Program-made: the position numbers and the translations under genes
The notes under the pieces: model-generated
What the model was told of the DNA's origin: nothing
The model's input: only the letters and a program-made list of their open reading frames with translations
The model's database searches: none
NCBI GenBank assembly: GCA_017632935.1
Contig: JAGBQJ010000055.1
Span: forward strand, 1 to 54,048
Direction: 5' to 3'
Length of the DNA: 54,048 bases
From: Bacteroidales bacterium
GTDB lineage: Bacteria; Bacteroidota; Bacteroidia; Bacteroidales; F082
Part shown: positions 1 through 54,048 of the stretch, piece after piece
Layout: each line of letters starts with the position of its first letter
How positions within the stretch are numbered: the stretch's first letter is position 1

Positions 1-2
1 GC

Positions 3-1310
3 AATGTTGGCGGCGGCGGTACCTATACCCAAGGACAGAGTTGCACCGTGACGGCCTCGGCCAACAACGGTTACACTTTTGTCAACTGGACCGAAAACGG
101 CCAACAGGTCAGCACCAACGCCAATTACACCTTCAACGTGATTGGCAACCGTACCTTGGTAGCCAACTTCACCCAGCAGACCTACAGCATTAATGTGTCG
201 GCCAACCCGACGGCAGGTGGCGGCGTAACGGGTGGTGGCAGCAATTTCCACTATGGAGACAACTGCACCGTTACGGCTACGCCTAACAACGGCTACACCT
301 TCACCAAATGGACCGAGAACGGCCAACAGGTTAGTACCAATGCCAGCTACTCTTTCTCTGTAACCGGCAACCGCACTTTGGTGGCTAACTTCACACAACA
401 ACAATACACCATCACGGCCACAGCCTCCCCAACCAACGGTGGCTCCGTCAGCGGCGGTGGCACCTTCACCTATGGCCAAAGCTGCACTTTGACCGCCACG
501 CCTGCCACGGGCTACAATTTCGTCCGCTGGACCAAGAATGGCCAACAAGTCAGTACCAACGCCAACTACACTTTTACCGTCACTGCATCGGCCACCTATG
601 TGGCTCAGTTCCAAGCACAGAGCTTCACCATCAGAGTGTCACCCAATCCATCCGATGCCGGCACGGTGACGGGTGGTGGCACCTATGACTATGGCGCATC
701 CTGTACCGTCACCGCGAGACCTATTCAAAGATACGATTTCGTCAACTGGACCGAGAACGGCGTCGAAGTCTCCACCGAGTCAAACTACACGTTCACCGTC
801 ACAGCCAACCGCAATCTGGTGGCCAACTTCGTGATGCCCACGATTGAAATCAAAGCAACAGTCGACCCAGCTGGAGCCGCAAGCGTCAGTGGAGATGGCA
901 CATACAACTATGGCGATGAAGTCACCCTGACCCTCGAGCGCAATGAAGATTGGGCTTTCGTCAACTGGACAGAGGATGGCGAGGTGGTCTTCGAAGAAAT
1001 GACATACACCTTCATCGCCACTGAAAACCGCAACCTCGTGGCCCACTTCATTTATACCGAAGGCATCGGTGAACTAGACGGCAGCCAGATTTTGGTCTAC
1101 CCCAACCCCGTCAACGACAAGCTGACCGTGGAAGCACAAGAGGCTCTTGGCACCGTGGAGGTCTACAACCTCATGGGTGCCCAGATGTTTAGTCAAAAGG
1201 ACTGCGGCAATAAGGTGGAAATCAACACTGGAGATCTGCCTTCAGGTATCTATTTCATTCGCCTGACAAACAACAAGGTTTCGGAAACCAGAAGGTTTGT
1301 AAAAGAATAA
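3..1310 (+). CDS. InlB-repeat T9SS cargo protein (5' end outside window)
   Basis: The frame is already open at the left edge, so this is the C-terminal 435 residues of a larger secreted protein. It holds about five divergent InlB B-type repeats of roughly 70 residues, each with an NPTAGG..GGGTY..G..C.V.A....Y.FV.WTENG pattern. It ends with a type A T9SS sorting domain (QILVYPNPVNDKL near the start, GIYFIRL and a terminal RRFVKE). Such repeats are beta-rich stalks; the sorting domain directs export through the outer membrane and usually anchoring to A-LPS. The catalytic or binding head lies outside the window. Its repeats are nearly identical in DNA to those of the C10 protease at 10033-14367, so it may be a paralogue of that protein, but that is inference. 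Confidence 0.85.
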   Translation, partial: NVGGGGTYTQGQSCTVTASANNGYTFVNWTENGQQVSTNANYTFNVIGNRTLVANFTQQTYSINVSANPTAGGGVTGGGSNFHYGDNCTVTATPNNGYTFTKWTENGQQVSTNASYSFSVTGNRTLVANFTQQQYTITATASPTNGGSVSGGGTFTYGQSCTLTATPATGYNFVRWTKNGQQVSTNANYTFTVTASATYVAQFQAQSFTIRVSPNPSDAGTVTGGGTYDYGASCTVTARPIQRYDFVNWTENGVEVSTESNYTFTVTANRNLVANFVMPTIEIKATVDPAGAASVSGDGTYNYGDEVTLTLERNEDWAFVNWTEDGEVVFEEMTYTFIATENRNLVAHFIYTEGIGELDGSQILVYPNPVNDKLTVEAQEALGTVEVYNLMGAQMFSQKDCGNKVEINTGDLPSGIYFIRLTNNKVSETRRFVKE

Positions 1311-1335
1311 TTCTAATTTGAATTGTCGTTCTATT

Positions 1336-1365
1336 TGTAGAGACGTGCCATGGCGCGTCTCTACA
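1336..1365. repeat. 30-bp palindrome family A, copy 1 (core TGCCATGGCG)
   Basis: Arms TGTAGAGACG and CGTCTCTACA flank a near self-complementary 10-bp core. It lies between two convergent genes and is followed by a T run, so it could also act as a terminator hairpin. Confidence 0.85.
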
Positions 1366-1368
1366 TTT

Positions 1369-1893
1369 TTATTCTATCCATCGGATATAATCGGGTTTAC
1401 GCGGCGCGGCCTCAGGATAATCGCCCATCACATAGCCCAGCACGCAGTTGCCGATACCGACGTATTTCTCAGGAATGCCAAGCTCTTTCAGCAGTTCCTT
1501 ACCCTCGTCAATCATGAAAACCTCACGAGCGCGATGCACCCAGCAGCAGCCCAAGCCTTTGGCATGAGCCGCGTTGAGCAGATTACCCATCACCAAAGCA
1601 CCATCCTCTTTCCACGTGAAAACCGTGCTGTCGGCCATAACCACCAGCACCACGGGCGCGCCAAAGAAGGGATCAAAGTCATCGCGGCCGATAACGACGG
1701 AGTTGAGCCGGCTCAGTTTGTCGCGCACCTCGCGGTTGGTGACAGCCAAAATGATGGCACTCTGACGGTTTTTGCCCGAGGGCGCATACATGCCTGCCTT
1801 GCAAATGTCTTCAATCACCTCTTTGGGAGGCATCTCATCGGTGTAGCTGCGTACGCTGCGACGCGTCATCAAGTCGTGAAGGGTAGTTTCCAT
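1369..1893 (-). CDS. Nitroreductase family protein
   Basis: A 174-residue FMN-dependent nitroreductase-fold protein, probably a cytoplasmic NAD(P)H oxidoreductase of unknown natural substrate. The N-terminal TRRSVRSYTDEMPPKE and APSGKNRQSAII are the usual FMN-phosphate-binding segments, and the central GALVMGNLLNAAHAKGLGCC is the helix after the FMN site. I chose the ATG at 1893 (METTLHDL), not the longer open frame, because the frame upstream of it has no family similarity and overlaps the divergent promoter region. It is transcribed away from the SBF transporter and shares a 91-bp intergenic region with it. The length fits the short clade of the family. Confidence 0.88.
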   Translation of the reverse strand: METTLHDLMTRRSVRSYTDEMPPKEVIEDICKAGMYAPSGKNRQSAIILAVTNREVRDKLSRLNSVVIGRDDFDPFFGAPVVLVVMADSTVFTWKEDGALVMGNLLNAAHAKGLGCCWVHRAREVFMIDEGKELLKELGIPEKYVGIGNCVLGYVMGDYPEAAPRKPDYIRWIE

Positions 1894-1925
1894 AGGATAG
1901 GTTATTGAGATGGTCAAAATATTCG

Positions 1926-1956
1926 TTTGAGGCGGCAAAGGTACGCAATATTTTTG
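1926..1956 (+). promoter_or_regulatory. Bacteroidota sigma-ABfr promoter for the SBF transporter
   Basis: TTTG at 1926-1929, a 19-bp spacer, then TATTTTTG at 1949-1956 match the -33/-7 consensus exactly. A reverse -7 (TACCTTTG, complement of 1936-1943) for the nitroreductase overlaps it, so the two divergent promoters are interlaced. Confidence 0.75.
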
Positions 1957-1984
1957 CAATTTTGCAGCCCGAAATCGGAAATAG

Positions 1985-2884
1985 ATGCAAAAAGTCAAAA
2001 GTTACGTCCTGCCCATCGCCATCGTCTTGGGGCTGCTGCTGCACGAATATTGTGCCGCCCTCAGCGGCGTGGTGCCTTATATCATCTTCAGCATCATCTT
2101 CCTGACTTTCACCGCCGTCGACATACGCCAACTGCGTTTCAAGCCGATGTTCATTTGGATTATCCTCTTCCAGGTTGGGGTGAGTATTGGGATGTATGCC
2201 CTGCTGAAAGCGCTGCATGTCAACGAGATTATCGCCGAAGGCATATTCATCGGGGTGCTATGTCCAGTGGCGGCTGCAGTGGCGGTAGTGAGCACCATGT
2301 TAGGTGCCGACCGTAATACGGTAACCTCCTACACCGTCATTGGCAACTTGGTCATTTCTTTGGTGGCACCCATCTATTTCTCCTTCATCGGCGTAAACCA
2401 GGACATGCCTTTCCTCGAATCATTTTTACAGATTCTGCGCCGCATCGGTGTGGTCATCGGACTGCCGTTTTTCATTGCTTTGGCCTTACAGTTGCTGTGG
2501 CCCAAGGCTAACCGCTTCATCAGCCGTTTTAAGGGACTTGCTTTCTACCTTTGGGCTGCAGCCCTGTTTATGACCCTCGGCCAAACCATACATTTCATCA
2601 TCGTCAAAGGCGAAGGCAACTGGTACAACATCCTGTGGCTTGGCGTATCGGCTTTGGTGTTCTGTGCCATACAATTCGGCCTGGGCAAATGGATCGGACA
2701 CAAATACGGCGACACCATTGCCGGCGGACAACTCCTCGGACAGAAAAACTCCGCCATGGGCATCTGGATAGCCAATCACTACTTAGACCCATTGGCTTCG
2801 GTCTTTTTGGCCTTCTATTCCGTTTTCCAAAACCTGTTCAACAGCTGGCAGATTTGGTACTTCCAGCGGAAAAAGAAAAAATAA
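1985..2884 (+). CDS. Bile acid:sodium symporter (SBF/BASS)-like transporter
   Basis: A 299-residue polytopic inner-membrane protein with about nine or ten predicted membrane segments and no large soluble domain. The GVLCPVAAAVAVVSTMLGAD segment after the fourth helix and the C-terminal GQLLGQKNSAMGIWIA, followed by LDPLASVFLAFYSVFQN, fit the SBF-like fold, in which two inverted repeats each carry a broken helix. The substrate cannot be read from the sequence. It ends in a Lys-rich tail and is followed by a strong hairpin. It looks monocistronic, with a consensus promoter about 30 bp upstream. Confidence 0.75.
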   Translation: MQKVKSYVLPIAIVLGLLLHEYCAALSGVVPYIIFSIIFLTFTAVDIRQLRFKPMFIWIILFQVGVSIGMYALLKALHVNEIIAEGIFIGVLCPVAAAVAVVSTMLGADRNTVTSYTVIGNLVISLVAPIYFSFIGVNQDMPFLESFLQILRRIGVVIGLPFFIALALQLLWPKANRFISRFKGLAFYLWAAALFMTLGQTIHFIIVKGEGNWYNILWLGVSALVFCAIQFGLGKWIGHKYGDTIAGGQLLGQKNSAMGIWIANHYLDPLASVFLAFYSVFQNLFNSWQIWYFQRKKKK

Positions 2885-2934
2885 AGATTCCCTTCGTGGA
2901 GGGCTAAACCGCCTTCCATTTCCGAAGGGAATCT
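2885..2934. terminator. Bidirectional hairpin terminator between convergent genes
   Basis: An imperfect 50-nt hairpin. AGATTCCCTTCG (2885-2896) pairs with CGAAGGGAATCT (2923-2934), and the inner TGGAGGGC pairs with GCCTTCCA. It sits exactly between the stops of the transporter and the metallopeptidase. Confidence 0.7.
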
Positions 2935-2945
2935 ATAATGAAGCA

Positions 2946-3833
2946 TTACAGCGAATTGTACGGAATGTCGAAGGTATTACCGACATTAACAATTTGACCG
3001 CCTTGGACGGACTTGTCCAAGTGAATGCCTTTCTTCAGCCAGCGGGAACGTTGTTCCGAAGTGCCGTGGGTGAAAGTCTCAGGCGCAGTACGTCCATAGG
3101 CCTGCTTTTGCAGGTAGTCGTCACCGATTTTAGCCGCTGCGTCAAGGGCCTCTTCGATGTCGCCGTCTTGAATGGAATTGTACATCTGGTTGTCTTTGTT
3201 GGCCCAAACACCAGCGAAATAGTCGGCTTGCAGTTCCAAACGCACCGTGAGTTGGTTGGCTTCGGGCGAGTTTTGGCCGTATTCAGCTCTCTTTTGGTGC
3301 ACAGGGCCCAAGATACCTAACTGATTCTGCACGTGATGACCCACCTCGTGAGCGATAACGTAAGCGTAAGCAAAGTCACCATCAGCACCAATCTCTCGTT
3401 TCATGTTCTTGAAAAACTCCAAGTCGAGATAGACGGTCTCGTCGGCGGAGCAATAGAACGGTCCGCCCGCCGAAGTGGCGCTGCCGCAGCCTGATTTGAC
3501 GGCATCGGAGAAAATATACAACTTCGGAGGCTGATAGGTCTTGCCCATCTTCCTGAATTCGGCCGTCCAAACATCTTCGGTACCAGCCAAGACCTGACTA
3601 CAGAAGACCATCAATAGGCTGTCTTCTTTGGTCTGTGGGACATTTTCAGAAACGGTCGTTCCTTCGCCCAAGAACGAGCCAAACTGGCTCAAGTCGGGTG
3701 TCTGTCCCGTCAAAAAATAGATAACTACTGCTATCAGAATGCCGCCCAAGCCAATTCCACCGGCCTTCACGGCACCGCCCTTACCGCGGCCATCGACCAC
3801 GTTAGAGCTCTGTCTTCTACCATCCATTTTCAT
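2946..3833 (-). CDS. Neutral zinc metallopeptidase (YpfJ/PF04228 family)
   Basis: A 295-residue membrane-anchored peptidase. A short Gly/Lys-rich cytoplasmic stretch is followed by one transmembrane segment (GLGGILIAVVIYFLTG), then the extracytoplasmic domain. The zinc-binding HEVGHHVQ is visible, as are ELQADYFAGVWA with the third ligand region, and SGCGSATSAGGPFYCSADETVYLD, all typical of this family. The substrate is not known. I start at ATG 3833 (MKMDGRRQ); upstream codons lie in the promoter region, where a reverse -7 (complement of 3865-3872) is seen. It converges on the SBF transporter and shares its terminator. Confidence 0.88.
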   Translation of the reverse strand: MKMDGRRQSSNVVDGRGKGGAVKAGGIGLGGILIAVVIYFLTGQTPDLSQFGSFLGEGTTVSENVPQTKEDSLLMVFCSQVLAGTEDVWTAEFRKMGKTYQPPKLYIFSDAVKSGCGSATSAGGPFYCSADETVYLDLEFFKNMKREIGADGDFAYAYVIAHEVGHHVQNQLGILGPVHQKRAEYGQNSPEANQLTVRLELQADYFAGVWANKDNQMYNSIQDGDIEEALDAAAKIGDDYLQKQAYGRTAPETFTHGTSEQRSRWLKKGIHLDKSVQGGQIVNVGNTFDIPYNSL

Positions 3834-3943
3834 AATGCATACGATTTTAGGGTTAATAATGGCACAAAGATACGGAAAAACTCCCGCTAAAAACCAAGCG
3901 AGGTTTTTTTTTGAAAAAAAGTATGAGAAAAGGAGTGTTTTCC

Positions 3944-3951
3944 TATTTTTG
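3944..3951 (+). promoter_or_regulatory. -7 element (TATTTTTG) for the 64-aa protein
   Basis: Matches TAnnTTTG about 40 bp before the start codon. No TTTG at the expected -33 spacing. Confidence 0.45.
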
Positions 3952-3990
3952 CAAAGTAGAATCAACAATTTATCAACAAATACAAACACT

Positions 3991-4185
3991 ATGAAAGCAT
4001 TCGTCAACGACACTGAAGTGCGCACATATTATGGTGCGAAAGTGAAATCAGTGGTACTCGCCTATTGCAGGGCCAACCACCTGCCGCTCAACCTTGAAGG
4101 CATCGAGGTGAAAGACGCCTTCGGCAATGTCATCGGTCTTGATGGCTCACTGCGCGCCAACTCGAAAGTCTATGTCAAATTCTAA
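3991..4185 (+). CDS. Small conserved-looking protein, 64 aa
   Basis: I do not recognise a named family. The 64 residues have no signal peptide or membrane segment. The order of hydrophobic stretches (FVNDTEV, VKSVVLAYC, IEVKDAFGNVIGLDGSL, SKVYVKF) suggests a small beta-grasp-like or ubiquitin-like fold, with an N-terminal hairpin, a helix and a final strand; this is inference from pattern only. A start at ATG 3991 is supported by the -7 element just upstream and an A-rich leader. The following gene starts 117 bp later behind its own putative promoter, so it is probably a single-gene unit. Confidence 0.65.
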   Translation: MKAFVNDTEVRTYYGAKVKSVVLAYCRANHLPLNLEGIEVKDAFGNVIGLDGSLRANSKVYVKF

Positions 4186-4228
4186 TATACGATACCCTGT
4201 CCCACGAAGGAAAAACCAACAAACGAGT

Positions 4229-4245
4229 TTGGCACGGTTTTGGTA
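4229..4245 (+). promoter_or_regulatory. Sigma-54-like promoter (TTGGCACG-N4-TGGTA)
   Basis: TTGGCACG at 4229-4236 is a perfect -24 box. The -12 box reads TGGTA at 4241-4245, where TTGCA/T is expected, so GG-N10-GT replaces GG-N10-GC. It lies 58 bp before the start of the Ser-rich secreted protein. No TAnnTTTG site was seen for that gene. Confidence 0.45.
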
Positions 4246-4302
4246 AGAAATAAAGTGAACACTAAAATCAATAGATGTCAAACCCTTAAAAAATCACCAA
4301 CT

Positions 4303-5619
4303 ATGAAAACCAAGAACATCATGATGAGCATCCTGTTAGTGATAGGATCCATCGCAGCAAAAGCAGCCGGAGGTTATCCACCTGAACTCGCCTTGGTCTC
4401 ACAGCCCGTGATGGTGTACAACTACAACTCTATCACGGTCATCTACGACGTGGAGAATATCGGCGACTACACCTATAGGGGTTACGTCTCCCTCTACCTC
4501 GACCCTGACTACGGCTACAGCTACGCCGAGAAATACGTCAGAGTGTATCCCGGCCGAATCAAGAGAGTTGAGATCGACATCCCACTGTATCGCATCGACA
4601 GAAGGTATGCCTTCACCATCATGCCCTACTACGAACTGGACGGCGAGCTCTACAGCTTCACCACCTTCGAATACTTCGAGCCGATTGACTTCTACTGGAA
4701 CGGTCCGCGCACTGAGCGCTGGGTGGTCATCACGATACCTCCTCGCATCCGCCACTACCACCGTCCGGGCGACTACCGCTTCTACTACGACGGCTACCGT
4801 CCGCCGATGCCGCCCCCGCACCATGGCCCTGGCTTGCCGCCCCCGCCTCCTCCGATGGACCCGAGACACCACACCTACGGCTGGCACCACAGCAACGGCG
4901 GCTATCCTGCCACCCACCCCGAAATCTACAACAACCCGCCCGCAGCCAGCGAACCCGCACCTGCACCCACCGCAACGGTCAGAACGAAAACCACTGGCGG
5001 CAGCATGAGCTCAGGCAGCAACAACAGCAGCAACAGTAGCAGCAACAGCAACACCCGCGCCACCAGCTCCAGCAGCAGCACCCGCTCAAGCGCCACGAGC
5101 AGCAACGGTAGCAGCTCAAGCACCCGCCCCAGCGCAACCAGCAGCTCAAGCTCTCGCACCAGCAGCACGAGCACCAGCTCCAACAGCAGAACGGGCACAA
5201 GCAGCTCCAGCAGCCGAGTGAGCAGCTCCTCAAGCAGCCGCACTGCCAGCGACCCCAGCACAAGCACCCGCCCGGTAATCAACAGCGGAAGCAGTCGCAC
5301 AAGCGGAACAACCACAAGCGGTAGCAGCCGCACCACGAGCACCAGCAGCAACACCCGCTCAAGCGCCACGAGCAACAGCGGCAGCACTCGCGCCAGCAGC
5401 TCCAGCAACAACACTCGCTCAAGCGCTACGAGCAACAGCAGCAACACTCGCGCCAGCAGCTCCAGCAGCAACACCCGCTCAAGCGGCACCTCGACAAGCT
5501 CGACTACCAAGAGCAGCAGCTCCTCCAGAAGCTCGGGCAGCTCGGTCAAAAGCTCAAGCTCCAGCTCTAGCAGCCGCAGCAGTTCCTCAAGCTCAGCAAC
5601 CCGCAGCGGACGCAGATAA
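4303..5619 (+). CDS. Secreted protein with proline-rich linker and long Ser/Thr/Asn-rich tail
   Basis: 438 residues, function unknown. A signal peptide (MKTKNIMMSILLVIGSIAAKAAG) is followed by a folded N-terminal region (about residues 25-150, Tyr-rich, predicted beta), a Pro/His-rich linker with runs of six and four prolines, and then about 190 residues made almost only of Ser, Thr, Asn, Arg, Gly and Ala. The tail is built from AGC-rich codons and short repeats such as SNTRSSATS and STRASSSSN. Such tails are usually disordered and exposed, possibly glycosylated. There is no T9SS sorting domain. The ATG at 4303 is preferred because the signal peptide begins there. It may be under sigma-54 control (see 4229) and ends at a strong terminator. 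Confidence 0.75.
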   Translation: MKTKNIMMSILLVIGSIAAKAAGGYPPELALVSQPVMVYNYNSITVIYDVENIGDYTYRGYVSLYLDPDYGYSYAEKYVRVYPGRIKRVEIDIPLYRIDRRYAFTIMPYYELDGELYSFTTFEYFEPIDFYWNGPRTERWVVITIPPRIRHYHRPGDYRFYYDGYRPPMPPPHHGPGLPPPPPPMDPRHHTYGWHHSNGGYPATHPEIYNNPPAASEPAPAPTATVRTKTTGGSMSSGSNNSSNSSSNSNTRATSSSSSTRSSATSSNGSSSSTRPSATSSSSSRTSSTSTSSNSRTGTSSSSSRVSSSSSSRTASDPSTSTRPVINSGSSRTSGTTTSGSSRTTSTSSNTRSSATSNSGSTRASSSSNNTRSSATSNSSNTRASSSSSNTRSSGTSTSSTTKSSSSSRSSGSSVKSSSSSSSSRSSSSSSATRSGRR

Positions 5620-5643
5620 GACAAAAGAAAACCTAAACAATAA

Positions 5644-5682
5644 AATAGGAGGTGAGCGCGAAGCTCACCTCCTATTCTTTTT
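5644..5682. terminator. Strong intrinsic terminator
   Basis: A perfect 14-bp stem (AATAGGAGGTGAGC, loop GCGAA, GCTCACCTCCTATT) followed by CTTTTT. The other strand also ends in TTTTATT, so it can serve both convergent genes. Confidence 0.85.
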
Positions 5683-5700
5683 GCACTCAAGCGGTGCTGA

Positions 5701-8445
5701 TTACTTCTTGACGAAGCGCATCGTGGTCTTGCCGCAACGGACCATGTAGAGACCGTTGCTCAGGTCGCTGATGCTGATTTCCTCATCGGCGCCGACCTTC
5801 ACCACCTTAACCAGCATACCGAGGTTGTTGTAGATCTGCACCTCGCTGTTGGCTTCAAGGCCAGTGATGTGGATGCTCTCGCTGGCAGGATTGGGATAAA
5901 GGGCGATGACCCTGCCTTCGCTCTCGTCCATACCCACACCGCTGAAGATGGCCATCAAGGTCACATTACCGGTCAGTGTGAAGGTGCGCGGGTTGTCAGT
6001 CACTTCGTCGCTCCACTTCACGAAGCTGTAGCCCGTGTTGGGGATGGCTGCCAAAGTAACGGTAGTGCCTGCCGGATAGGGACCCGTGCCTACCAACGTG
6101 CCTGCACCCACGGGAGAGGCAATGGCGGAAACGGTGTAGTAGGTCGTGCCGCCTTGGCTGAAGGTGGCCACATAGTTGACGTTGCCCGTCACCGTCACCG
6201 TGTGCGTGGCTTCGGTCGAGCCGTCGCTCCATGCAACGAAGGTATAGCCGCTGTTGGCCGTGGCCGTCAGCGTGATGGTCTGGCCATAGCTGAAGACGCC
6301 GCCGCCTGTCACCGTACCGCCTTCGGCAGGACTGGCGCTAACCGTGACGGTGTACTGCACCGCCTCGAAGACTGCCGTAAGGAGCAGGTCCTCATTCACC
6401 TGGAGGGTGCGCGGATTGTCGGTCACACCGTCGCTCCACTTCACGAAGTTATAGCCACCATTGGGAATGGCCGTCAGGACTGCCATGGAGCCTGCAGCGT
6501 AGGTGCCCGTGCCGCTCACCGTGCCTGCGCCAGTGGGAGTGACAATGGCGTTGACAGTATATGTCGTACTGCCGCCACCGTTTGTAACTTCGAAGTCGAT
6601 GGTACACGTACTTAAATAGCCATTGCCCATAATCTCGTTATAAATGTCATCGCAGAGGGAAGCGTCGCCGTTGAAGTAAACCGTGGCATTCGCATCAAAG
6701 CTATAGCCTGGTTTTGGAGCCAACTCTACACACATATAATATGTACCTTCTTCAAAAACATCTTCTAGCAACAAGTACTGATCATCATCTTTCCAACCAA
6801 CATTGTTGATGGTGTAGTTCGCATCGGAAGGCACCGTCACGTCAAAGTCGGGATGGGCACCATAAACCGGAGCGGTGAAGCCATCAATGTGAATCTCACT
6901 GATGACATTAGTGCCGCCGCCATCAGCGGTGATGCTCACGTCGTCGATATACCAGTCATGCGCATCATATCCCTCGTATATGAATACAACAATAATTTCC
7001 TGTCCCTTGAAATCGGAGAGGTCGATTTCGATGGTTTTCCATTCTTCTGAAACCTCTTCTTCTGTCGCACGCCAAACTTCTATGCCACTTTCATATTGTT
7101 CACTGGCCACCAGAACATATTCGGTTCCATGTTGATAGTAATCAGGATACCGTTCGAGAGACTTGAACGTCAGCTTGCTATTCTCTTCTGTCGGGAGAGC
7201 GATGATAGGACTGATAAGCTCGCCTTCCTGGTCACCATCTCTACCATATTCATGCCAAGCACAATAATCGCCGGTTGCGGCCGGATAATAGGTGTTTTCT
7301 CCACCTCTATGCCAATAAGAAGCCTCGTCATCATTTTGTTCATCAGAATCAAGCGCTGACCAACAAGTCCAATCGGTTGCGCCCATTTCGAAGCCCTCGA
7401 AATAGGGCAGGGTGCGCACTTCACCGTCGCACTCTGCGGGGATTACGAACATGTTATACACATATCCAAGCTTGTCGGGAGCCCACAGCAGTTGTCCGTC
7501 CTTGTAAATCGCGCTATGATAACCTTCAAAAAATTCGCCCGTTGTCACCGTATAATAGACACCATCGGGGGTCACATCAAGACCATTAATGTATACTGCA
7601 TCATCAGGTGTAATATAGACATGGTCGTTTTTCCAAATAGCATTACCAGCTGCAGGCTCGTCATTACCTCTCGAGATGGTAAAATAGACATCGCCGCAAT
7701 CCACCTTCAATGCATCAGGCATATAAGTCTCACTATCAACAATAGCATGTACCTCAGATCCATCTATAAAGACTTTGGGTACATAAACACCTGCTTCCCG
7801 CTCCGCACCAATGGTATAAATCCTGCCTTCGTAAATATCGATGCCAAAGAAACGCACATGCTGTAATTGATACAAAGGTTGCTCTTCGTTGTTTCTCCAC
7901 ACATAACCTATGTAATCCTGTTGTCCCCCTTCAGTCCAATACTCATATCCGCATGTATATACAGTACCTCCATCACAAACAACGTCGGTTGCTATGCAAT
8001 GACCGTCATGTAGACCAGAAAACAGTCCCCAAGGTTCACTCTCGTCATTTTCCCAAATGGCAGCCCCCTTTTTTCCGTCCACGCCATATTTTGTACCGAC
8101 CGAATAAAGATAATCATAGCTATCGACGGCCAAGGCATAAACCTCTGTTCCTCCCAAACCGATCAAGTAACCGGAGTGATTCATTATTACATCTCCATAT
8201 TGTTCAGAACCGTTATCTGAGTTTTCCACCCAGTACAGATTGCCTTGACTGTCCATAACGACATCTTTGCACCAAAAATCGCAACCTGGAGCTGACTTTT
8301 CATAGTAAACCTCGCCGTTTTCGAAAACAACGGCGGCATCTTTGCCGTACTGGTTTTTGTACGAGCCTGCGGTGTACACCGTCTGTGCCAGGCTCATGCC
8401 GGCGAAAGCCATCACCGCCATGATGATTAGTAATACTCTTTTCAT
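5701..8445 (-). CDS. T9SS cargo protein: propeller-like head, jelly-roll domain, InlB repeats
   Basis: 914 residues with a signal peptide ending at SLAQ. Residues 20-335 are repeats of about 45 residues with YTAG..., AIWENDES and VYTCGYEY patterns, like a beta-propeller of T9SS surface proteins. Residues about 345-510 (LPYFEGFEMGATDWTCW ... DWYIDDVSI) match the cleaved-adhesin/MAM-like jelly roll seen in gingipain-type proteins. Three InlB-type repeats follow (about 625-835), then a type A sorting domain (VIALYPNPASESIHITG ... GLYMVRC, RFVKK). It probably binds a polymer or host surface; no catalytic motif is evident. It is divergent from upp, and a -7 element lies at the complement of 8508-8515. 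Confidence 0.82.
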   Translation of the reverse strand: MKRVLLIIMAVMAFAGMSLAQTVYTAGSYKNQYGKDAAVVFENGEVYYEKSAPGCDFWCKDVVMDSQGNLYWVENSDNGSEQYGDVIMNHSGYLIGLGGTEVYALAVDSYDYLYSVGTKYGVDGKKGAAIWENDESEPWGLFSGLHDGHCIATDVVCDGGTVYTCGYEYWTEGGQQDYIGYVWRNNEEQPLYQLQHVRFFGIDIYEGRIYTIGAEREAGVYVPKVFIDGSEVHAIVDSETYMPDALKVDCGDVYFTISRGNDEPAAGNAIWKNDHVYITPDDAVYINGLDVTPDGVYYTVTTGEFFEGYHSAIYKDGQLLWAPDKLGYVYNMFVIPAECDGEVRTLPYFEGFEMGATDWTCWSALDSDEQNDDEASYWHRGGENTYYPAATGDYCAWHEYGRDGDQEGELISPIIALPTEENSKLTFKSLERYPDYYQHGTEYVLVASEQYESGIEVWRATEEEVSEEWKTIEIDLSDFKGQEIIVVFIYEGYDAHDWYIDDVSITADGGGTNVISEIHIDGFTAPVYGAHPDFDVTVPSDANYTINNVGWKDDDQYLLLEDVFEEGTYYMCVELAPKPGYSFDANATVYFNGDASLCDDIYNEIMGNGYLSTCTIDFEVTNGGGSTTYTVNAIVTPTGAGTVSGTGTYAAGSMAVLTAIPNGGYNFVKWSDGVTDNPRTLQVNEDLLLTAVFEAVQYTVTVSASPAEGGTVTGGGVFSYGQTITLTATANSGYTFVAWSDGSTEATHTVTVTGNVNYVATFSQGGTTYYTVSAIASPVGAGTLVGTGPYPAGTTVTLAAIPNTGYSFVKWSDEVTDNPRTFTLTGNVTLMAIFSGVGMDESEGRVIALYPNPASESIHITGLEANSEVQIYNNLGMLVKVVKVGADEEISISDLSNGLYMVRCGKTTMRFVKK

Positions 8446-8507
8446 AATTAATTGATTTAGTTAAACATAATGATAATTGATTGGTTTTTTTCCATTGATA
8501 TTGGTTG

Positions 8508-8546
8508 CAAATATAAGCATTTTTCCGAAAGAATTCACTATTTTTG
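8508..8546. promoter_or_regulatory. Divergent -7 elements between the T9SS protein and upp
   Basis: Reverse TATATTTG (complement of 8508-8515) serves the gene ending at 5701. Forward TATTTTTG at 8539-8546 lies 18 bp before the upp start. Neither has an obvious TTTG at -33. Confidence 0.45.
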
Positions 8547-8563
8547 CCCAAAATCTTCATGCC

Positions 8564-9226
8564 GTGAACATCATCAATTTTGCAGAAAGCAACAGCATCA
8601 TCAACCAATATGTGGCCGAGCTGAGGGACATACGCATCCAAGGCGACCGTAACACCTTCCGGCACAACCTGCAACGCATCGGTCAGATGATGGCCTACGA
8701 AGTGAGCAAGACCTTACACTATTCTGAGAAGACCCTTCAGACACCTTTGGCCGAGGCTAAAGCCAACATACCTGACGACGAAATCGTGTTGGCCACCGTG
8801 TTTCGTGCGGGGCTGCCCTTCCATCAGGGCTTTTTGGACGTTTTTGACCATGCGGGCAATGCTTTCGTGTCGGCCTACCGCTATTATCTCGACGAGCAAC
8901 ACGAGAACGTGGGCATCAAGGTGGAATACCTGGCCGCTCCCGACCTCAGCGACAAGACCCTCGTCATCGCCGACCCGATGCTGGCCACGGGCGGCAGCCT
9001 TGAACTGGCCTACCAAGCCCTTTGCTCAAAAGGCATACCGAAACAGCTACACCTCTGCTGTGTCATCGCTGCACAGGCGGGCATCGACAACCTGATGAAA
9101 CTATTCCACCCCTTGGACAACGTCACATTGTGGTGCGCCGCCATCGACCCCATCCTGAACGAGCACAAATACATCGTGCCTGGATTGGGGGATGCAGGGG
9201 ATTTGGCGTATGGGGATAAAATCTGA
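8564..9226 (+). CDS. upp: Uracil phosphoribosyltransferase
   Basis: 220 residues. It converts uracil and PRPP to UMP in pyrimidine salvage, in the cytoplasm. Visible features are TVFRAGLPFHQGFLDVF (substrate loop region), the PRPP-binding VIADPMLATGGSLE, and the uracil-binding C-terminus with YIVPGLGDAGDLAYG. I chose GTG 8564 (VNIINFAESNS) as the start. The -7 element at 8539-8546 puts transcription after the upstream codons of the longer open frame, and family members start with an equivalent short strand before the helix. The length fits the family. It is convergent with elbB, 20 bp apart, with a family A palindrome between them. Confidence 0.93.
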   Translation: MNIINFAESNSIINQYVAELRDIRIQGDRNTFRHNLQRIGQMMAYEVSKTLHYSEKTLQTPLAEAKANIPDDEIVLATVFRAGLPFHQGFLDVFDHAGNAFVSAYRYYLDEQHENVGIKVEYLAAPDLSDKTLVIADPMLATGGSLELAYQALCSKGIPKQLHLCCVIAAQAGIDNLMKLFHPLDNVTLWCAAIDPILNEHKYIVPGLGDAGDLAYGDKI

Positions 9227-9234
9227 TTCCATTT

Positions 9235-9264
9235 TGTAGAGACATTTCAGGAAACGTCTCTACT
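9235..9264. repeat. 30-bp palindrome family A, copy 2 (core TTTCAGGAAA)
   Basis: TGTAGAGACA / CGTCTCTACT arms around a near-palindromic core. It overlaps the last codons and stop of elbB (on the minus strand) and lies just after upp. Confidence 0.85.
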
Positions 9265-9921
9265 GATTCCATCCAATGTTTCCACGATGGCCTCAACCAA
9301 ATTGTAGGCACCGTCATAAACGTCCTTCAGCGTGGCATCGAGCATGTAGGCGGGCGTGGTGAAGACCAATAATTCATTGTCGGCGCACACATCGCCATGT
9401 TCGGTCTGCACGTGGAAGGCACCCATCTTGCGGATGTTGTCGGCATCGGGCGTGCCTTCGTTGCCCAAGGTAACGCAAACGCCAGGCAGCAGCTTGGCGA
9501 ACATCACGGGGGCAATGCACATGCCGCCTAAAGGTTTGCCAGCCTCGCGGGTCTCAACGATGGCACGGGCCACGTCGGGCTGCACCTCCATGTCGGCGCC
9601 TTTGTAGGCATAGTCGCACAAGTTTTTCGCCACGCCATAGCCCCCGCTGAAGAGCAGGCCGTCGAAGTCGGCTGCTTTGTATTCCTCGACAGGTTTGACG
9701 TTGCTGCGGGCCAGACGGGCGGCCTCGGTGAGGATGTTGCGTTCCTCCTTCACCTTCTTGTCTGTGAGATGGTCGATGACCTCGGTTTGCGGGCGGTTTG
9801 GCGCAAAGCATTGATATTCACATTGGTGCTGCTCGATGGAGAGCAGAAGGGTGATGGCCTCATTGATTTCGCTGCCGTCCTTGCGGCCGCAACCGGCCAA
9901 GATTACTGCAAATTTCTTCAT
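9247..9921 (-). CDS. elbB: ElbB-like glyoxalase (DJ-1/PfpI superfamily)
   Basis: 224 residues of the ElbB family, known in E. coli as a glyoxalase-type DJ-1 superfamily protein and historically linked to isoprenoid synthesis. The N-terminal FAVILAGCGRKDGSEINEA, the central DGLLFSGGYGVAKNLCDYA, and GGMCIAPVMFAK with the nucleophilic-elbow Cys are the family signatures. ATG 9921 starts exactly at the first strand; a reverse -7 (TATCTTTG, complement of 9948-9955) lies just upstream. The last five residues (SRDVS) and the stop codon are encoded by a family A palindrome, so the natural C-terminus has been replaced or extended by the repeat. Confidence 0.9.
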   Translation of the reverse strand: MKKFAVILAGCGRKDGSEINEAITLLLSIEQHQCEYQCFAPNRPQTEVIDHLTDKKVKEERNILTEAARLARSNVKPVEEYKAADFDGLLFSGGYGVAKNLCDYAYKGADMEVQPDVARAIVETREAGKPLGGMCIAPVMFAKLLPGVCVTLGNEGTPDADNIRKMGAFHVQTEHGDVCADNELLVFTTPAYMLDATLKDVYDGAYNLVEAIVETLDGISRDVS

Positions 9922-9996
9922 GATGATTGATGCGTTGGTTTTGCTCGCAAAGATAACAAAAAACACCCTAAACTTTTATCACAGCGCTTTTTTTCA

Positions 9997-10004
9997 TACA
10001 TTTG
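9997..10004 (+). promoter_or_regulatory. -7 element (TACATTTG) for the C10 protease gene
   Basis: Matches TAnnTTTG, 28 bp before the ATG at 10033. The -33 element is weak. Confidence 0.45.
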
Positions 10005-10032
10005 CAGCAAATTTATCAAATCCTCACACAAT

Positions 10033-13000
10033 ATGAAAAGAACAGCCTTACTCCTTACCTTAACCTTGGCGTTGTTTGCGACCGCCTTCGCCGAAAACGT
10101 AGAGCTGACCCGTGCACAACGCGTTGCCGAGTCGCTTCTGGCCTCAAAAATGGGTCAGACCCCCAATATCCAAATGGTTGACTATGCCAATCGCGGCTCA
10201 TTCACTAACTTTTACGTGTTTGGCAACGAGCACTGCTTCGTCATCGTCAGCGCCGACGACCGCGTGTCGCCTATTCTCGGCTACAGCACCGAGGACGGCT
10301 TCGGCCAGACCGCGATGCCAGAAAACGTGTTTTATTGGCTGAAAGCCTACGACGATGAAATCAGTGCGGTCGTTTCGCATCAGATGGAAGCCACCGAGGA
10401 AATCGTTTCGGAATGGAGCAACCTGATGAACGGCAACGGGTTGGAGCCCAAGTCACGCACCAGCGTCAGTCCGCTCATACTGACCAAATGGGACCAAGTG
10501 GCACCTTTCAACAACCTATGTCCCACCGATGCCAATAACGTTCATGCTGTTACGGGCTGTGTGGCCACGGCCATGGCACAACTCATGAACTATTGGGAGC
10601 ATCCCACAAAAGGAACAGGCTCACATTCCTATAACTGCACTGGATATGGGCAGCAGACGGTCAACTTCGGCAACACCACCTACGACTGGGACCACATGAA
10701 GAACTCCTATGCGGGCAACAACACTACCACCGAGATTACTGCCGTCGCCACGCTGATGTACCACTGCGGCGTTTCGGTCAATATGGCCTACAGTGCCAAT
10801 GCCAGTGCCGCTAACTCATACGATGTCCCCAATGCGTTGAAGACCTATTTTGGTTACTCAACAGCCACCCAATGTCTCAGCCAGTCGAGCTACAGCTCGC
10901 AATGGATTACGATGCTGAAGACTGAATTGAACAACGCGCGGCCCGTGTACTACTGCGGACAATCGGGCAGCGTCGGGCACGCCTTTATTTGCGATGGCTA
11001 CAACGAGAACAACCAATTCCACTTCAACTGGGGTTGGAGCGGGTCGTGCGACGGCTACTATACTATCGGCGCCCTGAATCCTGGCCCTGGCGGTACGGGC
11101 AGCGGCGATCAAGGGCAATACAACACGAACAATGCCGCCATTTTCTACTGCCAGCCTATCGCCCCGACCATCAATCCGCCCACCAATGTCAGTGCGAGCG
11201 TTAACGGGCACAACGTCACCCTCACTTGGACTGCGGCTAGCGGTGCCTCCTCCTATAAAGTCTACCGTGACGGCAACCTTGTCAACGGCAGCGTGAGTGG
11301 AACGAGTTACACTGACAGCAATGTCACCTACGGCATCCATGTGTATTACTTGAAAAGCGTTTCTTCCAACGGCACTTTGTCGTTGAAATCGAACAACGCC
11401 ACCGCCGATGTGCATTTTGCCGGTCCTGTCCCCACCAACCTCCAAGGCTCGGCCAACGGTACAACCGCCTCGTTGAGCTGGACAGCACCTGCAGCGGGAC
11501 CAACGACCCCGTTGCAATATGGCACAGGCACCATGGCTGGTAGTTACGGATATAACGGTGCTGCCGATACCTATTGGGCACAACGCTATTCAGTCTCCAC
11601 CTTGGCACAATACGCGGGCATGGCTATCAATAAAGTTTCCGTATACTTTAAATATACAGGATCTTACACCCTTTACATCTACAAAGGAGACGAGACTGGT
11701 CCAAGTGAGCTCGTGCAACAAAAGAGTTACTCCGCTACAGCTACTGGCTGGAAAGACATCACCCTCAGCACCCCTGCCGTGCTCGACTACTCAAAAGACT
11801 TGTGGGTGGTGATGAAGGCTCCCAGCAGTATCAACAGTCCAGCTGCCTATTGTTCCTATTCCGGCACAGGTGCCACTGATGCAAGGTATATTTCTTCCAA
11901 CGGCGATAGTTGGCAGCAAGTTGGTAGTAATATCTCGTGGCTTTTCAAGACCTATCTGACCGACGACACCCGGACGTATCGCGTGTACCGCAACAACACC
12001 GCCATCGCCAACAGCGTGAGCGGCACCAGTTACATAGACTCCAACCTAGCCAACGGCACCTATACTTATTATGTCACCACAAACTACTATGGCGGTGAGT
12101 CGGATGCTTCCAATAGTGAGATTGTTGTCATCGACGGATCGCAAATGTACACCATCACCGTCAGCGCCGACCCGACGGCGGGTGGCAACGTTACTGGTGG
12201 AGGCTCTTACAGCTCAGGCACCAGCTGCACCGTGACCGCTACGCCTAACACGGGATACAACTTTGTTAACTGGACGGAGAACGGCCAGCAGGTCAGCACC
12301 AGTGCCAGCTACACCTTCAACGTGACAAGCAACCGCAACCTTGTGGCCCATTTCCAACAGCAAACCTATACCATCAGCGTTTCGGCCAACCCGACGGCAG
12401 GCGGCAATGTTGGCGGCGGCGGCACCTATACACAAGGCCAGAGTTGCACCGTGACAGCCTCAGCCAACACTGGTTATACTTTTGTCAACTGGACGGAGAA
12501 CGGCCAGCAGGTCAGCACCAACGCCAATTACACCTTCAACGTGACTGGCAACCGTACTTTGGTGGCTAACTTCACCCAGCAGACCTACACCATCAGCGTT
12601 TCTGCCAACCCAACCGCAGGCGGTAGTGTCAGCGGCGGTGGCACCTATACCCAAGGCCAGAGTTGCACCGTGACAGCCTCGGCCAACACTGGTTACACTT
12701 TTGTCAACTGGACCGAAAACGGCCAACAGGTCAGCACCAACGCCAATTACACCTTCAACGTGACTGGCAACCGTACTTTGGTCGCCAACTTTACCCAACA
12801 GAACTACACCATCAACGTGTCGGCTAACCCGACGGCAGGCGGCAGTGTGACAGGCGGTGGCAGCAACTTCCATTATAACGACAACTGCACCGTCACGGCC
12901 ACGCCCAACACGGGATATACCTTCGTTAATTGGACGGAAAACGGTCAGCAGGTCAGCACCAGTGCCAGCTATTCCTTTAACGTGACCGGTAACCGTACTT

Positions 13001-14367
13001 TAGTGGCTAACTTCTCAGCACAAAGCTACACCATTAGCGTCAGCGCTAATCCGACGGCTGGTGGCAGCGTCAGCGGAGGCGGCACTTACAACCACGGACA
13101 AAACTGCACCGTGGTCGCCACCCCCAACTCTGGTTACTCCTTCGTTAATTGGACCGAAAACGGTCAGCAGGTTAGCACCAATGCCAGCTACTCCTTCAAC
13201 GTAACTGGCAACCGTACTTTGGTGGCTAACTTCACGCAGCAGACCTACACTGTCAATGTATCGGCCAGTCCGACGGCTGGTGGTAGCGTCAGCGGTGGCG
13301 GCACTTACAACCACGGACAAAACTGCACTGTGGTCGCCACGCCAAACTCGGGATATACCTTCGTTAATTGGACGGAGAACGGCCAGCAGGTCAGCACCAA
13401 CGCCAGCTACACCTTCTCCGTCACCAGCAACCGCAACCTTGTGGCGCATTTCTCCACGCAAAGCTACATCATCACCGCTACGGCCGACCCCGTAGCAGGC
13501 GGTAATGTCAGCGGCAGCGGTGGCTACAACTACGGAGACCAATGCACCTTGACGGCCACAGCCAATGCAGGTTATGACTTCATTAACTGGACTAAAAACG
13601 GTACGCAGGTGTCGAACAATGCAACCTTCAGTTTCACTGTGACCGAATCGGCCACTTACGTCGCCCACTTCCAAGTGCGCAGCTACGATGTCACCGTGAC
13701 CGCCCAACCCGAAGAAGGCGGTAGCGTCAGTGGTGGTGGCCATTTCGACCATGGGCAGAGTTGCACTGTTCATGCTACCCCCAACACGGGCTACAACTTC
13801 GTCAACTGGATGGAGAACGGCACCCCTGTCTCGACTTCGGCCGACTACACCTTCACCGTTGAGGGCAATCGCAACTTGGTGGCTGTCTTCGGCCTCGGCA
13901 GCTTCGTCATCACCGCCGTCACCGACCCTGAGAACGGCGGCAGCATCACGGGTACGGGTAGCTACGAATACGGTGAGAGCTGCACCATCAGTATCGAGCC
14001 TTACGAGAACTACACCTTTGTGAACTGGACCGAGAACGGAGAAGAAGTCAGCGCCGAGCCAAGCTTCGATTTCATTGTGGAAGGCTCACGTTCGTTTGTC
14101 GCCCACTTGATTTACTACGATGGTGTAAATGATAACGGCACACAGATTGCGCTCTATCCCAACCCCGCCGATGACTGGTTGCACATTGAAGGCAATGGCA
14201 TCCGCAAACTGGTAGTTGTCAATGCCATGGGACAAGTGATGGAATCCATGGAAGTTGAAGGTCAGGAGACGCTGATGCTCAATGTAAAGCATTATGAGCC
14301 AGCGACCTATATCATGATGCTCCATACGGAAAAAGGTATCGTTACCCGCTGCTTTGTGAAGCGGTAA
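10033..14367 (+). CDS. C10 (streptopain-like) cysteine protease with FN3 and nine InlB repeats, T9SS cargo
   Basis: 1444 residues. The signal peptide ends at TAFAE; a Spi-type inhibitory propeptide spans about 22-135. The C10 peptidase domain spans about 145-380 with nucleophile Cys176 in VTGCVATAMAQLMNYW, His316 in SVGHAFICDGY, and the NWGWSGSCDGYY segment. Two fibronectin III domains (about 385-460 and 635-700) flank a jelly-roll-like insert of about 165 residues. Nine InlB-type repeats (about 705-1365) and a type A T9SS sorting domain (QIALYPNPADDWLHIEG, final CFVKR) follow. It is expected to be secreted, activated by propeptide removal and attached to the cell surface as an endopeptidase on a long stalk. 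Repeats 1-6 are very similar to one another, the last three more diverged. Confidence 0.92.
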   Translation: MKRTALLLTLTLALFATAFAENVELTRAQRVAESLLASKMGQTPNIQMVDYANRGSFTNFYVFGNEHCFVIVSADDRVSPILGYSTEDGFGQTAMPENVFYWLKAYDDEISAVVSHQMEATEEIVSEWSNLMNGNGLEPKSRTSVSPLILTKWDQVAPFNNLCPTDANNVHAVTGCVATAMAQLMNYWEHPTKGTGSHSYNCTGYGQQTVNFGNTTYDWDHMKNSYAGNNTTTEITAVATLMYHCGVSVNMAYSANASAANSYDVPNALKTYFGYSTATQCLSQSSYSSQWITMLKTELNNARPVYYCGQSGSVGHAFICDGYNENNQFHFNWGWSGSCDGYYTIGALNPGPGGTGSGDQGQYNTNNAAIFYCQPIAPTINPPTNVSASVNGHNVTLTWTAASGASSYKVYRDGNLVNGSVSGTSYTDSNVTYGIHVYYLKSVSSNGTLSLKSNNATADVHFAGPVPTNLQGSANGTTASLSWTAPAAGPTTPLQYGTGTMAGSYGYNGAADTYWAQRYSVSTLAQYAGMAINKVSVYFKYTGSYTLYIYKGDETGPSELVQQKSYSATATGWKDITLSTPAVLDYSKDLWVVMKAPSSINSPAAYCSYSGTGATDARYISSNGDSWQQVGSNISWLFKTYLTDDTRTYRVYRNNTAIANSVSGTSYIDSNLANGTYTYYVTTNYYGGESDASNSEIVVIDGSQMYTITVSADPTAGGNVTGGGSYSSGTSCTVTATPNTGYNFVNWTENGQQVSTSASYTFNVTSNRNLVAHFQQQTYTISVSANPTAGGNVGGGGTYTQGQSCTVTASANTGYTFVNWTENGQQVSTNANYTFNVTGNRTLVANFTQQTYTISVSANPTAGGSVSGGGTYTQGQSCTVTASANTGYTFVNWTENGQQVSTNANYTFNVTGNRTLVANFTQQNYTINVSANPTAGGSVTGGGSNFHYNDNCTVTATPNTGYTFVNWTENGQQVSTSASYSFNVTGNRTLVANFSAQSYTISVSANPTAGGSVSGGGTYNHGQNCTVVATPNSGYSFVNWTENGQQVSTNASYSFNVTGNRTLVANFTQQTYTVNVSASPTAGGSVSGGGTYNHGQNCTVVATPNSGYTFVNWTENGQQVSTNASYTFSVTSNRNLVAHFSTQSYIITATADPVAGGNVSGSGGYNYGDQCTLTATANAGYDFINWTKNGTQVSNNATFSFTVTESATYVAHFQVRSYDVTVTAQPEEGGSVSGGGHFDHGQSCTVHATPNTGYNFVNWMENGTPVSTSADYTFTVEGNRNLVAVFGLGSFVITAVTDPENGGSITGTGSYEYGESCTISIEPYENYTFVNWTENGEEVSAEPSFDFIVEGSRSFVAHLIYYDGVNDNGTQIALYPNPADDWLHIEGNGIRKLVVVNAMGQVMESMEVEGQETLMLNVKHYEPATYIMMLHTEKGIVTRCFVKR
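12148..14112 (+). repeat. Nine tandem InlB-type repeats (about 216 bp each)
   Basis: A DNA-level tandem array inside the C10 protease gene. Units start with codons for (Y/I)T(I/V).(V/A)..(D/N)P.AGG. Neighbouring units 2 and 3 share long identical stretches, as do these units and positions 3-390 of the window, so recombination or gene conversion is likely. Confidence 0.85.
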
Positions 14368-14385
14368 ACGAAAACACATAGGCTT

Positions 14386-14436
14386 CAACCCTGCGGAAAA
14401 TGCGTCTTTTGCATCAATTCCGCAGGGTTGAGCGTT
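14386..14436. terminator. Bidirectional intrinsic terminator
   Basis: CAACCCTGCGGAA (14386-14398) pairs perfectly with TTCCGCAGGGTTG (14418-14430); a second small ATGC/GCAT stem lies in the loop and TTTTATTT follows. It separates the convergent C10 protease and enoyl-CoA hydratase genes. Confidence 0.85.
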
Positions 14437-15231
14437 TTATTTAAACCATTCGGGGTTCCGTTTTTCGAAAAACGCCGTCAATCCTTCTTGGCCAGCCTTG
14501 GAGACACGTTGGTTGGCGATAAGCACTGAGGTGTCGTAAAAAACGGGATTGAGTCGGTCAGCGGTGCCGCTCACCAGGCGGAGCAGGTGCTTGCACTCGG
14601 CTATGGCATCGGGAGAGGCCTGCATGAAATACTCGATGTATTGGCGCTCAGTGTCAATCATCTCCGCCTCGTCGACGACGACATTCACGAGGCCGAAGGC
14701 CTTAGCTTCGTCAGCGGAGAAGCGCCTCCCTGTGAGCATCAGTTCCTTGGCGGCGGTGTTGCCTATCTTGCTCACCACGAAAGGAGAGATGGTGGCAGGC
14801 GTGAGGCCCAAGCGTACCTCGGTGAAGGCAAACTTCGTTTCCTTCTCTGCAATCACGATGTCGGCGGCAGCAATGATGCCGTTGGCACCGCCAATGCAGG
14901 CACCATGCACATCGACGATGACGGCTTTGTCGCAGAAATAAATCGTCTGGAACAGTTTGGAAAGCTTTTCAGCATCAGCGATGTTCTGGTTGTAGCTGTA
15001 GCCTGCCATCTCCTTCATATAGGCCAAGTCGGCACCAGCGCAGAAGGCCTTGCCGTTGCCTTTCAGGATGATGACGCGGATGTCGTCGCGGCTGTTGAGC
15101 CAGTCAAAAGCCTCGGTCAGCTCACGTATCAGCTCGGCATTCAGCGCGTTGCGCACCTCGGGGCGGTCGAGGTTGACCCAAGCCATGCTTTCGCCCAGTT
15201 GTACTTTTATTGTGGTGAATTCCATTGTCAT
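14437..15231 (-). CDS. Enoyl-CoA hydratase/isomerase (crotonase) family protein
   Basis: 264 residues of the crotonase superfamily, acting on an acyl-CoA in the cytoplasm. Oxyanion-hole segments are visible as GKAFCAGADLAYMKEM and HGACIGGANGIIAAADIVIA. The glutamate expected in hydratases is plausible in FAFTEVRLGLTPATISPF, followed by the RRFSADEAKAFGLVN motif. The LGLTPATISPFV stretch is common in methylglutaconyl-CoA hydratases of leucine breakdown, but no partner genes of that pathway are adjacent, so the substrate is open. ATG 15231 (MTMEFTT) or ATG 15225 are both possible starts. Confidence 0.88.
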   Translation of the reverse strand: MTMEFTTIKVQLGESMAWVNLDRPEVRNALNAELIRELTEAFDWLNSRDDIRVIILKGNGKAFCAGADLAYMKEMAGYSYNQNIADAEKLSKLFQTIYFCDKAVIVDVHGACIGGANGIIAAADIVIAEKETKFAFTEVRLGLTPATISPFVVSKIGNTAAKELMLTGRRFSADEAKAFGLVNVVVDEAEMIDTERQYIEYFMQASPDAIAECKHLLRLVSGTADRLNPVFYDTSVLIANQRVSKAGQEGLTAFFEKRNPEWFK

Positions 15232-15330
15232 GTCATGTTTGAGAATGCAATAATCGGAAAAAATTGACAATTTGTCGCAATCATATCGTAAAAATTGCGT
15301 TTCTTTGCATGCGGAACGACTTTTGGAGGA

Positions 15331-15360
15331 GAAGGGTGAACACATAGGTTCGCCCCTACA
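15331..15360. repeat. Palindrome of the GGGCGAAC/GTTCGCCC type
   Basis: GGGTGAAC (15334-15341), loop ACATAG, GTTCGCCC (15348-15355), followed by CTACA. It is a different arm sequence from family A but of the same size and layout, placed 17 bp before the next gene. Confidence 0.6.
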
Positions 15361-15376
15361 TACGAAAAACGAACAA

Positions 15377-15838
15377 ATGGAAAACGACAATATCAACAAC
15401 GGACTTGACGGGCTCTTGGACATGTTCAAGAAACTGATGGAAGGCCAAGACCTTGATTCGATTCCAGGCATCAACGAGGAACAAAAAGAACAACTGAAGA
15501 TGTTCCTTGACGACTTCGACGAATTGAAGAACGACATCAAAGTCGAGATATACAAACTTGACCCCTTCTCGAAACAGATGGTGGAGATGCTTATGGGTCA
15601 GTTGAAAAACATTTCCGGAAATGCTCAGATTTCTGTAAATCAGAATACTAAACCAATTGAGCCTGCCGTCAACAAAGAGAAGCAACTGACTGAAATCCCA
15701 GGCACCACGGAGAACCTGGAAGCCCATTTGGCCGCCATTGATGACCAACTGCGGCAACCAGATCTTTCTGATGAGGAAATCAACAGATTGTTGGATGAAC
15801 GTATGGCTATCAGTGAGGAGTTAGGAGTTGGGAGTTAG
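15377..15838 (+). CDS. Hypothetical acidic helical protein
   Basis: 153 residues, family not recognised. It is highly charged and predicted helical, with no signal peptide or membrane segment. Heptad-like hydrophobic spacing runs through LDGLLDMFKKLMEG, LKMFLDDFDELKNDI and LEAHLAAIDDQLRQ, so a coiled coil or helical bundle is likely. ATG 15377 is preferred; upstream codons lie in the palindrome. The last residues (EELGVGS) and the stop are encoded within a heptamer tandem repeat, so the true ancestral C-terminus may have differed. Confidence 0.65.
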   Translation: MENDNINNGLDGLLDMFKKLMEGQDLDSIPGINEEQKEQLKMFLDDFDELKNDIKVEIYKLDPFSKQMVEMLMGQLKNISGNAQISVNQNTKPIEPAVNKEKQLTEIPGTTENLEAHLAAIDDQLRQPDLSDEEINRLLDERMAISEELGVGS

Positions 15839-15844
15839 GAGTTT
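15817..15844. repeat. Heptamer tandem repeat (GGAGTTA)4
   Basis: Four consecutive 7-bp units GGAGTT(A/G/T), with degenerate CAGTT-type units continuing to about 15865. It overlaps the 3' end of the preceding gene and provides its TAG stop. Confidence 0.7.
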
Positions 15845-15886
15845 TCAGTTGCGCAGTTAACAGTTTGAAATAATATAGAATTAAAT

Positions 15887-16585
15887 ATGAAGAAAGTACT
15901 ATTCACTTTTATTGCATTGGTTTTCTCGGCGAGCGCGTTCGCGCAACTTATCGCTGACAAGACCGACAAGCGCGTCACTTTTGGCCTTGACCTGTTCCAC
16001 GACTTCCAGCTTGCCCCGAGCGACAATTGGGATCCGCGCGGTTTCAACCAAGGCGTGAGCTTCGCCCTGACCTACAACTTCCCCTTGGGCGAAAGCACCA
16101 AACACACCGTGAGCATCGGCTTGGGCATGTCGTCGCACAACTATTTTTCCTACACGCGCATCATGAATCCTTACACCAACGGCGATTTTGAATACCAAAG
16201 CTACCGCGACGTGGAGAATTTCAAGCGCTACAAAGTCAACCCGACCTATGGCGAAGTGCCTCTGGAGCTGCGTTTCCGCATCAAGGATGCCGTGAAGATC
16301 GGCGTGGGCGTCAAAGTCGGCGTGATGCTGGCCACGAAGACCAAATATGTGGGGCCCGACGACAGCGAAGGCGACATACTGACCGATGGCAGCGGAGCCA
16401 CCGTCCACGAGAAGCTGTGTTATATCAGCAATGTGGAGCGCATGGCCTATTCGGCCACCTTGCGCGTGGGTTGGAATTGGGTGAGTGCCTTTGCTTCTTA
16501 TCAAATCAACCCCGTGTTTGAAGTCGGCCACAACGCCCCGACCTTCCATCCGCTTTCGGTGGGTTTGACTTTTGCACCATTCTGA
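15887..16585 (+). CDS. Outer-membrane beta-barrel protein
   Basis: 232 residues with a signal peptide ending at SASAFAQ. Alternating amphipathic strands with many aromatic residues (VSFALTYNFPLG, HTVSIGLGMSSHNYFSY, VPLELRFRIKD, KIGVGVKVGVMLATK, YSATLRVGWNWVSAFASYQI) and a final LSVGLTFAPF, ending in Phe as BAM substrates do, indicate a small outer-membrane barrel of about eight to ten strands. The function is unknown. It is followed by a family B palindrome and then queG. Confidence 0.78.
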   Translation: MKKVLFTFIALVFSASAFAQLIADKTDKRVTFGLDLFHDFQLAPSDNWDPRGFNQGVSFALTYNFPLGESTKHTVSIGLGMSSHNYFSYTRIMNPYTNGDFEYQSYRDVENFKRYKVNPTYGEVPLELRFRIKDAVKIGVGVKVGVMLATKTKYVGPDDSEGDILTDGSGATVHEKLCYISNVERMAYSATLRVGWNWVSAFASYQINPVFEVGHNAPTFHPLSVGLTFAPF

Positions 16586-16615
16586 TTAAGTAAGGATTGC
16601 TTATGGTCGCTTCAT

Positions 16616-16690
16616 GTCACTGCGAGGCACGAAGCAGTCCAGAAAAACAGCTTATTCACTAGATTGCTTCGTCGTACCTCCTCGCAATGA
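16616..16690. repeat. Family B palindrome (CATTGCGAGG...GAAGCAATC type), copy 1
   Basis: The left arm CACTGCGAGGCACGAAGC (from 16618) is complementary, with gaps, to the right arm GCTTCGTCGTACCTCCTCGC (16666-16685), with a loop of about 25 nt. The ATG of queG is the last triplet of the right arm. Confidence 0.8.
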
Positions 16691-17619
16691 CGCAAAGCGT
16701 GTCCCAATGGATTCTTGCTGAAGCCGAAAAGATGGGCTTCGATGCCTGCGGCATTGCCAATGCCACAGCCTTGGAAGCTGAGTCGACTCACGTGGAGCAA
16801 TGGCTCGGCGAGGGATACGAAGGCGAGATGGGCTACTTGACCCGCAACAAGGAAAAACGCTACGACCCGCGCCTTTTGGTAGAAGGTACCAAGAGCATCG
16901 TCACCGTACTTTACAACTACTACCCGAAACAACCTATAGGCGACGGCAAGCATTTCAAAATCGCCAAATACGCCTATGGCAACGACTATCATGACGTGCT
17001 GAAGCGTAAGCTACGGCAGTTGTTAGAACGCATTGAATCCCGAACAGGTAATCTGGAAGGCGTGCGCATTTTTGTGGATTCCGCACCGGTATTGGACCGC
17101 GCTTGGGCCGTGCGCTGCGGCTTGGGATTCATTGGCAAAAACACCACTTTGATTCATCCCAAAAAAGGCTCCTTCTTTTTCATCGGCCACCTGTTTTTAC
17201 CCTTAGAACTAACCGAAACCGGTCAAACACTACCCAACCGCTGCGGTCGCTGCACAAAATGCATCGATGCCTGCCCAACCCATGCCTTGGAAGCACCCTT
17301 CCGCATTGACGCGCGCAAGTGCATCTCCTATTTAACCATTGAATACAAAGGCAGCTTCGCGGGGTTAGATCCCGAGACCTTCAAAGGGTGGATGTATGGT
17401 TGCGACATCTGTCAGGATGTCTGTCCTTACAACCGTTTTGCCTTGCCCAATGTGGAGCCCGAGTTCCAGCCTTCGGAACAGCTTTTGGCCATGCGCGAAG
17501 ACGACTGGAAACGCTTATCACAGGCTGACTTTGAGACATTATTCAAGCACGCCGCCTTGCAACGTGCTGGATATGAAGGATTGAAAAGGAATATCGAGTT
17601 TATCTCAGAGGAGAATTGA
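16687..17619 (+). CDS. queG: Epoxyqueuosine reductase
   Basis: 310 residues. It catalyses the last step of queuosine synthesis, reducing epoxyqueuosine in tRNA, and uses cobalamin and two [4Fe-4S] clusters. Visible features are GFDACGIANA at the N-terminus, VDSAPVLDRAWAVRCGLGFIGKNT (catalytic Asp region), and ferredoxin-like CGRCTKCIDACP and CDICQDVCPYN. The start is fixed within narrow limits: an in-frame TAG lies 27 nt upstream, and the first ATG (16687) is formed by the end of a family B palindrome. A GTG at codon 5 is the only close alternative. The 3' end overlaps the convergent barrel gene by 20 bp. Confidence 0.94.
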   Translation: MTQSVSQWILAEAEKMGFDACGIANATALEAESTHVEQWLGEGYEGEMGYLTRNKEKRYDPRLLVEGTKSIVTVLYNYYPKQPIGDGKHFKIAKYAYGNDYHDVLKRKLRQLLERIESRTGNLEGVRIFVDSAPVLDRAWAVRCGLGFIGKNTTLIHPKKGSFFFIGHLFLPLELTETGQTLPNRCGRCTKCIDACPTHALEAPFRIDARKCISYLTIEYKGSFAGLDPETFKGWMYGCDICQDVCPYNRFALPNVEPEFQPSEQLLAMREDDWKRLSQADFETLFKHAALQRAGYEGLKRNIEFISEEN

Positions 17620-18250
17620 TGTTGTAGGTCAAGGTGAACTGGATTACCTTGTTATAATATTGGTTAAAAAACCAACCCGGATTGCCCGAGAAACGACAAG
17701 GCACCACTGAATACATGAAACGTGCACCGAGGCCCAGATGCTCATTAAAGGCGACATGTATGCCCGCATTGGCCGTGGACGACAGCAGATTCCAACGATT
17801 TGTAGTGACCTGAAAATCGGCATCCACGTCTTCTGTGGCTTTCAGACGCACATCAAGGCTGGCACCAGCTTCCAAGGTGAGGAAATCCAGCGGACGGCCA
17901 TTCACGCGGAACATGCCCAAGTCGTAACGCAGCATCAAAGGAATCTCAGCATAATGCAGGCGCAAACTATAGGGATTGTAATAGTATTCGTTCACTTCCT
18001 TGTCGGACGAATGCGCCCCTAACAGCGAGTATTTCAGCTCCATTTGGGCAGAAAGATGGTCGGCTACGGGCAGGTTGGCGTAGGCACCCGCTGTGAAACC
18101 TAACTGGTGGAAGCCTGCATAACTATCGCCGTCCACCTGGCAAAAAGTTGGGCCAGCAATTAAGCCAGCATTAAAAGATTGGGCCGTGACTTTTGATGCG
18201 CTGAAAGCCAATAAAATGCCAAGGAATAAGAGGATAAACGTTTTTTTCAT
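17600..18250 (-). CDS. PorT-like outer-membrane beta-barrel protein
   Basis: 216 residues with a signal peptide ending near SKVTAQ. The FNAGLIAGPTFCQVDGDSYAG start, followed by LGFTAGAYANLP, is the common opening of the PorT/OmpA-like barrel family in Bacteroidota. Further strands alternate to the C-terminal VIQFTLTYNI. The function is unknown; relatives are often accessory outer-membrane proteins. It starts 37 bp after the end of mltF and is probably co-transcribed with it. A run of eight A/T around the start makes the ATG at 18250 (MKKTFIL) the natural choice. Confidence 0.8.
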   Translation of the reverse strand: MKKTFILLFLGILLAFSASKVTAQSFNAGLIAGPTFCQVDGDSYAGFHQLGFTAGAYANLPVADHLSAQMELKYSLLGAHSSDKEVNEYYYNPYSLRLHYAEIPLMLRYDLGMFRVNGRPLDFLTLEAGASLDVRLKATEDVDADFQVTTNRWNLLSSTANAGIHVAFNEHLGLGARFMYSVVPCRFSGNPGWFFNQYYNKVIQFTLTYNINSPLR

Positions 18251-18287
18251 TTTTTTTTCGTAATTAAACGGGCTCAGAGACCCTAAA

Positions 18288-19733
18288 CTATTCGATATAA
18301 GTGGCTTGGTATTCGTAGTAACGGTCGAGGACTTCCTGAACGAAGCGGTAGGTCTCGATGCCGCGCAGGCGGCCTGCCTTGCAGCAGGTGTCGTTGTAAT
18401 ATTGCGGTTTCGACTTGTTAAGAATGAAATAGTCGACATTGTCGTCCCAGATGTCGGGGTACTTACCGTATTTCTCCGCAAGTCGCTGGGCATCAAAGAT
18501 ATTACCCAAGCCCGCATTATAGGCCGCCAGGACGAACTTCACGCGTTCCACGCTGTCGGTGACCCTGTCTTCGAGGCTTTGATTCAAGTGGGTAATCAAC
18601 TGACCGCCTGCATGAAGCTGTTCCTCGGGCGTGGCGTCATAGTCGATGCCGTATTTCTCCATCACCACGGGCATGAGTTGCATGAGGCCAAAAGCACCAC
18701 TTTCGCTCTCAAGGTCCAGCTTGAAATGCGATTCCTGATAGATGAGCGAAGCCAGCAAGCGCCAGTCCCAGCCAATCTCATTGGCGGTCTTCTTGATGAT
18801 GTCATCAAAGAAAGAGATATGGTCGCCAGAGAGCCTCTTGGTAGAGAAGACATTGGCTTGGTTGATGTATTTGGCCAGGATGCGGCTGAGGTTGCGCTGC
18901 TCAAAACCGTCAATCCAACTGTTGAGTTCGACGAGCAGAGAAGAGTCATTGTCGTGGTTAGCAATGGCCCAGCCCAAAGGTTGCTCCACACTGACGAAAA
19001 GTTTCGTGTCCAAACTCCTCAGCCCGATGGAAGCCATGCGGGCCACGTATTCCTCAACGACGGTATAGTCGATATAGCCCGAGGCGACGGCTTTCACCAA
19101 GTCGACGCTGTTGAGGCTGTCGCATTCCACGATGTAGATGGTGTCGCCAATCTGGTCGGAGAGATGCTGCAAAAGCTTCACCTCATGGCTGCCTTGTGGC
19201 AGATGTATGGTCTTACCGGCAAGGTCGACGGGCGAGCGCAGGAGCTGGTTTTCTACCTCGTTGACCGTTGACATCTGGCTCCAGTCCTTCGGGAGGCGCT
19301 GGACGAGCACGCTACGTTGTTTCAGGATAGGATTGCTGATCAAATAGCGGCGTTTCATGTCCTTGTTGGCGCCGATACCGACCGCCACAATGTCGACTTT
19401 GGCCGAATCGAGGAGCATGAAGCAGGAATCCAAGTTCTCGTTGACCATCATCTCCAATTCGATGTCATAGTCCTTGCAAAAATCGCTCAGCAGCTCATAT
19501 TCGAAGCCTGAAGGCGTTGCGTTTTCTGTATTGTAATTAATTATTTCACAATTAGTTACAGCAACCAATTTTCCCCTTTCCAAGATATGTTGCATCACGG
19601 TCAGGGTGTCACGGGGTTGAGATTCTGTTTCTGTTGGATTAATTGTTTTGGGGTCCTCTTGGCATGAGAACAATGCCAGGCCAAGCGTCAACAAACCGAG
19701 GATAGAAAGTGATTTTATCTTCATTTTGTGCAT
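18288..19733 (-). CDS. mltF: Lipoprotein lytic murein transglycosylase F-like
   Basis: 481 residues. The lipobox LFSC puts the lipidated Cys at about residue 24. A solute-binding-protein (SBP_bac_3-like) domain spans about 45-290, with LVAVTNCEIINYN, GFEYELLSDF and VDIVAVGIGANKDMKRRYLIS. A lysozyme-like SLT domain (about 310-460) follows, with LIYQESHFKLDLES containing the catalytic Glu, GAFGLMQLMP, and VLAAYNAGLGNIFDA. MltF cleaves peptidoglycan to 1,6-anhydro products and is thought to be regulated through the N-terminal domain. It is anchored in the periplasm or outer membrane. The start could also be the ATG at 19724 (MKIKSL). Confidence 0.92.
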   Translation of the reverse strand: MHKMKIKSLSILGLLTLGLALFSCQEDPKTINPTETESQPRDTLTVMQHILERGKLVAVTNCEIINYNTENATPSGFEYELLSDFCKDYDIELEMMVNENLDSCFMLLDSAKVDIVAVGIGANKDMKRRYLISNPILKQRSVLVQRLPKDWSQMSTVNEVENQLLRSPVDLAGKTIHLPQGSHEVKLLQHLSDQIGDTIYIVECDSLNSVDLVKAVASGYIDYTVVEEYVARMASIGLRSLDTKLFVSVEQPLGWAIANHDNDSSLLVELNSWIDGFEQRNLSRILAKYINQANVFSTKRLSGDHISFFDDIIKKTANEIGWDWRLLASLIYQESHFKLDLESESGAFGLMQLMPVVMEKYGIDYDATPEEQLHAGGQLITHLNQSLEDRVTDSVERVKFVLAAYNAGLGNIFDAQRLAEKYGKYPDIWDDNVDYFILNKSKPQYYNDTCCKAGRLRGIETYRFVQEVLDRYYEYQATYIE

Positions 19734-19803
19734 CTTAGAGGCGGTAAAAGTAGTAATTTTTATGATTTGATTAAAAAAACTCGGGGCGTTTTGCTAAATT
19801 ATG

Positions 19804-19811
19804 TACTTTTG
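19804..19811 (+). promoter_or_regulatory. -7 element (TACTTTTG)
   Basis: TAnnTTTG match 21 bp before the acyltransferase start at 19833. No clear -33 element. Confidence 0.4.
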
Positions 19812-19832
19812 CCAACTTATTTGAGAAATAGA

Positions 19833-21122
19833 ATGGCCAAGAAAATACAAGACCCTGATTTTTGGTACTCGTTCCTGTTACCCTACGTCAACTGGCACAC
19901 ACGGCGGGCTTACAGCAGGTTTGAGGTACACGGAAAGAAGCGCATCCCGAAGGGTGGGGCTTTGATTTTCGGCGTCAACCACAGCAACACGCTGATGGAC
20001 GCCTTGGTCTTGCTTTCGGCCGACAACATCAGGAAGGTCTTCATCGCGCGTGGCGACATCTTCAAAAACCCGGCGGTGGCCAAGATCCTGCATTTTCTGC
20101 GCATCCTGCCCATCTTCCGTATCCGCAACGGCGTGGCGGCCGTACGCCAAAACGATGACTCGCTCAACAAAGCCGTTGATGTCATCCACGACCATGTCGA
20201 CCTTTACCTCTTCCCTGAAGGCACACACCGCACCAAACACTCGCTGATGCGCATGGGCAAGGGCTTGTTCCACATCGCCGTCGACGCCAACAAGCAATTC
20301 GGCGACAAGAGCCCTGTCTACATCATCCCTACCGCCATCGAATACGGTGACTATTTCCGTTACCGTTCCACGGCGATGATCAACTTCGGCGAGCCCATCA
20401 ACGTGACCGAATTCCTCAAAAACACCACCGAGGAAAACGAGGCCGCCAATATCAATCTGTTGAAAGACAGACTCCACGATGAAATCTCCAAACTCTTCAC
20501 CTATATCCCTGACAATGAGGACTATGATGCTATTTGGGAGATTGTGAAGATGAAAAACGAGAAACGCGCTGGAGGCCTTTACAAAAAGATGCTCCGCAAC
20601 CGCGCTACTGTCGAAAAGGTACTCAAATACAGGGAAGAGCAACCCGAAGAAGCCAAAAACCTCTTCGCTCGGGTCATGGACTTTGCCAAGCGGCGCAAAA
20701 AAGAAAAAGTCTCGGTCATGTCGGTGGCGAAGAAGCGTCCTTTCCTCAACTCGCTGTGGATGTTTGCCACACTGCTTGTGTGCTTCCCCTATTATCTGGC
20801 TTCGGCGGCAGTCAATTGGCCCGTATGGCTCACCACTTGGATTATCCGTGGCCGGTTGGCAGACCCTGCCTTTAGCAATACGGTCAGTTTCGGCGTCAGG
20901 TTTGTGCTATCCCCTCTCATTTTCATCGCAGGCACCACCGTCTTGTTCTGCAATCTGCCTTGGTACTGGGCGCTTGGTGGCATGGTCCTGCTCTTCTTCT
21001 CCTACTCCATGTTCGTCGACTACAACGAACTGTTCCGCCGTTGGATCTCCGACATACGCTGGAGCCTCAAGAGCAACTTACGCAAGGAATACAAATCACT
21101 CAACCTTAACAACTTATTCTAA
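19833..21122 (+). CDS. PlsC-like 1-acylglycerol-phosphate acyltransferase
   Basis: 429 residues. The N-terminal acyltransferase domain (about 25-220) shows motif I HSNTLMD (H-X4-D), motif III in LYLFPEGTHRTKHSL, and VYIIPTAIEYGDY. The C-terminal third has three or four membrane segments (FATLLVCFPYYLASAAV, VLSPLIFIAGTTVLFC, GGMVLLFFSYSMF). It probably acylates a lysophospholipid or related acceptor at the inner membrane; the long C-terminal extension is unlike a minimal PlsC. The phosphatase gene starts on the last base of its stop codon, so the two are translationally coupled. Confidence 0.85.
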   Translation: MAKKIQDPDFWYSFLLPYVNWHTRRAYSRFEVHGKKRIPKGGALIFGVNHSNTLMDALVLLSADNIRKVFIARGDIFKNPAVAKILHFLRILPIFRIRNGVAAVRQNDDSLNKAVDVIHDHVDLYLFPEGTHRTKHSLMRMGKGLFHIAVDANKQFGDKSPVYIIPTAIEYGDYFRYRSTAMINFGEPINVTEFLKNTTEENEAANINLLKDRLHDEISKLFTYIPDNEDYDAIWEIVKMKNEKRAGGLYKKMLRNRATVEKVLKYREEQPEEAKNLFARVMDFAKRRKKEKVSVMSVAKKRPFLNSLWMFATLLVCFPYYLASAAVNWPVWLTTWIIRGRLADPAFSNTVSFGVRFVLSPLIFIAGTTVLFCNLPWYWALGGMVLLFFSYSMFVDYNELFRRWISDIRWSLKSNLRKEYKSLNLNNLF

Positions 21123-21832
21123 TGTCAAAACGCTGGATTATCCCCGATATTCATGGCTGCGCCAAAACCGTAAAAGTGCTGCTTGAGAACATGCTCAAGG
21201 TCACGAAAAACGACCAACTCTATTTTTTGGGCGACTACATTGACCGTGGCCCCGACGGCAAAGGTGTCATCGACTACCTCATGCATCTGCAAAAGGAAGA
21301 ATACGAGGTGCATTTCCTGAAAGGCAACCACGAGGACATGTGCGTGAGCGCCTTTGAGGCCGACCAGAAAAAGAAATTCCTTGGCGGCAAGCACACGGAG
21401 CAAAAAGAATGGGAGGCCGTGGGCGCCAAGGCCACTTTGGAGAGTTTCGGAGTGAAGCACCCGCGCGAGATTCCGCAGATGTACATCGACTGGATGAATG
21501 CTTGTTTGCCCTATGTCGAGTTGGAGGATTATATTCTCGTCCATGCGGGCATGAATTTCAACATAGAGAACCCCTTCGAAGACGAACACAGCATGATGTG
21601 GACGCGCAAGTTCAAAGTCGACTTCAACAAGTCGCATGGAAAGAAAATCATCCACGGACATATCCCCGTCGACTACGGCTTCATGAATCTGGTCATCGAG
21701 CAAAACGACAATTACGACTTCATCGTTTTGGACAACGGTGTTTATGTGACCGACAAGCCCGGCCTGGGCAATTTGACAGCCTTCAATCCTGATACGAAAG
21801 AGATTGTTGCCATGTCGAATATGGACATGTAG
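21122..21832 (+). CDS. PPP-family serine/threonine phosphatase-like metallophosphoesterase
   Basis: 236 residues with the three PPP metal-binding motifs: PDIHGC (residues 8-13), FLGDYIDRGPDG and LKGNHEDM; later IHGH and HAGMN contribute the remaining His ligands. It is cytoplasmic with two metal ions; substrates may be phosphoproteins or Ap4A-like nucleotides and cannot be separated here. It overlaps the acyltransferase stop by one base (TAATG). The stop TAG at 21830-21832 lies inside a family A palindrome, so the C-terminus (SNMDM) ends at the repeat boundary. Confidence 0.9.
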   Translation: MSKRWIIPDIHGCAKTVKVLLENMLKVTKNDQLYFLGDYIDRGPDGKGVIDYLMHLQKEEYEVHFLKGNHEDMCVSAFEADQKKKFLGGKHTEQKEWEAVGAKATLESFGVKHPREIPQMYIDWMNACLPYVELEDYILVHAGMNFNIENPFEDEHSMMWTRKFKVDFNKSHGKKIIHGHIPVDYGFMNLVIEQNDNYDFIVLDNGVYVTDKPGLGNLTAFNPDTKEIVAMSNMDM

Positions 21833-21857
21833 AGACGCGCCATGGCACGTCTCTACA
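21828..21857. repeat. 30-bp palindrome family A, copy 3 (core CGCCATGGCA)
   Basis: Perfect arms TGTAGAGACG/CGTCTCTACA. It overlaps the stop codon of the phosphatase and ends 6 bp before the stop of the convergent lamin-tail gene. Confidence 0.88.
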
Positions 21858-21862
21858 ACAGA

Positions 21863-24442
21863 TTAACGTGTTCCTACGATTACCGCATTCTTGAATTTTT
21901 TCACTGTGCCTTCAAAGTTGAAGACCTCGGTCACAACGACATACACGCCAACGGGAACTTTGTTGCCGTTGTTGTCCAAGCCGTTCCAAAGGGCGCTACC
22001 CTCCTGCCCTACCAGTTCACCTTTGGCCAGATGACGGATTAATTGTCCCGCCACATTGAAGATGTAGATGTTCATCGTATAGCCCGCCTCGTCGAAATGG
22101 TAGTTGATGAAACACTCATCGTCGAAGCCGTCGCCATCGGGCGAGAAGATGTCGGGGCTGATGGAGATTTCATCATTGGATGGCTCGGCGCTCTGCATCA
22201 TCGAGTTAGGCTGGCCTGGCGTACCGAAATTTGCACTTTCGGCAGCGGAATGCCAGTTGTCGGCATTCATGGAAGGCTGGTCAAAGCTGACACGCTCCAG
22301 CGACACGCCCTTGGTAACCTTAAGCAGCGGATAATGCATCTTTTCGGAATAATACATTTGGTCAACTACGGTGCCGTCCTTACCCATCAGGACAGCTGTT
22401 CCTCCCGCATTAGCATAGCTTGGGAAGGAAGCCATCTGCACGAAATTGTCGGTCGGGCAGTCATATTGCTGACCCACAATTTCGCTGTTGGTGGAAAGCA
22501 AAACATAGGTTTGAGGCAAAAACAGACGGCTATCGGCGGTGATCTCTTTCAAAGTCGTGTCGGCAGGATTGGGAAAACTCTCCTTGATGACACCCAGCAT
22601 TAAAGTACTGAGGTCAAAGGTCTTATCCGTGTTGTTGTAGAGTTCCACATAGTCCACACCAGGCGCAATGGGGTCGAAAAGGATCTCATTGATCAGAATC
22701 TCGCCTTCGGCAATCTCGTTGGGGATGCCAAACTGCACGCGGGTGTCAGCTTCTATGGCTGTGCCCACGCAGTTGGTGACCCCATTAATAAATAAGGTGT
22801 AGACGATGCCTTCCTCAAAACCCGGGTCAAAATAAAGCTCAACGTAAGTGCCATCCAAGGGATTGATAACGGTCTGTTGGGGATACTCGCCCGTTTCCTC
22901 CACAAGGAAATGCTGCGTTTCAAGAAGTTCGGCGGAATTCATCTGCTGGTCAAACCACAGCTGGACAATCTGGTTGCCGAACATGCTCACTCGTTCCACT
23001 TGGGGTGACACGTTGTTCTCGCCATTCACTGAATTGATGCGGCCTGGCGTGCCGCCCGAGACTTCCTCGGAAGCAGTCCAGTTGGAGGCACCTGCACAGG
23101 GATTCAGCGGGTCTATTTGCTCCACCGACCAGCCGCCGTTGTCCTTCTCAGGGTCGTGGTACCAAGCACTGCTGAAGTTGACACGCGAAATCAAGTTGCC
23201 TGACTGACTGTAAAGGTACATCGCCGAAGAAGTGTTGCCCACAGAGAAGCTGCTAAAACCGATGCAGTCGCCAAATTCACGCAATTCGGCCACGGCATCG
23301 TTGTGACAGAGGATAACGTAGCCATGAGGGGCGAGGACATAGTTACCAAAGATATTATCGTTCGCGCCGATTTGTATCTGCCAGTCTTTCAGGTCGATGC
23401 CGAACTCGGTTGTGTTGTAGAGCTCCACATACTCCCATTCGGGCAAGCCCACCACAGGGTTGGGATCGGCCATGATTTCGTTGATGACGATGTCGTATTC
23501 CGAGGCTTCGTAGATGGAGAAAGCCATTGTTGCGGTCTCCATCGTGTTGTTCCACAGGTCTTTGACGCCGCTTACAGTCAGGGTATAGTTCACACCGTTG
23601 CCGATTTCGCGTTCCATTTCCAACACGACTACGGCCAGATTATCGCCATAACTGACCGAGGCAGGGTGACCCAAACCATGGTCGATGGAATAATTATCAG
23701 GGTTGAGTGCAGTGGCCTCGTCAAGCGCCTCGTTGAAGGCGATTTGCAGGTGCGTCAAGTCGAGCACCTCGCAAGTGAGAAGCTCGGGCGGCTCGTGGTC
23801 AACGATGCGAGGGCCTACATAGACATTGTCGAAGTAGATTTTCTTGGCATTGCTGGAAGTGAACTTAGACCAAAAGCCGAAGTAACCGCCACGACTGTAG
23901 GTATCATCTACACCTTGAGCCTCAATGAGATAGATTCCTGAGTTATCGTAGCAGGTTTGCAGCATCCAGTTGCCTTCACGGTCGCAGTTCACCTTTACTG
24001 AGACTGCAAAAGAAGCCGCAATAGTGGCTTCCGTGCCGCGACAGATTTGCTGTTGTCCATCGGCATCTTTTCTGAACAAAGTGATGGCATCGCTGCTGCC
24101 GCCTTCACCGAAACGGAGGAAATAGCCTTGCGTAACCAGCGACAAATCAGCATTGTCGGCGCAGAGCCACACATCGGAATAGTTGTTGCCCGAAGGCGCG
24201 AAAGCCTCCCGAATCCAAAACTGCCATTCCATTGACTCGTACTCAGTGATGGGCAAAGAAAGATAAGCTGTGCCCTCGCCATCCGCGTTGAGTTGCAGCT
24301 GCTTGTTGTTGTTCACCGTGTATTTTTCAGTCGTCCCTGACCAAATGGGATTTTGGGTGAAGTCGCCGTCAGAAAAGTCGTCGGTGACTTGAGCAAAGAG
24401 GGATAAAGGCAACAAAAGCAAGAGTAAGAGCGTCTTTTTCAT
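21863..24442 (-). CDS. Lamin-tail-domain T9SS/gliding-type surface protein
   Basis: 859 residues, signal peptide ending at SLFAQ. An N-terminal jelly-roll-like region (about 20-215) is followed by two Ig-like/Big_5-type domains alternating with two lamin-tail domains: YDIVINEIMADPNPVVGLPEWEYVELYN about residue 315, and GEILINEILFDPIAPGVDYVELYN about 585. The C-terminus (SISPDIFSPDGDGFDDECFI ... SALWNGLDNNGNKVPVGVYV) is the FlgD-like/gliding-motility type CTD instead of the type A domain seen in the InlB proteins here. Lamin-tail domains in bacteria are linked to extracellular nucleases and adhesins; no nuclease motif is seen. A promoter with TACTTTTG and TTTG spaced 21 bp lies at the complement of 24466-24498. 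Confidence 0.85.
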   Translation of the reverse strand: MKKTLLLLLLLPLSLFAQVTDDFSDGDFTQNPIWSGTTEKYTVNNNKQLQLNADGEGTAYLSLPITEYESMEWQFWIREAFAPSGNNYSDVWLCADNADLSLVTQGYFLRFGEGGSSDAITLFRKDADGQQQICRGTEATIAASFAVSVKVNCDREGNWMLQTCYDNSGIYLIEAQGVDDTYSRGGYFGFWSKFTSSNAKKIYFDNVYVGPRIVDHEPPELLTCEVLDLTHLQIAFNEALDEATALNPDNYSIDHGLGHPASVSYGDNLAVVVLEMEREIGNGVNYTLTVSGVKDLWNNTMETATMAFSIYEASEYDIVINEIMADPNPVVGLPEWEYVELYNTTEFGIDLKDWQIQIGANDNIFGNYVLAPHGYVILCHNDAVAELREFGDCIGFSSFSVGNTSSAMYLYSQSGNLISRVNFSSAWYHDPEKDNGGWSVEQIDPLNPCAGASNWTASEEVSGGTPGRINSVNGENNVSPQVERVSMFGNQIVQLWFDQQMNSAELLETQHFLVEETGEYPQQTVINPLDGTYVELYFDPGFEEGIVYTLFINGVTNCVGTAIEADTRVQFGIPNEIAEGEILINEILFDPIAPGVDYVELYNNTDKTFDLSTLMLGVIKESFPNPADTTLKEITADSRLFLPQTYVLLSTNSEIVGQQYDCPTDNFVQMASFPSYANAGGTAVLMGKDGTVVDQMYYSEKMHYPLLKVTKGVSLERVSFDQPSMNADNWHSAAESANFGTPGQPNSMMQSAEPSNDEISISPDIFSPDGDGFDDECFINYHFDEAGYTMNIYIFNVAGQLIRHLAKGELVGQEGSALWNGLDNNGNKVPVGVYVVVTEVFNFEGTVKKFKNAVIVGTR

Positions 24443-24465
24443 GGCGTTGGTAGGTTTTGAAAGGA

Positions 24466-24498
24466 CAAAAGTAGGACTTTTTGCGTGTTTTCGCAAAA
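24466..24498 (-). promoter_or_regulatory. Promoter for the lamin-tail protein
   Basis: On the minus strand TTTG (complement of 24495-24498), a 21-bp spacer, then TACTTTTG (complement of 24466-24473), ending 24 bp before the ATG. Confidence 0.6.
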
Positions 24499-24501
24499 AA
24501 A

Positions 24502-24972
24502 TCATTTCCACGTCTTAAAAGGCAGTGCCTTCAGGTAGGAATTGTAATAGCGTGGGTCGCCAGTGACCTCTTCGCCAATCCATTCGGGCTTGTCGAAAGC
24601 ATCGTTTTCGTCGGTCAGCTCGATTTCGGCCATGATGAGGCCTTCATTGTCGCCGTGGAACTCGTCCACTTCCCATGTGTGCTTACCGTCAGTGTTTTTG
24701 ACGAGGTAACGGGTCTTGTCGATACGTCCAGGCTCAGCCAGTTCCAACAAGGCAAGTGCTTCATCCACAGGGATTTCCTTCTCCCATTCGAAGCGAGACA
24801 TTCCCGACTTGCTCAAGGGTCCTTTGATGGTGAGGTAGCCTTTATCTCCTCTGATGCGCACTCGCACCGAAGGCTTGTGACCCAGATAGCCTTGAATAAT
24901 GTGAGCGGATTGGAACGCTTCCGCTTTAAAGTCGCCGCGGACCAGGAATTTTCTTTCTATTTCTTGGGACAT
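24502..24972 (-). CDS. CYTH domain protein (triphosphate tunnel metalloenzyme)
   Basis: 156 residues. EIERKFLV at residues 4-11 is the diagnostic CYTH signature; further strand motifs are SVRVRIRGDKGYLTIKG, FEWEKEIP, IDKTRYLV, WEVDEFHG and AEIEL, giving the tunnel of charged residues. Members hydrolyse inorganic triphosphate or related compounds; the class IV adenylate cyclase activity belongs to a subset, so the substrate is not set here. It is divergent from asd. A -7 element TACCTTTG lies at the complement of 24993-25000, 21 bp before the start. Confidence 0.9.
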   Translation of the reverse strand: MSQEIERKFLVRGDFKAEAFQSAHIIQGYLGHKPSVRVRIRGDKGYLTIKGPLSKSGMSRFEWEKEIPVDEALALLELAEPGRIDKTRYLVKNTDGKHTWEVDEFHGDNEGLIMAEIELTDENDAFDKPEWIGEEVTGDPRYYNSYLKALPFKTWK

Positions 24973-24992
24973 AATAGTTTAGTTTACCTATG

Positions 24993-25048
24993 CAAAGGTA
25001 TAAAAAAGGAAAATAACCCATGAAAAAACTACTTTTTTCCTATTTTTG
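24993..25048. promoter_or_regulatory. Divergent -7 elements for the CYTH gene and asd
   Basis: Reverse TACCTTTG (complement of 24993-25000) and forward TATTTTTG at 25041-25048 match TAnnTTTG on opposite strands of the 100-bp intergenic region. Confidence 0.5.
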
Positions 25049-25072
25049 CACCCAAATAAATAAAAAGAAAAA

Positions 25073-26083
25073 ATGAAAATCGCAGTGGTGGGAGCCACCG
25101 GACTGGTTGGCTCGAAGATGCTTCAAGTGCTTGACGAACAGAAGGTTCGCATAAATGAATTGATTGTAGCCGCCTCGGAACGTTCCGTGGGCAAGGAAAT
25201 CGTTTTCCAAGGCAAGACATATAAGGTGGTCAGTGTGGATGATGCCATCGCCGCTCGTCCCGATATCGCCATCTTTTCGGCTGGAGCTTCGGCATCAAGG
25301 CAGTATGCCCCACGTTTTGCCGCTCAGGGCACCTTCGTCGTCGACAACAGCTCGGCCTGGCGCATGGAGAAGGACGTGCCTTTGGTCGTCCCTGAAATCA
25401 ATGCTGACACCATCACGCCCGAGACCCACATCATCGCCAACCCCAACTGTTCCACCATCCAGATGGTGATGACCTTGGCCCCCATCCACAAGGCCTATGG
25501 CATCAAACGACTAGTTATCGCCACCTACCAAAGCGTAAGCGGTAGCGGCGTGAAAGGTCTGCGTCAACTCGACTGCGAAGAACACGGCGAACCCGTTGCC
25601 AAACCCGCCTATCCCAACCCCATCTACCGTAACGTGTTGCCCCATGCCGGCGACTTCGGTGATAATGGTTATACCACCGAAGAGGAAAAGCTGGTCAATG
25701 AAACCCGTAAAATCCTGCGTGACAACAGCATCGCCGTCACAGCAACGGCTTGCCGTGTGCCTGCCAATGGTGGCCATAGTGAGGCTGTCAATGTGGAGAC
25801 CTTGCGACCTTTTGAGATTGACGATGTCCGCAAGATGTTGGAAGCCACCCCTGGCGTCATCGTGCAGGATGACCCGGCCAACAACCTCTACCCCATGGCC
25901 ATCACCGCCTACGACAAAGACGAGGTCTTTGTAGGCCGCATCCGCCGCGACCACAGCATCGCCAACGGCATGAACCTCTGGATTGTCAGCGACAACATCC
26001 GAAAAGGCGCCGCCACTAACGCAGTTCAAATTGCTAAATACTTAATTGAATCAAAACTATGTAATGCAGAATGCAGAATGTAG
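25073..26083 (+). CDS. asd: Aspartate-semialdehyde dehydrogenase
   Basis: 336 residues. It reduces aspartyl phosphate to aspartate semialdehyde with NADPH, feeding lysine/diaminopimelate, threonine and methionine synthesis. Visible are the Rossmann start KIAVVGATGLVGSKML, the nucleophile in ANPNCSTIQMV, SVSGSGVKG, and the substrate-binding RVPANGGHSEAVNVE with the catalytic His. The final residues CNAECRM and the stop codon lie in a heptamer tandem repeat directly after a plausible native end (IAKYLIESKL), so the enzyme carries a short repeat-derived tail. Confidence 0.95.
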   Translation: MKIAVVGATGLVGSKMLQVLDEQKVRINELIVAASERSVGKEIVFQGKTYKVVSVDDAIAARPDIAIFSAGASASRQYAPRFAAQGTFVVDNSSAWRMEKDVPLVVPEINADTITPETHIIANPNCSTIQMVMTLAPIHKAYGIKRLVIATYQSVSGSGVKGLRQLDCEEHGEPVAKPAYPNPIYRNVLPHAGDFGDNGYTTEEEKLVNETRKILRDNSIAVTATACRVPANGGHSEAVNVETLRPFEIDDVRKMLEATPGVIVQDDPANNLYPMAITAYDKDEVFVGRIRRDHSIANGMNLWIVSDNIRKGAATNAVQIAKYLIESKLCNAECRM

Positions 26084-26155
26084 AATGCAGAATGACATGA
26101 AGCGCTACTGTGCTGTACCCCATTCTGCATTCTTAATTCAACATTCTTAATTCAT
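26062..26155. repeat. Heptamer repeats (AATGCAG)n with inverted copy, hairpin-forming
   Basis: AATGCAG-type heptamers are repeated about four times from 26063, and CATTCTG/CATTCTT/AATTCAA units follow from 26121. GAATGCAGAATG (26083-26094) pairs perfectly with CATTCTGCATTC (26121-26132). It fills the asd-ribF intergenic region and supplies the asd stop. Confidence 0.75.
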
Positions 26156-26157
26156 AA

Positions 26158-27099
26158 ATGAAAGTCTTTAGAAACATCATAGAAACTCGAAATATTCCTA
26201 ACGCTGTGGTCACCATTGGCACTTTTGATGGCGTTCACCTCGGCCATCAAGCCATCTTCAACAAAATGAAGGCTTTGGCCCAAGGCATTGGAGGACAAAC
26301 CGTTGTGGTCACTTTTGAACCCCATCCCCGTCAGGTGCTCAACATCGATAGCTCCAATCTGCGTTTCCTTTGTACACCCGAGGAAAAGCTACAGAAATTC
26401 GAGGAGTTCGGCATCGACAATGTGGTCATCATCAACTTCACCAAGGAGTTTTCGCGCACGCCCTCTGAGGTATTCATCAAGGACTATATCATCGACAATA
26501 TCAAGCCTGCCTATATCGTGGTGGGCTACGACCATCACTTCGGCAAAAACCGCATGGGTGACTTCGGCCTACTTAACGACTTGATGAAAAGATACAATTT
26601 TAAGGTGGAACGTGTTGCTGCTCAGGATGTTGAGAATATCGCCGTCAGCTCCACGAAGATCAGGAATGCACTTGCTACGGGTAATGTGAGAAGTGCCAAT
26701 CGGCTTTTGGGCTATACATATTCCGTCACCGCCGAGGTCGTGGTGGGCAACAAAATCGGACGCACCTTGGGCTTCCCTACCGCCAACCTTGAACTCCCTC
26801 GGGAATACATGCTCATCAACAACCGTGGTGTTTATGCCTGTCTGGTCGACTATGAGGGCCAAACTTATAAAGCCATGGCCAACATAGGGCATCGACCTAC
26901 CATCGGCGACCGCAGCGAGAGCAACCCGCTCATCGAGGTTAATTTGTTTGACTTTGATGGCGACCTTTACGGCAAGCAAATCCATGTGCGCTTCATCGAC
27001 CGCATCCGCGACGAGGAGAAATTTGGCGGCTTGGACGCGCTGAAAGCCCAACTGGCACAAGACCGTGAGAAAGCCAAAGAGATCTTAGCACAGCTGTAA
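26158..27099 (+). CDS. ribF: Bifunctional riboflavin kinase/FMN adenylyltransferase
   Basis: 313 residues. It makes FMN from riboflavin and then FAD. The N-terminal nucleotidyltransferase domain has TIGTFDGVHLGHQAI (nucleotide-binding, HxGH) and the VVGYDHHFGKNRMGD segment, followed by ISSTKIR-like VSSTKIRNAL. The C-terminal kinase domain has GRTLGFPTANLELP (PTAN motif), GVYACLV and IGHRPTIGD. The full length is typical. The rlmH start overlaps its stop by one base, so the pair is translationally coupled. Confidence 0.96.
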   Translation: MKVFRNIIETRNIPNAVVTIGTFDGVHLGHQAIFNKMKALAQGIGGQTVVVTFEPHPRQVLNIDSSNLRFLCTPEEKLQKFEEFGIDNVVIINFTKEFSRTPSEVFIKDYIIDNIKPAYIVVGYDHHFGKNRMGDFGLLNDLMKRYNFKVERVAAQDVENIAVSSTKIRNALATGNVRSANRLLGYTYSVTAEVVVGNKIGRTLGFPTANLELPREYMLINNRGVYACLVDYEGQTYKAMANIGHRPTIGDRSESNPLIEVNLFDFDGDLYGKQIHVRFIDRIRDEEKFGGLDALKAQLAQDREKAKEILAQL

Positions 27100-27572
27100 T
27101 GAAGATTCTGTTATTGGTCATCGGGAAAACGGATGAAGACTATCTCATCACCGGCATCAAGAAATATGTGGGCCGCATCGGGCATTATGCCTCGTTCGAG
27201 ATGAAAGAGCTCCCCGACCCGCGCAACCGCAAGACCCTCAGCGAAGACCAACAAAAGAAGGCCGAAAGTTTTCTCCTGCTTCAACAACTACAACCTGGCG
27301 ACCAAGTCATCCTTTTGGACGAAAACGGTAAGCAATTTACCTCGGTGGACTTCGCCGAAAGCCTTGAAAAACAGATGGCTTCGGGTGCCAAGCGTTTGGT
27401 CTTCATCATTGGTGGACCTTATGGTTTCGCACAAGAGGTGTACGACCGCGCCAACGCCAAGATGTCGCTTTCACCCATGACCTTCAACCATCAGATGGTG
27501 CGTTTGATTTTCGTTGAACAGCTTTACCGAGCCTTTACGATATTGAAAGGCGAGCCGTATCACCATCAATAA
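27099..27572 (+). CDS. rlmH: 23S rRNA (pseudouridine1915-N3)-methyltransferase RlmH
   Basis: 157 residues, the usual size. It is a SPOUT-class enzyme that methylates pseudouridine 1915 in helix 69 of 23S rRNA with SAM. The knot-forming SAM-binding region LVFIIGGPYGFAQEVYDRAN, the segment DQVILLDENGKQFTS, and the C-terminal MTFNHQMVRLIFVEQLYRAFTILKGEPYHH are characteristic. It overlaps ribF by one base (TAATG). Confidence 0.96.
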   Translation: MKILLLVIGKTDEDYLITGIKKYVGRIGHYASFEMKELPDPRNRKTLSEDQQKKAESFLLLQQLQPGDQVILLDENGKQFTSVDFAESLEKQMASGAKRLVFIIGGPYGFAQEVYDRANAKMSLSPMTFNHQMVRLIFVEQLYRAFTILKGEPYHHQ

Positions 27573-27601
27573 TAATTCAATCTTTACATCGTTAAGACAA
27601 C

Positions 27602-28435
27602 ATGAAGACAATCAAAACCATACTTATACTTTGCGTGGCACTTTGCTTCGTCACCTCCTGCAAGAAAGAAGTCGACATGACCCTCGTGCAAAAGACCGTC
27701 CTCGAAAACGCTGACATCCGACAGATTGAAGTCAGCGACGCCTGGCAGGTGACCGTGGTCGCCGACAGCCGCAACTATGTCGAACTGGAGTATTCCGCCT
27801 ATCTTGAGCCAGGACTCGATATCAAAATGGTAGGCACACAACTCGAAATCGGATTTACGAGCAATGTCAATCCCGTCATCAGCTCCGTTTTTCGCGCCAC
27901 TGTCCACACGACACAACTCGAAAAACTCGAAGCCGACGACGCCTCTCAAGTGCAATGTGATGGCGAGTTCACGGGGCAGACCCTTGAAGTGGAACTGAGC
28001 GATGCCTCCAACTGCAACGGCCTCGTCTTTTCAGGAGAAAGCTGCCATATAAGTATGGAAGACGCTTCTTTGCTGACGGGCTTCCACTTTGTTGGCAGCC
28101 GTTGCAACGCCGAATTGGAAGGTGCCTCACAATTCAACGGACAGCTTGAGGCGACCGACTATCTGGAAATTGAGTTGGAAGATGCCTCTCGTTTCGTGAA
28201 CAAAGGCGGTGAGACGGCAGCGGCCCGTATCATAGTGCATGACGCCAGTCGACTGAATATGGTGGAGACCCAAGTCGGCGAGATGCATCTCGACATAAAA
28301 GGTGCCTCTGATGCTACGGTTCAGGTGACCAATCTGATGGAAGGGCAAATCCAAGAAGCCTCCATTGTGTTTTACAAGGGCCATCCGCAGCTCCAAGTCG
28401 ACTGTTCGGAAGATTCGAAGCTCTGCCCGATTTGA
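27602..28435 (+). CDS. GIN-domain (DUF2807) lipoprotein
   Basis: 277 residues. Lipobox FVTSC with lipidated Cys at about residue 20. The rest is a right-handed beta-helix-like GIN domain with repeated LEADDAS, VELSDAS, ISMEDAS, AELEGAS, IELEDAS and LDIKGAS units of about 20 residues, typical of DUF2807 'auto-transporter adhesin head' proteins of Bacteroidota. It is probably on the periplasmic or outer-membrane surface; the function is unknown. It follows rlmH by 29 bp and may be read through from it. Confidence 0.85.
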   Translation: MKTIKTILILCVALCFVTSCKKEVDMTLVQKTVLENADIRQIEVSDAWQVTVVADSRNYVELEYSAYLEPGLDIKMVGTQLEIGFTSNVNPVISSVFRATVHTTQLEKLEADDASQVQCDGEFTGQTLEVELSDASNCNGLVFSGESCHISMEDASLLTGFHFVGSRCNAELEGASQFNGQLEATDYLEIELEDASRFVNKGGETAAARIIVHDASRLNMVETQVGEMHLDIKGASDATVQVTNLMEGQIQEASIVFYKGHPQLQVDCSEDSKLCPI

Positions 28436-28495
28436 TTTTTGGCCTGAAATTTGATATTTTCTCCCCCGTTGCGCCGATGCAACATGAATTATTCC

Positions 28496-28503
28496 TATTT
28501 TTG
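28496..28503 (+). promoter_or_regulatory. -7 element (TATTTTTG) for the DUF4468 gene
   Basis: TAnnTTTG match 21 bp before the ATG at 28525; the likely promoter of the operon with the HMG-CoA reductase and GHMP kinase. Confidence 0.45.
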
Positions 28504-28524
28504 TAACCAAATTAAACACAGAAA

Positions 28525-29049
28525 ATGAAAAAAGTAGCATTGTTATTTGTCGCTGTCCTGTTTGCGACCGTTACCTTTGCCCAATCCACCATGCCCATCG
28601 ACCCAAAAACGGAGAAAATCAGTTTCCGCAAGGTCATCAACACCGTTGGCTCTGAGGATGAGGTGTTTAACCGCATCTACAGCCAGTTCATGAACAGCTA
28701 TTACAAGAGCCCTGCGACCATCCTACAGCAGAACGACGGACGCACCATGAAAGGCAAGCACCAATTCCAACTCGACAATGGTGACGCCGTGAAGTCGAAA
28801 TGGCCCTGGATCACCTATTATTTTACCATCGAGGTGCGCGAAGGACGTGTGCGCTACACCCTCTCCGACTTCATGCAGAAGACCCAATCCAACCATCCCT
28901 GCGAGGAATGGATGAACAAGGAAGATCCTTTGTATCAGCCTGTTTGGGACAAATACCTGGAACAGATTTCCGCTTTTGCCGAGGATTGGGGCAAGAAATT
29001 TGAAGAGAGCCTCGTGCCAGAGAAAGTTGTTGAAGAGGAGGAGTGGTAA
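28525..29049 (+). CDS. DUF4468-like secreted protein
   Basis: 174 residues with a signal peptide ending at TFAQS. The core has ISFRKVINTVGSEDEVFNRI, RTMKGKHQFQL, ITYYFTIEVREGRVRYTLSDF, the pattern of the DUF4468 (TBP-like fold) domain found in many exported Bacteroidota proteins of unknown role. It ends in an acidic EEEEW tail. The HMG-CoA reductase gene starts 6 bp later, so it heads a three-gene unit, although a functional link with mevalonate synthesis is not evident. Confidence 0.78.
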   Translation: MKKVALLFVAVLFATVTFAQSTMPIDPKTEKISFRKVINTVGSEDEVFNRIYSQFMNSYYKSPATILQQNDGRTMKGKHQFQLDNGDAVKSKWPWITYYFTIEVREGRVRYTLSDFMQKTQSNHPCEEWMNKEDPLYQPVWDKYLEQISAFAEDWGKKFEESLVPEKVVEEEEW

Positions 29050-29055
29050 AGGTCT

Positions 29056-30381
29056 ATGGCCACTCGCGAACGCATAAAGAAAGGCTTTTCGAAACTTCTC
29101 AAGGAAGAGAAGCTGAAGCTTATTGCCAATTATTTCGAGAACCCGGGCGAGGTCGTCAGCCTGCTGAAAAGCTATTGGCACCCCGACTCGAAGCAGCAGC
29201 AGCTCTTTGATGAGTTCAGCGAGAACACCATCACCAACTTCTATATTCCCTACGGCATCTCGCCCAACGTGACCATCAACGGCAAGGACTATGTCGTGCC
29301 CATGGTCATTGAGGAGAGCTCCGTGGTGGCGGCGGCTTCGGCAGCGGCCAAGTTCTGGGGCGACAGAGGCGGTTTCCATGCCGAGGTCATCGACGTGCGC
29401 AAGGTCGGACAAGTGCACTTCGGCTGGAGTGGCGACAAAGCCAAGCTTTTCGGGTTGTTTCCGAAGATCGAACAACGCCTGTTGCACGACACCGATGCCA
29501 TGACGGAGAAAATGCGCAAGCGCGGCGGCGGCATCCTCGGGATGAAGCTCATCGACTATAGCGCACAAATCCCTGACTATTACCAGATTCGCGTGGAGTT
29601 CGGCACAGGCGACGCCATGGGTGCCAACTTCATCAACTCAGCTTTGGAGCAGTTTGGGCACAGTTTGCAAGATTTCTTTGCCGAGCAAAAAGACCTACCT
29701 GAAGAGCTCCGCAAGGTGGAGATCATCATGACCATCCTCTCAAACAACACGCCCGACTGCCGCGTAAAGGTCTGGGTGGAATGCCCTGTAGAGCAGTTGG
29801 ATGGCATTGATGAACATCTCTCAGGTGCCGAATACGCCAAGAAATTCAAGAAGGCTGTCGACATCGCCCACATCGACATCGACCGTGCCACCACACACAA
29901 CAAGGGTATCTACAACGGCATCGACGCCGTGGTCATCGCCACGGGCAACGACTTCCGTGCCGTGGAGGCCGCCGGTCACACCTTCGCCTCACGCAACGGT
30001 CGCTACGAGAGCCTCTCGAGCGTGACCCTTGAAAACGGCATCTTCCACTTTGAACTGGAAGTGCCAATGGCCTTAGGTACCGTAGGCGGCCTGACCAGTT
30101 TGCATCCGCTAGCCAAGAAAACCCTGGAACTGTTAGGCAATCCCACCGCCAAGGAGCTGATGATGATCGCCGCCACCATGGGCTTGGCCAACAACTTCTC
30201 CGCTGTGCGTTCACTGACCACCAAGGGCATACAAGCCGGTCATATGAAGATGCACTTGAACAATATCTTGAACCAACTCCAGGCCACTGAAGAAGAGAAG
30301 AAGAAGGCACGCGAGTACTTCAAAGACAAGACGGTGTCGTATGCGGGTGTGGAACAATACCTAGACAGCCTGAGAAAATGA
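29056..30381 (+). CDS. mvaA: Class II hydroxymethylglutaryl-CoA reductase
   Basis: 441 residues. It interconverts HMG-CoA and mevalonate with NAD(P)H. Class II features are VPMVIEESSVVAAASAAAKFW with the catalytic Glu, GTGDAMGANFINSALE (cofactor-binding DAMG.N), the Lys region ATTHNKGIYNGIDAV, and the C-terminal flap GHMKMHLNNI with the catalytic His. Database names call this class 'degradative', but in Bacteroidota it is usually the biosynthetic enzyme of the mevalonate pathway. The GHMP kinase gene overlaps its end by 4 bp, which supports that role. Confidence 0.93.
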   Translation: MATRERIKKGFSKLLKEEKLKLIANYFENPGEVVSLLKSYWHPDSKQQQLFDEFSENTITNFYIPYGISPNVTINGKDYVVPMVIEESSVVAAASAAAKFWGDRGGFHAEVIDVRKVGQVHFGWSGDKAKLFGLFPKIEQRLLHDTDAMTEKMRKRGGGILGMKLIDYSAQIPDYYQIRVEFGTGDAMGANFINSALEQFGHSLQDFFAEQKDLPEELRKVEIIMTILSNNTPDCRVKVWVECPVEQLDGIDEHLSGAEYAKKFKKAVDIAHIDIDRATTHNKGIYNGIDAVVIATGNDFRAVEAAGHTFASRNGRYESLSSVTLENGIFHFELEVPMALGTVGGLTSLHPLAKKTLELLGNPTAKELMMIAATMGLANNFSAVRSLTTKGIQAGHMKMHLNNILNQLQATEEEKKKAREYFKDKTVSYAGVEQYLDSLRK

Positions 30382-31313
30382 GCCATTACCAAGCCCACGG
30401 GAAATTCCTTCTGACGGGAGAATACCTCGTCCTGAAAGGTGCTTTGGCCTTGGCTTTGCCGTTGAAATTAGGACAATCATTGACCATAGAGATGTTTCAG
30501 GAAACGTCTTTACAATGGAATGCCTACAAACCTGATGGTCCATGGTTTTCAGTTACAATGGACCCAAAAACCATGGAAATCATTGACTGTGACGACCAAC
30601 CGAAAGCCGAAAGACTGGTACAAATCCTACAGGCTGTCCGAAAGTTGAATCCTTCGGCATTTGAAAGGGGTCTACATTTTGAGACCCGTCTGGATTTTAA
30701 TCCCAACTGGGGCCTTGGTAGCAGCTCTACTTTGATTGCCAACCTCGCTCGTTGGGCGAATGTCAATCCTTACGAACTGCTGAAGCTGACCTTTGGCGGA
30801 TCGGGCTACGACATCGCCTGCGCCACTGGGGAACAACCGATTTATTATCAAATTAAAACCAAGGTCCCTGAGCCCGTCGAAGGGCCGACACCCATGGTTG
30901 AACCTATAGATTTCAACCCACCTTTTGCTGAGCATTTGTTTTTCATCTACCAAGGCCAAAAGCAAAGCTCATCGAAGGAAATCAAAGCCTTTATGGAAAA
31001 GGCGAATCCCGTTGACTTACAAAAAGATATAGAAGCCGTTTCGGAAATCAGCCGCGCCGTGCTGAAATGCCAAAATTTGGATGAATTCGGTCTCTTGATG
31101 CAGTGCCACGAACGCATCATCGCCCGCTGCATCGGGCAGGAACCCGTGCAAAAGCGCTTCCCCGACTTTGAAGGCGTGTTGAAATCCTTGGGCGCTTGGG
31201 GCGGTGATTTCATTCTGGCGGCAACCAACTGGGACGAAAACCAAGTGAAGGCCTATTTCAAGGAAAAAGGCTTAGAGGTGGTTTTTGGATACAAAGAGCT
31301 GGTACTCAATTAG
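30378..31313 (+). CDS. GYDIA-family GHMP kinase (probable mevalonate-pathway kinase)
   Basis: 311 residues of the GHMP kinase superfamily. Motifs: GKFLLTGEYLVLKGALALALP (N-terminal motif 1), NWGLGSSSTLIANLA (ATP-binding motif 2), GGSGYDIACA (the GYDIA motif naming the subfamily), and SLGAWGGDFILAAT (motif 3). Adjacent HMG-CoA reductase genes in Flavobacteria-type operons suggest it phosphorylates mevalonate or phosphomevalonate; the exact step is inference. Two dispersed palindromes are read in frame: residues about 36-46 (TIEMFQETSLQ, family A) and about 162-170 (KVPEPVEGP). They lie outside the kinase motifs. Confidence 0.85.
   Translation: MSHYQAHGKFLLTGEYLVLKGALALALPLKLGQSLTIEMFQETSLQWNAYKPDGPWFSVTMDPKTMEIIDCDDQPKAERLVQILQAVRKLNPSAFERGLHFETRLDFNPNWGLGSSSTLIANLARWANVNPYELLKLTFGGSGYDIACATGEQPIYYQIKTKVPEPVEGPTPMVEPIDFNPPFAEHLFFIYQGQKQSSSKEIKAFMEKANPVDLQKDIEAVSEISRAVLKCQNLDEFGLLMQCHERIIARCIGQEPVQKRFPDFEGVLKSLGAWGGDFILAATNWDENQVKAYFKEKGLEVVFGYKELVLN
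30485..30514. repeat. 30-bp palindrome family A, copy 4, degraded (core TTTCAGGAAA)
   Basis: Aligns over 30 bp with copy 2 with a few mismatches in the arms (GAGATG, GTCTTTACA). Inside the GHMP kinase gene, in frame. Confidence 0.7.
30863..30888. repeat. Palindrome of the CCTGAGC-CCGTCGAAGG type in the GHMP kinase gene
   Basis: GGTCCCTGAGC pairs imperfectly with the following GTCGAAGGGCC. The CTTCGAC..GCTCAGG repeat is known to be dispersed in several bacterial phyla. Read in frame as VPEPVEGP. Confidence 0.65.
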
Positions 31314-33111
31314 TAACTTCCGATACCGTCATCAGGCAATTCTTACAATCAAATTCAAGACGGAAGGTGTTTGCGCCATTACGAATGAACAAAGGCGTGG
31401 CCTTCTGCCCTGTTTCCTTGCTGCACATCCCGTTGGCATAGCGAATGCAATGGTGGCAGGTCATGAGGGCTGCGGGGATCTCATCTGGATCTACCTTGGT
31501 TGAGACGTAAGATTTTGCGTCTCTACAAGGACGATTATTCCGATGATTTTCAATCAATTCATCTGTCAATTTCGTCACCAGGTCGCGTTTCATCTCACCG
31601 ATGACCGAGGCGGGAATCAAACGTGGTTCTGTGAATTGCAATTCCAGATTCACGGAATTGAACACCGTGTCGCCCCATTGCAGGGCCTTCTTGCGGATGT
31701 TTTCGGTGGCCTTTTCGGGGTTGTTGGCGAGGATTTTGTCGCAATGGGTTGTCGTCATTGCGAGCGGAGCGAAGCAATCCAGCAAACAAGTTTCTTTGCC
31801 TAGATTGCTTCGTCGTTCCTCCTCGCAATGACGCGAAGCTGTCAATTCATACCCATCATCCGTTTCAGACAACACCAAATCAATGTCGATTTTGCGGTTG
31901 CCCGTGGAGGCCTCTACCTGTTTTTGCCATTCGAGGTCGTAATTACGGTAGATTTTCGCACCACGGAAGGCACCGTGGGGCCTGTTTGTAGAGACGCGCC
32001 ATGGCACGTGTCTACCATTCGGTACATTTACCACATCTGCACGCAGCCCCACTAATTCATTGTCCTGGTTCAGGAAACACAGGCCATCGCCGTTGTGCAG
32101 GGTCTTTTCGGTGTCGATTTCCATGCGGAGGGGGTTGCACCAGCTGACCTCGCCGATGTATTCGCCCATCGACTTGGGGGTGAAAGGCGAACCAATGCCC
32201 TTCTGCCGGCCATTAATGAAATAATCAGTGAAGCCGCGATTGAAGGATTTCTCGGGGTTGACCTCAAACGTGTAACTGCAATGCCCATGGGAAGCCTGTT
32301 CCAAATCGGAACGACGACTTATGATTTCGTCCAACTTTCGCCGATAATAGGCCGTCACGTTCTTCACATAGTCAGCGTCTTTCAGCCGGCCCTCGATCTT
32401 GAAACTCGTGATGCCTGCATCAATCAATTCTTCCAAATGCGCGCTGTTGTTGAGGTCTTTCAGGCAGAGCAGATGACGGTTCTTGATCAGCAATTTCCCA
32501 TTCTCGTCCAACAAATCCCATGGGAGGCGGCAGGGCTGGGCACAGGCACCACGGTTAGCGCTGCGGTTGCCGATATACTGGCTAAGATAGCACTGCCCGC
32601 TATGGCTGACACACAAGGCTCCATGCACAAAAAACTCCAAAGGCACCGTGGTCTTCTCGCGGATTTCCCGAATCTGTTTCAAACTCAGCTCACGGCCAAG
32701 GACAACCTGTTCGAAACCCAGTTGTTCCAATTGCTGAACTTTCTCCACCGTCAGGTTGTCGCACTGCGTGCTGGCATGAAGCGGAATGGGCGGCAGGTCG
32801 AGTTGGAGCAGTTGCATATCCTGCACGATGAGCGCATCGACGCCAGCGTTCCAGCAGTCGTAGGCTATCTTTCGGGCACGTTCCAACTCACGTTCATACA
32901 GCAAGGTGTTTAGCGTGACGTACACTTTGGCGTCGTACAAGGCCGCATGGCGACAGAGGCGTTCGATGTCTTCGATGCTGTTGGAAGCCTTTTCACGGGC
33001 GCCGAAGTCGGGACCACCGATATAGACGGCATCGGCACCATGGTTGATGGCAGCCATGCCTACCTCGGCATCTTTGGCGGGCGAAAGCAGTTCTATCTTC
33101 TTCGTTTTCAT
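31306..33111 (-). CDS. U32 family peptidase with three in-frame palindrome insertions
   Basis: 601 residues. The N-terminal U32 domain (about 5-300) has IELLSPAKDAEVGMAAINHGADAVYIGG, HASTQCDNLT, FFVHGALCVSHSGQCYLS and NRGACAQPCRLPW, and GITSFKIEGRLKDADYV. Relatives (YegQ, RlhA) act in RNA hydroxylation or proteolysis. The C-terminal half (DUF3656-like) is interrupted by three repeat-derived segments: residues 366-375 (GRHVPWRVST), about 426-452 (RHCEEERRSN ... DCFAPLAMT), and about 529-538 (PCRDAKSYVST). A Cys cluster (CHHCIRYANGMCSKE, FDCKNCLM) closes the protein. Its -7 (complement of 33116-33123) sits 5 bp before the ATG, so the mRNA may be leaderless. The reading frame is intact. Confidence 0.9.
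   Translation of the reverse strand: MKTKKIELLSPAKDAEVGMAAINHGADAVYIGGPDFGAREKASNSIEDIERLCRHAALYDAKVYVTLNTLLYERELERARKIAYDCWNAGVDALIVQDMQLLQLDLPPIPLHASTQCDNLTVEKVQQLEQLGFEQVVLGRELSLKQIREIREKTTVPLEFFVHGALCVSHSGQCYLSQYIGNRSANRGACAQPCRLPWDLLDENGKLLIKNRHLLCLKDLNNSAHLEELIDAGITSFKIEGRLKDADYVKNVTAYYRRKLDEIISRRSDLEQASHGHCSYTFEVNPEKSFNRGFTDYFINGRQKGIGSPFTPKSMGEYIGEVSWCNPLRMEIDTEKTLHNGDGLCFLNQDNELVGLRADVVNVPNGRHVPWRVSTNRPHGAFRGAKIYRNYDLEWQKQVEASTGNRKIDIDLVLSETDDGYELTASRHCEEERRSNLGKETCLLDCFAPLAMTTTHCDKILANNPEKATENIRKKALQWGDTVFNSVNLELQFTEPRLIPASVIGEMKRDLVTKLTDELIENHRNNRPCRDAKSYVSTKVDPDEIPAALMTCHHCIRYANGMCSKETGQKATPLFIRNGANTFRLEFDCKNCLMTVSEVTN
31498..31527. repeat. 30-bp palindrome family A, copy 5 (core TAAGATTTTG)
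   Basis: GGTTGAGACG/CGTCTCTACA arms, the left arm with two mismatches. Inside the U32 gene, read in frame as (P)CRDAKSYVST. Confidence 0.8.
31755..31832. repeat. Family B palindrome, copy 2, inside the U32 gene
   Basis: CATTGCGAGCGGAGCGAAGC (from 31755) pairs with GCTTCGTCGTTCCTCCTCGC (31807-31826) around a loop of about 30 nt. Read in frame on the minus strand as RHCEEERRSN...DCFAPLAMT. Confidence 0.85.
31987..32016. repeat. 30-bp palindrome family A, copy 6 (core CGCCATGGCA)
   Basis: TGTAGAGACG / CGTGTCTACC arms. Inside the U32 gene, read in frame as GRHVPWRVST. Confidence 0.87.
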
Positions 33112-33154
33112 GCCGCAAAATTAAGGTTTTTCGGGACGATAACGATATAATTCT

Positions 33155-33162
33155 TATTTTTG
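33155..33162 (+). promoter_or_regulatory. -7 element (TATTTTTG) for the O-acylation operon
   Basis: TAnnTTTG match 38 bp before the GTG at 33201; the likely single promoter of the five-gene operon. Confidence 0.5.
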
Positions 33163-33200
33163 CAAGTTTAAACCCGAGTATTTAAATAAGTGTATCGCTT

Positions 33201-34889
33201 GTGAAGAAGCCCAAGATGACATACGGCCTCGTCCTCTTTGCCCTGCTGATGGTCTTCCTCTTTGTACCCATCATCCAGGAATGGGGCGGCATCTTCCCCG
33301 TGAAACCCTTGAAAGGCGCTTTTGAGCCTACGCCCAAGCCTGAGTTGACTTTCGACAACTACAAGTCCAATACCTATCAAACGCAAATCGAGAAATACGT
33401 CAGCGAACATTTCGGGCTGCGAGAGCCTGTCATCCGTCTCTACAACCAATATGTTTGGTCGGCTTTCAACAAGACCTACTGCCATTTCATCGTGCCAGGG
33501 AAGAAAGGCTATCTTTATTATGCCTTGGCGGTGAACGAGCACTATGGCCTTGAACTGCCTAAGCACTACAAATCGAACGAAGAGGCTATGAAAGATGCTG
33601 ATGTCGAACTGCGGCAAATGAACAAGTTGCGCCACGTGCTGAAAGACTACGGCATTGAATTCCTGGCTTTCATTGCGCCCGACAAGCCTGAAGTCTATCC
33701 CGAATACCTGCCCCGCCGTGACGCCAACGACACCACCATCCATCTGGCCGACTACTTCTCGCGTCGCATGGACGAGACTGGCTTCCCTTACATCAACATG
33801 ACCGACTGGTTTGTGAGCATGAGAGACACCGCCTCGTTCCCGCTCTTCCCCAAGACCGACTCGCACTGGCGTTATGCGGCCATCTACGGCTATGACTCGC
33901 TCTTCCGCTTCATCAACACCTTGGACGGCGAGGCCAAGTTCCCCAACATCCACATTGGGCCGCCTGTAGCCTACGAATCCGACAAGATAGAAGGCGACGA
34001 AGAGACACTCAACCTTATCTTCCGCATCAGAGGCGACAAGACCAAATACAAGTCGGATATCACCGTGGAAGCCGACAGCACCCAACGCAAGCCCAAGGTG
34101 CTGTTCGTCGGCGACTCGTTCATCTGGAGTTTGGGCGAATATATGCCTGCCCGCGAAATCATGGCCGACCGCGAGGTGTGGTTCTACAACAACACTGCCT
34201 ACATCGGCTTCGACAACAAGACCCAGAGTGTGAGAGACATAGACCGCCTCAGTCACATCCTCAACGCCGACTATGTGGTGTTCTACTCAGCGGGACACCA
34301 GTGGTGGGAAGCCACCTACGGCTTCGCCAAGGACGCCCTGCTACAACTCTGCGTCAGCGATAGTCTTTTTGAGGCCGCCGTTGACGACCGCACCAAAAGA
34401 ATGCGCAACTATGAAGGCTATGCCGACATGACCGAAGAAGAGGTGCGCAACAACATGGCCTATATGCTGAGGAACGACCCCGAACTCATTCCCGGCCTCG
34501 ACGGCGAGGAGATGCCTACCATACGCAACACCGAACGCATCAACGAAGCCTTGACCATCAGCCGCATCATGGGCGACAAGGACTGGCTCAACGCGCTCAG
34601 TTTCTATGCTACACAACACGGAATGAGCACCGATGATGCCTTGAGTGAAGAAGCCCATCGCATCGCCCGAGGCGAAACCTCATTGCGTGAGGAAATCGTC
34701 ATCGACACGGCGGCCTATATCCAAATGAAAAAACAGGAAATTATCGATAATTGGCGCAGCAATCCCGACCAGATGCGGAAGATGCAAGAGAAAGCCAACG
34801 GCAGAGGTCTCTCCGTCGAGGAAATGATCGAGAAAGACGCCCAATGGATCATCAACAAGAAAATCGAAGAAGGGAAACTATTCGAATAA
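33201..34889 (+). CDS. AlgJ/AlgX-like SGNH acetyltransferase, paralogue 1
   Basis: 562 residues. One N-terminal membrane anchor (TYGLVLFALLMVFLFVPII), then an AlgJ/AlgX-type SGNH domain (about 60-400). The expected triad is present: Asp220 and His222 in KTDSHWRY, and Ser306 in VGDSFIWS. Such proteins transfer acetyl groups, received from an AlgI-type MBOAT partner, to a polysaccharide in the periplasm. Two copies of a short helical tail motif follow (about 458-490 and 512-560; DWLNALSFYATQHGMS and KANGRGLSVEEMIEKDAQWII). Start at GTG 33201 (MKKPKMTYG) is likely; ATG 33216 is an alternative. The MBOAT gene starts 18 bp downstream. Confidence 0.83.
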   Translation: MKKPKMTYGLVLFALLMVFLFVPIIQEWGGIFPVKPLKGAFEPTPKPELTFDNYKSNTYQTQIEKYVSEHFGLREPVIRLYNQYVWSAFNKTYCHFIVPGKKGYLYYALAVNEHYGLELPKHYKSNEEAMKDADVELRQMNKLRHVLKDYGIEFLAFIAPDKPEVYPEYLPRRDANDTTIHLADYFSRRMDETGFPYINMTDWFVSMRDTASFPLFPKTDSHWRYAAIYGYDSLFRFINTLDGEAKFPNIHIGPPVAYESDKIEGDEETLNLIFRIRGDKTKYKSDITVEADSTQRKPKVLFVGDSFIWSLGEYMPAREIMADREVWFYNNTAYIGFDNKTQSVRDIDRLSHILNADYVVFYSAGHQWWEATYGFAKDALLQLCVSDSLFEAAVDDRTKRMRNYEGYADMTEEEVRNNMAYMLRNDPELIPGLDGEEMPTIRNTERINEALTISRIMGDKDWLNALSFYATQHGMSTDDALSEEAHRIARGETSLREEIVIDTAAYIQMKKQEIIDNWRSNPDQMRKMQEKANGRGLSVEEMIEKDAQWIINKKIEEGKLFE

Positions 34890-34907
34890 TTAGAAAAGAC
34901 AAACAAT

Positions 34908-36377
34908 ATGGTATTCAGCAGCAACATATTCCTACTCTACTTCATGCCAGTCTTCTTCCTCGTGTATTTCATCCTGCCGAGGAAGGTGCGCAACTACTTC
35001 CTCCTGCTCGCCTCATTGGTGTTCTACGCCTGGGGCGCACCCGAGTTCATCATCCACCTCATCGTGTCGGTCATCGCCAATTTCTTCCTAGTGCGATGGA
35101 TGAACAAGACCGAAAAGCCTGGCTTGAAAAAACTGCTCTGCGGCATCTCCATCGCTATCAGCATCGGGTTGCTATTCTACTTCAAGTACGGCAATTTCAC
35201 CATGCAAAACATCAACGCGGTGTTGGGCTGGTGCCATGCTGAACCACTGCAATGGACCAAGATATTGCTGCCCATCGGCATTTCGTTCTTCTCGTTCCAA
35301 AGCGTCACCTACACCTTGGACACCTACCGTAAAGTGAACGAGCCGATGGACAAGTTGAGCGACTACATGCTCTATATCGTCATGTTCCCACAATTGATTG
35401 CAGGTCCCATTGTGCGTTACTGCGATATTGCCGACCAAATTAGAAACCGCGAGTCGCTCTATACGGACCGGCTGCATGGCTTCTATCGCTTCGTCATCGG
35501 TCTGTGCAAGAAAGTGCTGATTGCCGATGTCATCGGTTTCCAAGTCGACCAGATCTTGGGCCCTTCGAACTACGACGTTTTGACTTCCGCCCAACTCGCC
35601 GACATCGCCAACAAAATCGCGACCATCGACTCGACTAGTGCTTGGATCGCCATCTTCGCCTTCACCTTCCAGATCTACTTCGACTTCGCTGGTTACTCTG
35701 ACATGGCCATAGGTTTGGGCCGCATGATGGGCTTCAAGTTCCCAGAAAACTTCGACAACCCATACGTTTCCACTACGATTTCAGAATTTTGGAGACGTTG
35801 GCATCAGACCTTCAGCGTGTTCATCAAGAACTACCTCTATTTCCCCTTGGGCGGCAGCCGCGTGAAGACAGAAGCGAGGAAATACTTCAACCTTTGGTTC
35901 TGCTTCCTCATCAGCGGTTTGTGGCACGGCGCGGCATGGAACTTCGTCGTCTACGGTGCCCTGCAAGGCATCTTCATCTGTGCCGACAAACTCTTCTTAA
36001 AGAAGTTCAACGAAAAGATTGGTCGCATCCCAGCGGTGTTTTTCACCTTCCTCATCATCGTGTTGACGCGCTGCTTCTTCCGCATCGAGCGCATCGACTT
36101 GTCGTGGATGTTCATCAAGCGCCTATTTGCCTTCGACTTCGCTCCGTTCCACTTCGGCGACAACCCGCACCTTTATGTCACCATGATTGTGGCGGCTTTC
36201 TTCTCGTTCTTCACCCTGTCGAAGTTCGGCCTTAAAGTGCAGGACAAAGTCTACTTCACTGAATACAACCGTTGGCAACACATCGTGGCTTTTGTAGTCT
36301 GCATTCTCGCCTTTGTCTTCTGCCTCGGCGCCTTGAACGCCAGCGGCTTCAGTCCGTTCATCTACTTCAGATTCTAA
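34908..36377 (+). CDS. MBOAT family O-acyltransferase (AlgI-like), paralogue 1
   Basis: 489 residues, about eleven to thirteen membrane segments. Signatures of the AlgI/DltB/PatA group are FFSFQSVTYTLDTYR, MFPQLIAGPIVRY, FDFAGYSDMAIGLGRMMGF, and the two active-site histidine regions: His299 in FWRRWHQTFS and His340 in SGLWHGAAWNF. It moves acyl (probably acetyl) groups from a cytoplasmic donor across the inner membrane to the AlgJ-like partner. It starts 18 bp after paralogue 1 of the AlgJ-like proteins and 3 bp before paralogue 2. Both MBOAT proteins begin with the same MVFSSNIFLL, so they arose by duplication. Confidence 0.93.
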   Translation: MVFSSNIFLLYFMPVFFLVYFILPRKVRNYFLLLASLVFYAWGAPEFIIHLIVSVIANFFLVRWMNKTEKPGLKKLLCGISIAISIGLLFYFKYGNFTMQNINAVLGWCHAEPLQWTKILLPIGISFFSFQSVTYTLDTYRKVNEPMDKLSDYMLYIVMFPQLIAGPIVRYCDIADQIRNRESLYTDRLHGFYRFVIGLCKKVLIADVIGFQVDQILGPSNYDVLTSAQLADIANKIATIDSTSAWIAIFAFTFQIYFDFAGYSDMAIGLGRMMGFKFPENFDNPYVSTTISEFWRRWHQTFSVFIKNYLYFPLGGSRVKTEARKYFNLWFCFLISGLWHGAAWNFVVYGALQGIFICADKLFLKKFNEKIGRIPAVFFTFLIIVLTRCFFRIERIDLSWMFIKRLFAFDFAPFHFGDNPHLYVTMIVAAFFSFFTLSKFGLKVQDKVYFTEYNRWQHIVAFVVCILAFVFCLGALNASGFSPFIYFRF

Positions 36378-36380
36378 ACG

Positions 36381-37712
36381 ATGAAAAACAAGGCCTTCCT
36401 CATACAATTCATCCTCCTCATTGCAGCCTGCGTCGGCGTCCTCGTCCAAGGCTTTACCCATTGGGTGCCCTTGACGCTGTCGGGCTTTGTCGGGCAACCT
36501 GAGAAGGTACAACTGAATTGGGAGACCTTTAACGAAGGTAAATACCAAGACTATCTTTCAGCCTACGCCAAACAAAACGGCGGCTTCCGAGAGCCTTGCA
36601 TCAGGGCCTACAACCAATGCCTGTATTCACTCTTCAAGAAAACGACGAACGACAACATCGTCTTTGGCAATAACGGAGAACTCTATCTTGAAATGTACCT
36701 CAACGAGGTGACCGGCAAGACATTCAAAGGCTGCTACGGATCGGAAGGCTACTTTAAAGCCAGGGCTCAACAAGACATCGAAAAGACTTTGGTACTCATC
36801 GACAGCTTGAAGAAGCATAACACGGCTTTCCTTTTTGTGGAAGCGCCTTCCAAAACCTGGGTCTTCCCGGAAAACATGCCACAACGCTACCGCGACTCCA
36901 TCATGTCCTTCTGCGTGCAGGATTATTATACCCAACTCTTTGAAGAAAACGGTATCCCGAACATTGATTTTTTGAGCTATTTCAAGTCGCTGAAAGGCAA
37001 GACGGAGTATCCGCTGTATTCACAATACGGCACGCATTGGGCTGAAAGCACCATCCCCTTCGTGGCCGACTCGATACTGAGAAAGATAGAGAGCCTCATC
37101 GGGCAGGAGATGCCGCACATCGTCTGCCTCGACAACAACCTGCAAACCCGTTATTCCAAACAGGACGGCGAGTTGGAAAAATTAATGAACTTAATGTTCC
37201 CCATCAGGAAACCTGCTTTGCCCCAACCCGTCTTGACCATCAGCGACACTACATTGAGAAAACCTAACCTCCTTGTGATTGCCGACAGCTATTTCGTCCA
37301 GTTGCAGGAATCGGCCTTCGCGGACTGCTTCGACCGCTGCGACTACTGGAAATATAACGACGAAGTCATCACCAAGGACATTGTGTTCAAAGGCAAGGTG
37401 TCGCAATACGAGGAAGCCTACAAGATGATTGATGAAGCCGACCTCATCATGGTCATCAACACGGCGCCTTACGCTTACAACTACATGTTCGGCTTCTACG
37501 AGACGGCGCAGTTCGCCTTCCTTGACCACGACCACCAACGCATGGAAAAGCTCGTCGATGAGACCATAGAACGCATCAAAGGCACGCCTGAATGGTATGA
37601 AAGCGTCAAGAAGCAAGCCGAGGATGAACACCGAGACCTTGACTCGCTGTTGAGAGGTCACGCCCGATACGTCATCTGGATGGACGAAAAACAAAAACAA
37701 GAACAACAATAA
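36381..37712 (+). CDS. AlgJ-like SGNH protein, paralogue 2, with altered triad
   Basis: 443 residues with an N-terminal membrane anchor (FLIQFILLIAACVGVLVQG). It follows the AlgJ/AlgX pattern, REPCIRAYNQCLYSLFKK and VEAPSKTWVFPENMP being shared with its neighbours. The Asp of the DxHW motif is replaced: YGTHWAES has His219 but Gly two residues before it. The nucleophile region reads IADSYFV, with Ser303 retained. It may be inactive, use another acid, or act as a carrier partner. One copy of the C-terminal tail motif is present (WYESVKKQAEDEHRDLDSLL, then HARYVIWMD). Confidence 0.78.
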   Translation: MKNKAFLIQFILLIAACVGVLVQGFTHWVPLTLSGFVGQPEKVQLNWETFNEGKYQDYLSAYAKQNGGFREPCIRAYNQCLYSLFKKTTNDNIVFGNNGELYLEMYLNEVTGKTFKGCYGSEGYFKARAQQDIEKTLVLIDSLKKHNTAFLFVEAPSKTWVFPENMPQRYRDSIMSFCVQDYYTQLFEENGIPNIDFLSYFKSLKGKTEYPLYSQYGTHWAESTIPFVADSILRKIESLIGQEMPHIVCLDNNLQTRYSKQDGELEKLMNLMFPIRKPALPQPVLTISDTTLRKPNLLVIADSYFVQLQESAFADCFDRCDYWKYNDEVITKDIVFKGKVSQYEEAYKMIDEADLIMVINTAPYAYNYMFGFYETAQFAFLDHDHQRMEKLVDETIERIKGTPEWYESVKKQAEDEHRDLDSLLRGHARYVIWMDEKQKQEQQ

Positions 37713-37718
37713 GAACTC

Positions 37719-39149
37719 ATGGTATTCAGCAGCAACATATTCCTCTTGTTTTTCCTGCCAATCTTCCTGTTGGCCTACTTCGTCACGCCCCAACGGTTCC
37801 GCAACTACACCCTGCTGCTCGCCTCCTTGGTGTTTTACGCCTTCGGTGCCCCTGACTTTATATTGCTGCTCATTGGAGAATGTATCGTCAACTATTTCTT
37901 GGTCAAGGCGATGTATCGTTGTACAGACGGTGCACGCACCGTCTCTACCACAAAGAAAAAACTCTTGTGTGCCCTATCCATCATCATGGCTTTGGGGTTG
38001 TTGCTCTATTTCAAATATGCCAACTTCTTTGTCGACAATCTCAACGCCCTGTTAGGTTGGATGCATCATGTGCCTGTGAAATGGCGCGAGGTGGCTCTGC
38101 CCATCGGCATCTCGTTCTTCACCTTCCAAAGCATCACCTACACCATCGATGTGTATCGCGGCACCACGCAACCCAGCCGTAGCTTGACCGATTACGTGCT
38201 GTATATCATGATGTTCCCGCAGCTCATCGCTGGTCCCATCGTGAGATACAACAGCGTGGCCGCACAAATCATCAGTCGGCAGTCGACGATGGAAGACCGC
38301 ATGACAGGGTTCTACCGTTTCGTCATCGGCTTGGCTAAAAAGGTACTGATTGCCAACACTTTGGCACAAGTCGCCGACCAAGCCTTTGGCATGGGTAGCG
38401 GCCTCTCAACAGGTGCGGCATGGATAGGCATGTTGTCTTACACCTTCCAGATTTATTTCGACTTCTCAGGTTACAGCGACATGGCCATCGGCTTGGGCCG
38501 AATGATGGGTTTCAGCTTCCCCGAGAACTTCATGAATCCCTACACCAGCCGCAGTATCACCGAGTTTTGGCGCCGTTGGCACATGACCCTCGGCACCTTC
38601 ATGAAGGAATACCTTTACATCCCTTTGGGAGGCAACCGCAAAGGCGCGGCACGTACCTACCTCAACCTTGTCATCGTCTTTCTCTGCTCGGGTTTCTGGC
38701 ATGGTGCCGCATGGACCTTCGTGCTTTGGGGTGCTTTCCATGGACTCTTCCAGATCTTCGACCGCATAGGCATGGCCAAGGTATTGGACAAGATGGGCAA
38801 GCTGCCCTCCATGCTATTGACCTTCTTTGTGGTCAATCTGGGCTGGGTGCTGTTTCGTGCCGATGGGGTGCAACAGGCTGGAGCATTCTACCAAGCCTTG
38901 TTCTCCTTCAAAGGCGGGGCTGCGCTTGCTTTGGATGCCCGTTTCTGGACCGTGTTCGCCTTAGCCGTCGTGTTCTCCTTCATCACCTTGCTGAAAGGCG
39001 GACAGAAGCTGCAAGACCGCATCTTTGCCGAGACTTATACTATTAGTCGCAGCTGGGTGATGTTTGCCGTAACCGCCCTGTTGTTTATCCTTTCCGTCGG
39101 CTCGCTGATGGTGTCCGACTTCAACCCGTTCATCTATTTCCGATTCTGA
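37719..39149 (+). CDS. MBOAT family O-acyltransferase (AlgI-like), paralogue 2
   Basis: 476 residues, polytopic. FFTFQSITYTIDVYRG, MFPQLIAGPIVRYN, FDFSGYSDMAIGLGRMMGF, His288 in FWRRWHMTLG and His328 in SGFWHGAAWTF match paralogue 1 at all key sites. Residues 68-77 (CTDGARTVST) are encoded exactly by a family A palindrome, codon for codon; paralogue 1 has six fewer residues in the same loop between membrane segments, so this is an insertion. Gap to the next gene is 4 bp. Probable role: acetyl transfer across the inner membrane to one of the AlgJ-like partners. Confidence 0.92.
   Translation: MVFSSNIFLLFFLPIFLLAYFVTPQRFRNYTLLLASLVFYAFGAPDFILLLIGECIVNYFLVKAMYRCTDGARTVSTTKKKLLCALSIIMALGLLLYFKYANFFVDNLNALLGWMHHVPVKWREVALPIGISFFTFQSITYTIDVYRGTTQPSRSLTDYVLYIMMFPQLIAGPIVRYNSVAAQIISRQSTMEDRMTGFYRFVIGLAKKVLIANTLAQVADQAFGMGSGLSTGAAWIGMLSYTFQIYFDFSGYSDMAIGLGRMMGFSFPENFMNPYTSRSITEFWRRWHMTLGTFMKEYLYIPLGGNRKGAARTYLNLVIVFLCSGFWHGAAWTFVLWGAFHGLFQIFDRIGMAKVLDKMGKLPSMLLTFFVVNLGWVLFRADGVQQAGAFYQALFSFKGGAALALDARFWTVFALAVVFSFITLLKGGQKLQDRIFAETYTISRSWVMFAVTALLFILSVGSLMVSDFNPFIYFRF
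37920..37949. repeat. 30-bp palindrome family A, copy 7 (core GTGCACGCAC)
   Basis: TGTACAGACG/CGTCTCTACC arms. In frame with, and codon-aligned to, the second MBOAT gene (ten codons). Confidence 0.85.
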
Positions 39150-39153
39150 CGCA

Positions 39154-41115
39154 ATGAAAAAGAAAACAATATACGACATAGTGCTTTTCGCCCTGCTGGG
39201 CATCTTGGCCTTCTTGCCGATGGCGCAGGAGCATCTGCACCTTTTCGACTTGAAGCATCTGGTCGGCGTGATGGTCGAAGCCAAAAAGCCAGAGCTGACC
39301 AAAGAAAGCTATGTCTCATGCCAATACCAGCAACAGATGGAAGCCTATGCCGCACAAAACTTCGGTTTCCACGAGAGCATCATCCGCCTTTACAACCAAT
39401 ACCTTTACGACTTCTATCGCAAGACCTATAACGAGGAGATTGTCCCAGGCAGAGACGGCTGGTTTTACTATCAGCAGAACGTGAACGACTACTATGGCAC
39501 GGAGATGTACCGCTGGCAGTCCACCGTCGAAGAAGCCAAGGCGACCTACGACCGCGAGGCTCGCCTGATGTGGAAGCTGAGAGGCGTGCTCCACGACTAC
39601 GACAAAGAGTTCCTTGTGTTCATGGCACCCGAGAAGGGTTTCCTCTATCCCGAGCATCTGCCCAAACGGCAAATCGACACCACCACCATCAATGCGAGGC
39701 TGTATTATTCCAAAAAGTTCGATGAGTACGACTTCCCTTACATCGAGATGACGAAATGGTTCCAAGGCATCAAGGAAGCCGACACAGTGCCTTATATCCT
39801 CATTCCCCAGTCGGGAGCACACTGGAGCTTCTCATCGGTCATCGCCGCCGACTCGCTGTTCCGTTTCATGGGCAGCCTGAAAAACGAGAAACTGGGCACC
39901 TTGAAAGTCGGACCGCTGCGAGAAAGCTCGGAGCAGACTAAGAACGGCGACTACGACCTCGAAAACACCTTGAACCTCTGGCGCACCGTGTCGCACAAAG
40001 GAGAAAAACTACTGGATGCCGAGGTGACTGTCATATCTGACTCAACCACGGTCAAGCCCAATGTGCTGTTTATCGGCAACTCCTACCTGTTCCGCATGAA
40101 CTATTTCGTCCCGTTCGAGGATATGTTTTCCTATTCCGACTATTGGTTTTACAACTCCACCGCCTATTACGGCAAAGACTATGCACTCAAGAAAAGCGTT
40201 GGTGAAATTGACTTCCTGCAACGGCTCATGGATGCCGACTATGTGGTTTGGTTTACCACAGGCAACCAGATGTATAAGGTCAGCTATGGCTTTGTGGAAC
40301 GGGCTTTGATGACTCTGTGCCTCAGCGATGACCGCGTCAATGGTGTCCGCGAACAACTGATGGATAGCCTGCGTTGCGACAGCGCCTTCATGTCGACCAT
40401 CGACACCCTCACCGAGCCAAAAGACCTTGAGTTCAGAAGACAGCTGTGGCAACAATCGAACATCATCATCAATCGCAACCCCGAATACTATTTCCCCGAG
40501 CTGGCTGGCGACAGCATCCCCACGATCAGAAACCCGAAAATACCTGAGTGTTTGATTATTAAAGACATCAAAAAAGATGCGGACTGGATAATCAACCTGC
40601 AATGCCAAACCATCATCCGCAATGCCTCCTTGGACAACATACTGAAGATGGAAGCGCAAAACGTTCTCAACGGCAGGCCGCTGATGCGCGATGAACACGA
40701 TGTGGTCTCCAAAGAAAACTATGTGAACAGCCTTGTAGCCGAAATGAAGCAGGAACTGATGCAAAAACCAGCTTCCGTCCAGTCCATCAAGGACAAGGCT
40801 GCTGCAAAAGGCCGAACCTTCGAAGAACAGCTTGAGGGCGATGCCCGTTGGGTGATCAACGACAAAATCAACAGGGGCGTGATTGACTTGAGCAGCTTTG
40901 CAGAAGAAGAACAGAAGAGAAACCTCCAAAAGACCATCGACGAATGGGTGCGCGACATGGAACAGGAACTGCTCGGAAAGCCGGCTTCAGTGCAGTCCAT
41001 CAAGGAGAAAGCCGCTGCTAAAGGCAGAACCTTTGAAGAACAACTCCATGCCGATGCCCAATGGATCATCAACGACAAAATCAGCCGAGGTGTAATCAGC
41101 GTGGAGAATCCTTAA
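39154..41115 (+). CDS. AlgJ-like SGNH protein, paralogue 3, with altered triad and long repeat tail
   Basis: 653 residues, the longest of the three. Membrane anchor IVLFALLGILAFLPMAQEH, then an AlgJ/AlgX-like domain with FHESIIRLYNQYLYDFYRKT and MAPEKGFLYPEHLPKR. The DxHW motif reads SGAHWSFS: His223 is kept and Gly replaces the Asp. The nucleophile block is FIGNSYLF with Ser310, in place of GDSF. The C-terminus has a degenerate copy (about 470-510) and two near-identical copies (about 540-580 and 604-645) of the helical tail motif; 34 of 40 residues match between the last two. Its partner is presumably the MBOAT gene 4 bp upstream. Confidence 0.78.
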   Translation: MKKKTIYDIVLFALLGILAFLPMAQEHLHLFDLKHLVGVMVEAKKPELTKESYVSCQYQQQMEAYAAQNFGFHESIIRLYNQYLYDFYRKTYNEEIVPGRDGWFYYQQNVNDYYGTEMYRWQSTVEEAKATYDREARLMWKLRGVLHDYDKEFLVFMAPEKGFLYPEHLPKRQIDTTTINARLYYSKKFDEYDFPYIEMTKWFQGIKEADTVPYILIPQSGAHWSFSSVIAADSLFRFMGSLKNEKLGTLKVGPLRESSEQTKNGDYDLENTLNLWRTVSHKGEKLLDAEVTVISDSTTVKPNVLFIGNSYLFRMNYFVPFEDMFSYSDYWFYNSTAYYGKDYALKKSVGEIDFLQRLMDADYVVWFTTGNQMYKVSYGFVERALMTLCLSDDRVNGVREQLMDSLRCDSAFMSTIDTLTEPKDLEFRRQLWQQSNIIINRNPEYYFPELAGDSIPTIRNPKIPECLIIKDIKKDADWIINLQCQTIIRNASLDNILKMEAQNVLNGRPLMRDEHDVVSKENYVNSLVAEMKQELMQKPASVQSIKDKAAAKGRTFEEQLEGDARWVINDKINRGVIDLSSFAEEEQKRNLQKTIDEWVRDMEQELLGKPASVQSIKEKAAAKGRTFEEQLHADAQWIINDKISRGVISVENP

Positions 41116-42914
41116 TACCTGACTATACGCTGTGCATAGCTCCCCACTTTCAGCACATATACGCCAGCAGGAAGATGGGGCTTGAAAATGATTTCGTTGC
41201 CGTTGTCATTGCCGCTGCAAGTCCCGGAAAAGACCTTTCTGCCCATAACATCGTAGATGGCCACCTCTTCCCCCTTGTAATTGTTTGATTGATAACGCAA
41301 ACGGATCTCGTCAGTAAAAGGATTGGGATAGCATGACACCGCAACAGAGGTCGACTCCCAAACGGCAAGATAATCCTTGATTTCCTCCCTGAAATATTCA
41401 TGGCGTTGACGCATGAACTCGTCAGCTTTCTCCATATCCGTAAACCATCGGTTCATACTCCATGGGAAATGGAAGCGGTTATACTGGTCTTCAACCTCAC
41501 CTTCAACGAGTTGACGGTATTCGTCCAATACCGATTTCATGAAATCATAACCGAAAGACGTTTGCGAAAGCTCATTGTAACGCTTGCAGAATTGGAATCT
41601 AAACCCCTTGTTCTCCAAGAAACGATTCATTACCATGCTGTTACCCTCTTGCTGAAGTGCATGGTCAAGCGCCTGATAATCGACCCGAGAGAAACAACCA
41701 TCACCATCGTAAAACATCATGCGGAAAGGTTTCCCAGGTGCCAATTGTCCGATTTTTACATTGTTGTTCACCCAATCCAGATTGGCGGTAAAGGTCTCCA
41801 AAAGGATATAGTCGATGAAACTGGGCACATCCATGTGATCGTAAGCATAAGCCGAGTCTTCAGGTTGGGTCAGGTCGGCATGCGACATGAACGAATAGAA
41901 ACTACGCCACTCGTTGATGTCGCCGTAATTGGGCAGTCCCCAATACTTGACGATGGCAATGCTATCAAGGTCGGCATTATAGTGTTCTTTCAGATAATGC
42001 TCATCCGCAGACTCCTCCATAGTATAGATGCCCCAATACTCGCCGTTGATGAACAAGACAATCTGCCTTACAGACAAGGCATCTATGTTCAACTTACCAG
42101 CCACTTTTTGCGACAAGTAGTCGGTGCCGCCCATCTGCAGCCAGTTGCTGCAACGGTACGGGTGCAAGCAGAAATTCTTGTACTTGACGATGGGCGAGTC
42201 CTTAAAAAACCGGAACAGGAAATGCTTCTTGCCATATTCTTCACGGGCGAACAGCTTCATGCCTTTCTGTTGAAACCACCGCGAAGCATTCCCATGCGTG
42301 CGCATGCCGCATAGCTGGTTGATACCCGTGTTGTCAGGCTCGTAAAACTCCATATTAATCTGTCGCTCCCATTCGTCTCCCCTCATCTTATAATTGCCCG
42401 TATGGGTCGAGTCTGCAGGATCGTAGTTGATGCCCGGAACGAAGTTGCCCGTCTCATAGTCAAACAGCGACAAGGAATCCGCCATGATTGACAACACCGG
42501 CAGGCCATGCAGGTCACAACCCAACGAACGGATGAAATAGGAATTGCTGACGACCCAACTCACGCAGCTGTCGTTTTCGTCGAACACCGCTGCTCGGATG
42601 ACAATACCGCGTTTCACATCATTGGGCAGATAAAACTGAGACGGAATCGTGTTGTTAATGGTGTAGATGTTCGATTTTGAGAACATGGAAGCATTCAACG
42701 TCATGGCGCCTTCATAACGCGGCGACTGCGCCGTAGGGTTATTGCCGTTGGTGGTGTAACGGATATGGTATTGCGGATTGGTATTGCTAAGCCTCAAAGC
42801 GAACACATTATCGTAGAAGCCACCTTGGGCAGAGAATAACACCGTATCATTTTGGGCTTGCGCTAAAATGACGGCAAAGAATAATGACCATATCAACCAA
42901 AGACGCTTACGCAT
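41112..42914 (-). CDS. CotH-kinase-family T9SS cargo protein
   Basis: 600 residues, signal peptide ending at LAQAQ. An N-terminal chitobiase C-terminal-like Ig domain (about 25-110; HIRYTTNGNNPTAQSPRYEG) precedes the CotH domain (about 130-490) with GMRTHGNASRWFQQKGMKLFA, VLFINGEYWGIYTMEE and the metal-binding YDGDGCF. CotH proteins are atypical protein kinases; exported ones in Bacteroidota have unknown targets. A type A sorting domain ends the protein (CYPNPFTDEIRLRY ... GVYVLKVG). It starts at ATG 42914, behind a reverse -7 at the complement of 42933-42940. Its stop overlaps the end of the convergent AlgJ-like gene by 4 bp. Confidence 0.88.
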   Translation of the reverse strand: MRKRLWLIWSLFFAVILAQAQNDTVLFSAQGGFYDNVFALRLSNTNPQYHIRYTTNGNNPTAQSPRYEGAMTLNASMFSKSNIYTINNTIPSQFYLPNDVKRGIVIRAAVFDENDSCVSWVVSNSYFIRSLGCDLHGLPVLSIMADSLSLFDYETGNFVPGINYDPADSTHTGNYKMRGDEWERQINMEFYEPDNTGINQLCGMRTHGNASRWFQQKGMKLFAREEYGKKHFLFRFFKDSPIVKYKNFCLHPYRCSNWLQMGGTDYLSQKVAGKLNIDALSVRQIVLFINGEYWGIYTMEESADEHYLKEHYNADLDSIAIVKYWGLPNYGDINEWRSFYSFMSHADLTQPEDSAYAYDHMDVPSFIDYILLETFTANLDWVNNNVKIGQLAPGKPFRMMFYDGDGCFSRVDYQALDHALQQEGNSMVMNRFLENKGFRFQFCKRYNELSQTSFGYDFMKSVLDEYRQLVEGEVEDQYNRFHFPWSMNRWFTDMEKADEFMRQRHEYFREEIKDYLAVWESTSVAVSCYPNPFTDEIRLRYQSNNYKGEEVAIYDVMGRKVFSGTCSGNDNGNEIIFKPHLPAGVYVLKVGSYAQRIVRY

Positions 42915-42948
42915 ATTATTGCAATGATGTCGCAAAAATACAAAAAAA

Positions 42949-42978
42949 TGTAGAGACGTGGTGCGCCACGTCTCTACA
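42949..42978. repeat. 30-bp palindrome family A, copy 8 (core TGGTGCGCCA)
   Basis: Perfect 10-bp arms; the stem continues into the core for 13 bp. It lies between the S46 gene end and the CotH gene promoter. Confidence 0.88.
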
Positions 42979-43002
42979 ATTGATTCCAACAAAAAGCACC
43001 AA

Positions 43003-45216
43003 TTAGATTTTTTCCTCTTCCACACGCAGCGGCTTGGGTTCGCCCTTACGGATGTCGAGTTCGTTGATGAGGTTGGTGGCACCAGCGTATTTATCGATGA
43101 TGAACAACACATAACGGATGTCCACGTTGATGGTGCGCTGCAGTTTGGGCTCGAAGTTGACGTCGCCGCTCATGGCTTCCCAGTTGCCGTCGAAGGCCAG
43201 ACCGATGAGTTCGCCCTTGCCGTTCATGATGGGGCTGCCTGAGTTACCACCCGTGATGTCGTTGGTCGACAAGAAGCACACGACGAGTTCGCCGTTTTCA
43301 TCGGCATAGGTACCAAAGTCCTTCTTCTCGATGAGGTCGATGAGGCGCTTGGGGGCGTCAAACTCGAAGTCGCCGGGAATGTATTTCTCGAGGATACCGT
43401 TGGCTGTGCAAATATAGTCATAATGCACGGCGTCAGCGGGCATGTAGTCCTGCACCGAGCCATAGCTCATGCGCATGGTCGAGTTGGCATCGGGATAGAG
43501 GCACTTCTCGGGCTGGGTGGCGGCATAGTACTCACGCAGACCCTTCACGAAGACGTGGTCGTTCTCACTCACCGCCTGCATGGCCGAACGATATTCGCCA
43601 ATATGGTTAATGATGACTTCCATCATCGAGGTGTTCATAATGTAGGCATAGTCCTTGCCAATCTTCTTGGGGTTAGGTTTGGCCAAGAAAGCCTTGATGC
43701 TCTCGGGTGTGGCGAAGATGGAATTGGTATAGACCTCCTCAGTGAAAGCATCGATGTCGCCCTTGAACTTCTTATCAATGATGTTGTATATTTCAGGCAG
43801 TTCATCGGCCTTGAAAGCGTTCTTGTAGGTCTTCAGCATCTCGGCGAAGGTCTTCTTTTCCACTTGCGGGTCGGTCTCGGCGAAGAGCTCGTCCACATTC
43901 ATCTGCTGAAGCAGCATCAGGGCCATTTCCTGTGCTTCCTTGTCCTTGCTCTCATAGGCTTGGTAGTAGGAAGCAAACTGGGCGGCGATGCCGGCGGCCC
44001 CAACATTGGACACGAAGTTGGGGTAATAGATGTACTTGGCCACATCGCCCATGTCCTTGAAGGCTTTCTTCAGGTTGGGCAGGGCGTTCTTGTATTCGGT
44101 CTTACCATTGGCGTTGACCCACTTGGTGAAGTCCTGTTCCAGTTCCACCTTGGTTTCGCTCACCTTGTTCTTGCGGAGCATCTTGCATTGGCCGATGAAG
44201 TTCTTCCAAGTGTTGGCCAGACTGGCATGATTGTCGGCATACATCAGGTTGATGTGGTCGTCCACCTTCATGTATTCCTCCATCACTTCGAGCTCCTTGC
44301 CGAAGATGTCAATGATAGTGGGATAGAAAGTATCCACATTGTAGTCGATGCCATAACTCGACATATAGCGCTCAGTGCTGCCCGGGAAGCCCCAGATCAT
44401 GGTGAAGTCGTCCTTCTGCACGCCATCGAGGCTGATGGGCAGGTGGTGCTTGGGCGTCAGCGGCACGTTGTCCTTGCTATAGGCGGCGGGATTGCCGTCC
44501 TTGTCAGCATAGACGCGGAAGATCGAGAAGTCACCCGTGTGGCGAGGCCACATCCAGTTGTCGGTGTCGCCACCGAACTTACCAATCGAAGAGTTGGCCA
44601 CACCCACAAGGCGCACATCGGGGAACACTTGATAAACGAACATATAGTATTCATTACCCTCAAAGAAGCCCTTAATGACGGGGTTGTATTTGCCTTCTTC
44701 AGAAGCAGCGGTTTCCAATTCCTTAATTTTCTTGCGGATGGCAGCCTGCTGATCCATATAGTCCATGTCATCAGTGACAACGCCGAGGATGTCCTTGGTC
44801 ACATCTTCCATGCGAATGAGGAAGCTGGCGGTCATCTCGGGAGCAGGCAGTTCTTCGCCGTAGTTCTTGGCCCAGAAGCCATCGCGGAGGTAGTCGTGCT
44901 GGTCGGAGCTGAGTTTTTGCACAGCACCGTAGCCGCAGTGGTGGTTGGTGAACAGCAAACCATGTTCACTCACGATTTCACCAGTGCAGAAGAAGCCACG
45001 AGGTTGGGCTTCGCTGCCAAGACCCACGATAGCGTCCTTCAGACTGCTGTGGTTGATGCTGTACAACTCTTCAGGGGTCAACTGCAGACCCATTTTCTGC
45101 ATGTCAACATAGTTCAGGCGCTCGACGAACATCGGGAGCCACATGCCTTCATCGGCATACACGCGACCCACCGAAACCATGATGGCCATCGCGATGATTC
45201 CTAATACTTTTTTCAT
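43003..45216 (-). CDS. S46 family dipeptidyl-peptidase (DPP7-like)
   Basis: 737 residues, signal peptide ending near VYADE. S46 enzymes remove dipeptides from oligopeptide N-termini in the periplasm. The chymotrypsin-like halves show FTNHHCGYGAVQ with the catalytic His (about residue 93) and TGGNSGSPIMNGKGELIG with nucleophile Ser659. Eighteen residues after the Ser stands Gly677 in AFDGNWEA; in P. gingivalis DPP11 the equivalent position is the Arg that selects Asp/Glu at P1, so Gly points to DPP7-type specificity for hydrophobic P1. That assignment is inference from one residue. It follows the C69 dipeptidase by 30 bp. Confidence 0.93.
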   Translation of the reverse strand: MKKVLGIIAMAIMVSVGRVYADEGMWLPMFVERLNYVDMQKMGLQLTPEELYSINHSSLKDAIVGLGSEAQPRGFFCTGEIVSEHGLLFTNHHCGYGAVQKLSSDQHDYLRDGFWAKNYGEELPAPEMTASFLIRMEDVTKDILGVVTDDMDYMDQQAAIRKKIKELETAASEEGKYNPVIKGFFEGNEYYMFVYQVFPDVRLVGVANSSIGKFGGDTDNWMWPRHTGDFSIFRVYADKDGNPAAYSKDNVPLTPKHHLPISLDGVQKDDFTMIWGFPGSTERYMSSYGIDYNVDTFYPTIIDIFGKELEVMEEYMKVDDHINLMYADNHASLANTWKNFIGQCKMLRKNKVSETKVELEQDFTKWVNANGKTEYKNALPNLKKAFKDMGDVAKYIYYPNFVSNVGAAGIAAQFASYYQAYESKDKEAQEMALMLLQQMNVDELFAETDPQVEKKTFAEMLKTYKNAFKADELPEIYNIIDKKFKGDIDAFTEEVYTNSIFATPESIKAFLAKPNPKKIGKDYAYIMNTSMMEVIINHIGEYRSAMQAVSENDHVFVKGLREYYAATQPEKCLYPDANSTMRMSYGSVQDYMPADAVHYDYICTANGILEKYIPGDFEFDAPKRLIDLIEKKDFGTYADENGELVVCFLSTNDITGGNSGSPIMNGKGELIGLAFDGNWEAMSGDVNFEPKLQRTINVDIRYVLFIIDKYAGATNLINELDIRKGEPKPLRVEEEKI

Positions 45217-45246
45217 TGATTGATTATAATTTATTGTGATTCAAAT

Positions 45247-46989
45247 TTAATAAGCTTTATACTTGTCACCCGTCTTTTCGATGAGAATCTGGTAGTACTC
45301 GTCGCTGTATTTCGGGTGTTCGCTCTTGATGGGCGTGTATTTTTGCCCAGGTTTTTCGGGCTGAGCGGTATTCACATTGCCGTCCACGTACTTGATGAAC
45401 AGCTCATGGTAGAAATTCTTCCACATCTGCGTCATCTTGGAGGCTTGGTTGCAAGAGAATTCGGTCAATTCCTTAATCTGAGCCTCTCTACCCTTGATGG
45501 TATTGACACGTTCATCCAAGGTGGGGATTTCCTTCTCCACCCAGTTGGTCTCCAACTCGCGCTGACGCTTACGGATTTCAGGATGGATATAGTCGTACTT
45601 GGTATAGACCCAGTTGCTCATTTGGTTGAAGGTCCAGAAAGCGGAAGTCTCCGACCACTCGCTCATTGAGCCATTGCCTTCGCGGAAACACTCGGGGATT
45701 TCGGTCATGCAGGTGTACATGGGGCAATAGACGGTGTTGTCGGTGTCGTCGACGCCAAACCAAATGATGCCGCCGATAGGCCATTCCCAATTGCCACGGC
45801 TTTGGGCGACGAAGCTGAAACCCGTCTGTTGGGTGGCGGTGGTACGCTCATGGATATAACGCTGACCGTTCACTTCAAACTCCATAGGACGCCAGCGGTA
45901 AGGGCAGTGGAACGGACCTGCGCCCACGTCTTGTGACATATCGAGCTCCGTGCCTTCGAGATGGTCACGCATGAAGTCCATCATATCAAGTACGCTGACC
46001 TTCTTGTTAGGCAGCACCCAAAGGGGCATACGGTTAGTCGGGAAATTGTCAGGGGTTTGGCACATGCCAGCGGTGTAAGGCTGGGCGCGCTTGATGTCGC
46101 GACCTGTGGCATAGCCCCAATAGTCCTGCATGTTGTCGGTCACCTTGTTGAACATGGCCCAAACACGCAGGTCGCAGAAACGGGCACCGTCGAAGGTGAC
46201 GGGGTTGTAGACATCGGAGAACGAGAACTTGTCGTCAGGACCGTTGTAAAGTTTCGCTTCCTTGGCAAACTTGATGACATCGTCAGCATAGACGCAGTCG
46301 ATGTTCGGGTCTTTCAAGAGCTTGTCAATGTTCTTGAAAGTGATGCTGGTCTTGCACTTGCGCGAAGCCAAGGGGAAGGTGGTAATGCGGGCTTGGTTAG
46401 CATGACCGCTCACATAGCCGTCGGGGATGCGGCGGGCCACCCACACGGCGCCTTGGTTGTGTTTGCCTTTGCCAATCATTTCGAGGATCCAGCACTCTTC
46501 TGTGTCGCAGATGCTGAACGACTCACCCTCACTGACGTAGCCGTAGTTGGCCACCAGTTCGCCCATGCACTTGATGGCTTCGCGGGCGGTCTTGGCACGC
46601 TGCAAGGTGATGTAAATCAGGCTGCCGTAATCGATGATGCCGGGGCCTTCCCAGAGGCTCTCGATACCACCGTAGGTCGTTTCGCCGATGGCCAATTGCC
46701 ATTCGTTCATGTTGCCGACCACATTGTAGGTGTGTGCCACTTGTGGGATTTGGCCACGGAACATACCGCCGTCCCAGTCAAAGACGTCGAGCATGGCGCC
46801 AGCCGGCCAGTCGGTGGCGGGATAATGGTAAAGCTCGCCGTAGAGCACATGGCTGTCGGCAGCGTAGGAGATCATGCAGGAGCCGTCGGTGGAGGCACCT
46901 TTGGTGATAAGGAAGTTGGTGCAAGCATTGGCTTTCCCGAAGGAGAAAACAAGAGCCAAGGCCACGATTGCAGTGAATACTTTTTTCAT
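45247..46989 (-). CDS. C69 family dipeptidase
   Basis: 580 residues. The signal peptide is followed by ACTNFLITKGAS, where Cys23 becomes the N-terminal nucleophile after cleavage, as in the Ntn-hydrolase family C69. Further family segments are GGIESLWEGPGIIDYGSLIYI, AIKCMGELVANYGY, EECWILEMIG and WVARRIPDGYVSGHANQARI. It is likely periplasmic and hydrolyses dipeptides, including those released by the S46 enzyme encoded immediately downstream, so the pair forms a peptide-utilisation operon. A reverse -7 (TATTTTTG, complement of 47026-47033) marks the promoter. Confidence 0.92.
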   Translation of the reverse strand: MKKVFTAIVALALVFSFGKANACTNFLITKGASTDGSCMISYAADSHVLYGELYHYPATDWPAGAMLDVFDWDGGMFRGQIPQVAHTYNVVGNMNEWQLAIGETTYGGIESLWEGPGIIDYGSLIYITLQRAKTAREAIKCMGELVANYGYVSEGESFSICDTEECWILEMIGKGKHNQGAVWVARRIPDGYVSGHANQARITTFPLASRKCKTSITFKNIDKLLKDPNIDCVYADDVIKFAKEAKLYNGPDDKFSFSDVYNPVTFDGARFCDLRVWAMFNKVTDNMQDYWGYATGRDIKRAQPYTAGMCQTPDNFPTNRMPLWVLPNKKVSVLDMMDFMRDHLEGTELDMSQDVGAGPFHCPYRWRPMEFEVNGQRYIHERTTATQQTGFSFVAQSRGNWEWPIGGIIWFGVDDTDNTVYCPMYTCMTEIPECFREGNGSMSEWSETSAFWTFNQMSNWVYTKYDYIHPEIRKRQRELETNWVEKEIPTLDERVNTIKGREAQIKELTEFSCNQASKMTQMWKNFYHELFIKYVDGNVNTAQPEKPGQKYTPIKSEHPKYSDEYYQILIEKTGDKYKAY

Positions 46990-47205
46990 TTGGATATAGT
47001 TTTAATGACATTTCATAAGAGCCTACAAAAATAGTAAAATGTTTGATTGGAAAATGCTTAATTGTCAATTTGTTCGTATTTTATTGATTCTAAAAAATTT
47101 ACCCGACAGCAAACGACAACAAACGATTACAGTCGACTACAAACGTTTGTTCAACGGCTTGGTCTTGACAGGGTTTGCAATTTTGCAGCACAAAAGCTAC
47201 AAGAC

Positions 47206-47673
47206 ATGACAAACAAGAAACCATTCGACAAAAAACATCCGACCAAGATTCCGTTTGAGGAATTGATAGAATTGATTTATCAGAAGTGCGACTACAAATT
47301 TGCCATTATTGATAATGAAGTCGATGATGAATTAATAGCCTTGGCACAAAAGAAAGGCATTGACCTGAAAGGTTACAAACATGTCATTGAGACTTCGGGG
47401 GTAAGACATTCTGAATCGCGACATGGCGATGAAAGCAATGACCGAACCCCTTTATCCATAGAAGACTATCTCTTGATACCCTATATCATCAAGCATCGCG
47501 ACAAAGTTGAATTATCTGAAAAGAAAACCAAAAAACACAAATTGAAGACTTTCGTTTACCGCAAAACGATAGGCAATCTTTATGTATATGTTGAAGAGAT
47601 TCGTAAAGGAAAGAACAAAAGCCTAGCATTTCAAACACTCTATAAGAGACAAATAAGAAAAGCCTCCCAATAG
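47206..47673 (+). CDS. PBECR-like (BECR-fold) nuclease-domain protein, stand-alone
   Basis: 155 residues, not firmly identified. After a basic N-terminus (MTNKKPFDKKHPTK), the order YKHVIETSGVRHSESRHGDES, PLSIEDYLLIPYIIKHRDKVEL, KTFVYRKTIGNLYVYVEEIRKG, LAFQTLYKR resembles the phage barnase-EndoU-colicin-RelE (PBECR) group of RNase-like domains: a His cluster, an 'edi..ip.ii...d.v' helix, a strand pair, and a terminal T.YK. Those domains usually sit at the end of phage minor head or toxin proteins; here it stands alone. Start ATG 47206 is preferred over upstream codons that lie in a region without protein-like bias. The TAG stop lies in the loop of a terminator hairpin. Confidence 0.55.
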   Translation: MTNKKPFDKKHPTKIPFEELIELIYQKCDYKFAIIDNEVDDELIALAQKKGIDLKGYKHVIETSGVRHSESRHGDESNDRTPLSIEDYLLIPYIIKHRDKVELSEKKTKKHKLKTFVYRKTIGNLYVYVEEIRKGKNKSLAFQTLYKRQIRKASQ

Positions 47674-47776
47674 AGAGGCTTAGCTTGTTATCGCGGGGGG
47701 TATCGTGTCTGATGGCCCGTCCCTCACGTCTTGATAATCCATTTGTTTTTCGTTCCGTTGTCCGCGACCAACTGCC
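47652..47776 (-). ncRNA. Candidate structured small RNA on the minus strand (about 125 nt)
   Basis: On the minus strand a -7 element TAATTTTG (complement of 47779-47786) precedes a sequence whose ends pair: GTCGCGG (complement of 47762-47768) with CCGCGAT (complement of 47690-47696), extended by GTT/AAC after a bulge. It ends in an intrinsic terminator, AAGCCTC-N8-GAGGCTT followed by TTCTTATTT. A CGTG/CACG pair and an AUGG/CCAU pair could form inside. There is no good TTTG at -33 and I do not recognise the RNA family. Confidence 0.4.
47660..47681 (-). terminator. Intrinsic terminator of the candidate ncRNA
   Basis: AAGCCTC (47660-47666) pairs with GAGGCTT (47675-47681). The T-rich tract follows only on the minus strand, which orients it. 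Confidence 0.6.
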
Positions 47777-47834
47777 TGCAAAATTACAACAAAATTCAAA
47801 ACCCCGCTATTAAAACGAAAAATATTTATCTACA

Positions 47835-50363
47835 ATGAATCAAAAGATTTCCTACTTTAGCCAAATGAACGCAATCCAAAACATGGCGCAGCAAACTTTT
47901 GTCAACCAGAAACTTGACTTTGTTGAGGAGTTGGTACTCTTCACCGACTCGCACATCTTCCTTACGGGGCGGGCGGGCACGGGAAAGACCACTTTCCTAA
48001 AGAATCTGCCACTGAAGACCTACAAGCGTATGGTCGTGGTGGCACCCACAGGCGTGGCTGCCATTAATGCGGGAGGACAGACCATTCATTCGTTTTTCCA
48101 GCTGCCCTTTGGGCCACAGTTGCCCGAAAATGCATTGGGAAAAGCCTCTACTGCGAAATCGGTGGCTGCTCAATATCAGAAACTCAACAAGAAGAAAATC
48201 AACCTCATCCGCAGCCTCGACCTGCTCATCATTGATGAAATCAGCATGGTGCGCGCCGATGTTTTGGATGCCATCGATGCGGTGTTGCGCCGTGTTCGCC
48301 GTTCACAAAAACCCTTTGGTGGCCTGCAACTACTGATGATTGGAGACGTTCACCAGCTGGCTCCTGTGGCCAAGCCCGAAGAATGGGAAGTGCTGTCGCC
48401 GTATTACGACACGCCCTATTTCTTCGGCAGCCAAGTGCTGAAAAAAGCACCCTACGTCTGTGTGGAGTTGGAGCACATCTACCGACAACACGACGAAGAC
48501 TTCATCACCTTATTAAACAAGGTGCGCAACAACAGCATGGATGCTGATTGTGTTCGCCTACTCAACAGCCGCTATATGCCCAACTTCATCGCGCACGACA
48601 ATGAAGGCTACATTACCCTGACCACCCACAACTACCAAGCCGACCAAATCAACGAGTCGAAACTAGAGGCCCTCAAGGAGATGCCACTAACTTTCAAGGC
48701 AGAAGTCCATGGTACCTTCCCAGAAAACACCTACCCCACCAAAGAAGAATTGACACTGAAAGTCGGGGCACAAGTGATGTTCGTCAAGAACGACCCGACC
48801 CCCGAGAAAGCCTACTTCAACGGTAAGATCGGAAGACTAGTCGGCTATGACGAAAAAGAAGGCTCTGTCACCGTAAAATGCGGCGAGGAATATATCGTCG
48901 TTCCCCAACTCACTTGGCAAAACATGGAATACACCATCAATGCTGAAAATCAAGATATTGAAGAGAAGGAAATCGGCAGTTTCAAGCAGATTCCGCTGCG
49001 TTTGGCTTGGGCTGTCACCATCCACAAGAGCCAGGGACTGACTTTCGACAAGGTTATTGTCGATGCCGGACAAGCCTTTGCCCATGGCCAAGTCTATGTC
49101 GCTTTGAGCCGGTGCACTTCCTTGGAAGGTCTTATATTGAAAACACGCATCACGTCCAACGCCTTGGTCAACGACTACTCTGTCGACCAGTTTGTGGAGC
49201 ATCTGCCCGAAAAAGAGCCCACGCAAGAGAAAGTCGACCAGCTGCGCCATGAGTATGAGCTGGAGACCATGCTCGAACTCATTGATTTCGAGGGGATATA
49301 TAGAGATTTTGGCCGACTAACAAAAATAATCTATGCCAACAGCTCTCTTTTTGAAGACATGATAATACGCGACATCTCGCAACGGCGTAACAACATCTAC
49401 GAGAAGCTCTGCTGCGTCGGTCGAAAGTTTGAAAGCCAGATCAAAAAACTCCACGAAGAGACCAAAACATGCGAACAAAACCCCGCTCTGCAGGAGCGAT
49501 TAATAAAAGGCGTTGCCTACTTCGACGAGCACCTGAAAGCCATTGCTGCGGGATTGTTTGATTTGCCTTTCAAGACCGATAACCAAGCCGTCAACGAACA
49601 AATCACCGAGGCTTTGAAATTGCTCAAAGAAGATATGTATCTGAAAGGCTGCTGCTTGGAAGCCTGCAAAAATGGCTTTACGGTCAAAGAATACCAGAAG
49701 ACCAAATCGGTGAAAGCGATTGAATCGGAAAAGAGCGGGAAGAAAAAAGTGGAAATCAAGTTTGAGCCAACCAAAAGCGGAGGACTATATTCCATTTTGC
49801 TCTCTTGGCGTGCTGCACGAGCTTCAGCCGACGATGTGCCAGCCTCCAACATCGCGCCCATCAGAACCCTCAAAGCCATCGCCACGGAAAAACCTGTCAC
49901 CTTATCGGAATTGCGAGCCATAGAAGGCATGGGTACCAAGCGCATACGAAACTATGGCGCCGAGATTCTCGACATCGTGTTACGATTTATCGGTAAAGAC
50001 CCAGAAAAGCTAGACATCAGGGATTTGGCCAAGGTTCCGATAAAGAAAACGAATGGCGCCACTTACTTCCAAACTAAAGAAATGGCAGAACGAGGGATGA
50101 GTATCGAAGATATAGCCAAAGCAAGAGGTCTGGCAGAGTCAACCATCCTCAGCCATCTAACATATTGGGTGGAACAAGGTTCTTTTCCTGCTTCACAATT
50201 TGTTTCAAGGGAGAAAATAGCTGAAATCCGCGACTATTTTGAGTCGACAGGTGACCCAAAAATCACCACAGCGCGTGACGTTTTGGGTGATGACTACCAA
50301 TACGGTGAGATACGCATGGTTTTAGCCGATATGAAGCGGGATGGAAGCTTTAAAGAATCATGA
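47835..50363 (+). CDS. Pif1/RecD-type helicase with HRDC and C-terminal HTH
   Basis: 842 residues. A superfamily 1B 5'-3' DNA helicase: Walker A FLTGRAGTGKTTFL (about 42-55), motif Ia VVVAPTGVAAINAGGQTIHSFF, Walker B LLIIDEISMV, motif III LLMIGDVHQLAPV, and the late motifs AVTIHKSQGLTFD and VYVALSRC. A helical region of unknown role (about 470-660) leads to an HRDC-like domain (TLSELRAIEGMGTKRIRNYG, about 695-715) and an HTH_40-type helix-turn-helix (ISIEDIAKARGLAESTILSHL-like segment, about 755-785). Probably acts in replication or repair. The first ATG is used; ATG 47865 is also possible. Confidence 0.92.
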   Translation: MNQKISYFSQMNAIQNMAQQTFVNQKLDFVEELVLFTDSHIFLTGRAGTGKTTFLKNLPLKTYKRMVVVAPTGVAAINAGGQTIHSFFQLPFGPQLPENALGKASTAKSVAAQYQKLNKKKINLIRSLDLLIIDEISMVRADVLDAIDAVLRRVRRSQKPFGGLQLLMIGDVHQLAPVAKPEEWEVLSPYYDTPYFFGSQVLKKAPYVCVELEHIYRQHDEDFITLLNKVRNNSMDADCVRLLNSRYMPNFIAHDNEGYITLTTHNYQADQINESKLEALKEMPLTFKAEVHGTFPENTYPTKEELTLKVGAQVMFVKNDPTPEKAYFNGKIGRLVGYDEKEGSVTVKCGEEYIVVPQLTWQNMEYTINAENQDIEEKEIGSFKQIPLRLAWAVTIHKSQGLTFDKVIVDAGQAFAHGQVYVALSRCTSLEGLILKTRITSNALVNDYSVDQFVEHLPEKEPTQEKVDQLRHEYELETMLELIDFEGIYRDFGRLTKIIYANSSLFEDMIIRDISQRRNNIYEKLCCVGRKFESQIKKLHEETKTCEQNPALQERLIKGVAYFDEHLKAIAAGLFDLPFKTDNQAVNEQITEALKLLKEDMYLKGCCLEACKNGFTVKEYQKTKSVKAIESEKSGKKKVEIKFEPTKSGGLYSILLSWRAARASADDVPASNIAPIRTLKAIATEKPVTLSELRAIEGMGTKRIRNYGAEILDIVLRFIGKDPEKLDIRDLAKVPIKKTNGATYFQTKEMAERGMSIEDIAKARGLAESTILSHLTYWVEQGSFPASQFVSREKIAEIRDYFESTGDPKITTARDVLGDDYQYGEIRMVLADMKRDGSFKES

Positions 50364-50379
50364 AATCCAAATAATTTAT

Positions 50380-50387
50380 TATCTTTG
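50380..50387 (+). promoter_or_regulatory. -7 element (TATCTTTG) for the DUF488 cassette
   Basis: TAnnTTTG match 26 bp before the TTG start at 50414, separating the cassette from the helicase gene. Confidence 0.5.
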
Positions 50388-50413
50388 CAATCTAATTCAA
50401 CAATATAAACACT

Positions 50414-51046
50414 TTGAAGAACCTAACATTATATACGGTAGGCCATTCCAACCAATCATTGGAGGAGTTCCTTTCTTTGCTTCAACGCCACAGCATCAAC
50501 TGCGTTGTGGACGTCAGAAGTGTGCCTGCAAGCAAATACGCACCACAGTTCAACGAGGAGAGTCTAAGACGTTTCTTAAAGCCGCACGACATCCAATACC
50601 TGCCTTTTGGCGATGAGTTCGGCGCACGGAGAACTGACTGCATTAATGATGACGGTCAGGTGGATTTTGAGATGGCAGTTACAACTCCTTTATTTCAACA
50701 AGGGGCTGAAAGGCTGATGAAAGGTTTGGAAAGAGGCTTCACCATTGCATTAATGTGTTCAGAGGCCGATCCTTTGGAATGCCACCGCTTCTCCTTGGTT
50801 TCCAGATATTTCCACAATCAAGGAATTGAAGTTTTTCACATTATGAAGGATGCGGAATTGGCTACCCAAAATGAGGTAGAAAAACGGATGGTGAACGAGT
50901 TTCTCCATTCGAGGAAATACCGTCTTGCCGAGGTTGACAACTTGTTTGGCACCTATACCGCCGAAGACCAACTCAACGACGCCTACAATTTAAAAAACAA
51001 GGAAATAGGGTATAAAACCTCATTACAGCTGGAAGAAGAATACTGA
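50414..51046 (+). CDS. DUF488 family protein, first of pair
   Basis: 210 residues. LYTVGHSNQSLEEFLSLL, VVDVRSVPASKYAPQFN, and the C-terminal MCSEADPLECHRFSLVSRYF (paired Cys with CHR) are DUF488 signatures. The biochemical activity of the family is not settled; the Cys/His/Arg and DVRS residues suggest an enzyme acting on nucleotides or nucleic acid. The start is TTG 50414: the domain begins at the fifth residue and no in-frame ATG or GTG lies nearby upstream of it. The next gene starts 1 bp after its stop. Confidence 0.88.
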   Translation: MKNLTLYTVGHSNQSLEEFLSLLQRHSINCVVDVRSVPASKYAPQFNEESLRRFLKPHDIQYLPFGDEFGARRTDCINDDGQVDFEMAVTTPLFQQGAERLMKGLERGFTIALMCSEADPLECHRFSLVSRYFHNQGIEVFHIMKDAELATQNEVEKRMVNEFLHSRKYRLAEVDNLFGTYTAEDQLNDAYNLKNKEIGYKTSLQLEEEY

Positions 51047-51047
51047 C

Positions 51048-51491
51048 ATGATTACGTTCTACACCATAGGTTTCACGAAGAAAAGTGCCGAGCATTTCTT
51101 CAACTTAATACGTGACAACGGCGTGAAACAACTCATCGATGTGCGCATCAGCAATAGTAGCCAGTTGGCGGGTTTTGCAAAAGGTAAGGATTTGGAGTTT
51201 TTCACCAACGAAATTTGCCACATCCCCTATCAACACATTGTTGACTTCGCGCCCACCAAAGAACTTCTTGACCAATGGCATAAGCAAGAAGTGACTTGGC
51301 CAGAATACGTGGCAATCTACACCAAGATACTGAACGACAGGGAGATTATAAAGAAATATGGCACCAAGCCGTTCGAAGGAGCCTGTTTCCTATGCAGTGA
51401 AGACAGCCCCGAACAATGCCATCGACGCTTGTTGGCTGAATATCTGCAAAAACATAGCAAAGAGAAAATTCAAATCATACATTTAATTTGA
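51048..51491 (+). CDS. DUF488 family protein, second of pair
   Basis: 147 residues, a compact relative of its neighbour: FYTIGFTKKSAEHFFNLI, QLIDVRISNSSQLAGFA and FLCSEDSPEQCHRRLLAEYL. VDVRS of the first copy is DVRISNS here, so the two paralogues are not redundant copies. Gap of 1 bp from the first copy and a 1-base overlap (TGATG) with the next gene indicate translational coupling and probably a joint complex or pathway. Confidence 0.9.
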   Translation: MITFYTIGFTKKSAEHFFNLIRDNGVKQLIDVRISNSSQLAGFAKGKDLEFFTNEICHIPYQHIVDFAPTKELLDQWHKQEVTWPEYVAIYTKILNDREIIKKYGTKPFEGACFLCSEDSPEQCHRRLLAEYLQKHSKEKIQIIHLI

Positions 51492-52495
51492 TGTCGATGG
51501 AGAAGTATTTCATTTGCTTGGCCAATTCCTACAAACATGGCGGCAGATGCATCGCTGGCGTTGAAGTCGTACCACAATCCAACGGAAGGCTTGACATCGT
51601 CCGCCATGACGATGGTCGCCCGCGATGGATCAGGCCTGTTTCGATGTCCGCCAACGGCGAAATACCCAACCATCTCGCTGAGAGTTTCAAAATTTTTTCA
51701 CTGGTCAAACTAAGCGACGTGGAGCCTTGCCCCGACAAGGCGCATTCCGAGGATGTGCATTGTTCACGTATGGAAATCTGTCCATTTGAGCTATCTCTTA
51801 ACACGGATTTTTTGGACCAACTCATTGACACTCGACATCAGGCGATCTTTTATTACAGGGGAAAAGCCATCCCCGCAACTATTATTGACCGACTCGACTA
51901 TTCTTTGATGCTGATTTATCCAGAACACGCCTGTGCTTATTGTGACGAAGAAAGGGAAAACTCAAAGTATCGGATGAAGTTCACCTATTATGGCACGAAC
52001 TACGACTTCCCCATTACTGACCCCGTTTTTTTGGAGCAGTTCAAGAAAAGTCCCGACAATTATTCGGATTTGAATAGCGTTTATTTGGTGCTTTCGCTCG
52101 GTTTGGAATTTGAAGGATTCCATTTCAAATTGGTGGCCACGGTGGTGATTCCAGAAAACCGTGTGTGTTCATCAGAAGAACCAATTCTGCTGGAAGAACC
52201 TCATTGGTTCGATGCAATTGACCAAGAAATGATGCAATTAATCGAGGCAAAGAAAGACATTGAGCAACGCTTGAATGAACTTCGCTTAAAGACTAAAGAA
52301 CACATGGAGTTCCATGGTGAAGAACAAGTGAAATCTCAGCATTTTACTGTCAGTTACACTCCATCAAAAACCGTGATGCAATTTGATAGTAAATCTTTCC
52401 GACAGGAAAACACGGATCTTTATTCCAAATACTGTCACCCGAAACAAAAAGAAGCTTCCATTATTGTTCGACAAAACAGATTGGAGCAACCTTGA
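51491..52495 (+). CDS. Dual-OB-domain-like protein with helical C-terminal tail
   Basis: 334 residues. The N-terminal 215 residues (YFICLANSYKHGGRCIAGVE, PRWIRPVS, YSLMLIYPEHACAYCDE) match the pattern of the dual OB (DuOB) domain as I recall it: two tandem OB folds, possibly binding nucleic acid. A short coiled coil follows (IEAKKDIEQRLNELRLKTKE). The tail has FTVSYTPSKTVMQFDSKSF, then LYSKYCHPKQ and IIVRQ, a pattern like the C-terminal ends of phage-type recombination accessory proteins. The ATG at 51491 overlaps the stop of the second DUF488 gene. Function inferred only from context. Confidence 0.68.
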   Translation: MSMEKYFICLANSYKHGGRCIAGVEVVPQSNGRLDIVRHDDGRPRWIRPVSMSANGEIPNHLAESFKIFSLVKLSDVEPCPDKAHSEDVHCSRMEICPFELSLNTDFLDQLIDTRHQAIFYYRGKAIPATIIDRLDYSLMLIYPEHACAYCDEERENSKYRMKFTYYGTNYDFPITDPVFLEQFKKSPDNYSDLNSVYLVLSLGLEFEGFHFKLVATVVIPENRVCSSEEPILLEEPHWFDAIDQEMMQLIEAKKDIEQRLNELRLKTKEHMEFHGEEQVKSQHFTVSYTPSKTVMQFDSKSFRQENTDLYSKYCHPKQKEASIIVRQNRLEQP

Positions 52496-52523
52496 TTTCA
52501 GTTTTTCTGCATCAGACTTATAA

Positions 52524-52724
52524 TTACGGCTCCGGCATCTGCCCCTGCTGTGGAACAATAATAGCGCAGACGATGTAGGCCAACAATCCAGCACCACCCA
52601 TAAAGGTGAAGATGACCCACAACAAACGAATCAAAGTGGAGTCCACTTCGAAGTATTCACCCAGTCCGCCACACACGCCGCAAAGTTTCTTGTCAGCTAT
52701 TGAACGATACAGTTTCTTAGTCAT
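52524..52724 (-). CDS. PspC-domain membrane protein
   Basis: 66 residues. KKLYRSIADKKLCGVCGGLGEYFEVDSTLIRLLWVIF is the PspC signature, followed by one hydrophobic helix (GGAGLLAYIVCAIIVP). In enterobacteria PspC takes part in envelope-stress sensing; short stand-alone PspC proteins in Bacteroidota have no assigned role. It is convergent with the dual-OB gene. A reverse -7 (complement of 52751-52758) lies 27 bp before the start. Confidence 0.93.
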   Translation of the reverse strand: MTKKLYRSIADKKLCGVCGGLGEYFEVDSTLIRLLWVIFTFMGGAGLLAYIVCAIIVPQQGQMPEP

Positions 52725-52750
52725 TTCAGTATTGTTTTTGTCTCAAGTCG

Positions 52751-52929
52751 CAAAAATATTCATATTTCCCAAAACAGCGGTGATTTGAACACCATTTTGC
52801 AACAAATCGCATCCCCACATTTTACTCTTAACGACCGATATTTCTGCGCCCATTTTTCTAGCAGCACATTATGAAAAGACATGTTTTTTACAATTACGGC
52901 GAGCTACGCGATAAAATTGTCTATTTTTG
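52751..52929. promoter_or_regulatory. Divergent -7 elements for PspC and the barrel gene
   Basis: Reverse TATTTTTG (complement of 52751-52758) and forward TATTTTTG at 52922-52929, the latter 16 bp before the first ATG of the barrel protein. Nothing else was seen in this 220-bp gap. Confidence 0.5.
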
Positions 52930-52944
52930 TCCGCGTAAAAACAA

Positions 52945-53469
52945 ATGCTATTTATTATGCTCATTAAAACGAAAAAAGCCATTCTTCTTGTGGTTGCAGT
53001 TATGGGTTTGGCCTTTGCCGCAAAGGCACAGAACAATGCCATAGGTGTTCGCCTTAGCGGTGGTAATCAATGGTATTGTGCAGAAATCTCCTACCAGCGA
53101 AGTTTAGATGCCCCTAACCGTTTTGAGACAGACCTTGGTTACAGGGTTGATGACGAGTTTGACATAGGGTATTTGTTTTTAACGGGCGTCTATCAATTGC
53201 ATTTTGATATTTCTGCCGATAAAAACCTTGGGTGGTATTTTGGTTTTGGTCCCAGATTAGAAATATTATACCATGATGGTCACTCCGGTTTTGATAATCC
53301 AATTCACTTTGCAGGCGCGTTAGGTGTAGTGGGTCAGGTTGGTTTGGACTATCATTTCAATGCCATCCCTCTTCAACTTGCATTGGACTACCGTCCATGC
53401 TTATATCTTATCCCTAACGCAGCATTTCAGTGGGCTGATTTCGGCATTAGCATCCGATACAGGTTTTGA
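52945..53469 (+). CDS. Small outer-membrane beta-barrel protein
   Basis: 174 residues with a signal peptide ending at AAKAQ. Alternating strands (NAIGVRLSGGNQWYCAEISYQR, FDIGYLFLTGVYQLHFDI, LGWYFGFGPRLEILY, HFAGALGVVGQVGLDYHF, LQLALDYRPCLYLI) and a terminal DFGISIRYRF ending in Phe suggest an eight-stranded outer-membrane barrel. Function unknown. The ATG at 52957 (MLIKTKK) is also possible and gives a more usual signal peptide. Confidence 0.8.
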   Translation: MLFIMLIKTKKAILLVVAVMGLAFAAKAQNNAIGVRLSGGNQWYCAEISYQRSLDAPNRFETDLGYRVDDEFDIGYLFLTGVYQLHFDISADKNLGWYFGFGPRLEILYHDGHSGFDNPIHFAGALGVVGQVGLDYHFNAIPLQLALDYRPCLYLIPNAAFQWADFGISIRYRF

Positions 53470-53664
53470 TTTCAGTAATCCAAGCCGAAAAAACGGATAA
53501 CCACACCATGTTGCAGTTTTTTGTTGCCTTTTTTTCATACCAAATTGGAAAAAGACCTATATTTGCCCCCGACAAAAAAACAAAAAGTATAACCAAATCA
53601 TCGCCAATGAAAAGATAACACCGAGACATAATTATTATGAAATAGCGTTAGCCAAATAGCTTGT

Positions 53665-53779
53665 GTTAGGAAACTTGGACACTTTCATGACACTACGAGC
53701 AGTGAGCCAATGCCTGCGTGTTTTCAACACGTGGGCTTTACTGAAAAATTGTAGTGTCGGCAGTCCAAGGCCTCCTAAC
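53665..53779. ncRNA. 115-nt rod-like hairpin: candidate structured RNA or small inverted-repeat element
   Basis: Five nested stems close the whole segment: GTTAGGA/TCCTAAC (53665-53671 with 53773-53779), CTTGGAC/GTCCAAG (53674-53680 with 53763-53769), GACACTAC/GTAGTGTC (53689-53696 with 53751-53758), CAGT...GCC/GGGC...ACTG, and CGTGTT/AACACG (53717-53722 with 53726-53731). The bulged rod is reminiscent of 6S RNA but shorter. No T-tract is seen on either strand, so strand and nature remain open; a miniature inverted-repeat element would look similar. Confidence 0.45.
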
Positions 53780-53821
53780 TAATTTGAAGTAAGTCCACGT
53801 TTTTTATTGCGAAATAATTAG

Positions 53822-53829
53822 TATCTTTG
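53822..53829 (+). promoter_or_regulatory. -7 element (TATCTTTG) for the last gene
   Basis: TAnnTTTG match 54 bp before the ATG at 53884. Confidence 0.45.
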
Positions 53830-53883
53830 CAACACCTTAATTAATTAGAGCACAAATTTATCAACCTTTAAAACCCTTAGAAA

Positions 53884-54048
53884 ATGAAAAAAATTATCTT
53901 GACCTTCGTGATGGCGCTTTTCGCCGTCGGCGCTTTTGCGCAGAATGATGAAGTAACCGGAGTGCGCATCCCCAGCGGATACCAAGGCTTCTTTGAAATG
54001 GGCAACACCTTGTTGCACTTCGACAAGAACATTTCCACCACCATTCAA
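53884..54048 (+). CDS. Secreted, probably outer-membrane protein (3' end outside window)
   Basis: The first 55 codons of a gene that runs off the right edge. A signal peptide (MKKIILTFVMALFAVGAFAQ) is followed by EVTGVRIPSGYQGFFEMGN and TLLHFDKNISTTIQ, an opening common in Bacteroidota outer-membrane barrel proteins. Nothing more can be said from this fragment. Confidence 0.8.
   Translation, partial: MKKIILTFVMALFAVGAFAQNDEVTGVRIPSGYQGFFEMGNTLLHFDKNISTTIQ

Follow-up and report, generated by a model that had tools for sequence, protein, structure and literature searches.

Double-foot palindromes of Bacteroidales with a constant arm and a core that follows the RAYT lineage

Eight 30-bp palindromes lie in a 54-kb window of the Bacteroidales genome studied here (the window being the whole stretch of DNA that was analysed, and the genome being called G000 below), and their similar arms enclose 10-bp cores that differ between copies. 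This raises the question of how a hairpin can be kept while its centre changes. A preliminary description had located the eight copies and read their cores, and both were confirmed: searching the window for GTAGAGACG-N10-CGTCTCTAC at up to three mismatches returned eight matches, compared with a mean of 0.02 in 100 shuffles. The arms, described there as shared, are shared as a consensus and identical in a minority, because only three of the eight copies are perfect in the 9+9 arm positions; four have one change and one (at 30485) has three. The cores are close to palindromic as had been stated, with four of five positions paired in seven copies and three of five in one (31498), while the chance of at least four paired positions of five is 1.6% per core. 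Because every core pairs at only three or four of its five positions, the window contains no perfect palindrome.

No strand is assigned to the palindromes, and their settings in the window are diverse. A double-foot palindrome with core TGCCATGGCG and no mismatch in its 9+9 arms occupies 1336..1365. The copy at 9235..9264 (core TTTCAGGAAA) overlaps the 3' end of a minus-strand open frame (9247-9966) and provides its stop codon, and the TAG of the double-foot copy at 21828..21857 (core CGCCATGGCA) terminates a metallophosphatase-like open frame at 21122-21832. The copy with three arm changes (30485..30514, core TTTCAGGAAA) is translated as ...TIEMFQETSL... in frame within the open frame 30378-31313, which is without a Pfam match; the region around this frame can be aligned with 30 loci from relatives (some of which overlap), in which cores such as TGCCATGGCG, TTTCCTGAAA and GTTTGCACAC occur or the palindrome is absent. 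A peptidase U32 gene assigned by Pfam (31306-33111, minus strand) hosts two in-frame copies, one at 31498..31527 with core TAAGATTTTG (three of five pairs) and one foot altered, and one at 31987..32016 with core CGCCATGGCA and one arm change, read as GRHVPWRVST. The copy at 37920..37949 (core GTGCACGCAC, one arm change) is in frame in an MBOAT gene (37719-39149, plus strand), and the double-foot copy at 42949..42978 (core TGGTGCGCCA) corresponds to residues 45-55 or so of a CotH-like open frame on the minus strand (41112-43112), whose real start could lie downstream of the palindrome. Rfam gave no match within the window. The window also encodes type IX secretion tail domains, a sign of Bacteroidota. 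Of 80 named loci compared, the nearest were L281, from a horse-faeces isolate of Bacteroidales (74-84% over two stretches), and L279, from Bacteroidales isolate RUG182 (74% over 963 bases).

The anatomy of the palindrome was defined in a sample of 452,048 bases of G000, comprising the window and 20 stretches. At up to two arm mismatches, the arms were 10 bp apart in 28 of 29 copies and 22 bp apart in one, and no other spacing between 0 and 40 gave a copy; at up to three mismatches, 34 copies had the 10-bp spacing, compared with 11 at all other spacings combined. Cores were paired at four or five of five positions in 33 of the 34 copies, against a chance of 1.6%, and the earlier reading of the cores as non-random in self-complementarity is borne out. 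In this layout GTAG marks either end, the outer stem is constant (GAGACG/CGTCTC) and the 10-bp core is self-complementary. Scanning the same sample for the inner stem gave 35 hits, with a GTA/TAC foot on both sides in 23, on one side in 10 and on neither in two, one of these two being an overlapping register of its neighbour and the other having no matching core. The tag of REPs, a 5' GTAG or GTGG beside a short palindrome, is present with both feet in 23 of 33 and with one foot in 10 of 33, and these palindromes have the double-foot form, which opens with GT[AG]G and closes with C[TC]AC. One-footed copies occur in inverted pairs with GTAG outward (L121, 2673/2724 and 3030/3078), which is the REPIN arrangement, and L122 9349-9388 in G000 resembles a partly duplicated palindrome. 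A MITE of a DDE transposon would have terminal repeats of a longer element and a target-site duplication; in the 452 kb, exact arms apart from any palindrome were found four times, plus one cut by the end of a stretch, and none was tied to a transposon. As to the mostly extragenic position of REPs, an upper bound of 24 of the 34 copies lie within open frames here, but open frames cover 94% of this sample; these 24 use only the two TAG-free phases (15 and 9), and several copies sit in genes with Pfam matches.

The family is abundant and widely distributed. Searching the whole of G000 (2.86 Mb, 62 contigs, 92% complete) with the pattern, as had been proposed, gave 114 copies at up to three mismatches against three for the reversed pattern used as a control, well above chance level. 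Copies were present in 48 of the 60 genomes searched, G000 included, and the 35 other genomes of the genus had 2 to 94 copies each with controls of 0 or 1, so that the many dispersed copies per genome that characterize REPs are found here. In a scan of species genomes, at least 118 stretches had the pattern, and most of the matches listed came from Bacteroidota and Cyanobacteria, the cyanobacterial genera among them including Calothrix, Nostoc, Dulcicalothrix, Planktothrix and others; the occurrence of similar repeats in cyanobacteria, mentioned in the preliminary description, is thus borne out at the sequence level. Record titles among the matches listed also named Spirochaetales, Anaerolineae, Zixibacteria, Planctomycetaceae, Acidobacteria, Desulfuromonas, Desulfamplus, Cloacimonadota, Methylococcales and Moranbacteria. 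Because about four exact matches to 18 fixed bases are expected by chance in 257 Gb (by arithmetic), a single match is weak evidence. Cores with at least four of five pairs were found in 131 of 146 exact copies, compared with the 1.6% expected. Among the matches listed, core CAAAATTTTG was found in both Bacteroidales and Calothrix, and CGATTAATCG was common to Cyanobacteria, Bacteroidia and Methylococcales. The 109 stretches from a scan of IMG/VR entered only the core statistics and part of the outside loci described below, because some of them may be host fragments.

A link to RAYT-type transposases, for which a search had been suggested in the preliminary description, was found in gene context. 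Two palindromes of the relative G021 lie in frame within RAYT-like genes, between MPDHLHAIV and YIVRNP. With one G021 RAYT-like protein as query, RAYT homologues were found in 36 of the 60 genomes, and among 49 distinct RAYT loci the palindrome was inside the gene in 30 (scored at up to four arm mismatches), only beside it (within 500 bases) in three and in neither place in 16. The in-gene palindromes follow the HUH motif in 29 of 30 cases (at L487 the palindrome precedes it) and leave the frame free of stops in 28 of 30, and the in-frame REP between HUH and Y motifs typical of subclass 2.4 was scored in 30 of the 49 loci and absent from 19. Twelve aligned RAYT proteins have conserved HxH, WQ and Y-x-x-N-N motifs; compared with the subclass 2.4 motifs NH[IFV]H, WQ and YIxNNP, NHLH or DHLH is found in many of the proteins, as is YIENNV, in which the final P is replaced. 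A profile of these 12 proteins matched a single solved structure at E of 0.01 or less, TnpA_REP 4er8 (1.7e-7). Eight of eight proteins matched the NCBIfam equivalog NF047646 (REP_Tyr_transpos) at 45.8-64.1 bits, under its curated cut-off of 80, and by the cut-off rule these eight are relatives of that family and not members.

The number of RAYTs in a genome, taken by hand from homologue lists, goes with palindrome density in the 36 genomes of the genus (rho 0.72) and in 24 genomes from the rest of the order (rho 0.71), phylogeny being ignored in both. Eleven genomes of the genus, which are incomplete, had palindromes and no RAYT by the single protein query. Counts of PF01797 (Y1_Tnp) were rejected as a proxy for RAYTs: they are uncorrelated with copy density (rho 0.11, 24 genomes), and the model fits this group badly, with three of eight RAYT proteins over the cut-off, one below it and four without a match. 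PF01797 finds two genes in G000; none of 30 PF01797 loci had a nearby palindrome at up to three mismatches; and PF01797 gave no match in G005 (73 palindromes) or G015 (28), both of which contain RAYTs by the protein query. G000 retains a truncated RAYT (L121), represented by the C-terminal part only and sharing 65% identity with L468; a GTGCATGCAC pair stands at the start of this remnant and is followed, behind the remnant, by a CGCCATGGCA pair, an arrangement that fits, while falling short of proof, a RAYT that may have been lost after its palindromes had spread.

We then compared the cores with the RAYTs that carry them. At 23 RAYT loci with at least two palindromes (75 in total), 88% of 94 within-locus core pairs differ at no more than two positions, while shuffling gave 13% and at most 27% in 2000 shuffles; mixed cores occurred at L458, L467, L468 and L490. 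A tree was built from 45 RAYTs with the stretch after the HUH motif removed. Broken frames led to the omission of L450 and L458, and L457 and L463 were omitted because the motif used for the cut could not be located; L449 and L474 are duplicates. Core labels were assigned by hand, mixed loci receiving the in-gene core or the commoner one, and the insert of L487 was left uncut without effect on the count, since it is the sole member of its class. The 30 labelled proteins with 14 core classes required 13 changes on this tree, the minimum, whereas 200 shuffles needed 19-24; the genome label on the same tree required 24 changes for 19 genomes. An earlier tree of 32 rows had given 9 changes for 10 classes, with 13-17 in 20 shuffles. 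G024 and G002 each have RAYTs of three different cores. These results indicate that the core tracks the RAYT lineage rather than the host genome.

As an outside check, 227 loci were fetched by the DNA pattern; 12 had a RAYT-like match, and all 12 had a palindrome within 600 bases, in part because the loci were chosen by the palindrome pattern. In seven of these RAYTs the match covered most of the protein, with 50-61% identity (the queries still contained the insert); four had a core equal to that of their nearest RAYT or one position away from it, two had GTGCATGCAC where the nearest RAYT has GTGTGCACAC, and one had a different core. A Planktothrix rubescens RAYT (L286) has the palindrome within its gene and a core unlike that of its nearest RAYT, to which it is 39% identical. 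For three of four cores, presence of the cognate RAYT also went with the copies lying elsewhere in the genome: outside the RAYT locus, cores CACGGCCGTG (p 0.0014), CAAAATTTTG (p 0.0075) and CGATKMATCG (p 0.0002) were commoner where it was found, the core counts having been merged by hand and G014 scored as RAYT-positive for CACGGCCGTG from the fragment L456. G003 has the CAAAATTTTG RAYT, yet no such copy elsewhere by that pattern, and CGCCATGGCA, the commonest core in G000 among the listed copies, had no association with RAYT presence (p 0.27).

Orthologous sites show how the cores differ between close relatives. G021 and G016 are 93.7% identical over 3.1 kb, with the next relatives of G021 at 86% or less, and judged by the stretch compared they appear to be sisters. 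Five of the 35 G021 sites (L131, L132, L133, L136 and L137) were left out as clustered or neighbouring, and among the 30 that remained, with two matches to the paralogous L220 removed, 15 had an aligned G016 palindrome; the remainder, for which G016 offered no usable alignment, did not count as losses, G016 being 77% complete. The 60-base flanks of the 15 sites are 92.4% identical on average, and the core is kept (up to two changes) at seven, differs by three at one and is another core at seven. Six of the seven replaced cores differ at four or more of ten positions and one differs by length, as illustrated by L135 (GTGTGCACAC in G021 and TAGCGCGCTA in G016), L144 (CGGCGTGCCA and TAGCGCGCTA) and L160 (TGCCATGGCG and TAGCACGCTA). 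Point mutation at the flank rate predicts core differences of this size at 0.5% of sites, and the arms at these sites have 0.022 departures per position. Many of the replaced cores belong to classes present at other loci. The earlier suggestion of a hairpin that persists as its core changes holds in outline, but drift of the cores by compensatory mutation is not what is seen: core classes follow RAYT clades, and at orthologous sites the cores differ as whole blocks. Among all genomes compared, 20 sites had flanks of at least 85%, and 12 of these showed an exchange in at least one pair. Small changes adjoining the palindrome accompany some exchanges (L149, L135), and palindrome-free versions exist, such as the plain hairpin at L153 in G000, G019 and G024. 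Misassembly is an unlikely cause of the core differences, because the repeats are far shorter than usual sequencing reads.

We consider it quite probable that these palindromes are double-foot REPs spread by RAYTs, with a core that marks the RAYT lineage and can be replaced at occupied sites. They would be non-autonomous elements moved by RAYTs (TnpA_REP, HUH/Y1 type) resembling subclass 2.4, which would keep their own palindrome inside and beside their gene. The arms would be common to all members and the core the mark of one RAYT lineage, most likely forming part of what its RAYT recognises. A chromosome that had met several RAYT lineages would therefore have several cores in one frame, and at an occupied site the core would be replaced by that of another RAYT while arms and flanks stay. 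The exchange would be made by the RAYTs themselves, and as to the route we propose, tentatively, a cassette exchange in which a RAYT would recognise any resident copy by its shared GTAG arms and write its own core over the old one. The anatomy, the copy number, the association with RAYT genes, the tie between core class and RAYT clade and the different cores at orthologous sites are observed; movement by RAYTs, reading of the core and its exchange by the enzyme are inferred. Speaking against the reading are the core CGCCATGGCA, which does not go with RAYT presence, the CAAAATTTTG RAYT of G003, the 16 RAYT loci without a palindrome in or within 500 bases of the gene, the four mixed loci, the 11 genomes with palindromes and no RAYT by the query used, and the deviating cores of one outside RAYT and of the Planktothrix one.

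Instead, certain preferred points, such as hairpin loops, terminators or flexible protein loops, could have received different REPs in separate insertions without any exchange in place, which we hold to be rather unlikely. Some copies do lie in or beside native hairpins (L153, L156), palindrome-free sites occur in relatives (L153, L155, L158), and in the U32 gene the palindrome of G060 (L069) aligns shifted from that of G000, as though it had entered in a separate event; flank stems of at least six were found in 8 of 65 copies compared with 2.6 in shuffled sequences (maximum 8 in 1000), which is a weak signal of a preference for native hairpin loops. However, junctions mostly agree to the base, and two sites can be polarized by an outgroup. 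At L149 the rare variant CGCCATAGCA is common to G021 and the outgroup G031 while G016 has TAGCGCGCTA, and at L156 CACGGCCGTG is common to G021 and G029 while G016 has CAAAATTTTG, all three genomes also encoding a RAYT of the core shown there. Because the outgroup has the G021 core at both sites, the ancestor was occupied and G016 changed, as replacement of the core at an occupied site would have it.

Similarly doubtful is a host process, either recombination or replication template switching from one copy to another, in which the arms would serve as short homology, the core would be copied from a different locus and RAYTs would be uninvolved. The shared and nearly unchanged arms, the lack of association between the abundant core CGCCATGGCA and RAYT presence and the partly duplicated appearance of L122 9349-9388 would all be in keeping with it, but homology amounts to only about 9-10 bp per arm, which is short for RecA-type recombination, and such a process does not predict the tight link between core and RAYT lineage. 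Very improbable is gradual paired mutation, in which selection or hairpin-templated correction would keep self-complementarity as the core drifts, since near-variants within classes (CACGGCCGTG/CACGACCGTG and CAAAATTTTG/CAAGATTTTG) are outweighed by the replaced cores at 7 of 15 sites, by the little-changed arms and by the many replacements that are classes known from other loci. Regulatory sites (terminators or binding sites) held by selection and not mobile have just as slight a chance, with some copies in or beside terminator-like hairpins (L153, L135) and such REP roles discussed in the accessible text of PMC3733652, but with copy number varying from 2 to 94 across the 35 other genomes of the genus and many copies in open frames in only two stop-free phases.

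REPs, RAYTs, their coevolution and double-foot REPs within RAYT genes are already known from the available parts of PMC2817692, PMC3686654, PMC6006769 and PMC3733652. By anatomy and motifs, the palindromes appear most like the double-foot REPs of TnpA_REP subclass 2.4 as presented in the accessible sections of PMC6006769: both have 5' GT[AG]G with C[TC]AC at the other end, both have REPs in frame within the tnpA_REP gene between the HUH and Y motifs, and both have hosts in Cyanobacteria, Bacteroidetes and scattered phyla. In the same sections double-foot REPs were suggested to originate by a central deletion in an inverted pair. Unlike what those sections describe, many RAYT-specific cores here share one constant arm, and dispersed sites that are orthologous differ in core. 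The combination of a constant arm and cores specific to RAYTs was not found in the available text of PMC2817692, PMC3686654, PMC6006769 and PMC3733652. As in REP/RAYT coevolution according to the portions seen of PMC2817692 and PMC3686654, the REP class goes with the RAYT lineage and RAYT presence with REP number. In the orthoswitch of PMC3686654, in the part available, orthologous RAYT genes come to differ in REP class, and the old REPs are expected to persist and decay; the switch concerns the RAYT locus, whereas here it is dispersed sites, distant from any RAYT gene, that change core.

The GTAG-tagged REPs treated in the accessible text of PMC3733652, reported from Cyanobacteria too, share the GTAG tag, palindromes of 20-40 bp, inverted pairs and intragenic copies with those described here, but their tag is said to sit at one end and to be unpaired; the main text of that paper does not contain the arm GTAGAGAC. 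Replacement of cores at dispersed sites was not found in the available parts of PMC3686654, PMC3116915, PMC6006769 and PMC3733652, apart from a remark in the last on recB of two Xanthomonas species, in which different REPs lie at about the same site and which is the nearest precedent found for core exchange. Literature searches, with most subscription papers outside their reach, gave no pointer to such replacement, and those using the arm letters returned nothing relevant among the matches listed. Rickettsia palindromic elements, as reported through the portion seen of PMC3733652, likewise lie in frame within protein genes, but one of their ends is CGTC, and repeats of the CGTC type are said there to lack a dedicated transposase; an assignment to this type was rejected, the ends here being GTAG/CTAC. 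The small dispersed repeats of cyanobacteria (Elhai et al. 2008), to judge from title and citation, are comparable as very small mobile repeats.

In the accessible part of PMC8266576, REP dissemination is called poorly understood and the recognition of perfect palindromes by RAYTs is a stated question. With many RAYT lineages and a 10-bp core that varies within constant arms, the family is well suited to working out which features a RAYT reads. A change of core at fixed sites would be a direct genomic record of RAYT activity, and core exchange could explain why one palindrome frame occurs with the same cores in several phyla. If cassette exchange is true, fixed palindrome sites would be docking points rewritten by competing RAYT lineages, and the mix of cores in a genome would record which RAYTs were last active.

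In four of the seven in-gene proteins tested, the palindrome sits in frame inside a type IX secretion C-terminal sorting domain, as called by a Por_Secre_tail match above its cut-off (loci L150, L128, L106 and L124, in the related genome G021 and in G000, the genome of the window); a fifth protein, at L122, gave a weaker Por_Secre_tail match. Locus L124, on contig C28 of G000, carries three palindromes (at 3578, 5101 and 6624) with a spacing of exactly 1523 bases and identical 12-base flanks on both sides, and the open frames holding them are 434-447 codons in length. Together they form a tandem gene array bearing the palindrome element.

A dispersed repeat distinct from the palindromes was also observed in the peptidase U32 gene, where a stretch of about 87 bases (window ~31753-31839; GTCATTGCGAGCGGAGCGAAGCAATCC ... 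ATTGCTTCGTCG...CCTCGCAATGAC) is flanked by the two palindromes of the same gene. Six more copies are present in G000 among the matches listed and numerous copies in the genomes of relatives, most of whose U32 alignments are interrupted at this repeat.

Palindromes with 8- or 9-bp cores (GTGTGCAC, CAAATTTG, CATTGAATG) were found at L165 (G016), L190 (G019) and L479 and L474 (G000 contig C5), with arms unchanged from those of the 10-bp-core type; the 9-bp-core palindrome lies about 200 bases before a RAYT transposase gene in G000 and G016. Related palindromes with different arms occur at L460 (position 1707, G038) and L059 (G029), the arms being GTAGGGGCG...CGCCCCTAC and GTAGGGACG...GTCCCTAC. 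Such palindromes lie inside or close to RAYT genes, or occupy a shared site within a gene, the L059 palindrome corresponding in position to that at 31498 in the window; the arms, too, may therefore differ from one larger family to another.
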